A DNA stretch of 39,015 nucleotides from the NCBI GenBank assembly GCA_011087605.1, contig JAALLE010000034.1:1-39015 (forward strand). The letters are read 5' to 3'. The notes beneath the pieces are model-generated. The model was not told the DNA's origin. It worked only from the letters and a program-made list of their open reading frames with translations, and did not search any database. How positions within the stretch are numbered: position 1 is the stretch's first letter; every line of letters begins with the position of its first letter. Below, in pieces: positions 1 through 39,015 of the stretch. This stretch comes from Hyphomicrobiales bacterium (GTDB lineage: Bacteria; Pseudomonadota; Alphaproteobacteria; Rhizobiales; Rhizobiaceae). The translations under genes and the position numbers were made by a program.

Positions 1-41
1 CCGTCTGATGGGCCGTCTATAAAAGCATCAGGTTGGGGTAG

Positions 42-266
42 CTGGGTAGTTACTCCAATTCGATTTCAATTCCGACTTTGCTGATTGCAGCTGGCAATGA
101 TCCCATTGTCTCGCCCAGCGCCGTGGAGCTGTTTGGTCGAAAGATGCGATCGGGGGCATTTTTAACGATTTCCGGAGCCAGACACGAACTGCTACAGGAA
201 CGTGATCTGTATCGGGAGCAGTTTTTGGCGGCTTTTGATGCATTTGTACCGGGCACCGAGATCTGA
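42..266 (+). CDS. C-terminal fragment of a lysophospholipase-like alpha/beta hydrolase (5' end missing or frame-broken)
   Basis: Only the last ~74 codons are readable. They contain the strand-loop pattern IPTLLIAAGNDPIVSP, which normally carries the catalytic Asp of serine alpha/beta hydrolases, and SGARHELLQE, which carries the catalytic His. This matches the C-terminus of the PldB-like lysophospholipase / S33 hydrolase family. An in-frame TAG at 39-41 separates the fragment from any upstream sequence; frame 1 upstream stays open to the window edge, so the break may be a 1-2 base error at a contig end or a true frameshift. The gene converges on the hisN-like gene. In rhizobia I recall a pldB-like gene beside this hisN / N-formylglutamate amidohydrolase / cpdR set, which supports the family call. 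Substrate is not determined. Confidence 0.6.
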   Translation: MGSYSNSISIPTLLIAAGNDPIVSPSAVELFGRKMRSGAFLTISGARHELLQERDLYREQFLAAFDAFVPGTEI

Positions 267-307
267 TCGCGACAACGGGTGAATGCATCATAGCCAGATT
301 GGGGGGA

Positions 308-1108
308 TCAGGCGTTCGGCTTGTTCAATAGCTCCAAAGCTTGTTCGTGCAATCCAGCATTTGCGGCTGCCAGGATAGAGCCGCCGTTAGATGCGTCTCC
401 TCCCGTCCAGCTGGTGACCAGACCTCCGGCCCCTTCAATTATCGGTATCAGTGCAGCGATGTCATAAATATTGAGGCCGGATTCGATTACCAGATCAACT
501 TGGCCCGCCGCGAGCAGGCAATAGGCGTAACAGTCGCAGCCGTAGCGGAACAATTTGACCTGCCTTTCGACATCAAAATAGGCGCGTTCACCGGGTGTCG
601 TCAACAGGTGAGGCGATGTCGTCATCAACGTCGCCTGATTCAATTCGGTAACCTGTCTGGTGTTGAGGCGCATCGACGGGCCGCCATCAACACGCAAATG
701 AGTTTCGCCATCGATGGCCAGATAGCGTTCACGGGTAAATGGCTGGTCCATGACACCGGCAATTGGCCTGCCATTTTCATACAGCCCGACCAGCGTGCCC
801 CAGACAGGTAATCCGGAAATAAAGGCCCTGGTGCCGTCAATCGGGTCGATAATCCATTGGTAACGTGCTTCGCTACGAACCGCGCCGAATTCCTCACCGA
901 TTATTCCATGATCGGGAAATCGCTTTTCCAGCAGATCCCGAATCACGGTTTCGGCATTTCGATCCGCTTCCGTCACCGGATCGAAATCATCGGCAAGTTT
1001 GTTAGAGACGTCCAGTTTGGATCGAAACAGCGGCAGAGTTGCTGCAGCCGCGCCATGACAAAGCTGGTCAAAAAATTGGCTGAGTTCAGCAGGGGAAGGA
1101 AGCGACAT
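308..1108 (-). CDS. hisN: Inositol-monophosphatase-family phosphatase, probable histidinol-phosphatase (HisN type)
   Basis: A 266-residue protein of the Mg-dependent inositol monophosphatase superfamily. Metal-binding motifs are clear: DPVTEAD near residues 43-49, GEE at 71-73, DPIDGT at 88-93, and a C-terminal GLNIYDIAALIPIIEGAGG segment. In actinobacteria and alphaproteobacteria this clade supplies histidinol-phosphate phosphatase activity (histidinol phosphate to histidinol), but the superfamily also includes inositol, fructose-bisphosphate and PAP phosphatases. The ATG start gives the usual family length. It lies 18 bp downstream of the N-formylglutamate amidohydrolase gene on the same strand, so the two are probably cotranscribed. 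Family assignment is secure; the histidinol phosphate specificity is inferred from conserved context. Confidence 0.82.
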   Translation of the reverse strand: MSLPSPAELSQFFDQLCHGAAAATLPLFRSKLDVSNKLADDFDPVTEADRNAETVIRDLLEKRFPDHGIIGEEFGAVRSEARYQWIIDPIDGTRAFISGLPVWGTLVGLYENGRPIAGVMDQPFTRERYLAIDGETHLRVDGGPSMRLNTRQVTELNQATLMTTSPHLLTTPGERAYFDVERQVKLFRYGCDCYAYCLLAAGQVDLVIESGLNIYDIAALIPIIEGAGGLVTSWTGGDASNGGSILAAANAGLHEQALELLNKPNA

Positions 1109-1126
1109 GGGTGGGATAATATCTGA

Positions 1127-2020
1127 TTATTCAGCTGCCATCGACTGGCTGTAAAAGCCTGAGTCAGGCAAACTCATGGCTTGCGACACGACCGCGGTGA
1201 TGTCTTGAGCAAGTGCAGAGAAACCGGCGGTCGGTTCCAGTGTCTTCTCGTTTACATACAAGCCTCTGTTGATTTCGATTTGAACGGCATGGAGGCCTTT
1301 GAGTGGGCGCCCATAATGTTCGGTGATAAATCCACCGGCATAAGGTTTGTTTCGGGCGACGGAATAGCCGCGATCGGCAAACTGACGCATGATCGAGCGA
1401 CTGATGTCTCCGTTGCACGAAGTGCCGTACCGGTCGCCAACAATAATGTCCGGTCGGCTTTGTCCTTCATTGCGTGCCCCGCTTGACGGCATCGAATGGC
1501 AGTCCACCAATACCGCATATCCGAACATCACCGAAGACTTCGCCATCAGGCCGCGCAGTGTTTCGTGATAGGGGCGATAGACATTTTCAATCCGCCACAT
1601 GGCTTCAGGAAGAGATGGCCGTTTTCTGTAAATCTGCACATTTTCCGCAACCAGCCGGGGTATTGTCCCTAATCCGCCGGCAACGCGAATGGAGCGGCAA
1701 TTGGCATGTGCTGGCAGAGACTCATTGAATAATTTAGGGTCGAGTTCGTAAGGCTCTCGGTTGACATCCAACCAGGCTCTTGGAAATTCTGCCGCCAGCA
1801 GAGGAGCGCCAAGTCCAACAACTCCAGCAAACAGCTGGTCGACAAACACATCTTCCGAACGTCGAATGTCCAGGGCAGACAGGTTTGATGCTTTCAGCAA
1901 ACTGATGGGATATTGACGTCCGCTATGGGGAGAATTGAAAACGAACGGCACCCGTTGCTCCGCCGGGCTGTGCAGGCGAAATGGTGGACATTCTTTGGTG
2001 CCGAATTCGACGTTTTCCAA
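1127..2020 (-). CDS. N-formylglutamate amidohydrolase family protein (HutG-like)
   Basis: A 297-residue protein. The N-terminal segment VFNSPHSGRQYP followed by RRSEDVFVDQLF, and the central LVDCHSMP, VGDRYGTSC and VQIEINRGLYV blocks, are hallmarks of the N-formylglutamate amidohydrolase (FGase) family, a zinc hydrolase fold that cleaves N-formyl-L-glutamate to glutamate and formate in one form of histidine degradation. The rest of the hut pathway is not in the window, so the physiological substrate is uncertain. The gene is the first of a two-gene unit with the hisN-like phosphatase 18 bp downstream and is divergent from cpdR. An unusual iterated inverted repeat lies just upstream (2048-2075). 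Confidence 0.85.
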   Translation of the reverse strand: MENVEFGTKECPPFRLHSPAEQRVPFVFNSPHSGRQYPISLLKASNLSALDIRRSEDVFVDQLFAGVVGLGAPLLAAEFPRAWLDVNREPYELDPKLFNESLPAHANCRSIRVAGGLGTIPRLVAENVQIYRKRPSLPEAMWRIENVYRPYHETLRGLMAKSSVMFGYAVLVDCHSMPSSGARNEGQSRPDIIVGDRYGTSCNGDISRSIMRQFADRGYSVARNKPYAGGFITEHYGRPLKGLHAVQIEINRGLYVNEKTLEPTAGFSALAQDITAVVSQAMSLPDSGFYSQSMAAE

Positions 2021-2047
2021 ATCTGAATCTACCGGTTGTATATTGCA

Positions 2048-2075
2048 CCAACTGTGTCAGTTGGTCAGCCAACTG
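2048..2075. repeat. Three-fold alternating inverted repeat in the FGase-cpdR intergenic region
   Basis: CCAACTG (2048-2054), TGT, CAGTTGG (2058-2064), TCAG, CCAACTG (2069-2075): the central copy can pair perfectly with either flank, giving two mutually exclusive 7-bp hairpins with 3- and 4-nt loops. It begins 27 bp upstream of the FGase-family start codon at 2020 and so could act in its leader or as tandem operator half-sites. No known regulator is identified. Confidence 0.6.
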
Positions 2076-2136
2076 TCCAGCCGTTCACGGCGTGGTTTCA
2101 CGAATGTGATTTCCTTTGTGTTTATTCGATATTTAC

Positions 2137-2151
2137 TTAAATGGTGTGTAA
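2137..2151 (+). promoter_or_regulatory. Possible CtrA-like half-conserved site upstream of cpdR
   Basis: TTAA at 2137-2140, 7 nt, then GTAA at 2148-2151, resembling the CtrA consensus TTAA-N7-TTAA with one mismatch. CpdR acts in the CtrA proteolysis pathway in Caulobacter, so a CtrA site here is plausible, but the motif is short and AT-rich and could be chance. Confidence 0.25.
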
Positions 2152-2249
2152 ATGGGCGCAGAGTTGCAATTTATTGGACAATTGTTGCCATCTTCACTGC
2201 TTATGTCGCGGTGTGAGGATCCGACCAGAGTCCGAATTATGGGAAAACC

Positions 2250-2609
2250 ATGAACAAAATTCTCCTGGCAGAAGATGACAATGATATGCGCCGCTTTTTG
2301 GCCAAAGCACTGGCCAATGCAGGCTATGACGTCATTTCCTATGACAATGGTGCAAGCGCCTACGAGCGGTTGCGCGAGGAGCCGTTCACTCTGCTGCTGA
2401 CCGATATCGTGATGCCGGAAATGGACGGCATCGAATTGGCCCGCCGCGCCACCGAGCTGGATCCTGATCTGAAGGTGATGTTTATCACCGGTTTCGCAGC
2501 CGTTGCTCTGAATCCGGAATCAGACGCGCCTAAGGATGCCAAAGTGCTGTCAAAGCCATTTCATTTGCGCGATCTGGTCAACGAAGTCGAAAAGATGCTG
2601 GCGGCCTGA
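2250..2609 (+). CDS. cpdR: Single-domain response regulator CpdR
   Basis: A 119-residue stand-alone receiver domain with no output domain. The acidic pocket is E8/D9/D10, the phosphoacceptor is D52 in LLLTDIVMPEMDG, T80 follows in FITGFA, and the conserved Lys is K102 in LSKPFH. Length and sequence match the CpdR family, which in its unphosphorylated form directs the ClpXP protease to the cell pole and promotes degradation of CtrA and other substrates; phosphorylation through the CckA-ChpT relay blocks this. The ATG at 2250 begins directly with the receiver fold. It is monocistronic, divergent from the FGase gene and followed by tRNA-Val, an arrangement I recall from rhizobia. Confidence 0.9.
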   Translation: MNKILLAEDDNDMRRFLAKALANAGYDVISYDNGASAYERLREEPFTLLLTDIVMPEMDGIELARRATELDPDLKVMFITGFAAVALNPESDAPKDAKVLSKPFHLRDLVNEVEKMLAA

Positions 2610-2756
2610 CAAACTTCGCATAATCACTACTTCCCGATAATCTTGCAGTTGACGTAGACCCCGCAAATGTGGTGTATGCGCTTCGGCTTTGAAATTATTA
2701 TTGAAGCTTCCCGAACCTTGCTGAACGACTATTATTTGGCAAACCGTTTGATGGAC

Positions 2757-2831
2757 GGGCGATTAGCTCAGCGGGAGAGCACTACATTGACATTGTAGGG
2801 GTCACTGGTTCAATCCCAGTATCGCCCACCA
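2757..2831 (+). tRNA. tRNA-Val(GAC)
   Basis: A full cloverleaf can be drawn. The 7-bp acceptor GGGCGAT (2757-2763) pairs with ATCGCCC (2821-2827), followed by discriminator A and an encoded CCA (2829-2831). The D arm contains TAGCTCAGCGGGAGAGCA. The anticodon stem CTACA/TGTAG encloses loop TTGACAT with anticodon GAC (valine codons GUC/GUU). The T arm is ACTGG-TTCAATC-CCAGT. No variable-arm anomaly was seen. Confidence 0.96.
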
Positions 2832-2913
2832 TTCCTTATCCCAGCAGGCGAATAATCAAATTGCATCAACGACCCACGTGCCTAATCGGCCGCTCGTTCC
2901 GGGCAATATTAAT

Positions 2914-3744
2914 TCAAGCGTCAAATGCACTTATCTTGCCACCAATATTGCGGGTGATGGCGTCGGCGGCCACTTTGACCTTTTCGCCATATTCCGCGAT
3001 TCGACCTGAATCGACACGCACCGTTGGGCCCGAAATCGATATCGCCGACACAGCCTCACCAAAACTGTTGAAGATCGGGGCAGCGATGCAGCGCATGCCC
3101 ATCGTGCGTTCCTGGTCGTCGACGGAGAACCCCCGTCGCAGCGTTTCCAGTCTCATTTGCAACAGCTCATCCGTCGTCATGATCGAGTTATCGGTGAATT
3201 TTACAAGATTGATCGACTTGGCCAACTGGGCTGCCTGGTTTTCAGGCCGAAAGGCGAACAGCACTTTGCCAATACCCGAGGCATGAATCGACCCGTGGGT
3301 GCCAGGCCGAAAAAAGGCTCGTATCGGTTCATGGGTTTCGACCTGACTGAGAAACACCACTTCGTCGCCGGCAATAATGCCCAGATTGGTAGTTTCACCG
3401 GTTTCCGTCATCAAGGAAGTCATTATCGCCCGGGCCTGCTCGACCATATTGGTGTTAGCAAGGAACGCGCTGCCGATCCTGAAAGATTCAACATCGACCT
3501 GCCACAATTGTGCATCTTCGTCGAAACTCACCATGCCGTGTTTTTGCAGCGTCACCAGCGCCCGATAGGCACTGGCAGCCGGTTGGCCGGATAATTCGGA
3601 AAGCTCTGAAAGTGACCGGCCAGAGCCTTCAGACACCACTTTCAACAACGTTATGGCCTTGTCGACCGATTGGATAATTGTCGCTTCAGTTTTTGAATGA
3701 AACGAACGGGGACGACCCCGTTTTCTGGATTCATATTCAGCCAA
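2914..3744 (-). CDS. bhcR: IclR-family transcriptional regulator of the beta-hydroxyaspartate cycle (BhcR)
   Basis: A 276-residue IclR-family regulator. A basic N-terminal arm with KRGRPRSF precedes the winged helix-turn-helix (about residues 25-90, with SLSELSELSGQPAASAYRAL as the recognition region), then the C-terminal effector domain with the IclR-type blocks SGIGKVLFAF and GMRCIAAPIFNSFGEAVSAISISGP. It is transcribed divergently from bhcABCD, as in Paracoccus denitrificans, where BhcR binds the bhc promoter and responds to glyoxylate. The assignment rests on this exact context plus the KRGRPR start typical of BhcR. The AT-rich 215-bp gap to bhcA would hold its operator. Confidence 0.88.
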   Translation of the reverse strand: MAEYESRKRGRPRSFHSKTEATIIQSVDKAITLLKVVSEGSGRSLSELSELSGQPAASAYRALVTLQKHGMVSFDEDAQLWQVDVESFRIGSAFLANTNMVEQARAIMTSLMTETGETTNLGIIAGDEVVFLSQVETHEPIRAFFRPGTHGSIHASGIGKVLFAFRPENQAAQLAKSINLVKFTDNSIMTTDELLQMRLETLRRGFSVDDQERTMGMRCIAAPIFNSFGEAVSAISISGPTVRVDSGRIAEYGEKVKVAADAITRNIGGKISAFDA

Positions 3745-3879
3745 AGTACCTGTTTCCCGTCATTGTTTGGCAGAAATTGATAATCCTTGTCGAAAATTTA
3801 GATAATTGCCTGCAAAGGATGAAAAATCAATTTCATATCTATTACAGTAGCTTACACAATAAAAATCAAAATGAAAAAC

Positions 3880-3892
3880 TTTTTTGAAAAAA
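3880..3892. promoter_or_regulatory. Candidate BhcR operator/promoter palindrome in the bhcR-bhcA gap
   Basis: A T6-G-A6 palindrome (3880-3892) sits in a very AT-rich tract (about 3860-3910) followed by further GAAAAAA repeats, 68 bp before the bhcA start. IclR proteins often bind AT-rich palindromes with GAAA/TTTC arms. This is the best symmetrical element in the divergent gap, but homopolymer runs make chance symmetry likely. Confidence 0.35.
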
Positions 3893-3959
3893 TTGAAAAA
3901 ATAATTTGATTGCTGCATGTTGTGTGGGTCAACCGCCTGCCAGCTACGAGGTATATGAA

Positions 3960-5159
3960 ATGTCTACGCAAAACCCAGTCTTTATCCCCGGCCCAACGAA
4001 CATGCCGGATGAGCTGCGCCGTGCCATCGATTATGCAACCATCGATCATCGCTCCAGCAATTTTGTTGAGATGTTCATGCCCGCCTTGTCAGGCGTGAAA
4101 CGGATACTGAAAACCGAAACTGGTGAGAGCCTGATATTCCCTTCTACCGGTACCGGTGCCTGGGAAGCGGCAATTACCAATACACTTTCGCCGGGCGACA
4201 AGGTGCTTATCGGACGCTGGGGCATGTTCTCCCATCGCTGGATCGATATGTGCCAGCGCCACGGCCTGAAGGTCATTGTCGTTGAAGCACCCTGGGGGCA
4301 GGGCGTGCCACTGGACGCCTATTCATCCGCGCTCAAGGGCGACAAAGATCACGACATCAAGGCGGTGATGGTCACTCACAACGAGACCGCGACCGGCGTA
4401 AAATCAGACATCGCTTCGGTCCGCAAGGTTCTGGACGCGGCAAATCATCCGGCCATGTTACTGGTTGATGGTGTCAGCTCTATCGCATCGATGGATTTCC
4501 GCATGGATGAATGGGGGGTAGACGTTGCCATCGCCGGTTCGCAAAAGGGTTTCATGCTACCAGCCGGCCTGGCCATTTTGGGAGTTAGTCAAAAAGCCAT
4601 TGCTGCGATGGAAACGGCCCAACTGCCACGCACGTTCTTCGATTTCCGTGACATGCTGAAGGCCAATGCCAATGGTGGCTTTCCTTATACGCCACCTTTG
4701 CAATTGATCCGCGGCCTTAACCACGCCATTGCGATGCTTGAAGATGAAGGTTTGGACAACGTGTTCGCCCGCCACCACAGGCTGGCTCAGGGGGTCCGCG
4801 AAGCAGTCTCCGCCTGGGGCCTTACCCTTTGCGCTCAGTCACCTGATCTGTATTCGGATACGGTCAGTGCCATTGTCGTTCCCAAAGGTTTTGACGGTAC
4901 TGGATTTGTCACCCACGCGGCCGATAAATACGGCGTCGCATTTGGTGTCGGACTGGGAGAAGTGGCCGGGAAGGTTTTCCGCATCGGTCACCTGGGTATG
5001 CTGACAGACGTCATGGTTTGTGCTGGATTGTCTGCAGCGGAAATGACCATGCTGGACCTCAACTTCCCGATCAAGGCTGGTTCGGGAGTTGCTGCTGCGC
5101 AGGAATATTTTCGCAACAACGACGTGACCGCCAATCTTGCCCACCAGGCGGCCGCATAG
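3960..5159 (+). CDS. bhcA: L-aspartate:glyoxylate aminotransferase BhcA
   Basis: A 399-residue class V PLP aminotransferase of the serine/aspartate-glyoxylate type. It transfers the amino group of aspartate to glyoxylate, giving glycine and oxaloacetate, the first and the product-releasing step of the beta-hydroxyaspartate cycle. FIPGPTNMP opens the protein, STGTG (62-66) contacts the PLP phosphate, D170 is the pyridine-nitrogen Asp, and K196 in GSQKGFMLPAG is the Schiff-base Lys. The start is set at the ATG at 3960: GAGG lies 8 nt upstream and the protein then begins MSTQNPVF as in the family; an 18-codon extension to 3906 lacks family similarity. It is first in the bhcABCD operon. Confidence 0.93.
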   Translation: MSTQNPVFIPGPTNMPDELRRAIDYATIDHRSSNFVEMFMPALSGVKRILKTETGESLIFPSTGTGAWEAAITNTLSPGDKVLIGRWGMFSHRWIDMCQRHGLKVIVVEAPWGQGVPLDAYSSALKGDKDHDIKAVMVTHNETATGVKSDIASVRKVLDAANHPAMLLVDGVSSIASMDFRMDEWGVDVAIAGSQKGFMLPAGLAILGVSQKAIAAMETAQLPRTFFDFRDMLKANANGGFPYTPPLQLIRGLNHAIAMLEDEGLDNVFARHHRLAQGVREAVSAWGLTLCAQSPDLYSDTVSAIVVPKGFDGTGFVTHAADKYGVAFGVGLGEVAGKVFRIGHLGMLTDVMVCAGLSAAEMTMLDLNFPIKAGSGVAAAQEYFRNNDVTANLAHQAAA

Positions 5160-5188
5160 GTTCGGCAACATAACAGGTAATTGAACTG

Positions 5189-6142
5189 ATGATCATTCCT
5201 ACTTTTGATGATGTGCTGTCCGCTCGTCAGCGCATCGAACCCTACATTCACCGCACTCCGGTTCTGACGTCGCAATTCATGAATGACTTGACCGGCGCCG
5301 AACTCTATTTCAAATGCGAAAACCTGCAAAAAGCTGGCGCATTCAAGGCGCGTGGTGCTTCCAATGCGGTTTTTGGCTTATCAGACGAACTGGCAGCCAA
5401 AGGTGTAGCGACACACTCGTCGGGCAATCATGGCCTGTGTCTGTCCTATGCAGCCGGACGGCGGGGAATTCCGGCTTCTGTGGTCGTGCCACGCACCGCA
5501 CCGGAAGCAAAGAAACAAGCCATGCGCGGCTATGGCGCCACCGTTGTGGAATGTGAGCCAAGCACCACGTCGCGTGAGCAGGTATTTGCTGAAGTCGTTG
5601 CTGAATCCGGTGCCGATTTCGTCCACCCGTATAACGACCCACGCGTGATTGCCGGGCAGGGCACCTGTTCGTTAGAACTGCATGAAGATGTAGGCCCGCT
5701 GGATGCAGTGGTCGCCCCAATAGGTGGCGGCGGAATGATTTCTGGAACCTGCCTGTCTTTATCCAACGTTTCACCCAAGACAAAAATATTTGCCGCAGAA
5801 CCGGAACAGGCTGACGATGCCTGTCGGTCTTTTAGAGCTGGCCACATCATCGCCGATGATGCGCCGGTTACTGTGGCCGATGGATTGAAGGTACCGCTGA
5901 AAGATCTCACTTGGCATTTTGTTCGCAATCATGTGAGTGACTTTCTGCTGGCGTCCGAACAGGAGATTATCGATGCCATGTTTATCACCTGGCAGCGGAT
6001 GAAAATTGTCATGGAGCCATCCAGCGCGGTGCCCCTTGCTACCATACTGAAAAACAAAAAACTCTTTGCTGGAAAGCGTGTTGGTCTGATCATCACCGGT
6101 GGCAATGTCGATCTCAAAAAACTGCCCTGGATGCAGTCCTAA
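5189..6142 (+). CDS. bhcB: erythro-beta-hydroxyaspartate dehydratase BhcB
   Basis: A 317-residue fold-type II PLP enzyme of the serine/threonine dehydratase-racemase family. In the beta-hydroxyaspartate cycle it removes water from (2R,3S)-beta-hydroxyaspartate to give iminosuccinate. The Schiff-base Lys is K53 in ENLQKAGAFKARGA, SSGNHG (77-82) binds the substrate carboxylate, and the tetraglycine loop IGGGGMISG (from about 178) holds the PLP phosphate. Sequence alone cannot exclude serine racemase or threonine dehydratase activity, but position between bhcA and bhcC makes BhcB much the best call. It starts 29 bp after bhcA, within one apparent operon. Confidence 0.92.
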   Translation: MIIPTFDDVLSARQRIEPYIHRTPVLTSQFMNDLTGAELYFKCENLQKAGAFKARGASNAVFGLSDELAAKGVATHSSGNHGLCLSYAAGRRGIPASVVVPRTAPEAKKQAMRGYGATVVECEPSTTSREQVFAEVVAESGADFVHPYNDPRVIAGQGTCSLELHEDVGPLDAVVAPIGGGGMISGTCLSLSNVSPKTKIFAAEPEQADDACRSFRAGHIIADDAPVTVADGLKVPLKDLTWHFVRNHVSDFLLASEQEIIDAMFITWQRMKIVMEPSSAVPLATILKNKKLFAGKRVGLIITGGNVDLKKLPWMQS

Positions 6143-6159
6143 ACCGAAAGGAACTCCCC

Positions 6160-7332
6160 ATGTCCGCTTTTGAAACAATGACCGGGAACACAGAATTCGA
6201 AGTTGGTTTCAACATTCCGGCCAAACCCGGCATGAATGAACAAGATATCCAAACACCTTGCCTGGTTCTGGATCTGGATGCTCTAGAGCGCAACATCAAG
6301 AAAATGGGCGATTATGCAAAAGACCACGGCATGCGCCATCGGGTCCACGGCAAGATGCACAAGTCCGTAGACGTTGCAAAACTTCAGGAAAAGCTTGGTG
6401 GTGCGATTGGTGTGTGCTGCCAAAAAGTCAGTGAAGCCGAAGTCTTCGTTCGCGGTGGCATCAAGGATGTTCTGGTCTCAAACCAGGTGCGTGATCCAGC
6501 CAAAATAGATCGGCTGGCACGATTGCCTAAACTTGGTTCTCGTATTCTCGTCTGTGTCGATGACGCAGAAAATGTCGACGATTTGTCGGCTGCTGCACAG
6601 CAACATGACACGACGATTGAATGCTTGATTGAAATTGACTGTGGCGCTGGCCGCTGCGGTGTGTCGTCGACCCAGGATGTGGTAAATATCGCCCGCCTGA
6701 TCGAAGCGGCGCCTGGACTGAAATTCACCGGAATTCAGGCCTATCAGGGCGCCATGCAGCACCTCGATAAATATGAAGATCGTGAAGCCAAACTGCAGGT
6801 CGCAATAGATATGGTCAAAGATGCGGTGCGTGGTCTTGAAGCACAAGGCATCAGCTGCGAACTGGTCAGCGGCGGCGGTACCGGATCCTATTATTTTGAA
6901 AGCAATTCGGGTGTCTACAATGAATTGCAGTGCGGTTCGTATGCCTTCATGGATGCCGATTATGGCCGCATTCTTGATAAGGACGGCAAACGCATCGACC
7001 AGGGTGAGTGGGAAAACGCCCTTTTCATTCTCACCTCTGTGATGTCGCATGCAAAGACCGACAAGGCGATTGTCGACGCTGGTTTGAAAGCGCAGTCAGT
7101 CGATAGCGGCCTGCCCTTCATCTATGGTCGTGATGATGTCGAATACATTAAATGTTCCGACGAGCACGGCGTGGTTCAGGACGACAACGGTGCATTGAAA
7201 GTCAATGACAAGTTGAAGCTTGTTCCTGGCCATTGTGACCCGACTTGCAACGTGCATGACTGGTATGTGGGTGTCCGCAACGGCAAGGTTGAATCCGTTT
7301 GGCCGGTATCGGCACGCGGAATGGCCTACTAA
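6160..7332 (+). CDS. bhcC: beta-hydroxyaspartate aldolase BhcC
   Basis: A 390-residue fold-type III PLP enzyme of the D-threonine aldolase / D-serine dehydratase-like family. It condenses glycine with glyoxylate to (2R,3S)-beta-hydroxyaspartate. The PLP Lys lies in VHGKMHKSVD (about 62-71), after the N-terminal TPCLVLDLDALERNI strand. The C-terminal GHCDPTCN supplies the divalent-metal His and Asp ligands typical of D-threonine aldolases, and GGGTGSY is the phosphate-binding loop. The N-terminal ~25 residues before the barrel are characteristic of BhcC. The start is 17 bp after the bhcB stop, with AAAGGA upstream, so the genes are cotranscribed. Confidence 0.93.
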   Translation: MSAFETMTGNTEFEVGFNIPAKPGMNEQDIQTPCLVLDLDALERNIKKMGDYAKDHGMRHRVHGKMHKSVDVAKLQEKLGGAIGVCCQKVSEAEVFVRGGIKDVLVSNQVRDPAKIDRLARLPKLGSRILVCVDDAENVDDLSAAAQQHDTTIECLIEIDCGAGRCGVSSTQDVVNIARLIEAAPGLKFTGIQAYQGAMQHLDKYEDREAKLQVAIDMVKDAVRGLEAQGISCELVSGGGTGSYYFESNSGVYNELQCGSYAFMDADYGRILDKDGKRIDQGEWENALFILTSVMSHAKTDKAIVDAGLKAQSVDSGLPFIYGRDDVEYIKCSDEHGVVQDDNGALKVNDKLKLVPGHCDPTCNVHDWYVGVRNGKVESVWPVSARGMAY

Positions 7333-7386
7333 ACCTATCCCGAATTCGGACCTAAACGGGTCCCAAAAAATGAGCGAAATCGTCCT

Positions 7387-8352
7387 ATGATCATTGTTCC
7401 AGAGAATGAAATAGCCAGTCTTGTGACCCGCGAAGCGGCGTTTCAGGCAGTAGAAAACGTGTTTGCCGCAATGGCATCGGGAGATGCCTATAATTTCCCG
7501 GTGGTTCGCGAGGCCATTGGCCATGTGGACGCGCTCTATGGCTTTAAAGGCGGTTTCGACAAGGCGGGCATGGCTCTCGGGCTGAAAGCCGGGGGCTATT
7601 GGCCCAACAATCTCGAGACCCATAACGTTATCAATCACCAATCGACGGTATTTCTGTTCGACCCGGATACCGGAATGGTCAAGGCGATGGTGGGTGGCAA
7701 CATGCTCACCGCTTTGCGTACAGCCGCCGCTTCGTCGGTTTCAATCAAACATCTGGCCCGGCAGGATGCCAAGGTCATGGGCATGATTGGTGCCGGTCAT
7801 CAGGCCAAATTTCAGCTGCGCACGGCTCTCGAGCATCGCAACTTTGAAAAAGTAATCGGCTGGAACCTGCATCCGGAAATGTTGTCTAATCTTGAAGAAG
7901 TGGCAAACGAAGCTTCACTTCCCTTTGAGGTGGTAGAGCTTGAAGGAATGACCGAGGCAGATGTGATCATAACCATCACATCGTCCTTCGATCCGATCTT
8001 GTTGAAAGATCATGTACAACCGGGAACTCATCTGGCCTGCATGGGAACCGACACCAAGGGCAAACAGGAAGTGGGCGTCGACCTGATGACTGCTGCCACC
8101 GTGTTTACCGATGAAATTGCCCAGTCCATATCCATCGGAGAAAGTCAGCATGCAATTGCCGAAGGGCAAATGAAGGAAAGCGACATCACCCCGCTTGGCG
8201 CCGTAATAAATGGTGTCCACAAGGGTCGGGTCTCCGACGATGAAATCACTTTGTTTGATGGGACAGGAGTGGGACTTCAGGACTTGGCTGTTGCATCTGC
8301 GGCGGTCGAACTGGCAGTTGCAAATGGCAAGGCAATACAGATCGATATTTGA
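7387..8352 (+). CDS. bhcD: Iminosuccinate reductase BhcD
   Basis: A 321-residue member of the ornithine cyclodeaminase / mu-crystallin family. It reduces iminosuccinate with NAD(P)H to L-aspartate, regenerating the amino donor for BhcA and closing the cycle. The Rossmann motif is MGMIGAGHQAKFQ (about 132-144); the upstream GGNMLTALRTAAASSVS block and downstream ACMGTDTKGKQEV block are typical of the family. The gene ends the bhcABCD set, 54 bp after bhcC. Without context it could be called an ornithine cyclodeaminase or alanine dehydrogenase; the complete bhc neighbourhood decides it. Confidence 0.92.
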   Translation: MIIVPENEIASLVTREAAFQAVENVFAAMASGDAYNFPVVREAIGHVDALYGFKGGFDKAGMALGLKAGGYWPNNLETHNVINHQSTVFLFDPDTGMVKAMVGGNMLTALRTAAASSVSIKHLARQDAKVMGMIGAGHQAKFQLRTALEHRNFEKVIGWNLHPEMLSNLEEVANEASLPFEVVELEGMTEADVIITITSSFDPILLKDHVQPGTHLACMGTDTKGKQEVGVDLMTAATVFTDEIAQSISIGESQHAIAEGQMKESDITPLGAVINGVHKGRVSDDEITLFDGTGVGLQDLAVASAAVELAVANGKAIQIDI

Positions 8353-8414
8353 TCAATCCTTGTCATCGCGGCGTCGCTGCCGCGTCGCCGCCGCATTCCA
8401 GATCAATTCCCCGC

Positions 8415-8446
8415 CACCGCAAAGAGCAAACAATATCTTTGCGGTG
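8415..8446. repeat. Perfect 11-bp inverted repeat between bhcD and the GAPDH-like gene
   Basis: CACCGCAAAGA (8415-8425) pairs perfectly with TCTTTGCGGTG (8436-8446) around a 10-nt loop. No T-run follows, so it is not a standard intrinsic terminator. It lies 63 bp after bhcD and 60 bp before the GTG of the GAPDH-like gene, so it could be an RNA-processing or stability hairpin, or an operator. A GC-rich weaker stem-like segment (about 8367-8396) precedes it. Confidence 0.6.
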
Positions 8447-8506
8447 ACACGGCCTCAAAACAAGGCTAACGGTGAGTTGATCATTCTCTGAATTCGTGGC
8501 CTCCAA

Positions 8507-9511
8507 GTGACCCAGAGCAGACCCGTTAAAATCGCTATTAATGGTTTCGGACGCATCGGGCGCACCATCGCCCGACAGGTGCTGTCGACATCGCGCAAGA
8601 ACCAGTTCGAACTGGTGCTGATCAACGATATCGCGCCGCTGGATATCTGCGCCTATCTGTTCCGCTACGACTCGGTGTTTGGCCCCTATTGTGGAGAGGT
8701 CACGGCCGGCGACGGCCAGTTGAACGTCGACGGTTTGCAAATTCCTTTTTCGGTTGAACCGGACATCAGTGATTTGGATTTATCGGATGTGGACGTTTTG
8801 CTGGAATGTACTGGTGCGGTCAAAAGTCGCGAAATTGCCGAGCGTGGTCTCAAGGCAAAGGCACAAAATGTTCTCATTTCTGGCCCGGCAAGTGACGCAG
8901 ATATCACGTTGGTTCTGGGGGCGAATGAGGATCAGCTCGGGCGCGCAAAAATCGTTTCCAATGCATCCTGCACCACCAATGCCATCGCACCTCTGCTGCG
9001 GTTGCTGGATGATGAACTGGGCATCCAGCATGGCCACGTTTCAACCGTTCACTGCTACACCAACAGCCAGCCCTTGATTGATGCGCCGACCGCGTCGGCG
9101 GCGCGTTCGCGTGCCGGGGCATTGTCTATGATCCCAACCACGACCAGCGCAACCGATCTGGTTGGTGAGGTCTTGCCAAATCTGAATGGCAAATTGACCG
9201 GCGCGGCCATTCGCGTGCCTGTCGCCAGTGTTTCGGCAATTGATGCAGTGCTGCAATTATCCCGTTTCCCAAGCGCCGGAATTGAGGCTTTTCTGGAAGC
9301 GGCCTGTGCGGCATCACCGGTCCTCGCGGCAACCCGGGACCTGGTCGTATCGAGCGATCTTCGGGGGCGTCCGGAATCTCTCATTGTGGCGCTGCCTGAA
9401 ATCATGCAGGTTGCCGATCGTCAGATACGTCTCATGGGTTGGTATGACAATGAATGGGGATTTTCAGCGCGCATGCTCGACATGGCGCAGCTGATGAACA
9501 GTCGCGCTTAA
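8507..9511 (+). CDS. Atypical type I glyceraldehyde-3-phosphate dehydrogenase-family protein
   Basis: A 334-residue GAPDH-family protein starting at GTG. The NAD-binding motif INGFGRIGRT (11-20) and NAD-specific Asp in LVLINDI (D41) are present. The catalytic pair is C155 in SNASCTTN and H182 in VHCYTNSQ, and MIPTTTSA and IRVPVASV correspond to phosphate/active-site blocks. It differs from housekeeping GAPDH: SCTTNA replaces the usual SCTTNC, and the usual LRRARAA segment reads as SAARSRAGA. It may oxidise glyceraldehyde-3-phosphate, erythrose-4-phosphate or another aldehyde. It follows bhcD in the same direction after 154 bp, so it could be part of the bhc transcript or separate. An Epd role in PLP supply would suit three PLP enzymes upstream but is speculation. 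Confidence 0.75.
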   Translation: MTQSRPVKIAINGFGRIGRTIARQVLSTSRKNQFELVLINDIAPLDICAYLFRYDSVFGPYCGEVTAGDGQLNVDGLQIPFSVEPDISDLDLSDVDVLLECTGAVKSREIAERGLKAKAQNVLISGPASDADITLVLGANEDQLGRAKIVSNASCTTNAIAPLLRLLDDELGIQHGHVSTVHCYTNSQPLIDAPTASAARSRAGALSMIPTTTSATDLVGEVLPNLNGKLTGAAIRVPVASVSAIDAVLQLSRFPSAGIEAFLEAACAASPVLAATRDLVVSSDLRGRPESLIVALPEIMQVADRQIRLMGWYDNEWGFSARMLDMAQLMNSRA

Positions 9512-9536
9512 AAGCCCGAGCCGACGTTTCTGTCGA

Positions 9537-10400
9537 TTACCTCGTGAAGCTTCCCAACTTCGCGTGGCGATTGACATCCTTGTACAGCAAATAGCGGAAC
9601 GGACCGGGGCCTCCGGCATAGCAGGCCTGCGGGCAAAAGGCGCGCAGCCACATATAGTCACCGGCTTCAACCTCCACCCAATCCTGATTGAGTTTGTAGA
9701 CCGCCTTTCCCTCCAGAACATAAAGACCATGTTCCATCACATGGGTTTCGGGAAATGGAATGACGCCACCCGGCAGAAACGTGACAATGGTGACATGCAT
9801 ATCGTGGCGTAGATCATCGAGTTCTACAAAACGGGTCGTCGCCCAGCGTCCCTCGGTATCCGGCATCGGCGTTGGAGCAATGTCCCGTTCGTTGACAACA
9901 AAAGCCGTCGGCGCATCAATTCCGTCTACAGGTTCATATTGTTTGCGGATCCAGTGAAACCGCACCGGGTCCGCTGACTGGTTTTTGACCTGCCAGTTTG
10001 TGGACGGTGGGATGAAAGCATATCCGCCGGCGCTCATGTTGTGTGCTGTACCATCAATAGTCAGGTCAAGTTCACCTTCCACAACGAAAATCACGCCCTC
10101 TGCTGTCGGATCGAGCTCTGGCTTGTCACTGCCACCCTGCGGGGCGACCTCCATAATGTATTGGGAAAATGTTTCGGCAAATCCAGAGAGCGGTCGGGAA
10201 ATGACCCACAGTCGGGTTTTGTCCCAAAACGGCAGATAGCTGGTTACGATATCGGTCATCGTATTGCCGGGCAGCACTGCGTAGGCATCGGTGAAGACGG
10301 CACGCTCATCCATCAGCGCAGTTTGAGGTGGCAGACCACCGTGTGGTGCGTAATAGCCGTTACCAAGATTGTGTTTTTCAGGTGTCGCAGATTTGGTCAT
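9537..10400 (-). CDS. allE: (S)-ureidoglycine aminohydrolase (bicupin)
   Basis: A 287-residue bicupin that hydrolyses (S)-ureidoglycine to (S)-ureidoglycolate and ammonia, late in allantoin breakdown. The start region NGYYAPHGGLPPQ, the first cupin (about 60-145, with VVEGELDLTIDG and AGGYAFIPPS) and the second cupin (about 190-280, with ETHVMEHGLYVLEG, which carries the Mn ligands, and VEAGDYMWLRAFCPQACYAGG) match the UGlyAH/AllE family. The ATG at 10400 overlaps the TGA of the upstream puuE-uraD gene as TGATG, implying translational coupling; a TTG one codon earlier is less likely. It converges on the GAPDH-like gene with 25 bp between the stops. Confidence 0.9.
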   Translation of the reverse strand: MTKSATPEKHNLGNGYYAPHGGLPPQTALMDERAVFTDAYAVLPGNTMTDIVTSYLPFWDKTRLWVISRPLSGFAETFSQYIMEVAPQGGSDKPELDPTAEGVIFVVEGELDLTIDGTAHNMSAGGYAFIPPSTNWQVKNQSADPVRFHWIRKQYEPVDGIDAPTAFVVNERDIAPTPMPDTEGRWATTRFVELDDLRHDMHVTIVTFLPGGVIPFPETHVMEHGLYVLEGKAVYKLNQDWVEVEAGDYMWLRAFCPQACYAGGPGPFRYLLYKDVNRHAKLGSFTR

Positions 10401-11812
10401 CAAAGCAGATCCTTCAGGCGCAGGAGGGCAATTTTTTCAACCTGCTGGCAGGCCTTCGAAAGCTCCGTATCCATATCGTTTTGAACGCGGGATTTGAAGG
10501 CAGTCAAGATTTCAGACTTGGTCAGACCCTTGACCGCGATGATAAAAGGAAAACCGAACCTATCCATGTAGCTTTGATTCAATTCTGTAAACGTCTGGTG
10601 CTCATCGTCGGTCAGCGAGTCGAGCCCCGCTCCGGCCTGTTCTGAGGTTGATTCTGCGGTGAGCCTATTAGCGGCGGCGAGTTTGCCAGCGAGGTCCGGG
10701 TGCGCATTCAATACCGCCAGGCGCTGAGAACTATCAGCCAGCCGAAATTGTATTTTCATCGCGTGGTGAAGTCCGCCGGATGTGTCATTGGCGGCGCCCA
10801 GTCCGGCATCAAATGCCTGTTCTGCAATCCAGGGCGAATGCTCAAACACGCCACCATAGGTGTCGACGAAATCGGATTTGCTCAATTTGGAAGGGCGCTG
10901 GGTCTGATGTTGTGGCGGGTGGGTATCTGCCCAATGTTGGGCAATATCAATGCGACGGGCAAACCAGACAGCATCGTGAGATTGTGCATATTCTATAAAC
11001 CGCTTCAGAGCCGCGAGACGTCCGGGTCGACCGATCAATCGACAATGCAGGCCAATACTCATCATTTTTGGCGTTCCGCTTTCGCCCTCTGCATAGAGTG
11101 TGTCGAAAGTGTCGCGCAGATAGTTTTCAAACTGGTCACCAGCGTTGAAACCCTGTGGGGTGGCGAACCGCATGTCATTGCAATCCAGTGTGTATGGAAT
11201 GATCAGCTGATCTTTCCCTTCATGGTGGCGCCAGTAGGGCAGGTCATCATCATAAGTGTCTGAAATATAGTCAAACCCGCCTTCTTCAGAGACTATGTCG
11301 ACAGTATTTTCGCTACAGCGTCCCAGATACCAACCGCGGGGGCGGTCTCCGGTTACGGCTTCATGAAGAGCTATGGTCTGGTCGAGGAACTCTCTTTCCT
11401 GTTCGCGCGAAAAGTCCTTGTATTCAATCCATTTCAGGCCGTGGGAAGCAATTTCCCAGTCAGCGTCCAACATCGCCTCAACCTGGGCAGGTGATCTTTG
11501 CAAAGCCGTCGCCACGCCATAAACGGTGGCGGGAATATTGTTTTCGGTAAACAGACGGTGCAGGCGCCAAAAACCGGCGCGAGCGCCATATTCATAGATT
11601 GATTCCATGTTCCAATGCCGCTGGCCAGGCCAGGCGGCAGCGCCGACGATTTCTGAGAGAAAAGCTTCCGATGCGGGGTCTCCGTGCAGCAGACAATTTT
11701 CGCCACCCTCTTCATAGTTGATGACAAACTGCACCGCGATTTTTGCCTTGTCTGGCCAGGCCGCGTTCACTGGAAACTGGCCATATCCCTGCATGTCTCG
11801 TGGATAGAACAC
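10400..11812 (-). CDS. Fused allantoinase (PuuE) and OHCU decarboxylase (UraD)
   Basis: A 470-residue two-domain enzyme. Residues 1-300 are a polysaccharide-deacetylase-fold allantoinase of the PuuE type (YPRDMQGYG, VQFVINYEEGGE, SHGLKWIEY, RPRGWYLGRCSENT, MSIGLHCRLIGRPGR), hydrolysing allantoin to allantoate. Residues 310-470 are a UraD domain with the active-site His in VFEHSPWIAE (H325), HPDLAG (371-376), EQAGAGLDSL and RFGFPFIIAVKG; it decarboxylates OHCU to (S)-allantoin. The fusion joins consecutive steps in reverse order. The start is placed at the GTG at 11812, with GGGAG 7 nt upstream, and fits the family start FYPRD; a TTG 20 codons earlier is less likely. allE follows with a 1-nt overlap. 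Confidence 0.9.
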   Translation of the reverse strand: MFYPRDMQGYGQFPVNAAWPDKAKIAVQFVINYEEGGENCLLHGDPASEAFLSEIVGAAAWPGQRHWNMESIYEYGARAGFWRLHRLFTENNIPATVYGVATALQRSPAQVEAMLDADWEIASHGLKWIEYKDFSREQEREFLDQTIALHEAVTGDRPRGWYLGRCSENTVDIVSEEGGFDYISDTYDDDLPYWRHHEGKDQLIIPYTLDCNDMRFATPQGFNAGDQFENYLRDTFDTLYAEGESGTPKMMSIGLHCRLIGRPGRLAALKRFIEYAQSHDAVWFARRIDIAQHWADTHPPQHQTQRPSKLSKSDFVDTYGGVFEHSPWIAEQAFDAGLGAANDTSGGLHHAMKIQFRLADSSQRLAVLNAHPDLAGKLAAANRLTAESTSEQAGAGLDSLTDDEHQTFTELNQSYMDRFGFPFIIAVKGLTKSEILTAFKSRVQNDMDTELSKACQQVEKIALLRLKDLL

Positions 11813-11862
11813 TGAAATACTCCCATTGGATCGTACTTTTAGTCTAACCCAATTAATGGGTG

Positions 11863-11875
11863 TGATTATCAAATT
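11863..11875 (-). promoter_or_regulatory. Shared purine-locus motif, copy 1 (puuE/uraH divergent gap)
   Basis: On the minus strand this reads AATTTGATAATCA. Near-identical copies occur at 13274-13286 and 16746-16758, each in a divergent intergenic region of the purine cluster. It lies between the divergent puuE-uraD-allE and uraH transcripts. It is a candidate operator for one or both of the paralogous LysR regulators. Confidence 0.5.
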
Positions 11876-11968
11876 CGATGCGAAGGTGCATTAGTTAAAG
11901 TCCCCTATATTTTAGGCCTCTGTCGCTTCATCCTTGGTCAAACGTCGACTGTCAGGAGAATGAAAACA

Positions 11969-12328
11969 ATGTCCGATCTCGGTTACCTAACCACCCATAT
12001 TCTGGACACAGCGCGGGGCTGTCCCGCGGAAGGTGTCACAATTGAATTGTACCGGCTGGAGGGGCAGAATCGCAGTCTGATGACAACCACAGTGACAAAT
12101 GATGATGGCCGTACTGACCAGCCAATCATCCCACAGGGCGAGATGGCTGCGGGCGTTTATGAACTGGTTTTCATGATCGGAAGTTACTTCAAAGGACATG
12201 CCCCGGACAGTGCGTTCCCATTTGTTGACACAGTTCCGATTCGGTTCGGCATTGATGATGAAACATCTCACTACCACGTGCCGCTACTGGCTTCGCCGTT
12301 CAGCTTTTCAACTTACAGAGGTAGCTAG
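11969..12328 (+). CDS. uraH: 5-hydroxyisourate hydrolase (transthyretin-like)
   Basis: A 119-residue transthyretin-related protein that hydrolyses 5-hydroxyisourate, the product of urate oxidation, to OHCU, which is then used by UraD. The catalytic signature is complete: N-terminal LTTHILDTARG (His), PIRFGI (Arg) and the C-terminal HYHVPLLASPFSFSTYRGS ending in the diagnostic YRGS. Two ATGs are possible: 11960 is only 1 nt from AGGAG, whereas 11969 (MSDLGYL) is 10 nt away and agrees with family length, so 11969 is preferred. It is divergent from puuE-uraD and converges on a lysR gene. No secretion signal is seen. Confidence 0.93.
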   Translation: MSDLGYLTTHILDTARGCPAEGVTIELYRLEGQNRSLMTTTVTNDDGRTDQPIIPQGEMAAGVYELVFMIGSYFKGHAPDSAFPFVDTVPIRFGIDDETSHYHVPLLASPFSFSTYRGS

Positions 12329-12354
12329 ATCTGAACAGATCAGGGGCTCTGCTT

Positions 12355-13248
12355 TTAGGAAAGGATTTCCCGACACCCGGCTATCATGTGATCAATCAGA
12401 AACCGGGTTTTTGGGTCCTGCAACTTCTTGTGAGGGAACACGCAGGAAAAAGGTAGCGGAGTGGGTGGTGTATCCTTGGCCACTTCTATCAGTTCGCTTT
12501 TCGCCAAATGATCGGCCACTTCAAAGCGAGTTTTGTTGACAATACCGCATCCCTGAAGCGCCCAATTTGTCAATACGTCGCCATCGTCAGATTCCAGCGG
12601 GCTTGAAATATCCAGTCGTTGTGGACCTTCGCCGGTCTGCAATGTCCAGAAAAACTCGTCCGCTCCAGGGAAGCGCAGAAGCAGACACTGATGTTGCGAG
12701 AAATCACCGTTTTTTACGGCACCGTAGCGATTCACGTAATCGCCAGACGCACATAATAAGCGCTCGAATGTATGGACCAGTCGAAACCGCATTTCTGAAT
12801 CACGCAGTTCGCCGAGCACGAAGGCGGCGTCCAGACCTTCATTGGTGATGTCGACCTTTCGATCAGACAGCCGCAGCCGCACATTGATGTCAGGAAACTT
12901 TTCCTTGAACGAAGGCACAAGTGGTGCGATCAGCTTTTTACCAATGCCCAAAGGTGCAGCGATAAAAACCGACCCGCGCGGTTGGTCGGTCACCTCGGCG
13001 ATGCTGCCTTCAACTTCTTCAATCGTATCGAGAATCCGTGTTGCCCCTTTGTAGAACAGTTCGCCATGTTCAGTCGGCTTTAAACTTCGGGTGGTCCGGT
13101 TGAACAACCGAACGCCAAGATGTTTTTCCAGTTCGGCTATTCGGCTACTGGTGACCGCTCCGGAAACGCGCAAATCACGGCCAGCTGCCGACATGTTGCC
13201 AAGCTCATAAACGCGCACAAAAGTCTTTATGTTGGCCACGTAGGACAT
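12355..13248 (-). CDS. LysR-family transcriptional regulator (paralogue 1), divergent from puuD
   Basis: A 297-residue LysR-type regulator with N-terminal winged HTH (about 1-60: NMSAAGRDLRVSGAVTSSRI, LGVRLFNRTTRSLKPTE) and a periplasmic-binding-protein-like effector domain (about 88-290). It is clearly paralogous to the LysR at 15811-16719: both share RLSDRKVDI, a DDGDVLT-W block, GIVNK and LQDPK-R near the C-terminus. The start at 13248 (MSYVANI) aligns with the paralogue; an ATG five codons upstream at 13263 is also possible. It is transcribed away from puuD, the classical LysR arrangement, with a shared motif at 13274-13286 in between. The effector is unknown; a purine or ureide is likely from context. 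Confidence 0.85.
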   Translation of the reverse strand: MSYVANIKTFVRVYELGNMSAAGRDLRVSGAVTSSRIAELEKHLGVRLFNRTTRSLKPTEHGELFYKGATRILDTIEEVEGSIAEVTDQPRGSVFIAAPLGIGKKLIAPLVPSFKEKFPDINVRLRLSDRKVDITNEGLDAAFVLGELRDSEMRFRLVHTFERLLCASGDYVNRYGAVKNGDFSQHQCLLLRFPGADEFFWTLQTGEGPQRLDISSPLESDDGDVLTNWALQGCGIVNKTRFEVADHLAKSELIEVAKDTPPTPLPFSCVFPHKKLQDPKTRFLIDHMIAGCREILS

Positions 13249-13273
13249 GCACGTTTTTATCATTATTCGGAAA

Positions 13274-13286
13274 AATTTGATAGTCC
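13274..13286 (+). promoter_or_regulatory. Shared purine-locus motif, copy 2 (lysR/puuD divergent gap)
   Basis: AATTTGATAGTCC; 10 of 13 positions match copy 1 and 10 of 13 match copy 3, with the first 8 bases identical in all three. TGATA here is also mirrored by TATCA about 16 bp downstream, giving a loose dyad. It sits 25 bp upstream of the lysR start and about 115 bp before puuD. Confidence 0.45.
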
Positions 13287-13400
13287 TAGAATTTTATCAC
13301 TGTTCTCTCCAAGATGGGTATTTGTAACCTTCAAAGCAACCTGTGGATTCTTGTGGCTGGTCGCCAGACCTCCCAGTGATGGTGCAGATTGGAGGAAAGC

Positions 13401-14633
13401 ATGTATTACGATTATGCAGTTATGTGGGACTGGTTGTCCTTTGCCGTTCGCTGGCTTCACGTTATCACAGGCATCGCCTGGATTGGTTCATCATTCTACT
13501 TTATCGCGCTCGATCTGGGCCTGCGAAAGGCCGACGACCTGCCCGAAGGGGCTCATGGCGAAGAATGGCAGGTGCATGGGGGTGGATTTTATCACATCCG
13601 CAAATTCCTGGTTGCGCCAAGCGCCATGCCAGATCATCTGACCTGGTTTAAATGGGAGAGCTATGTCACCTGGCTTTCTGGTTTTGCGATGCTGGCAATC
13701 GTCTATTACGCCGGTGCGGATTTGTTTTTGATCGACAAACGCGTGGCCGATCTGAGTACCTGGCAGGCCATCGCGATTTCGGTTGGGTCACTGGCATTTG
13801 GCTGGGTCATCTATGACCAGTTGTGCAAATCGAAATTCGGTGAGGACAACACCCGCCTGATGATATTCCTGTTTTTCCTGCTCGTGGTAATGGCCTGGGG
13901 CTATACGCAGGTATTTACCGGCAGGGCAGCTTTCCTGCATCTGGGGGCTTTCACGGCAACGATCATGTCCGGCAATGTGTTCTTCATCATCATGCCCAAT
14001 CAGCGCATTGTTGTTGAAGATCTGAAAGAAGGTCGCACGCCGCATGAAAAATACGGCAAGATCGCAAAACAGCGTTCGACCCACAACAACTACCTGACCC
14101 TGCCGGTCCTGTTCATGATGCTGTCGAACCATTATCCGCTGGCCTTTGCGACTGAATATAACTGGATTATTGCTGCGCTTGTCTTCCTGATGGGCGTCAC
14201 CATCCGCCACTATTTCAACTGCACACATGCTCGCACCGGCAATCCCACCTGGACCTGGTTGGCAACTGCAATCCTGTTTGTGCTGGCGGCCTGGCTGTCA
14301 ACCGTGCCGAAATTTTCAGATGGTGAAGCCAATGCAGCCGCGACTTCTGTCCGCCAGCAACAGTTCATGGACGCAAAAGGGTTCCAGCAGGCCGCCGAAA
14401 CCGTTCAGGGGCGTTGTTCCATGTGCCATGCAGCAGAGCCTGTCTGGGAAGGCCTGATTGTGCCTCCCAAAGGTGTGATGTTGGAGACCCAGACGGACAT
14501 TGCCAGCCAGGCCCGCGAAATCTATTTGCAAGCCGGTCGCAGTCATGCGATGCCTCCCGGCAACCTCACAGACATGACGAATTCTGAACGGCAATTGCTG
14601 GTAAAATGGTATGAAACGGCGGTGAGCAATTAG
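13401..14633 (+). CDS. puuD: Membrane-bound, cytochrome c-linked urate oxidase PuuD
   Basis: A 410-residue integral membrane protein: an N-terminal region of about eight to nine hydrophobic helices (residues ~10-310; WLSFAVRWLHVITGIAWIGS is the first) followed by a cytochrome c domain with haem motif CSMCH (339-343) and a likely axial Met in HAMPPGN (~384). This is the PuuD architecture, urate oxidation to 5-hydroxyisourate with electrons passed through haem c to the respiratory chain rather than to O2 as peroxide. GGAGG lies immediately upstream of the ATG at 13401; an in-frame TTG at 13389 overlaps the ribosome site and is rejected. UraH and UraD, the next two enzymes, are encoded nearby. 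Confidence 0.92.
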   Translation: MYYDYAVMWDWLSFAVRWLHVITGIAWIGSSFYFIALDLGLRKADDLPEGAHGEEWQVHGGGFYHIRKFLVAPSAMPDHLTWFKWESYVTWLSGFAMLAIVYYAGADLFLIDKRVADLSTWQAIAISVGSLAFGWVIYDQLCKSKFGEDNTRLMIFLFFLLVVMAWGYTQVFTGRAAFLHLGAFTATIMSGNVFFIIMPNQRIVVEDLKEGRTPHEKYGKIAKQRSTHNNYLTLPVLFMMLSNHYPLAFATEYNWIIAALVFLMGVTIRHYFNCTHARTGNPTWTWLATAILFVLAAWLSTVPKFSDGEANAAATSVRQQQFMDAKGFQQAAETVQGRCSMCHAAEPVWEGLIVPPKGVMLETQTDIASQAREIYLQAGRSHAMPPGNLTDMTNSERQLLVKWYETAVSN

Positions 14634-14676
14634 GTCGTCGCTGACCCAGCCACATGCTAACGAAACCTGCCGATGG

Positions 14677-15741
14677 TTAGATATTGTCCTCGTTCCTATT
14701 CAGATAGGCGTTCAGGCTGTCAGCACCCTCCGCCTTTGCGTGGCACATCTCGTATAGGCACTTGCGATAGGCCAGTGAGACCTTGTCGGGGCCAACGGCG
14801 ATTTCCTCCATCGGGTGAGGAATTTGCTCGGGGTCCTGGCTCTCCACCACGTCGATATCTTCTTCAAGAATTTGCATCTGCAAGTCGATATGCGGTTGGT
14901 CCGGGCCTTCGTGATCGGTGTTGCGGCAGGCGAACCAGAAGCTACGGCAATTAACATCATCCAACGGGGTTGCCCACATCCAGATGACCGAGCGTGTGCC
15001 GTTTTCAAGGGTGATGTCGAGGGTCACACCAAATGGCAGTTGGATCGTGTAGTCGGTAGATGCGAGTGGCGACAGATTGCCAGTGGAATCCATTGCATTA
15101 CGGGCACCCTTGGGGGGTGCGTAATGATAGCGCAATTTACCTTCCGCTTCGAAGCGCATGTCCGGGATCAGATAGGTCACGTGGCCTGCCTTTCCCAATG
15201 TTTCGGGATGCACAAACGGGAAATGCGCCAGATCGGTAAAATTTTCCAACCGCCGGGCAGAATGGGTTTTCCAGTCATAGCTAGGTCCAAGAACGCATTT
15301 GAACTGCGGGTCATCAAACACCAGATGATCCGGAATCTGGGTATCGGCTGCACCATCCAGTCTTACCCAGACCAGTCCGTAACGAACCTCGCAGTCATAG
15401 CAGGTGGCGCGGGCTCTTTTTGGAATTGGTCCGCCCGGGGCGGCTGGAATTTCGACGCAGGTTCCCTGGGCATCATAGCACCAGCCATGATAGGCGCATT
15501 GCACCCGGTCGCCGCGGTTCCAGCCCAGATGAAGTTTTGCCGAACGGTGCGGACAGCGATTGTTCATGGCAACCACGCCACTCTCCAATCTGGCGATGAC
15601 CAGTTCGGTTCCCAATAGCTGAGCCCGCAACAAACATCCGCGACCGGTGTCGGAAGCTTCAAGTTCAGCAACGGTGCACACCGGATGCCAGAAATAGTGC
15701 CAGGTTTGATTATCCAGATAGGTCTTGTCGGCCATGTTCAT
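14677..15741 (-). CDS. Rieske non-haem iron oxygenase alpha subunit
   Basis: A 354-residue aromatic-ring-hydroxylating/demethylating oxygenase. The Rieske 2Fe-2S ligands are C63/H65 in NRCPHRSAKL and C82/H85 in CAYHGWCYD. The mononuclear iron site is NFTDLAHFPFVH with H173, H178 and bridging D170. Length fits VanA-, HpxD- and NdmA-like oxygenases. Substrate unknown; in this purine cluster, HpxD-type hypoxanthine oxidation or NdmA-type methylxanthine N-demethylation are attractive ideas, not shown by sequence. No ferredoxin reductase partner is encoded nearby. An ATG at 15735 may be the real start, since GGGA lies 5 nt before it. It converges on puuD and runs co-directionally after the second lysR gene (69-bp gap). 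Confidence 0.85.
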   Translation of the reverse strand: MNMADKTYLDNQTWHYFWHPVCTVAELEASDTGRGCLLRAQLLGTELVIARLESGVVAMNNRCPHRSAKLHLGWNRGDRVQCAYHGWCYDAQGTCVEIPAAPGGPIPKRARATCYDCEVRYGLVWVRLDGAADTQIPDHLVFDDPQFKCVLGPSYDWKTHSARRLENFTDLAHFPFVHPETLGKAGHVTYLIPDMRFEAEGKLRYHYAPPKGARNAMDSTGNLSPLASTDYTIQLPFGVTLDITLENGTRSVIWMWATPLDDVNCRSFWFACRNTDHEGPDQPHIDLQMQILEEDIDVVESQDPEQIPHPMEEIAVGPDKVSLAYRKCLYEMCHAKAEGADSLNAYLNRNEDNI

Positions 15742-15810
15742 CCCATCGCTTTTTAACGATGCCTATGGAAGAACGGAAACGGTAGGACGTCAAGAACCGG
15801 GCCGCGGGCA

Positions 15811-16719
15811 TCAATTTGGGGTGAAAGGCTGTCGACAATTCTCCACCATAAACTCGACAAAATATCGAATCTTCGGGTCTTGCAGGCGTTTATGCGGATA
15901 CAGGCAGCCAAACATTGCGCCCTTGGGCTTGTTATTCGGCAAAACCTCCACCAGTTCTCCGCGTTCCAGTTGGTCAGCCACGTCAAAGAGGGGCTTGTTG
16001 ACGATTCCATACCCTTCAATGGCCCATCGGGTAAGTACGTCGCCGTCATCGGCATCATATTTGCCGCTCACTTCCAGCCGCACCATGCCGTCGGGTGTGT
16101 TGAGAGACCAGAAGTATTCAGGTGAACGGGGATAGCGCAGCAACAGGCAATTGTGATTCTTGGCTATCAGGTCGCCGGGACTTTCCGGGGTTCCATGTTT
16201 TTTCAGATATTCAGGTGCCGCGCACAGGATGCGTTCGCAGTCGGCAATCTTGCGTAATTTCAAGTTTGAATCAGCAGGTTCGCCGATAAAGAACGCAACA
16301 TCGAGACCATCTTCAAATATGTCGACTTTCCGGTCTGACAGGCGCAACCGGATCTGGGTATGAGGATAATCATCGACGAATTTCGGAATGAGTGGCGAAA
16401 TCGCACGACGTCCGATCCCCAAAGGGGCGGTCACACGGATGGCACCTCGCGGAGCATCAGAAAAACCGGCAACTATTGCCTCGGAGTCCTCAACCGATTC
16501 CACAACCTTTTTTGCGTGTTCGTAATATACTTTGCCAACTTCCGTGGGACTCAAGTTACGGGTTGTTCGATTGAACAAGCGCACCCCTAGACGGTTCTCC
16601 AACTCCTTGATCCGGTTGCTGGCCACCGCTGGGGTTATGCGAAGGTCACGACCTCCGGCAGTGATGCTGCCCAACTCCATGGTTCGCACAAATACACGTA
16701 GGCTCTCGATATAGGGCAT
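15811..16719 (-). CDS. LysR-family transcriptional regulator (paralogue 2), divergent from xdhA
   Basis: A 302-residue LysR-type regulator, paralogous to the one at 12355-13248. HTH region SITAGGRDLRITPAVASNRI followed by LGVRLFNRTTRNLSPTE; the effector domain contains RLSDRKVDIFEDGLDVAFF, DADDGDVLTRWAIEGYGIVNK and RLQDPKIRYFVE. It is divergent from xdhABC and 69 bp upstream of the Rieske oxygenase on the same strand, so it may control both. The divergent gap contains the third copy of the shared motif and a TTGAT-T-ATCAA palindrome. The inducer is unknown; xanthine, urate or a ureide would suit the context. Confidence 0.87.
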   Translation of the reverse strand: MPYIESLRVFVRTMELGSITAGGRDLRITPAVASNRIKELENRLGVRLFNRTTRNLSPTEVGKVYYEHAKKVVESVEDSEAIVAGFSDAPRGAIRVTAPLGIGRRAISPLIPKFVDDYPHTQIRLRLSDRKVDIFEDGLDVAFFIGEPADSNLKLRKIADCERILCAAPEYLKKHGTPESPGDLIAKNHNCLLLRYPRSPEYFWSLNTPDGMVRLEVSGKYDADDGDVLTRWAIEGYGIVNKPLFDVADQLERGELVEVLPNNKPKGAMFGCLYPHKRLQDPKIRYFVEFMVENCRQPFTPN

Positions 16720-16745
16720 TTGACCAGTTCCCCGGTGGATGGTTC

Positions 16746-16758
16746 AATTTGATTATCA
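16746..16758 (+). promoter_or_regulatory. Shared purine-locus motif, copy 3 (lysR/xdhA divergent gap)
   Basis: AATTTGATTATCA, overlapping a perfect palindrome TTGAT-T-ATCAA at 16749-16759. It differs from copy 1 at one position of 13. It lies 26 bp upstream of the lysR start and ~105 bp upstream of xdhA, a usual location for a LysR site serving both promoters. Confidence 0.5.
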
Positions 16759-16863
16759 ACGATACGTTGAAAGAGATTACCATTTAGCCGCGTATTTTTG
16801 AATATGCCGATTGGTTAATATTTAAGTTGGCGGATTTTGATCCACCAAACAGGAGGAGGATGC

Positions 16864-18345
16864 ATGACCACGCGCAATGAAATTCAGTTTCTGCTCAACG
16901 ACACACTTGTGACAACTGGTGAGTTGGGGGCCACGGACACGGTGTTGGACTTTTTGAGGATCGATCAGCGATTGACCGGTTCTAAAGAAGGCTGTGCGGA
17001 AGGTGATTGCGGTGCCTGCACTGTATTGGTCGGCAGGCTTGTCGACGGCGGACTCGAATACAAATCGGTCAATGCATGCATCCGGTTTCTTGCGTCGCTT
17101 GATGGTTGCCACGTTGTTACTGTTGAGCATTTGAAGGGCGCAGATGGCGGTCTACATCCGGTACAGCAGGCGATGGTCGACTTTCACGGAAGCCAGTGTG
17201 GTTTCTGCACTCCCGGCATTATCATGTCGCTTTATGCTTTGTGGATGGAAAACCCGTCTCCCACGGTTCAACAGGTTGAAACCGCCCTGCAGGGCAATTT
17301 GTGCCGCTGCACTGGCTATGAGCCAATAATTCGCGCCGCCATGGCGCTGGGACGAGACAACAGCCCGGCGCAGGATTTCCTCCAGGCGGAACGAAAGAAT
17401 ATTGAAAACCAATTGTCAGAGCTGAGTGATGGCAGACGGGTGGTCGTCGGACCGGAAGACAATCGGGCGATACTCCCGGCAAATCTGGATGACCTCGCCA
17501 AACTACTGGAAGAGCATCCCGATGCGACCATCGTATCCGGGGCCACAGATGTTGGCCTGTGGGTGACCAAATTTCTCCAACCCATCAGTCCGGCGATATT
17601 TGTCGCCGATCTTGATGAGCTCAAGAAAGTCGAGGTCAGCGACAGCCACATAAATATCGGTGCGGCCGTTACCTATACTGAATTTGAAGAAGCAATGAAT
17701 GCCAACCTTCCCCAGCTTGGCGAATACTGGAACCGGATTGCCGGTTGGCAGGTTCGTAATATGGGCACGATCGGTGGCAATGTTGCCAATGGATCGCCGA
17801 TCGGTGATGCCCCTCCTGTGTTGATAGCACTTGGCGCCCAGGTTACCTTGCGCAAAGGCAGTAATCGCCGGGTGATTGATGTCGAAGATTATTTCATTGA
17901 TTATGGCAAACAGGACCAGCTTCCCGGCGAATTTGTCGAACAGATCCGCATTCCTCTCCCTGCCAAGACTGAAGTATTTTCCGCGTATAAAATTTCCAAA
18001 CGTCGTGATGAAGATATCTCGTCCGTCGCGGTGGGAATTCTGGTCTCGATTGCGGATGGCGTGATTGACAAGGCCCGAATTGCCTATGGCGGCATGGCCG
18101 GAACCCCCAAACGCGCCACCACGGTTGAGTCAGAGTTGGTTGGCAAAGCCTTCACCGCAGACGTGGTTGAGGCAGCTGCCGGTCAATTGGGTAAAGATTT
18201 TTCTCCGCTCAGCGATTGGCGTGCGTCAGCCGACTACCGGCTGTTGTCTGCTCAAAATCTGCTGCGCCGGTTTCACCTGGAAAATACGGGTGGGCCAGAT
18301 GAACTTTCCAGACTGTCGCAAGTCCAACAGGAGATTTCGGCATGA
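16864..18345 (+). CDS. xdhA: Xanthine dehydrogenase small subunit (2Fe-2S and FAD)
   Basis: A 493-residue XdhA. The N-terminal plant-type ferredoxin domain has C44, C49, C52 (GCAEGDCGACTVLVG) and probably C72; the second cluster domain has C112/C115 (QCGFCTPG) and C147/C149 (CRCTGY). The FAD domain starts near residue 195 with ATIVSGATDVGLW and includes NVANGSPIGDAPP. With XdhB it oxidises hypoxanthine and xanthine to urate, passing electrons from Mo through Fe-S to FAD and NAD+. AGGAGGAGG precedes the ATG at 16864; an upstream in-frame TTG at 16837 is rejected. The last four bases overlap xdhB (ATGA). Confidence 0.95.
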   Translation: MTTRNEIQFLLNDTLVTTGELGATDTVLDFLRIDQRLTGSKEGCAEGDCGACTVLVGRLVDGGLEYKSVNACIRFLASLDGCHVVTVEHLKGADGGLHPVQQAMVDFHGSQCGFCTPGIIMSLYALWMENPSPTVQQVETALQGNLCRCTGYEPIIRAAMALGRDNSPAQDFLQAERKNIENQLSELSDGRRVVVGPEDNRAILPANLDDLAKLLEEHPDATIVSGATDVGLWVTKFLQPISPAIFVADLDELKKVEVSDSHINIGAAVTYTEFEEAMNANLPQLGEYWNRIAGWQVRNMGTIGGNVANGSPIGDAPPVLIALGAQVTLRKGSNRRVIDVEDYFIDYGKQDQLPGEFVEQIRIPLPAKTEVFSAYKISKRRDEDISSVAVGILVSIADGVIDKARIAYGGMAGTPKRATTVESELVGKAFTADVVEAAAGQLGKDFSPLSDWRASADYRLLSAQNLLRRFHLENTGGPDELSRLSQVQQEISA

Positions 18346-20660
18346 CCAGACACACCAAAATTCACGGCGCCGCTCATACCGATGTCCAACACGACAGCGC
18401 CATCAAACACGTTACCGGCAGGGCCGACTATTGCGACGATATCAGCGAACCGGTCGGCACATTACACGCCTATCTGGGCGTCTCAAAAATTGCCCATGGC
18501 AAGATCAACAGCATTGATTATGCGAAGGTGCATGCGGCCCCCGGCGTTGTTGGCGTGCTGACCGCCGATGATATTCCCGGCATAAATGACATCAGCCCGA
18601 CACACCTCGATGATGAACCGGTATTTCCGACTGAAACAATCGAGTTCTGGGGACAGCCGTTGTTTGCCGTTGTTGCCAAAACCCGTGATCAGGCGCGTCG
18701 TGCCGCTGAATTGGCGACCGTTGACGTCGATCCATTGCCTCATGCGCTCGACCCGATTGCCGCACAGGAGGCCGATTATCCGTTTGTCACAGCGCCACTC
18801 AAACTGGAGCGTGGTGACATTTCCGACGGACAAAAGGACGCTGAACACCGCATCCAGGGGCGCATGTCCATTGGTGGCCAAGATCACATGTATCTGGAAG
18901 GTCATATCGCTTTTGCCTTGCCCGGCGAAGATGACGACGTGATTGTCCATTCTTCAACTCAGCATCCCAGCGAGGCCCAACATATGGTGGCCCGCGTTCT
19001 AGGTGTGCCATCTCATGCTGTGACTTTGAATGTGCGCCGGATGGGTGGTGGGTTTGGCGGCAAGGAAACGCAGATGAACCTATTCTGCGCGGTTGCGGCC
19101 ATGGCCGCAAAAAAGTGGAACCGCGCCGTAAAAATACGTCCTGACCGGGACCAGGATATGATGGCCACAGGCAAGCGGCACGACTTTGTCGCCGACTATG
19201 ATGTGACCTTCGATGGTGATGGCAAGATTCAGGCCGTTGATGGCGTGTTTGCTGCCCGTTGCGGGTTTTCCGCTGACCTGTCCGGTCCAGTGACGGACCG
19301 TGCATTGTTTCATGCAGACAACGCCTATTACTATCCCAATGTCCGGCTGGTCAGTCGTCCGATGAAGACAAATACGGTTTCAAATACCGCGTTCCGTGGA
19401 TTTGGCGGACCGCAGGGTGTGATCATTGCCGAACGCATGATGGAAGAAATTGCCTACAAGTTGGGCAAGGACACGTTGGAAATTCGTAAGGCCAATTTCT
19501 ATGGTGAAGATGGCCGTGATGTCACGCCTTACCACCAGAAAGTGGAAGACAATATCATCGGCAGAGTTGTAGAGGAACTCGAGAAAACCGCCGACTATCA
19601 AGCACGTCGCGAGGACGTTTTGGCATTCAATGCCAAAAACAGCGTTATCCGCAAAGGCATCGCTCTCACCCCGGTAAAATTCGGCATCTCATTCACCGCC
19701 ACCTGGTACAATCAGGCAGGTGCTCTGGTCCATGTCTACAATGACGGTTCGATACATCTCAACCATGGTGGCACCGAAATGGGGCAGGGGCTCAATACCA
19801 AGATTGCTCAGGTTGTTGCCGAAGGCTTTCAGGTGGATATTGACCGCATCAAGATCACCAAGACAACCACCGAAAAAGTCCCAAACACTTCAGCAACCGC
19901 AGCGTCATCAGGCACGGATCTGAACGGCATGGCCGCCATGGATGCAGTACGTCAGATCAAGGAACGCCTGATCAAGTTTGCGACACAGAACTGGAATGTT
20001 GGCGAAGACAAAGTGATCTTTGAAAACAACCGGGTGCTTGTTGGGTCTGAAGACTTGTCTTTTGATGACTTTATCAGTCAGGCCTATATGGCGCGTGTTC
20101 AACTGTCGGCCGCTGGCTTTTATAAAACTCCCAAAATCCATTGGGACCGCGCCGCCGGAACCGGGCGACCGTTCTATTATTTCTCCTATGGCGCTGCATG
20201 TTCTGAAGTCTCAGTCGATACTTTGACCGGAGAATATCAGATAGAGCGCACCGACATCCTGCACGATGTTGGCAAATCGCTTAACCCGGCCATTGATAAG
20301 GGACAGGTCGAAGGAGCCTTCATTCAGGGTATGGGATGGCTGACCACTGAGGAGTTATGGTGGGATGATGCCGGTCAACTGAGAACTCACGCCCCCTCTA
20401 CCTATAAAATTCCTTTGGCGTCAGATCGGCCAAAGATTTTCAACGTTGATTTGGCGAGCTGGTCGGAAAACCACGAGCCAACGATCAAGCGATCCAAAGC
20501 CGTTGGCGAGCCACCCTTCATGCTGGGAATTTCGGTGCTGGAGGCTCTCTCGATGGCCGTTGCCAGCGTCGCGGATTACCAGAACTGCCCCTGTCTCGAC
20601 AGTCCGGCAACGCCGGAACGGGTGCTCATGGCCGTTGAAGCATTACGGCAGGGAGGCTGA
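18342..20660 (+). CDS. xdhB: Xanthine dehydrogenase molybdenum-binding large subunit
   Basis: A 772-residue XdhB, close to the usual length. Mo-cofactor and substrate motifs are intact: GGGFGGKE (235-242, with the substrate-binding Glu), FRGFGGPQG (351-359, with the substrate-binding Arg), GGTEMGQGLNTK, and the catalytic base E723 in KAVGEPPFMLG. It catalyses hydroxylation of hypoxanthine and xanthine. It overlaps xdhA by 4 nt and is 2 nt from xdhC, so the three genes form one operon. The residues expected for a purine-specific rather than aldehyde-oxidising enzyme (Glu and Arg above) are present. Confidence 0.95.
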   Translation: MTRHTKIHGAAHTDVQHDSAIKHVTGRADYCDDISEPVGTLHAYLGVSKIAHGKINSIDYAKVHAAPGVVGVLTADDIPGINDISPTHLDDEPVFPTETIEFWGQPLFAVVAKTRDQARRAAELATVDVDPLPHALDPIAAQEADYPFVTAPLKLERGDISDGQKDAEHRIQGRMSIGGQDHMYLEGHIAFALPGEDDDVIVHSSTQHPSEAQHMVARVLGVPSHAVTLNVRRMGGGFGGKETQMNLFCAVAAMAAKKWNRAVKIRPDRDQDMMATGKRHDFVADYDVTFDGDGKIQAVDGVFAARCGFSADLSGPVTDRALFHADNAYYYPNVRLVSRPMKTNTVSNTAFRGFGGPQGVIIAERMMEEIAYKLGKDTLEIRKANFYGEDGRDVTPYHQKVEDNIIGRVVEELEKTADYQARREDVLAFNAKNSVIRKGIALTPVKFGISFTATWYNQAGALVHVYNDGSIHLNHGGTEMGQGLNTKIAQVVAEGFQVDIDRIKITKTTTEKVPNTSATAASSGTDLNGMAAMDAVRQIKERLIKFATQNWNVGEDKVIFENNRVLVGSEDLSFDDFISQAYMARVQLSAAGFYKTPKIHWDRAAGTGRPFYYFSYGAACSEVSVDTLTGEYQIERTDILHDVGKSLNPAIDKGQVEGAFIQGMGWLTTEELWWDDAGQLRTHAPSTYKIPLASDRPKIFNVDLASWSENHEPTIKRSKAVGEPPFMLGISVLEALSMAVASVADYQNCPCLDSPATPERVLMAVEALRQGG

Positions 20661-20662
20661 TC

Positions 20663-21568
20663 ATGGCGCACAGATCAAAACTGTCGCAGTTTTTTGCCAG
20701 CAACCAAAAGGTTGCCCGGGTTCGGCTGACAAAAGTGTCAGGCTCATCACCTCGCGATGAGGGAACGGAAATGTATGTTTCTGCCAATGGCCTGTTTGGG
20801 ACAATCGGCGGCGGTCGGCTGGAACAAATGGTCATAGATGACGCACGTGAACTGCTTGCCAGGGGCGATATCAGAGGTGTTATGGCGGTGCCGCTGGGGC
20901 CGGAAATTGGTCAGTGCTGCGGCGGGCATGTAACGGTTCAACTGACCCGCATGAGCAAACGAGATTGCGAAGCGGCCGTTAAAGCCGAAGCAAGTTTCGC
21001 TGATGAATTGCCCTGCGTATATATCTTGGGAGCCGGCCATGTTGGCCGTGCGATGGCAGAGTTTTTTGCTTTGCTGCCCGTCCGCACAATTTTGGTGGAT
21101 TCCCGTGCTGACCAGCTCGACATGTGCACGGCACCGGTCGATATCAGACATCGTGCGATCCCGGAAGTTGACGTTTTCAATGCACCTTCTGGCAGCGCTT
21201 TCATTGTTGCCACGCACGATCATGGACTGGATTTTCTTCTCGCATCTGCAGCCCTTGAAAGGGCTGACGCATCCTATGTCGGGCTGATCGGCTCAAAGAC
21301 CAAACGCGCCAAGTTTGAATCCTGGTGTCGCAAAATGTGTGATGGTCTGTCGGCTGAAGATCTGGTGTGCCCAATCGGCGCCACAGCCAGCGCCGATAAA
21401 CGACCGCAAGTCATAGCCTCATTCGTCGCAGCGGAAGTGATGGCAATTTTAAGCGCGGACGAATGCGCAAATACATCCGGTTCCCGCGAACCAATTGCTG
21501 AACTTTCCAAGGTCGCAAACAACTTACCCGGCAGAAGTTTTGATGCTGCCGGAACTCAACTGAACTAA
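20663..21568 (+). CDS. xdhC: Xanthine dehydrogenase accessory protein XdhC
   Basis: A 301-residue XdhC/CoxI-family chaperone that binds molybdenum cofactor, supports its sulfuration and delivers it to XdhB. The N-terminal block SGSSPRDEGTEMYVS and GTIGGGRLEQ, the GPEIGQCCGGHV Cys pair (about 74-85), and a C-terminal Rossmann-like domain starting YILGAGHVGRAMAEF (about 115) with GLIGSKTKRAKFE are all typical. It begins 2 nt after xdhB and precedes the NCS2 permease by 20 bp, consistent with an xdhABC-permease operon. Confidence 0.93.
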   Translation: MAHRSKLSQFFASNQKVARVRLTKVSGSSPRDEGTEMYVSANGLFGTIGGGRLEQMVIDDARELLARGDIRGVMAVPLGPEIGQCCGGHVTVQLTRMSKRDCEAAVKAEASFADELPCVYILGAGHVGRAMAEFFALLPVRTILVDSRADQLDMCTAPVDIRHRAIPEVDVFNAPSGSAFIVATHDHGLDFLLASAALERADASYVGLIGSKTKRAKFESWCRKMCDGLSAEDLVCPIGATASADKRPQVIASFVAAEVMAILSADECANTSGSREPIAELSKVANNLPGRSFDAAGTQLN

Positions 21569-21588
21569 CAACTGGGGAGATCCTAGAA

Positions 21589-23175
21589 ATGACCGAACAA
21601 CCCTACAGCTATAAGCTCATTGCGCGAAGTGACTTCAGCGCATTTTGGGCTTTGTTTACTGATAACCTGATCAACTTGATGGTGCTTGCGGGCATCTGCC
21701 AATTTGTCTTCCAAATGCCTGCCGAAATTGTTTATGGCCGCATCGTTCCAGGCGCCGCCGTGGCCATTCTGGCCGGCATCATCGTCTATGTCCTGATGGC
21801 CAAACACGTCGCCAACAAGACCGGCAAGGACGTCACAGCGCTGCCCTATGGCATTAGTACGCCGGTGATGTTTGTCTATCTGTTTGGCGTGATCGGGCCG
21901 ATCTACTGGTCGACCAACGATCCGATGCTGGCGTGGCAAGTGGGTATTGGTGCAGGCTTCATGGGCGGCATTGTTGCGGCTCTGGGTGCGCTTATCGGAC
22001 CGATTTTGAAGCGTGTAACGCCACGCGCCGGCATGCTGGGAACCCTGTGCGGCATCGCATTGGTTTTCATCGGCACGGTTCCACTGGCGACGATTTTTGA
22101 AAATCCTTACGTTGGCTTTGCGTCGCTGATCATCATCCTGTGGGGTCTTGTTGGCCGGTTCCGTCTGCCCTTCAATATTCCAGCCGGTTTGCTGGCACTG
22201 ATTGTCGGTACCGTCGTTGCGCTGTTGATTGGCGAGGCTTCCTTCAGTTTTGAAGGCGTCGGCTTTTATCCTCCGGTTCCTTATTTCGGTGATCTTGTTG
22301 CCGGTATTCAGCACCTGTTTGCAAATCCGGAACTGTTCCTGGTTCTTGTTCCGGTGCAAATCTACAACTTCATTGAAACAATGAATAATGTGGAAAGCGC
22401 CGAAGCCGCTGGTGACCACTATCCGGTGGCCACCTGTCAGGTAACCGATGGTGCGGGAACGATGATTGGTGCCCTGTTTGGGTCACCATTTCCAACCACC
22501 GTCTATATTGGACATCCAGCTTATAAGCGCATGGAAGCGCATGCCGGTTACATCATCGGCGTCGGTGCAATCATCCCGTTTGCTGCATTCTTTGGCTTGC
22601 TGGCATTCCTTAACAATCTGATCCCGGTCGCGGCTGCGGCTCCGGTCCTGGTCTTTGTGGCATTGAGCCTCATCACCAATACGGCGCATTCGGTGAAAAC
22701 CGAGCATATGGCTGCTGTGACCATCGCCATGATGCCGCACGTTTCCAGTTTCCTGGTGACCAAGTGGGGATCGTTGATGGGCGCCCTTGGATCGACTGGA
22801 GTTGAAGGATTACCCCGGCTGGGAGATGAAGCACTCACCGCTGCTCTGTTGCAGCAGGGGGCTCATTTTCAGGGCCATCTGGCGCTGTCACAGGGGGCCA
22901 TTCTTACCGGTCTGATCTGGGGTGCCATTGTGGTCAGTGTAATTGACGGACGGTTTAAGAATGCCGGTGGATTTGCCTTGGCAGCCGCTGTCATGTCGCT
23001 GATCGGTATCGTTCACTCCGCCGGTCTGCATATGCCATCATTGAGTGGGGTGACCACTGGATATCTGATTGCAGCCGCCTTCCTCTACATCTATCCGATG
23101 TTCCACAAGGAAGAGGATCTGGTTAATCCGGACGTCGTCGTTGAAGAAGCGACACCGCGACCTCAAGATGCCTGA
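21589..23175 (+). CDS. NCS2-family purine permease
   Basis: A 528-residue polytopic membrane protein with about 13-14 hydrophobic segments. The segment NKTGKDVTALPYGIST near residue 80 and VPVQIYNFIETMNNVESAEAAGD near residue 260 are NCS2/AzgA-like transporter signatures; the latter includes the conserved acidic substrate-binding region. Such proteins import purines by proton symport. In this operon (20 bp after xdhC) the likely substrates are hypoxanthine, xanthine, guanine or urate; sequence does not decide between them. An intrinsic terminator follows 20 bp after the stop, ending the xdh transcript. Confidence 0.82.
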   Translation: MTEQPYSYKLIARSDFSAFWALFTDNLINLMVLAGICQFVFQMPAEIVYGRIVPGAAVAILAGIIVYVLMAKHVANKTGKDVTALPYGISTPVMFVYLFGVIGPIYWSTNDPMLAWQVGIGAGFMGGIVAALGALIGPILKRVTPRAGMLGTLCGIALVFIGTVPLATIFENPYVGFASLIIILWGLVGRFRLPFNIPAGLLALIVGTVVALLIGEASFSFEGVGFYPPVPYFGDLVAGIQHLFANPELFLVLVPVQIYNFIETMNNVESAEAAGDHYPVATCQVTDGAGTMIGALFGSPFPTTVYIGHPAYKRMEAHAGYIIGVGAIIPFAAFFGLLAFLNNLIPVAAAAPVLVFVALSLITNTAHSVKTEHMAAVTIAMMPHVSSFLVTKWGSLMGALGSTGVEGLPRLGDEALTAALLQQGAHFQGHLALSQGAILTGLIWGAIVVSVIDGRFKNAGGFALAAAVMSLIGIVHSAGLHMPSLSGVTTGYLIAAAFLYIYPMFHKEEDLVNPDVVVEEATPRPQDA

Positions 23176-23194
23176 ATTTGGCACTGACTAACTC

Positions 23195-23223
23195 AAAGGG
23201 CCTCCCATTGGGGAGGCCCTTTT
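23195..23223 (+). terminator. Intrinsic terminator after the xdhABC-permease operon
   Basis: A perfect 12-bp stem AAAGGGCCTCCC (23195-23206) / GGGAGGCCCTTT (23211-23222) with a 4-nt loop ATTG, followed by T. It separates the permease from guaD, which starts 32 bp later and so needs its own promoter or read-through. Confidence 0.9.
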
Positions 23224-23254
23224 GATGTAATCTTTCAACGGATCAATCGTCATC

Positions 23255-24562
23255 ATGACTTCCAAAAAACTACTCCGTGGGCGCCTGTTAAACTTCATCT
23301 CGGAACCAACTGGTCCTGAAGATAAAGATGCGTTTTCCTATATCGAAGACGGCGCATTGCTCATCTGCGACGGGATCATCGTCGGGTCTGGCGACTATAA
23401 TGAGGTGGCCAAAATAGCTGGCGATGTCGAGGTCATCGATCATCGGCCTCATCTGTTGATGGCCGGATTTATCGACACCCACCTTCACTTCCCGCAGATG
23501 CATGTGATCGCCTCGTGGGGAACGCAATTGCTGGACTGGCTGAACAATTACACATTCCCTGAAGAGGCAAGATTTTCAGATGAGCAGCATTGTGCCCGCA
23601 TGGCAGGTGAGTTTTTCGATCAACTGACCGCCCATGGCACCACGACGGCGATGGCCTATTGTTCGGTCCACAAACAATCTGCAGAAGCTTATTTTAGTGA
23701 AGCTGAGCGGCGTAACATGTGCATGATCGGAGGCAAAACTCTGATGGACCGCAACGCACCTGATAATCTGCAAGACACGCCCCAGTCCGGTTATGATGAC
23801 AGCAAGGACCTAATTGCCAAGTGGCATGGCAAAGGTCGGGCCCATTATGCAATTACGCCACGATTTGCGATTACCTCGACACCAGAGCAACTGGAAATGA
23901 CTTCCGCGCTTGTGGCTGAACATCCAGAATGCTTTATCCAAACGCACCTTTCGGAGAGCCACGACGAAATTGCCTTTACAGCAGAACTATACCCCACAGC
24001 CCGGGATTATCTGGATGTCTACCAATCCTATGGACTGCTCAGTGACAAAATGTTTTTGGGTCACGCCATCCATTTGAAACCACGAGAGATTGATGCCCTG
24101 GCTGAAACGGCGGCTCATCCGGTATTTTGTCCAACGTCCAACTTGTTTTTGGGCAGCGGCCTATTTGATGATGCAGGCCTGCGGTCGCGCGGTATTTCCA
24201 ATGCGATTGCCACTGATATCGGTGGCGGTACCAGCTATTCGATGCTGACGACTCTCAGTGAGGGATACAAGATACTGCAGTTACAGGGTCAAAAAATGCA
24301 TCCGTTGCGCGCCTTTCACTGGATCACACTGGGCAATGCAACCACGTTGGGCTTGCAGGATAAAATTGGTAACCTGGCGACTGGTTCCGATGCTGACATT
24401 GTTGTGTTGGATTCATCAGCCACCAGACCAATGGACATTCGCATGGAAACTGCAACGACGTTGTCGGAAGAATTGTTCATTTTGCAGACCATGGCTGATG
24501 ACCGCTCGATTGCAGAAACATATGTTGCTGGCGTCGCGCAAAAGCATTCGCAAAGCAATTGA
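23255..24562 (+). CDS. guaD: Guanine deaminase
   Basis: A 435-residue amidohydrolase-superfamily enzyme that deaminates guanine to xanthine, feeding xanthine dehydrogenase. The zinc site motif is DTHLHFPQ (H76, H78), with HLSESHDE and GHAIHL supplying further His ligands and DIGGGTSYSML the metal-binding Asp. The block WLNNYTFPEEARF after the first motif is specific to guanine deaminases. The ATG at 23255 gives the usual length. It lies just after the operon terminator in the same direction and ends facing the DHDPS-family gene. Confidence 0.94.
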   Translation: MTSKKLLRGRLLNFISEPTGPEDKDAFSYIEDGALLICDGIIVGSGDYNEVAKIAGDVEVIDHRPHLLMAGFIDTHLHFPQMHVIASWGTQLLDWLNNYTFPEEARFSDEQHCARMAGEFFDQLTAHGTTTAMAYCSVHKQSAEAYFSEAERRNMCMIGGKTLMDRNAPDNLQDTPQSGYDDSKDLIAKWHGKGRAHYAITPRFAITSTPEQLEMTSALVAEHPECFIQTHLSESHDEIAFTAELYPTARDYLDVYQSYGLLSDKMFLGHAIHLKPREIDALAETAAHPVFCPTSNLFLGSGLFDDAGLRSRGISNAIATDIGGGTSYSMLTTLSEGYKILQLQGQKMHPLRAFHWITLGNATTLGLQDKIGNLATGSDADIVVLDSSATRPMDIRMETATTLSEELFILQTMADDRSIAETYVAGVAQKHSQSN

Positions 24563-24628
24563 CCTGGTCACTATTCCTGACTTGATTTGGGTTTTATCGG
24601 GTGAGGGTTGTTGAAGGAGTTCTACAGG

Positions 24629-24688
24629 TTGACTGAACCAATTGCACTCATTGCCGGCGGTGGCATCGGTGGTTTGCTACCGCTCTGA
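24629..24688 (+). pseudogene. Remnant N-terminus of an FAD-dependent monooxygenase
   Basis: Starting at TTG 24629, with AAGGAG 9 nt upstream, the reading frame encodes LTEPIALIAGGGIGGL, the GxGxxG dinucleotide-binding start of salicylate-hydroxylase-type flavoprotein monooxygenases, then LPL and a stop at 24686-24688. The remainder of such a gene (~370 codons) is absent; the next 110 bp show no convincing continuation. This looks like a gene lost by internal deletion. Urate hydroxylase HpxO belongs to the same superfamily, so the lost gene may have been purine-related, but 16 residues cannot prove this. Confidence 0.5.
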
Positions 24689-24800
24689 AGCCGTGCAATT
24701 GGATGTCAAGGTCGCAGGCTTCAACGCTGAAAGGTTCACTCGTTCAGAGCCAATAATTCCTCTCGGAGCCAAGTCTCAAAGTGATATTGCCCCATCCCAA

Positions 24801-25694
24801 CTAGATTTTTTCGAGAGTTTCAAGTGCAGCCAAAACCCGATTATCATCCGCTGCACCGAGCGGCAGCAGCGGTAAGTGGGGCTTGGCGTCTGTCAGTTCC
24901 AAAAGTTTGGCCGCTGCATAAACGACTCTTAAACTGCCGAATTCCTGAAACAGAGCCCATAGCGGTTGAAAGCAGTCGTTGATGCGTTGAACTTCAGCCG
25001 CATCGCCGTTCTGCGCTGCTGCTGCCAATTTCATTGAGGGCTCGGGTAGTAAACCACCGATGACACTAAACCAGTTATCAGCTCCGGCCAGCAGAGCGGA
25101 TGCACAACCCCAGTCACCGCTATATCCAATCGAAAAATCAGCAGGCAGACCGTCGCGAAGTTGAGCAAGCTCGGCTTCCAGATCGATGCTCTGCGGCAGC
25201 GGCATTTTGACGGCCGAAATTGTGTCCACATGTGACAGGTGCTGCAGCAGTTCGAGACTGAAGTTGAAATGAGTGGTTGATGGATTGTTGTATATGCAGA
25301 GCGGTAAATCTGTTGCGCCCGCTACGGCAATAAAATGCTGCGCGACTTCTTGTTCGGTCAAAGGCGTGTAGGAAACGGGTGCCAGTAACAATCCATCCGC
25401 ACCATTTTGCGCAGCATCGAGCGCATGATCAATCGCATCGTCAGTTCGCAATGCACCTACACCAGCAATGATTGGAACACGCCCCTTTGCATGATCAACC
25501 GCAATGGCAATTGCGTCGGCTCTTTGAGAACGGTTGAGATAGGCATACCCGCCTGTACTGCCGAGCAGGCCAATGGAGTCGACTTTGGCAGCTACCAGGC
25601 GCGCGAGCAAAGAACCTAACTGGTTGGAGTTGATCCTGCCTTGATTGTTTGCCGGCGTTAGGGGAAACGCGGATAGACCTCGAAACAGGGACAT
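24801..25694 (-). CDS. Dihydrodipicolinate synthase/N-acetylneuraminate lyase-family aldolase
   Basis: A 297-residue class I aldolase-fold protein. LGSTGGY (44-50) matches the family's GTTGE region but lacks the Glu, Y135 in CIYNNPSTT is the catalytic Tyr, and K163 in ISAVKMPLP is the Schiff-base Lys. The altered loop suggests it is not the biosynthetic DapA; its substrate, probably a 2-oxo acid, is unknown. It lies 76 bp downstream of the M20 peptidase on the same strand and may be cotranscribed with it. It converges on guaD across a 238-bp gap holding the flavoprotein remnant. Confidence 0.78.
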   Translation of the reverse strand: MSLFRGLSAFPLTPANNQGRINSNQLGSLLARLVAAKVDSIGLLGSTGGYAYLNRSQRADAIAIAVDHAKGRVPIIAGVGALRTDDAIDHALDAAQNGADGLLLAPVSYTPLTEQEVAQHFIAVAGATDLPLCIYNNPSTTHFNFSLELLQHLSHVDTISAVKMPLPQSIDLEAELAQLRDGLPADFSIGYSGDWGCASALLAGADNWFSVIGGLLPEPSMKLAAAAQNGDAAEVQRINDCFQPLWALFQEFGSLRVVYAAAKLLELTDAKPHLPLLPLGAADDNRVLAALETLEKI

Positions 25695-25770
25695 GATCTG
25701 GCTCGTTTATTAGCAATTGGGGACTATTCACAAATAGCTCATGAAGTTCGCCTGGTGGCAATCGATTTGT

Positions 25771-27165
25771 TTAAGTCTGATAGGTCTTCGGCCCCGCGTC
25801 AGCCAGATCCCAGAACACACCGGTCATGCATCGCAGCGCATCTTGGGATGTCGACATCAACAAATGTTCGTTTGGTGCATGTTGTGAACAAGCGGCATAG
25901 GAGTGAGGAACCCAGATTGTCGGCAGCCCCAATATTTCAGCAAAGCAATCGTTTGGCAGTGAGCCTGCAAGGTTTGGCAAGATGTGTGGGCGTTGGCCCG
26001 ACGTGGTCGCCAATGAACTTGCCACAAACTTCAGCAATGGATGTTCAGTTGACAGGCGTGTCGCATGGAACAAAGCTCCGGATTCTGAGTCGATCTTCAC
26101 CATGTCGAAACCGTGTGCATCGAGATGAGTACGAAGCGCCGGCAGGATTTCCTGAGGGTCGGTGCCAACAACAAACCGCAATTGACAGGTGGCCCGGGCG
26201 TGGCCCGATATTGCGTTAACCGGCGCTTCGGGAACGCCACTTTTCATCGCCAGAACGGCAAAGGAATTCCAGCCGAATGCGCGCTCAGCAGGTAACAGGC
26301 CTGCTTCTCCCCAATATTCGTCAATTGCAGGCTCATCACCGCCGATGGGTAGATCTGCCAGCAGGGCGCTCACTTGCGGCGTAAGACTTGTCGGGCGCCA
26401 GGCGTCGATCAATAACTGGCCCTGCTTATCGGTGATACTGGCCAGCGCATGCGCCAGGATGATTGCCGGGTCAGCCAGCAGACCGCCAAAATTTCCAGAA
26501 TGATGGGCTCCAATTCTTAAATGGACCACAAGATCAAAATTGATGCCACCGCGGGAACCGGTGAATATTGTCGGAGTTCCAGGCTGCAGGCGAGGGCCGT
26601 CGGAAGCGATTAAGGCATCTGCTGATAGGGCATCAGATTGTTCTGCGCACAGGCTGTGGAGGCCAGGTGACCCTGTTTCTTCTCCCATCTCCAACAAGAA
26701 CTTGACGTTGTAACCCAAAAATCCTCGTTCCTGCAGCACCGAATTTAGCGCCATCAGATTGATAAGATGTTGGCCCTTGTTGTCAGCGGTGCCGCGACCA
26801 TAGATTCTATCGCCTTCGATCTTTGTCTCAAACGGCGAAAGTCCTTCGCGCCATTGATCTTTTTGCCCCCGTACCACGTCGCCATGCCCATAGATAAGGA
26901 TGGTGGGCAGATCGGTGGATTCTATTCTGGAGGCGATCAGAAATGGTCCCTTGTCAGGTTGTGAATTGGGAAGTTTTTCCAAGTCAAAATCCATCGCCGC
27001 TAAAATTGGGGCAATGGCCTCGTCAATATAGGCGTGCAAATGGTGTAGTTGATCGGGTTTTTGGCTTTCGGTCGGATGTGCAACCAGTCTGGCGAGGTCT
27101 TCGACAAATTCTCCAGATTGGAAATAGCGATCGGTCCGTATTATCGCGTTTTGACGAGAGCCCAT
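25771..27165 (-). CDS. M20-family metallopeptidase (carnosinase/dipeptidase-like)
   Basis: A 464-residue di-zinc peptidase. Metal and catalytic residues are visible: H94 and D96 in ILIYGHGDVV, D128 in GRGTADNKGQ, the catalytic E162/E163 in EMGEETGSPGL, D in ALIASDGPRL, and a C-terminal His in QHAPNEHLL. The central dimerisation domain contains SRGGINFDLVVHLR and GAHHSGNFGG. These fit cytosolic dipeptidases of the CNDP/M20 type more than allantoate amidohydrolase, although both belong to the wider M20 clan. It is 60 bp downstream of the TauE-family gene and 76 bp upstream of the DHDPS-family gene. Substrate is unknown. Confidence 0.82.
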   Translation of the reverse strand: MGSRQNAIIRTDRYFQSGEFVEDLARLVAHPTESQKPDQLHHLHAYIDEAIAPILAAMDFDLEKLPNSQPDKGPFLIASRIESTDLPTILIYGHGDVVRGQKDQWREGLSPFETKIEGDRIYGRGTADNKGQHLINLMALNSVLQERGFLGYNVKFLLEMGEETGSPGLHSLCAEQSDALSADALIASDGPRLQPGTPTIFTGSRGGINFDLVVHLRIGAHHSGNFGGLLADPAIILAHALASITDKQGQLLIDAWRPTSLTPQVSALLADLPIGGDEPAIDEYWGEAGLLPAERAFGWNSFAVLAMKSGVPEAPVNAISGHARATCQLRFVVGTDPQEILPALRTHLDAHGFDMVKIDSESGALFHATRLSTEHPLLKFVASSLATTSGQRPHILPNLAGSLPNDCFAEILGLPTIWVPHSYAACSQHAPNEHLLMSTSQDALRCMTGVFWDLADAGPKTYQT

Positions 27166-27225
27166 GTCAATTCCAATCCACTGTGTAAGGTCGATGTAAC
27201 GCTGCTGGCTTGGGCCGTAATGGTT

Positions 27226-27981
27226 TCAGCCAGTGGCGAGTGCGCCGGATTGTACGACGATGTAGATTCCCAAAGCCAGCAATGCGACAAAAAATACTCG
27301 TCGAAACTGCTGTTCAGACAGAATCATTCGCAAACGTTGGCCAATCATCATGCCGATGATTGCCGGCACCAGGGCGGCAAGGGAAGTCAACGCCAACTGC
27401 CAGGAGAGCAGGCCATTGCCACCAAGTGCTAAGCCGAGTGCCAAAGTTGATACGGTAAACAACATGCCCATTGCCTGAACCAGTTGATCGCGGGGCAGGC
27501 CAATGGCCTGAAGATACATGACGCCGGGCACGACAAAGGAACCGGTCAGCCCGGTCAATATGCCGTTAAGCGCCCCTACGATCGGAGCGACCCAGGATTC
27601 CCTGTGACGATCAATTGAAATGCGAAACCCAGTCAGGCCGACAAGAGCGTAGGCTATCAACAGCAATCCCAGCAACGCCGACAGCAGCGCAAGATCGACG
27701 CGTTTGAGTCCCAATGCCCCAATCCAGATTGTGACCGTGGCAAACAGCAAAAACGGCCACAACCGTTTCAACAGGATTTTGGCATGTCCACCAATGGCGG
27801 CCTGCCAGATATTGGTAACCAACGAAGGAGCGATCAACAAAGCCATGGCGGTCGTCAAGTCAAAGGTGACGGCCAGAATTGCCAGACTGACTGTTGGCAG
27901 GCCAAGACCGATAACCCCCTTGACGGTGCCGGCCATCAGGAACGTGCAAAAGATGATGGCCACGGTTGTAAATTCAATCAT
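27226..27981 (-). CDS. TauE/SafE-family membrane transporter
   Basis: A 251-residue membrane protein with about eight hydrophobic helices and the duplicated glycine-rich motif of the TauE/SafE (DUF81) family: AGTVKGVIGLGLPTVSL near residue 18 and VGALNGILTGLTGSFVVPG near residue 133. Family members are proposed anion or sulfonate/sulfite exporters, but substrates are rarely known. It is first of a three-gene minus-strand group with the M20 peptidase and DHDPS-family genes. The tetR gene lies 62 bp upstream in the same direction. Confidence 0.85.
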   Translation of the reverse strand: MIEFTTVAIIFCTFLMAGTVKGVIGLGLPTVSLAILAVTFDLTTAMALLIAPSLVTNIWQAAIGGHAKILLKRLWPFLLFATVTIWIGALGLKRVDLALLSALLGLLLIAYALVGLTGFRISIDRHRESWVAPIVGALNGILTGLTGSFVVPGVMYLQAIGLPRDQLVQAMGMLFTVSTLALGLALGGNGLLSWQLALTSLAALVPAIIGMMIGQRLRMILSEQQFRRVFFVALLALGIYIVVQSGALATG

Positions 27982-28043
27982 GAGAAAACTCTATCGAATT
28001 GCCGTGGCAAATGCATGCTGCGGTTTCGCCAATTTGGCGATTA

Positions 28044-28607
28044 CTATTTTTCAGAACTCTCCAAAAGAGCAATGGCAGCCTGCTTTGCATCCAAAGCCGG
28101 TCGCTCGGTATGCCCAAGATGGGCGGTTACGATAGCTCCCTCCTTGAGCAACAATAATTGTCGCGCCAGCGCTGCGGGGTCGCGGTACCCGGCTTTTTGC
28201 GCCAACCCGATGACATAGGTCTCCAGCATCCGCTTGTGATCGGCTGACTGACGATGAATGGGATGGCCGGCATCCTGATATTCCGAGGATGCCTTTATGA
28301 ACATGCATCCGCGAAATCCCGGTTCTTTGAACCAGTCTTCCAGAGCATCAAACAGCGCAATGAGTTGTTCCTGCGGTGTCGCAGCGAGTTCCTCAATGCG
28401 TCGGTAGAGCCAATTGCGGAAATTCTCGTCGCGCAGGCGCAATACCGCGAGGATCAACTCCTCTTTGGTGCGAAAATGCTTGTACATCGAGGTTTTCGAA
28501 ATACTGGTCTCGCTCGCCAGCATGTCCATGCCAGTGGCATGAAAGCCATTGCGATAGAAGGCGGCAAGTGCCTTTTCCACCAGTTCGTCGCGCTTCGTCG
28601 GTCTCAT
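28044..28607 (-). CDS. TetR-family repressor
   Basis: A 187-residue TetR/AcrR regulator. The HTH lies at about residues 25-46 (TGMDMLASETSISKTSMYKHF), followed by KEELILAVL and an all-helical ligand domain containing GFRGCMFIKASSEY, a Cys-containing segment typical of the TetR_C subgroup that responds to xenobiotics or electrophiles. The ATG at 28607 has GAGGTG 4 nt upstream and begins at the conserved MRPTKRDEL; an in-frame extension to 28661 is rejected. It is divergent from the hydrolase operon at 28839; operator-like repeats ACnGATCGGT lie at 28624-28633 and twice in the target promoter. Autoregulation is likely. Confidence 0.87.
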   Translation of the reverse strand: MRPTKRDELVEKALAAFYRNGFHATGMDMLASETSISKTSMYKHFRTKEELILAVLRLRDENFRNWLYRRIEELAATPQEQLIALFDALEDWFKEPGFRGCMFIKASSEYQDAGHPIHRQSADHKRMLETYVIGLAQKAGYRDPAALARQLLLLKEGAIVTAHLGHTERPALDAKQAAIALLESSEK

Positions 28608-28623
28608 TTTCACCTCATAAGTT

Positions 28624-28635
28624 ACTGATCGGTAC
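28624..28635 (+). promoter_or_regulatory. TetR operator-like site upstream of tetR
   Basis: ACTGATCGGTAC, centred on GATC with TAC/GTA arms (10 of 12 positions of TACTGATCGGTA are palindromic). It shares ACnGATCGGT with the two repeats at 28751 and 28783 and lies 17 bp upstream of the tetR start, suited to autorepression. Confidence 0.5.
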
Positions 28636-28740
28636 ATAAAATAGTGGAGGTGATTATTCAAGGTAAAATAATAAATGCTTATAAAACAATCTATTAAGTT
28701 CTATTTCTTCAACCGGGGAAAAAAGTTTTGGTGAGACGAG

Positions 28741-28771
28741 TTGACAAAGTGAACAGATCGGTCCATTTACT
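28741..28771 (+). promoter_or_regulatory. Candidate promoter of the hydrolase operon
   Basis: A consensus -35 TTGACA at 28741-28746; the best -10 is TTTACT at 28766-28771 with a long 19-bp spacer. The first operator repeat lies inside the spacer, so bound TetR would block RNA polymerase. Confidence 0.45.
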
Positions 28772-28794
28772 ATCAATAAGATGAACAGATCGGT
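28751..28794 (+). repeat. Two direct operator repeats GAACAGATCGGT
   Basis: Identical 12-mers at 28751-28762 and 28783-28794, with start-to-start spacing of 32 bp, close to three helical turns. Each matches half or more of a GATC-centred dyad, and the core ACAGATCGGT differs by one base from the site upstream of tetR. They flank the likely transcription start of the gene at 28839. Confidence 0.65.
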
Positions 28795-28838
28795 TACCTT
28801 TAATTTTTACCATTCGCTGACCAACAACGGAGATTGAC

Positions 28839-29636
28839 ATGACCAGCCAACCCAAATTGACCACTGCCAAGAAGATTCGCGCCGGCATCATGGCTCTTGC
28901 CACAACCGCCTTGCTTGCAAACTCATTTGCTTCGGGAAATGCCTTTGCAGACAATAGTGGATTGCCCGATCCGGGATTTGAAATTGTGCAGGGTAGAACT
29001 GCTCTGCTGGTAACGGATCCCCAAAACGACTTTCTCAGCCCTGATGGTGTTACCTGGGGCGTGGTCGGAAAGAACGTTACTGAAAATGGCACGGTGGAAA
29101 ATATCGACCAGCTGTTTGCCGCGGCCAAAAGCGCTGGCATGCCGGTTTTCATATCGCCCCACTACTACTATCCCCATGATCACGGTTGGAAATTCGAAGG
29201 TGCACTTGAAGCACTGATGCACAAGATCGGTATGTTTGACCGCCCCGGTCCGCTGTCAACCAAGGGATTTGAAGGTTCCGGTGCAGATTGGCTGGATCAA
29301 TACAAAAAGTATATCGATGACGGTAAAACGGTCGTGACCAGCCCTCACAAGGTTTTTGGGCCGGAAACAAATGATCTGGTGTTGCAGCTTCGCAAGCAAG
29401 GCATCGACAAGGTTATTATTGCAGGCATGTCGGCCAATCTGTGCACGGAATCTCACATGCGTGCACTGACGGAGCAAGGGTTTGAAGTCATGGTCGTCAC
29501 CGACGCAACTGCTGCCGCGCAGGTGCCCGGCTATGATGGTTACAGTACGGCCCTTACCAATTTCCGGATGATTGCCAGCCACGTTGCAGATACCAAATCG
29601 GTGGTTGCATCAATCAATGCGGCTAATCTGAATTAA
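28839..29636 (+). CDS. Exported isochorismatase-family cysteine hydrolase
   Basis: A 265-residue protein with an N-terminal signal peptide (basic KKIR, hydrophobic [15 protein letters not shown], cleavage after NAFA at ~37). The mature part is an isochorismatase-fold hydrolase with an intact triad: D60 in VTDPQNDF, K171 in [10 protein letters not shown]202 in [11 protein letters not shown]. Such enzymes cleave amides or vinyl ethers (nicotinamidase, isochorismatase, N-carbamoyl amidases); the substrate is not evident. Most relatives are cytosolic, so the export signal is unusual. It is the first gene after the TetR-controlled promoter. Confidence 0.85.
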
Positions 29637-29683
29637 CATACAAACACTCCAGGCGCTGTGCTTCCTCCCTCCGCGCTTATCCC

Positions 29684-29718
29684 ACCGGCCATCCTGATCC
29701 TCCCGAGGGGTGGCCGGT
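29684..29718 (+). repeat. Intergenic hairpin after the cysteine hydrolase gene
   Basis: ACCGGCCA (29684-29691) pairs perfectly with TGGCCGGT (29711-29718); an inner TCC/GGG extension is possible. No T-run follows. It may attenuate or stabilise the transcript between the first and second genes of the operon. Confidence 0.5.
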
Positions 29719-29743
29719 CCTCTCTCAAAAATTGGAAAGCAAA

Positions 29744-30208
29744 ATGACCCGCCCCCCATTGCCCCCATTCACCGACGCCACCGCCCGTCAGAAAATCCGG
29801 GCTGCCGAAGATGGTTGGAATTCCCGCAATCCTGAAAAGGTAGCGTTGGCCTATACAGTTGACAGCCAATGGCGCAACCGTTCGGAGTTCATTCAGGGTC
29901 GGGAAGAGATTCAAAAATTCCTGACGGCGAAATGGCAGCGCGAGCATCAATATCGCCTTATCAAGGAACTTTGGGCATTCACCGACAACCGCATCGCCGT
30001 TCGCTTTGCATATGAATGGCATGATCAGACAGGGCAGTGGTATCGCTCTTATGGCAATGAGAACTGGGCATTCGATGAACACGGATTGATGTGCCAGCGC
30101 ATTGCCAGCATCAACGATGTGGTCATCGACGAAAACCAACGTCAATTTCATTGGCAGCTGGGACGACGACCGGACAATCATCCCGGATTGTCTGAACAAG
30201 GTCTGTAA
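29744..30208 (+). CDS. NTF2-like (DUF1348-type, SnoaL-fold) protein
   Basis: A 154-residue protein rich in the DUF1348 pattern: [28 protein letters not shown], then [45 protein letters not shown] and [14 protein letters not shown]. This fold (nuclear transport factor 2 / SnoaL) often forms small enzymes or binding proteins; the family is not functionally characterised to my knowledge. The ATG at 29744 follows GGAAAG; a TTG at 29732 is less likely. It lies in the TetR-linked operon between the cysteine hydrolase and PNPOx-like genes. No signal peptide, so unlike two of its neighbours it stays in the cytoplasm. Confidence 0.82.
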
Positions 30209-30267
30209 CTTTCATATTCATCTGCTCACAATTCATTTGATCCGGAGCAGCCTACTAGGAAACGATC

Positions 30268-30897
30268 ATGTCACGTGCATTTGCTGAAATAACCTTCACG
30301 CCATCCGTTCTGGCAGCCCAGGAACAACAGGGGTCTGCTGAAGGCTATGCGAATTTTCTTCAACCCGATGCTGAACGAGGAGACCGCATCGGCCCTCAAG
30401 AAGCGCAGTTTATTTCTCTCAGAGATGGTTTTTACCAGGCAACGGTCTCCGAGACAGGCTGGCCATATGTACAGTTTCGCGGCGGCCCGAAAGGTTTTTT
30501 GAAAGTGCTGGACGACAAGACGATCGCCTATGCGGACTTTCGCGGGAATCGCCAATATCTGAGTGTCGGTAATCTCAATGACAACGATCGTATTTCATTG
30601 ATCGTGATGGATTATCCCAACCGCCGCCGCCTCAAGATTTGGGGGCGAGTCAAATTGGTCGGAGCCAAGGAAGATGCGCTGTTGATGTCCAAGCTGCGTG
30701 ATCCCGACTACCGTGGTCTGCCAGAACGGGCCGTCGTGATAACTGTCGAGGCGCTGGACTGGAATTGTCCGCAACACATTCCTCAGCGGCTGACGCTGGA
30801 AGAACTGGAACCACAGCTGGCACCGGTTCGTGAGGAAATTGCCAAGCTTCGCGAAGAAAACGCCGAGCTGAAAGCAAAGCTGGATCAGACCGATTAA
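30268..30897 (+). CDS. Pyridoxamine 5'-phosphate oxidase-like flavin-binding protein with C-terminal coiled coil
   Basis: A 209-residue split-barrel (PNPOx-like) protein: [30 protein letters not shown] is the flavin-binding start, with [18 protein letters not shown] and [24 protein letters not shown] continuing the barrel. The C-terminal ~45 residues ([19 protein letters not shown] and on) form a heptad-like coiled coil. Family members bind FMN, F420 or haem; which applies here is unknown. It follows the NTF2-like gene by 59 bp and precedes the exported alpha/beta hydrolase by 56 bp. Probable redox or detoxification role in the TetR-controlled operon. Confidence 0.83.
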
Positions 30898-30953
30898 TTC
30901 CGCCTGACAACCCAGAACTTTTCATCCAATCCGCCAACAGAAAGGACGTCGAT

Positions 30954-31973
30954 ATGACCTCCCATATTAAACTTGCCTCCCTCGTTGCAGCCGCCGCTAT
31001 GTTCACAAGTGCGGTTTTAACAAACAACTTTGCGGCTCTGACTGCCTCAACATCTAATCTCTTCTCGGCACCCGCGCACGCCATGGTCAAGTCTCATTCT
31101 ACCGAAGCTCTGACCAAGGTTAGCTATCGTGCAGAGACAATCCAGGGTGTAAATATTGCATATCGGGAAGCAGGTGATCCCAACAAGCCAACGGTTTTGT
31201 TGCTGCACGGCTTTCCAACATCATCCCATATGTTCCGCAATATCATACCCAAACTAGCCGCAGACTATCATGTGATCGCGCCGGATTTTCCAGGTTTTGG
31301 TGCTTCCGACATGCCTTTGGCTGACAAGTTTGAGTATTCGTTTGCCAATCTTGCCAACATCATGACCGAGCTGCTCGACCGCAAACAGGTGGAGCGCTAC
31401 TCGGTCTATTTGATGGATTACGGAGCACCGGTTGGTTTCCGCATGTTTGCCAACGACCCGGAGCGAGTATCCGGGTTCATCATCCAAAATGGTAATGCCT
31501 ACGAGGAGGGGTTGCGCAAATTTTGGGATCCGATCAAAGCCTATTGGGCGCAGCCGACGGTCAAAAACGGTGATAAACTTCGAGGCTTTTTGACCCTCGA
31601 AGCAACCAAATGGCAGTTCACCCACGGAACAAAAAATCCTGAACTGATCAGCCCCGACAACTACTGGCACGTCCAGTATTTGCTGGACCGCCAGGGAAAT
31701 CAGGAGGTCCAGTTGAAACTGTTCCTGGACTATGGAACCAACGTTGTCGAGTATCCCAAATGGCAGGCACTGTTTCGTAAACATCAGGTTCCGGCGCTGT
31801 TGATGTGGGGAAAAAACGATCATATTTTTCCAGCCGAAGGTGCACATCCCTACAAACGTGATTTGAAAAATCTCGAGTTCCACCTACTGGACACAGGCCA
31901 TTTCGCGCTTGAAGAATATGGTGAGCAGATAGCTGATCGCATGGCTGCCTTTTTGGGGCGCCTGCCACAATAG
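30954..31973 (+). CDS. Exported alpha/beta hydrolase with Asp nucleophile (epoxide hydrolase/haloalkane dehalogenase-like)
   Basis: A 339-residue protein. The N-terminus carries a long signal peptide (hydrophobic ~5-30; cleavage after APAHA, ~43). The hydrolase domain has the oxyanion [10 protein letters not shown] (85-94), nucleophile D155 in [11 protein letters not shown], acid D289 in WGKNDHIF and base H316 in DTGHFALEE. An Asp rather than Ser nucleophile places it with haloalkane dehalogenases and epoxide hydrolases, which form an ester intermediate at Asp. The halide-binding Trp directly after the nucleophile in many dehalogenases is Tyr here, so a non-dehalogenase activity is possible. 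It is last in the TetR-linked operon, before a terminator-like hairpin. Confidence 0.85.
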
Positions 31974-31992
31974 ACTTCTGCGCGTCCAACTT

Positions 31993-32027
31993 GGGCCACA
32001 CTCCCAACAAACGGATTGTGGCCCTTT
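31993..32027 (+). terminator. Probable intrinsic terminator after the TetR-linked operon
   Basis: GGGCCACA (31993-32000) pairs perfectly with TGTGGCCC (32017-32024), 16-nt loop, followed by TTT and an AT-rich stretch, 20 bp after the hydrolase stop. The large loop and short T-run make it moderate. Confidence 0.65.
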
Positions 32028-32110
32028 AAATTGCCCGGCAGCTTGCAATGATTGAGAGCTTGGCCCTAAGCTGCTCAATCGAATAATTGTGGAATTACAG
32101 AGGGTATCCA

Positions 32111-32302
32111 ATGGCAACCTACGAATGTGAAAAATGTGGCATGAGCGTCAACGCCACTTGCGGGAAGTGCGATGCACCCTTGGCTAACGACACATTGACA
32201 CTGGATGGCGGAGCTGAAGTTCAGATTTCCAAATGCCCGAACGGCCATGGCAAAATCAAGTCACCGATGTGCTGCGGTCAGGATATGTCCTGCTCGGTCT
32301 GA
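32111..32302 (+). CDS. Small Cys-rich zinc-ribbon protein
   Basis: A 63-residue protein with nine cysteines: YECEKCG at the N-terminus, CGKC around residue 18, SKCPNGHG in the middle, and the C-terminal PMCCGQDMSC. The spacing suggests two Cys4-type metal-binding knuckles, as in zinc ribbons or desulforedoxin-like proteins. Similar short proteins occur in marine alphaproteobacteria without known function, from memory. The start at 32111 gives MATYECEKCG; an upstream alternative start at 32087 lacks family-like sequence. It is monocistronic and convergent with the MFS gene, 9 bp apart; a GCTCGG/CCGAGC hairpin (32292-32309) spans its stop codon. Confidence 0.75.
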   Translation: MATYECEKCGMSVNATCGKCDAPLANDTLTLDGGAEVQISKCPNGHGKIKSPMCCGQDMSCSV

Positions 32303-32311
32303 GCCGAGCCA

Positions 32312-33571
32312 TTACGCCGTAGCTTCTGACGCGGTCTGTTGCGAGGGCAGGACCTTCGGCAGCAAAGATACAACGCACAGGATGATAAAGGCTGCCGTTG
32401 CCAGGATATGAAACAGGGTATCAAAGCCCCAGTTTTTATAGACAAAGGCAACCAGTGGCAGGGTCATGGCGAGCACCGAAAAGGCCACCACATAGCGAAT
32501 GCCATATATGCGGGCGCGGTGTGCTCCACTTGCCATTTTACCAATCATGTAGTCGTTGATCGGAATCTGGCCAAATGCTCCGAGCATGAACCCAAGTGCA
32601 ACTGCAAATGCAATGCCATCACTCAGGCCGGGCATCATTGCGAAGAACACCAGTTGCATCGACGCCACAACCATGAACACCCGGCGGGGTCCAAAACGAT
32701 CGAGCATCATGCCGACAATCAATTGGGCAATCGATGCCACGGCAAACACCAAAAACGTCAAAGAGCCCAGAACTGTGGCAACATTTTCGGCTTCAGATCC
32801 TCCAGACATCAATGCTGCTATCTGAGCCACCAGCCCCTGCAACCGTTCGTCGAATATTTTTGGCAGGGCAAATGTGGTGGACTGGAATATGATTGACGAC
32901 ACAGCTGTTGTTACAAATACGATAATTGATACGCGCAATAACAAAGCCCGGTTATTGGCGGACAATTTCGAGGTTTCTGCAGCAGCCGACTTCTTGGCGG
33001 CGACGCGTTCCAGGCCAATATTATCGCGTTGCACAACCCAATAGATCACGCCCATGACAATTGAAAACATACCCGGCAGATAGAAGGCCCAACGCCATCC
33101 ACCATTGTCAATAAGATAACCTGTGAGCAGGGCCGCACTGGCCACGCCAAGATTTCCCCACACACCGTTGGTGGCTAGGCGCATCCCGGTATTGCGCCAT
33201 TTCATCGTCACAATCGCGAGCCCAACAGGGTGATAGATTGCAGCAAAAACGCCGATGACAAACAGGCCAATACCGATTTCCATCGGCGTACTGGCAAAGC
33301 CTGTTGCAATTGCTGCCAGACCTATGCCGATGAAGAACACAACCATCATGCCGTCGCGACTCCATTTGTCTGCCAACCATCCAGCGGGCAGCGAAAACAG
33401 GCCAAAGGCAAAGAATCCCGGCGTTGCATAGGCGAGTAACGCCGCATAGCCAACGTCCCACTCCCGATACAGAACCAATGCTGCCACCGTGGCGAATATC
33501 AGCGTGAACAAGTGGTCAAGAAAGTGACCGATATTGAGCAACAGGAAGTGCAAATGATCCCGATTTATCAT
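32312..33571 (-). CDS. Major facilitator superfamily transporter
   Basis: A 419-residue MFS transporter with about 12 hydrophobic helices. The loop 2-3 motif FSLPAGWLADKWSRDGMMVVF and the matching loop 8-9 element IVGMMLDRFGPRRVFMV are diagnostic. The first helix contains NIGHFLDHLFTLIFATVAALV; a His-Asp-His start is unusual for drug exporters. The cytoplasmic central loop (about 190-215) is AAKKSAAAETSK. The start MINRDHLHF at 33571 is preferred, because the 22 upstream codons to 33637 are not transporter-like. It is downstream of the TPR gene on the same strand and may be cotranscribed. Substrate unknown. Confidence 0.85.
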   Translation of the reverse strand: MINRDHLHFLLLNIGHFLDHLFTLIFATVAALVLYREWDVGYAALLAYATPGFFAFGLFSLPAGWLADKWSRDGMMVVFFIGIGLAAIATGFASTPMEIGIGLFVIGVFAAIYHPVGLAIVTMKWRNTGMRLATNGVWGNLGVASAALLTGYLIDNGGWRWAFYLPGMFSIVMGVIYWVVQRDNIGLERVAAKKSAAAETSKLSANNRALLLRVSIIVFVTTAVSSIIFQSTTFALPKIFDERLQGLVAQIAALMSGGSEAENVATVLGSLTFLVFAVASIAQLIVGMMLDRFGPRRVFMVVASMQLVFFAMMPGLSDGIAFAVALGFMLGAFGQIPINDYMIGKMASGAHRARIYGIRYVVAFSVLAMTLPLVAFVYKNWGFDTLFHILATAAFIILCVVSLLPKVLPSQQTASEATA

Positions 33572-33675
33572 GCTGGTCTCGATTGTGTTGAGCTTGGACA
33601 GGCAGTGATTTGGTAGTCTGTACCAAGCAGATAGCATGGCGCACCGGCATTCGACAAACCCTCAAAAAATTTGCT

Positions 33676-35349
33676 TTATTCGGCTGCCTGCAAAGCCGCC
33701 TGCGCACAGAAACAAGAGGCGGAAACCGCTTTGTCGGCGCGCGCATTTGCAAGCTCCAAACGTTGTTCAATCTGAACAATTTCAACGGTTTCATCACGTG
33801 CCTTGAGGCAATCATACAAACCCTTCAAGCTCCACACATTGTCGGGATGGATTGATGCCCGGCTAAGCTTTCCACCAAGTCCCAGGTCAGCCCGGAACGT
33901 GTCCTCGGCTTCTTCCAATTGTCCCTGTTCCAACAATAAAGCTCCAAGTGCGTGGCGTGTTGGCTGCATCCATCCCCAGGGTTCGTCATAGGGCAGGGCG
34001 TCGTCCAGCTCGACAGATTTGCGCAACGCCGCAAAAGCCTCTTCATATGCACCCTTGCGATAGAGTATTTCACCGCGCAGCATTTCGGCAGCGATATCCA
34101 GCAGGTCGATCACCTTATTGTTGTGCAGCAGGCGCGACTTCGGCACCCCCGTTTTGGCCTCCAGAAACAGTTTTTCTTCGGCCTCTGCCGCATCAACATT
34201 GCCCAATGCTGCATGGGCCACGCCCCGGGCGTAGTGAACATTTGCCGTCATTGTACAGTAAAGCTGCTGATCTTCAGGAAGTTCAAGTTCAGTTGCCTCG
34301 CGCCATTTTCCAAAGCGCACCAGAACATGCGGAAGCATCGCCAGATAGCTTTCAAAATAATTCGCCATGGGCGGGCTTTCCAGCCGCAACATTTCTTCCG
34401 GCACCGTTTCTGCCGCGCCGCGGACGGCTGCCAATGCAGGCGCAATTTGCCCGACAAATAGGGCGCCGTAGATGACAAAATGATAGTTGTGCAGGCGATA
34501 GCCGGAATAGATGTTGAAGGAACCGTTCTTGCGCCAATATTTCAAGTCGGCAATGCTCGCTTGCTCATTCCAGTGCACCACATCGCGATAATGACCGCAA
34601 AGCACGTCGATATGTGTCGGCATATGAACCAGATGGCCCGCGTCCGGTACCAATGTACGCAACCGGTCTCCGGCCTTCAGCGCCTTTTCTGGAAACGGAG
34701 ACATTTCCATCAGGTGGACATACAGGTGAAGCAGGCCTGGATGATCCATGGCCGCCGGTTGTTGATCCATCGCCTCTTCCAGAACTGCTTGAGCTTCCTC
34801 TGTGGAGGCATCATCTGCTGGTTTGCCGGAAGGCAGATCCCACATTTTCCAGGGTGTTCGATTGAGCAGTGATTCCGCGAAAATTGTCCGTACTTCCAAA
34901 CTTTCAGAATTGTCGCGAAAGGCCGCCCGCATTGCGTCGGCGAAATCATCATTCCATGGCGACATATCGTCGACTGGATCGATCTGGGGGTATCGAGTGG
35001 GCAGTGCTTTCACCAACGCGGCTTCCCAGTCGGTCAAACCTTTGGTCAATTTCAGCGCGGTTTGCGATGAATGATATCCGGTCGACAGAGCAGAGGCCCG
35101 GTTTTTATCGTCAAACAGATGCCATGGCATGTTGTAATTTGGGCCGGCTGCATAGGCCAGACCCCAATGTGCCATCGCGCAATCAGGGTCGGCTTCGATC
35201 GCTTTGTTAAAGCAGTTCACGGCCTCTTCATGATTGTATCCGTAGGTCCATAACAGACCCCGATTGAACCATTTTTGAGCCTTTTTCGATTTTGTAGTTA
35301 CCGGATAGTGATGCCCGCCCAGATCGTACAATTTTTCATATTTGCCCAT
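33676..35349 (-). CDS. Large TPR-containing protein of unknown function
   Basis: A 557-residue soluble protein. TPR-like helices are visible at about 24-62 (WFNRGLLWTYGYNHEEAVNCF and KAIEADPDCAMAHWGLAYA), near 385-410 (YARGVAHAALGNVDAAEAEE), around 430-460 and 470-500 (HALGALLLEQGQLEEAEDTF). The middle has a conserved-looking His-rich stretch (HPGLLHLYVHLMEMSPFPE, then GHLVHMPTHIDVLCGHY), reminiscent of metal or active-site ligands. The tail SASCFCAQAALQAAE contains a Cys-x-Cys. No signal peptide. It precedes the MFS gene by 104 bp. I recognise it as a tetratricopeptide hypothetical protein only. Confidence 0.75.
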   Translation of the reverse strand: MGKYEKLYDLGGHHYPVTTKSKKAQKWFNRGLLWTYGYNHEEAVNCFNKAIEADPDCAMAHWGLAYAAGPNYNMPWHLFDDKNRASALSTGYHSSQTALKLTKGLTDWEAALVKALPTRYPQIDPVDDMSPWNDDFADAMRAAFRDNSESLEVRTIFAESLLNRTPWKMWDLPSGKPADDASTEEAQAVLEEAMDQQPAAMDHPGLLHLYVHLMEMSPFPEKALKAGDRLRTLVPDAGHLVHMPTHIDVLCGHYRDVVHWNEQASIADLKYWRKNGSFNIYSGYRLHNYHFVIYGALFVGQIAPALAAVRGAAETVPEEMLRLESPPMANYFESYLAMLPHVLVRFGKWREATELELPEDQQLYCTMTANVHYARGVAHAALGNVDAAEAEEKLFLEAKTGVPKSRLLHNNKVIDLLDIAAEMLRGEILYRKGAYEEAFAALRKSVELDDALPYDEPWGWMQPTRHALGALLLEQGQLEEAEDTFRADLGLGGKLSRASIHPDNVWSLKGLYDCLKARDETVEIVQIEQRLELANARADKAVSASCFCAQAALQAAE

Positions 35350-35603
35350 TTCAAAATCCTTTCGGCGCCCCCGATAAATTTGCGCAAGCTTCGTCTCCTA
35401 TCGCTGCCCAAGCATGTTAGCCGAGCGATGGGTGCTTGACAAAATTCGAAAACGGAGCGGTGGAAAGTTTAATTGAATAATTTGCAGCGCCGACGGTAGA
35501 AGTTTATTAGTCAATAGTATCAATGCATTATACATCAAATTTGGATTCGCTGAAAAACTGTGCTTACGATTTAAGTCACTCTGCGCGACCAGAATGGATT
35601 CTC

Positions 35604-36614
35604 ATGCGGCACAGAAATGACAAGCGGGCAACCATCAGGGATGTGGCAAAAGTAGCCGGCGTGTCCCCCATAACCGCTTCTCGGGCGATGCAGAATTCTG
35701 GAAAGGTTCGCCCCGCAACTCGGCAAAAAGTGGTCGATGCCGCACGGCAACTTGATTATATTCCAAACCTCGCTGCCGGCACATTGGCGACCAATGCCAG
35801 CCATCTTGTGGCGGTTATTTTGCCGAATATGTCGAACTCAATTTTTGCCGACACCTTGCAGTCGATCTCCGACAGTCTGCGAGATTCCGGATATCAGTTG
35901 CTGGTGGGCTATAGTGATAATTCACCTGAACTGGAAGAATCCCTGGTGCGCACGTTTTTGTCTCGACGCGCTGATGCGATTGTCTTGACCGGCCATGTGC
36001 ATAGCGATCAGACCAACGCCTTGCTTAAGAGCGCCGCCATTCCAATAGTTGAAATGTGGAGTCTCAACGATGAACCGCTGGGCGCCTGCGTTGGTATTTC
36101 AAATTTTGATGCAGCCTATTCGATGACAGATTATCTGTGCGGCAAGGGGCACCAGAAGGTCGGGTTTATCGGTGGCCTGCTGAAAAATAACGACCGGACG
36201 CAAAGCCGTCTCGACGGATATCGTGCCGCGTTAAAGGCGCACAAACTGCAGGTGGATGAAAACCTCATTCGTGATGTGCCGTTTGAATTTGAAGACGGAG
36301 CCAGGGCAATGGGGGAGTTGTTGGCGGACAACCAGCTGGATGCGGTATTCGCCGCTTCTGACATTTTGGCGCTCGGCGCGCTACTGGAATGCAACCGTCG
36401 AAACCTGCGTGTTCCAGAGGATATTGCAGTGGCGGGGTTTGATGATGAGCGTCTGGCGAAGCTCATTAAACCTTCCTTGACGACCATCGGTGTGCCGCGC
36501 CGCGCAATCGGAGAAAAGGTCGCTGGAGTTGTCCTCGCCGCGTTGCGGGGAGAGGCGGAAACACAGCGTGTCTTCGACATGGGGTTCAGCCTTGTGGAAA
36601 GGGATTCTGCGTGA
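35604..36614 (+). CDS. LacI/GntR-type transcriptional repressor
   Basis: A 336-residue LacI-family regulator. The HTH and hinge are ATIRDVAKVAGVSPITASRAM (about 8-28) and YIPNLAAGTLAT; the sugar-binding domain begins VAVILPNMSNSIFADTLQ and contains VGFIGGLLKNNDRTQSRLDGY and VAGFDDERLAKLIKPSLTTI. The protein resembles GntR/IdnR-type gluconate repressors. The ATG at 35604 is chosen because the upstream 27 codons to 35523 are not homologous to LacI proteins. A GntR-like operator overlaps the promoter of the TRAP genes 55 bp after its stop, making these its probable targets and a sugar acid its probable inducer. Confidence 0.87.
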   Translation: MRHRNDKRATIRDVAKVAGVSPITASRAMQNSGKVRPATRQKVVDAARQLDYIPNLAAGTLATNASHLVAVILPNMSNSIFADTLQSISDSLRDSGYQLLVGYSDNSPELEESLVRTFLSRRADAIVLTGHVHSDQTNALLKSAAIPIVEMWSLNDEPLGACVGISNFDAAYSMTDYLCGKGHQKVGFIGGLLKNNDRTQSRLDGYRAALKAHKLQVDENLIRDVPFEFEDGARAMGELLADNQLDAVFAASDILALGALLECNRRNLRVPEDIAVAGFDDERLAKLIKPSLTTIGVPRRAIGEKVAGVVLAALRGEAETQRVFDMGFSLVERDSA

Positions 36615-36655
36615 AGTTGAATTCCAAACACCCCACAGGGCAGCGATCTACGCTC

Positions 36656-36684
36656 TTGACTCCTGAAAATGATACCGGTACCAT
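36656..36684 (+). promoter_or_regulatory. Candidate promoter of the TRAP operon
   Basis: TTGACT at 36656-36661 and TACCAT at 36679-36684 with an ideal 17-bp spacer, 150 bp before dctQ. The LacI-type operator 36669-36684 covers the -10 and spacer. Confidence 0.6.
36669..36684. promoter_or_regulatory. GntR-like LacI-family operator
   Basis: ATGATACCGGTACCAT, a 16-bp near-perfect palindrome with central CCGG (7 of 8 pairs match). It closely resembles the E. coli GntR operator (ATGTTACC-type arms). It overlaps the -10 of the TRAP promoter. Weaker GGTAT direct elements follow at 36697-36701 and 36710-36714. Confidence 0.7.
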
Positions 36685-36834
36685 TTTTGCAGAATTGGTA
36701 TTGAAATCCGGTATCCACGATTCAAAACCAAGATGCGTGACCGGGGTTTGAACAGGCGCCAACAAGCAGATTGCCTCAATTTGAGGAATGCGTGGCGATG
36801 ACAATGTGACGAGTAATCAGGAGGCGGTAATCAC

Positions 36835-37428
36835 GTGGCAGCGATACTGACATCAATTCTCAGGCCCTTCTCGGCGATACTGTCGATCATTCTGAAAATC
36901 GGGCGCAACATTGCGTGGTTCGCATTGGCGCTCATGGTTTGCGTCATCCTGTTGCAGGTCCTCATGCGGTATGTTTTTAACAACGCCTTGTCCTGGCCGG
37001 AGGAGGCGGCGCGCTTCTGCATGCTGTGGATGACCGGTTTGATTGCACCATCGGCAATGCGATGGGGCGGGTTTGTCGCAATCGACATGTTGCCTCAGGC
37101 TCTGCCGCGACGCATCGGACAAGTGCTGATGCTGGTGCTTCTCTTGCTGTCAGCGGTAGTGCTTTTCGTGAGTATCCAATTTGGTTGGAACCACACATTT
37201 GGGTTTGGTGGAAATTTTGACGCCTCGGCGATGCGAGTTCCGCTGGACTGGGTTGGCGGTGAGTCCATACGGGTCAAACTACGCTACATGTATGGTGCCC
37301 TGCTTGCCGGAGTGTTGTTGATTTTCATCGTCAATCTCGAACTCATCCTGCGCAGCATTATTCTTCTTCTCAATCCGGATCAGGAACTTCCAGATACCGG
37401 CGAACAAATTATGGCGGGAGCTGACTGA
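36835..37428 (+). CDS. TRAP transporter small permease (DctQ family)
   Basis: A 197-residue membrane protein with four hydrophobic helices, the DctQ layout. The segment VLLQVLMRYVFNNALSWPEEAARFCMLWMTGL is the family signature in helix 2 (LQVLMRY and SWPEE). TRAP systems import organic or sugar acids with sodium or proton gradients using a periplasmic DctP protein. The start is GTG at 36835, preceded by AGGAGG 11 nt upstream. Its TGA overlaps the ATG of the large permease gene (TGATG), so the two are translationally coupled. Expression is probably repressed through the operator at 36669. Confidence 0.88.
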   Translation: MAAILTSILRPFSAILSIILKIGRNIAWFALALMVCVILLQVLMRYVFNNALSWPEEAARFCMLWMTGLIAPSAMRWGGFVAIDMLPQALPRRIGQVLMLVLLLLSAVVLFVSIQFGWNHTFGFGGNFDASAMRVPLDWVGGESIRVKLRYMYGALLAGVLLIFIVNLELILRSIILLLNPDQELPDTGEQIMAGAD

Positions 37429-38921
37429 TGCTTGTTTGGTTTCTACCTGTATTTCTGATTTTCCTGATGATCGGCTTGCCGGTCTTCTTCGCCCTGCTTG
37501 TCGCGCCTGGCCTGCTGTTGTGGCTGAACGGACAGGAGCGCGACATCGCCCTGCTGTATCGCAATGTCTATAACGGCATGGATTCCTTTCCGCTGATGGC
37601 GCTGCCATTCTTCATGCTGGCCGGTGAAATGATGAACCGTGGCGGCATCACTATCCGTCTGGTTGAATTTTCGCAGGCCCTGATGGGCCATCTTCGTGGC
37701 GGTCTGGCACATGTGAATATTCTGTCGTCGATCCTCTTTGCTGGCCTGTCGGGCTCGGCGGTTGCTGATACGTCGGCACTTGGATCAACCTTGATCCCGG
37801 CGATGGAGAAAAATGGTTACACCAGAAAATTTGCGGCGGCGATCACCGCTGCCAGTTCGGTAATCGGTCCGATTATTCCTCCTTCCGGTATCATGATTAT
37901 CTATGCCTATGTGATGGGTGAAAGCGTTGCGGCGCTGTTCCTGGCAGGCATCGTGCCCGGTGTCATGGTGGGTGTCGGACTGATGGTCATGGTGCGGTTG
38001 CTGGCCGACAAGTATGATCTTCCCAAAGCCGAACGGATCGTCAAAAAAGATCAGTCGATCACACCGTTGGAACATTGGGTTTCCTTCGTCCTGCTGCGTA
38101 TCAATCTGGCCGCCGTTCTGTTGATGATTTACAATGGCATTGCTTATCTGGCTGGCGATGCCTTGGATTTCGACATTAATAGCTGGATCCTCATGGCGGT
38201 TTTCCTGCCAATCGCCCACGTCATTCTAATGTCGATGCGCGAGCGTGTGTCTCCCGATTTCAGGTTGATCTGCAAACGAGCGGTCGCACCGTTGCAAACA
38301 CCCATCATCATTCTCGGCGGCATTCTGGTTGGCGTCTTCACGCCGACAGAAGCGTCCGCAGTGGCCGTGGCCTACGCTTTGGTCATTTCATTCTTTGTCT
38401 TGCGCAGCATGAAACTTTCCGACTTGCCGGAGATTTTGACTAAGTCCGCTCTTGGATCTTCAACTGTTCTATTGTTGGTGGGGGCGGCGGTGGCCTTTAA
38501 AACCGTTGTCAGCCTCAGCCATGCTCCAGAGCAACTGGCCAGCAGTATTCTTAGCCTGTCAGATGACCCGCTGATTTTGCTGTTTTTGATCAACATCCTG
38601 TTGTTCATCGTCGGCATGTTTCTGGACGCCGGCCCAGCGATCATTATCCTGGGACCAATTCTGGCACCGATCTTTGTCGAACTGGGCGTACATCCGGTTC
38701 ACTTCGCCATCATCATGAGTGTCAACTTGACAGTCGGTCTGGCGACGCCCCCAATGGGGCTGGTATTATTCGTGGCATCGTCGGTCAGTGGAGAAAAAGT
38801 TGAAACGATTTCGAAGGCCATTCTGCCATTCCTGGCCGTTGAAGTCGTCGTCATTTTCCTGATCACCTACGTGCCTGCAATTTCAATGACCATTCCCCGC
38901 CTGACGGGGTTTGTGCAGTGA
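37428..38921 (+). CDS. TRAP transporter large permease (DctM family), extended form
   Basis: A 497-residue DctM-family permease with about 13-14 hydrophobic segments. Hallmarks include LIFLMIGLPVFFALL, LFAGLSGSAVADTSALG (about 105-120) and SSVIGPIIPPSGIMI; the C-terminal half has GVFTPTEASAVAV, FLDAGPAIIILGPIL and VGLATPPMGLVL. At ~70 residues longer than common DctM proteins (~425), it holds an extra middle region (about 195-275, ADKYDLPKAERIVKKD and onward) with two added hydrophobic helices. It is coupled to dctQ by a 1-nt overlap; a binding-protein gene appears to start 34 bp downstream. Substrate is inferred as a sugar acid only from the GntR-type operator. Confidence 0.88.
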   Translation: MLVWFLPVFLIFLMIGLPVFFALLVAPGLLLWLNGQERDIALLYRNVYNGMDSFPLMALPFFMLAGEMMNRGGITIRLVEFSQALMGHLRGGLAHVNILSSILFAGLSGSAVADTSALGSTLIPAMEKNGYTRKFAAAITAASSVIGPIIPPSGIMIIYAYVMGESVAALFLAGIVPGVMVGVGLMVMVRLLADKYDLPKAERIVKKDQSITPLEHWVSFVLLRINLAAVLLMIYNGIAYLAGDALDFDINSWILMAVFLPIAHVILMSMRERVSPDFRLICKRAVAPLQTPIIILGGILVGVFTPTEASAVAVAYALVISFFVLRSMKLSDLPEILTKSALGSSTVLLLVGAAVAFKTVVSLSHAPEQLASSILSLSDDPLILLFLINILLFIVGMFLDAGPAIIILGPILAPIFVELGVHPVHFAIIMSVNLTVGLATPPMGLVLFVASSVSGEKVETISKAILPFLAVEVVVIFLITYVPAISMTIPRLTGFVQ

Positions 38922-38955
38922 AGAAACTTGAGACAGACCAACCGGGAGGAATCTA

Positions 38956-39015
38956 ATGGTCAAAAAATTGTAACTACTCAGCTACCCTATTTCTGCTGCC
39001 ATTAGGTGCGACAAT
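38956..39015 (+). CDS. Start of a probable TRAP substrate-binding protein gene (truncated, frame broken)
   Basis: ATG at 38956 follows GGGAGGA (38944-38950), the strongest ribosome-site context in the region, 34 bp after dctM. The frame reads MVKKL then stops (TAA). If the A6 run at 38961-38966 were one base shorter, the frame would read MVKNCNYSATLFLLPLGAT, a good signal-peptide start as expected for DctP. Since the window ends here, a sequencing error at a contig end is likely. Confidence 0.4.

Follow-up and report, generated by a model that had tools for sequence, protein, structure and literature searches.

Which source of glyoxylate does the β-hydroxyaspartate cycle (BHAC) serve when its genes stand beside those for purine breakdown? 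The question is raised by contig JAALLE010000034.1 of a Hyphomicrobiales bacterium (Rhizobiaceae), of which we analysed a stretch of 39,015 nucleotides (the window). In the interval 2914-24562 of the window, bhcR-bhcABCD adjoins allE, puuE-uraD, uraH, puuD, xdhABC, a permease gene and guaD. The cycle has been described for glycolate. Our reading of the window and its relatives is that this interval is likely to break purines down to glyoxylate and to hold the sink for it as well, the BHAC, induced through BhcR.

Every gene named in the first-pass annotation was found at its place, all but the permease gene with NCBIfam and Pfam profiles (scores are given as bits/curated cut-off, from NCBIfam and, for puuD, Pfam). 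The gene bhcR (2914-3744, minus strand, listed ORF start TTG) encodes an IclR-type regulator of BHAC genes that is barely over its cut-off (NF045644, 353.7/350). Divergent from it across an intergenic region (3745-3959), the plus strand carries bhcA for L-aspartate-glyoxylate aminotransferase (3906-5159; NF045640, 716.2/650), bhcB for β-hydroxyaspartate dehydratase (5189-6142; NF045641, 584.6/550), bhcC for 3-hydroxy-D-aspartate aldolase (6160-7332; NF045642, 758.0/690) and bhcD for iminosuccinate reductase (7387-8352; NF045643, 577.6/500). The listed ORF of bhcA starts with TTG at 3906, and its profile match begins at residue 19, the ATG at 3960. The five genes and the divergent bhcR/bhcABCD layout are common to the window and Paracoccus denitrificans, whose BHAC has been described for glycolate via glycolate oxidase, whereas the neighbours in the window are purine and ureide genes.

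The genes for the conversion of guanine to allantoate all encode enzymes over curated cut-offs: guaD for guanine deaminase (23255-24562, plus; TIGR02967, 545.9/375.4), xdhA, xdhB and xdhC for the small subunit, the molybdopterin subunit and the accessory protein of xanthine dehydrogenase (16837-18345, 18342-20660 and 20663-21568, plus; TIGR02963, 652.6/467; TIGR02965, 1315.1/849.5; TIGR02964, 252.9/161.6), puuD for membrane urate oxidase (13389-14633, plus; PF06181, Urate_ox_N, 462.5/26.9), uraH for hydroxyisourate hydrolase (11960-12328, plus; TIGR02962, 130.9/87.45), and a puuE-uraD fusion for allantoinase and OHCU decarboxylase in a single ORF (10400-11872, minus; TIGR03212, 523.2/424.6; TIGR03164, 205.1/96.25). 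The translated PuuD carries a C-terminal CSMCH, a CXXCH haem motif of cytochrome c. In the part of PMC4562309 considered here, the PuuD-type genes of Agrobacterium fabrum likewise encode PuuD with this motif, UraH and UraD, and compared with that set the window has bhc genes added at one edge; the terms glyoxylate and aldolase do not occur in the main text of that paper. The xanthine/uracil-type permease (21589-23175, plus) gave no match to NCBIfam or Pfam at E ≤0.001 and was recognized by its likeness to a Ruegeria sp. THAF33 protein encoded after xdhC (77% identity over 261 residues; annotated as 'xanthine/uracil/vitamin C permease').

The allE-type cupin gene (9537-10403, minus) overlaps puuE-uraD by 4 bases, and its product is a predicted (S)-ureidoglycine aminohydrolase, possibly bifunctional. 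It passes the model for 'bifunctional allantoicase/(S)-ureidoglycine aminohydrolase' (NF040771, 502.5/350) and TIGR03214 (303.8/200), yet scores higher on two plain (S)-ureidoglycine aminohydrolase models (NF008376, 521.6/338, and a second one, 517.6/445); it also matches PDB 1sq4, a 'glyoxylate-induced protein', with 476.9 bits. Four further genes inside the interval had gone unmentioned in the first-pass annotation: a GAPDH-family gene (8507-9511, plus; TIGR01534, 323.7, under the cut-off of 367.2), two LysR-family regulator genes (both minus, PF03466/PF00126), one between uraH and puuD (12355-13263) and one divergent from xdhA (15811-16719), and a Rieske/VanA_C oxygenase gene (14677-15741, minus; PF00355, PF19112).

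The host draft genome, which is 97.89% complete, was searched for the remaining steps. The window has no allA, many relatives have this gene near bhc, and in the host AllA is encoded on a different contig, C84 (187.5 bits, cut-off 23). The best AllC match was weak (239.5 against a cut-off of 597.75). The set of genes named in the first-pass annotation included neither allA nor a convincing allC. Glyoxylate carboligase (Gcl) over the cut-off is absent from the draft genome (best match 345.7 against 711.2). The guanine-to-oxaloacetate route that the first-pass annotation had read from the window is therefore incomplete there, with AllA elsewhere and AllC weak, but purine-derived glyoxylate feeding the BHAC is still the most economical reading.

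In the proposed pathway, guanine and (hypo)xanthine would be taken up and converted to urate by GuaD and XdhABC, urate would be converted to allantoin by PuuD, UraH and UraD, and allantoin to allantoate by PuuE. Either alone or together with an AllC, the AllE-type cupin would then produce ureidoglycolate, from which AllA would release glyoxylate and urea. Rising glyoxylate would induce bhcABCD by way of BhcR, and the BHAC would convert two glyoxylates to oxaloacetate with no loss of CO2 and no net use of nitrogen. The activities of these enzymes, the flux through them and the induction are inferred. The argument that glycine and ammonia from the two halves of the locus fit together is weak, since the BHAC reportedly recycles its amino group and consumes zero net ammonia. 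It is also doubtful that purines serve as a carbon source, as had been assumed: since each purine, with its four nitrogens, supplies a single C2 unit, nitrogen supply together with glyoxylate disposal is at least as likely. The main benefit is probably the disposal and salvage of the C2 unit, with purines serving as nitrogen source.

The pairing is not confined to one strain. In 198 Rhodobacteraceae genomes, nearly one per genus, we found 94 loci, of which 84 with bhcB and bhcC were counted and 10 with bhcB below the threshold were dropped (L168, L174, L204, L235, L247, L251, L253-L256; four of these, L168, L204, L247 and L254, have purine genes). At least two purine genes lay within about 10 kb of bhc in 27 of the 84 loci, and at least one in 30. 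The gene for the glyoxylate-releasing AllA was near bhc in 25 loci and that for an NCS2 permease in 19. Linkage was also present in 5 of 24 loci from the window's own family (32 of the 35 listed matches were retrieved, all except the window's own and the two weakest, and L151 and L158-L164 were dropped) and in 2 of 12 from other members of the class (17 loci after two had been moved to the Rhodobacteraceae set, with L120, L127, L129, L130 and L132 dropped; this sample includes two further Rhodobacteraceae genomes, L118, counted, and L127). A set chosen by best similarity, and hence biased, had 37 linked loci out of 79. Annotated examples are pTHAF33_a of Ruegeria sp. THAF33 and Leisingera sp. 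NJS204. The pairing thus recurs far above chance in the sampled bhc-positive Alphaproteobacteria, and the lack of enrichment that would have spoken against the first-pass annotation was not what we saw; a naive binomial value of 1.7e-31, which assumes independence and a hand-set chance of 1.15% per locus, is not relied on. Since xdhB (2/84) and guaD (4/84) were rarely inside the fetched stretch in Rhodobacteraceae, the linkage is seen mostly for the ureide half. The fetched stretch held no purine gene in 54 of the 84 Rhodobacteraceae loci and 18 of the 24 family loci, some stretches ending at contig ends. Within the window's genus, G082 has bhcBCD in a stretch lacking purine genes, and G162 gave no match at E ≤1e-120.

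An alternative is that bhc serves glycolate, as in Paracoccus, and that it came to lie beside purine genes only because a mobile, often rearranged operon happens to settle in catabolic neighbourhoods. The 54 unlinked Rhodobacteraceae loci are in line with this, and the glcDEF-like operon elsewhere in the host genome means that glycolate stays a possible substrate source. BhcC matches occurred in 117 plasmid records, including a conjugative one; 4 of 7 plasmid records examined, among them that of Ruegeria pomeroyi DSS-3, were unlinked. Scanning all 223 loci for a tRNA gene no more than 600 bases away from the bhcR end gave 8 of 166 loci with bhcR, or 7 of 165 distinct ones (L008 and L134 are the same record). 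The tRNA (Leu, Gly, Gln or Thr, and tRNA-Val in the window) points at bhcR in all of them, and two of the seven loci are purine-linked. L022 and L067, both with tRNA-Gly, may be near relatives. That bhcR abuts different tRNA genes is a hint of a mobile operon, which raises this alternative and slightly lowers the main reading. As for a genomic island in the window, G+C is even (0.49-0.55), repeats are short and imperfect, and island ends were not seen.

Against this alternative, the recurrent neighbours are purine genes and not glycolate oxidase genes (27 versus 0 of 84). Glycolate oxidase genes were near bhc in 1/24 loci from the window's family and 0/12 from the other class members, and the same queries did detect glcDEF next to bhc in two loci, the counted L140 and L120, which had been dropped as bhcB was not found. 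Each of 14 other genes of the window was found in 0 of the 84 Rhodobacteraceae bhc loci; the Rieske oxygenase gene, which lies outside the recurrent cluster, was near bhc in 0/84, 0/24 and, among other class members, 1/12 loci. Moreover, the junctions differ: bhc stands at one cluster edge in the window and inside the purine cluster in many Rhodobacteraceae, with many different gene orders among relatives, which implies several ways of meeting or keeping this one partner cluster. On a BhcC tree with weak branches collapsed, linkage changed at least 26 times in total and at least 13 times within the Rhodobacteraceae sample (six duplicate loci were taken out, no label was given to 30 short stretches, and L127, where only allE was counted, was labelled unlinked). 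A glycolate-serving operon that reached purine genes through mobility is thus a rather unlikely explanation.

Alternatively, a shared ecological trigger might have brought the modules together: lysed or leaking algae give both purines and glycolate, and both modules could have been selected to transfer jointly, with no metabolic hand-over between them. Both are indeed common in the 198 Rhodobacteraceae genomes (BhcC over the cut-off in 83, puuD in 187) and co-occur on large plasmids. However, glycolate oxidase, the first gene needed, is in 0 of 84 loci, and linkage extends to the window's family and other class members; we consider joint transfer of this kind improbable.

Could the two halves share a regulator? 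A dyad, TGRAA-N5-TTYCA, predicted by us as the BhcR operator and identified in the very regions in which it was then counted, was present in 111 of 165 bhcR/bhcA regions (0.25 in shuffles). The bhcR/bhcA region of the window holds only degenerate forms with two mismatches, e.g. at 3872-3886, and window-wide there were 90 such matches against 70 expected. In the 250 bases upstream of the neighbouring genes (measured from where the tblastn match begins, not from the start codon, several genes lying inside operons), the dyad was found for allE in 0/61, puuE-uraD 1/60, uraH 0/62, puuD 0/54, xdhA 1/10, allA 0/61, NCS2 0/51, GAPDH 0/42 and guaD 0/12. With the predicted operator nearly absent from purine promoters, BhcR control shared with the purine genes is unsupported at the level of DNA motifs, a result that also suits the glycolate and mobility alternative. 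According to the part of PMC11323563 considered here, BhcR of P. denitrificans shows a response to glyoxylate both in vitro and in a reporter assay, and growth on glyoxylate requires it. Most likely, the two halves are tied by glyoxylate itself, as a metabolite, and not by an operator in common.

Three genomes (L247, L254 and L127) have allE followed by a BhcC-like gene alone, with BhcB over the cut-off absent from the genome, an arrangement that also counts against the glycolate and mobility alternative. These genomes, together with the GAPDH-family gene, which has an unclear function and lies close to bhc in 26 of the 84 Rhodobacteraceae loci, would fit a changed role of the aldolase or the whole operon in purine clusters, e.g. 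one that deals with glycine or ureidoglycine-derived amino groups instead of glyoxylate in free form. The four BHAC enzymes of the window, however, exceed their equivalog cut-offs, and its BhcC matches the solved D-3-hydroxyaspartate aldolase PDB 6qkb over its length (692 bits, residues 9-390), so that a changed role appears very improbable. The GAPDH-family gene, often near bhcD in relatives, could possibly encode a gluconeogenic outlet. Tentatively, and with more doubt than confidence, we suggest that in many, though not most, Rhodobacteraceae and in some Rhizobiaceae ureide breakdown, and not glycolate, may be a principal and selected supply of the BHAC, and that in some lineages, those where a bhcC-like gene directly follows allE, the aldolase alone may be fixed in the ureide pathway, condensing purine-derived glyoxylate and glycine by an undescribed shorter route. 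By eye, one of two small allE regions in bhc-negative genomes, too few for more, has a 2-hydroxyacid dehydrogenase-like ORF near allE, and the other puuE-uraD. Several large ORF families obtained by neighbour clustering were ignored; by eye they resemble ORFs antisense to bhc and to further genes.

The proposed purine-to-glyoxylate cluster with its own sink has counterparts. The E. coli allantoin/glyoxylate regulon comprises allA, gcl, hyi, glxR, allB, allC and allE under the regulator AllR, and it likewise groups ureide breakdown genes with a glyoxylate sink. That sink is the CO2-releasing glycerate route, whereas the window holds the carbon-conserving BHAC and the host draft genome no Gcl over the cut-off. 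BhcR belongs to a close sister group of IclR and AllR homologues, as stated in the part of PMC11323563 considered here. In Rubrobacter xylanophilus, too, a purine cluster is accompanied by a glyoxylate outlet of its own, as far as the relevant part of PMC4016543 goes, but there the outlet is the glycerate route, downstream, and the allantoate step is catalyzed by a carbamoyltransferase.

The BHAC has so far been presented chiefly as a route for algal glycolate, and in the part of the mBio 2024 paper considered here (PMC11323563) purines and allantoin are named merely as a general source of glyoxylate. The tie to purine and ureide genes, stronger in our sample than that to glycolate oxidase, suggests a second source. 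If this is true, the recycling of nitrogen from cells that die or leak would be linked to carbon-conserving assimilation, which would help to explain bhc genes where glycolate is not an obvious substrate.

The window, contig C123 (1-39015) of the host draft genome (4.19 Mb in 177 contigs), carries at 2914-24562 the genes of the beta-hydroxyaspartate cycle (BHAC) beside a purine/ureide cluster, and the gene identities and order proposed in the first-pass annotation were confirmed. The interval starts with bhcR (minus strand). Next come bhcA-B-C-D with a GAPDH-family gene on the plus strand, then allE, which overlaps a puuE-uraD fusion by 4 bases (both minus), uraH (plus), a LysR regulator gene (minus), puuD (plus), a Rieske/VanA_C oxygenase gene (14677-15741) and a second LysR regulator gene (both minus), and xdhA-B-C, a permease gene and guaD (plus, up to 24562). 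All five Bhc proteins scored above their NCBIfam cut-offs in profile searches, BhcR by a narrow margin, and the purine enzymes were likewise above their respective cut-offs; the permease was named solely by similarity to an annotated counterpart. The GAPDH-family protein (8507-9511) was under the GAPDH-I equivalog cut-off. Its gene and allE converge with 25 bases between them, and the bhc operon and allE-puuE-uraD are therefore separately transcribed. An isochorismatase-family hydrolase gene (28839-29636; weak biuret hydrolase match, 47.9 of 370 bits) lies outside the recurrent cluster.

A guanine-to-oxaloacetate route had been suggested for the window. The enzymes from guanine to allantoate and those of BHAC are indeed all encoded there, but the glyoxylate-releasing AllA is located outside the window on host contig C84 (187.5 bits), and the AllC matches in the host were weak (239.5 and 228.3 bits versus a cut-off of 597.75), the second of them adjoining an ORF judged by eye to be dihydropyrimidinase-like. 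The AllE-type cupin scored 502.5 versus 350 on the NCBI model 'bifunctional allantoicase/(S)-ureidoglycine aminohydrolase', and its relatives are annotated under the bifunctional name in database records; plain ureidoglycine aminohydrolase models scored slightly above the bifunctional one, so the cupin may catalyse either one or both of these reactions. No glyoxylate carboligase above cut-off was found in the host draft genome (best score 345.7 versus 711.2). Glycolate may be an additional feed for the host BHAC, since a glcD-glcE-glcF-like operon is present on contig C61 (537.2 bits, under the cut-off of 567.9).

To survey the pairing, we used 198 Rhodobacteraceae genomes from 197 genera. BhcC was above cut-off in 83 of them (91 at E up to 1e-190) and puuD was present in 187, so that co-occurrence is uninformative and linkage is informative. 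We fetched the 94 BhcC loci of about 20 kb each, as contigs permitted, queried them with the window proteins, AllA, an NCS2 permease and the host GlcDEF-like proteins, and counted the 84 that had both bhcB and bhcC. At least one purine gene was found at 30 of the 84 loci, at least two at 27, AllA at 25 and a GAPDH-family gene at 26, whereas GlcD or GlcF was beside bhc at none; the GlcDEF queries are able to detect bhc-adjacent genes, as matches at two other loci (L140 and L120) showed. At a stricter threshold, the counts were 25 for puuE-uraD, 25 for uraH, 23 for allE, 21 for puuD, 19 for the NCS2 permease, 4 for guaD, 2 for xdhB and 0 for xdhA. In the window's own family (24 loci, window excluded) any purine gene was found at 6 loci, at least two at 5, AllA at 3 and GlcD/F at 1; the corresponding numbers for 12 loci from other members of the class were 2, 2, 2 and 0. 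Among the loci nearest to the window BhcC (best 80, a biased set), 37 of 79 had at least two purine genes and none had GlcD/F. As a control we took 14 other window genes (the tested ones outside the interval and the Rieske gene): each, the Rieske gene included, was found at 0/84 Rhodobacteraceae loci and 0/24 loci of the window's family, and the Rieske gene at 1/12 of the other class members. The pairing thus extends beyond this strain.

The junction between the two gene sets varies. At some loci bhc lies outside allE-puuE, an arrangement broadly like that of the window; at others it separates allE from NCS2/allA/puuE, puuE from uraH, or allE from xdhA, follows uraH, or adjoins the permease or guaD. 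We labelled 187 of the 217 sequences in a quick BhcC tree as linked (73) or unlinked. The label changed 39 times, at least 26 times with branches below 90 collapsed, and at least 14 times at 95; shuffled labels on the tree collapsed at 90 gave a mean of 40.6 changes and a lowest value of 34. Within the Rhodobacteraceae sample (80 labelled loci) the label changed 19 times, at least 13 after collapsing. Therefore, we conclude that linkage tracks kinship in part, yet has been repeatedly gained or lost, where gain and loss, and movement of bhc and of the purine genes, look alike on this tree. Linkage is not genus-wide, since in the window's genus one genome (G082) has bhcBCD unlinked within the stretch read and another (G162) has no match at E up to 1e-120.

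Three of the seven plasmid records read (out of 117) were linked and four, including Ruegeria pomeroyi DSS-3, unlinked. Ruegeria sp. THAF33 (pTHAF33_a) and Leisingera sp. NJS204 share one run of allE, bhcRABCD, NCS2 permease, ureidoglycolate lyase, PuuE, UraH, LysR, PuuD, LysR, XdhABC and permease genes. On the Defluviimonas sp. SAOS-178_SWC plasmid (L277), allE adjoins bhcR and is the sole purine enzyme gene in the stretch; allE-bhcRABCD is followed by genes for an NCS1 symporter, NADP-malic enzyme, an NCS2 symporter and a UreI-type transporter. Pyruvate dehydrogenase genes lie close by, and the set looks like a self-contained ureide oxidation module.

The window tRNA-Val gene (2757-2831) points at bhcR and stops 82 bases short of its 3' end. 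Scanning 223 loci, we found a tRNA gene within 600 bases of this end and pointing at bhcR at 7 of 165 distinct bhcR loci (L134/L008, L022, L026, L067, L184, L212 and L234), two of them purine-linked (L134/L008 and L026). Because varied tRNAs (Leu, three Gly, two Gln and Thr) occupy the same edge, this suggests that bhc operons sometimes enter genomes at tRNA genes.

The least expected observation was a lone bhcC relative directly 3' of allE on the same strand, at L247 (8507-10512; genome G607), L254 (1555-3588; G727) and L127 (8615-10620; G220). These proteins are 63-68% identical to the window BhcC, and two of the three pairs sit within a near-full ureide cluster. No bhcA, bhcB or bhcD lies beside the bhcC-like gene at these loci, and a genome search found no BhcB above the cut-off of 550 in the three genomes, G727 being only 83% complete: one genome gave nothing at E up to 1e-70, and the other two reached 245.3 and 244.4 bits. 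Either this aldolase would partner with other enzymes, or it would have a different role. A reduced set, bhcB-bhcC, also occurs on a small conjugative plasmid, Phaeobacter gallaeciensis pP75_g (L278), next to genes for a TRAP transporter, an FAD oxidoreductase, two RidA proteins and mercury resistance.

The dyad TGRAA-N5-TTYCA was present in 111 of 165 bhcR/bhcA intergenic regions (0.25 expected from shuffles); it is of the IclR-operator type, and we take it as a candidate BhcR operator. The window copy (3872-3886) is degenerate and weak. Since at most one promoter stretch per purine gene set contained the dyad, the purine genes are probably outside BhcR control. Glyoxylate made by the cluster would instead induce the bhc genes. 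In Paracoccus denitrificans, glyoxylate weakens BhcR binding to the bhc promoter region in vitro, yet glyoxylate-dependent expression and growth need BhcR (PMC11323563).

It is likely that purine-derived glyoxylate enters BHAC. Among the open papers found on BHAC with purine or allantoin, only the mBio 2024 paper (PMC11323563) brings the two subjects together, listing purines and allantoin in its introduction among the general sources of glyoxylate. The accessible parts of these papers contain no statement on the gene linkage; its novelty is provisional, as the founding Nature 2019 BHAC paper may mention it. The window itself holds no new enzyme, and the interest lies in the recurrence of the pairing and its contrast with glycolate oxidase. 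The proposal that purine nitrogen also feeds BHAC does not hold, because the cycle regenerates aspartate and consumes no net ammonia in its published reaction scheme. Since a purine yields four nitrogens per C2, growth on purine carbon is no likelier than nitrogen use combined with disposal of the glyoxylate.
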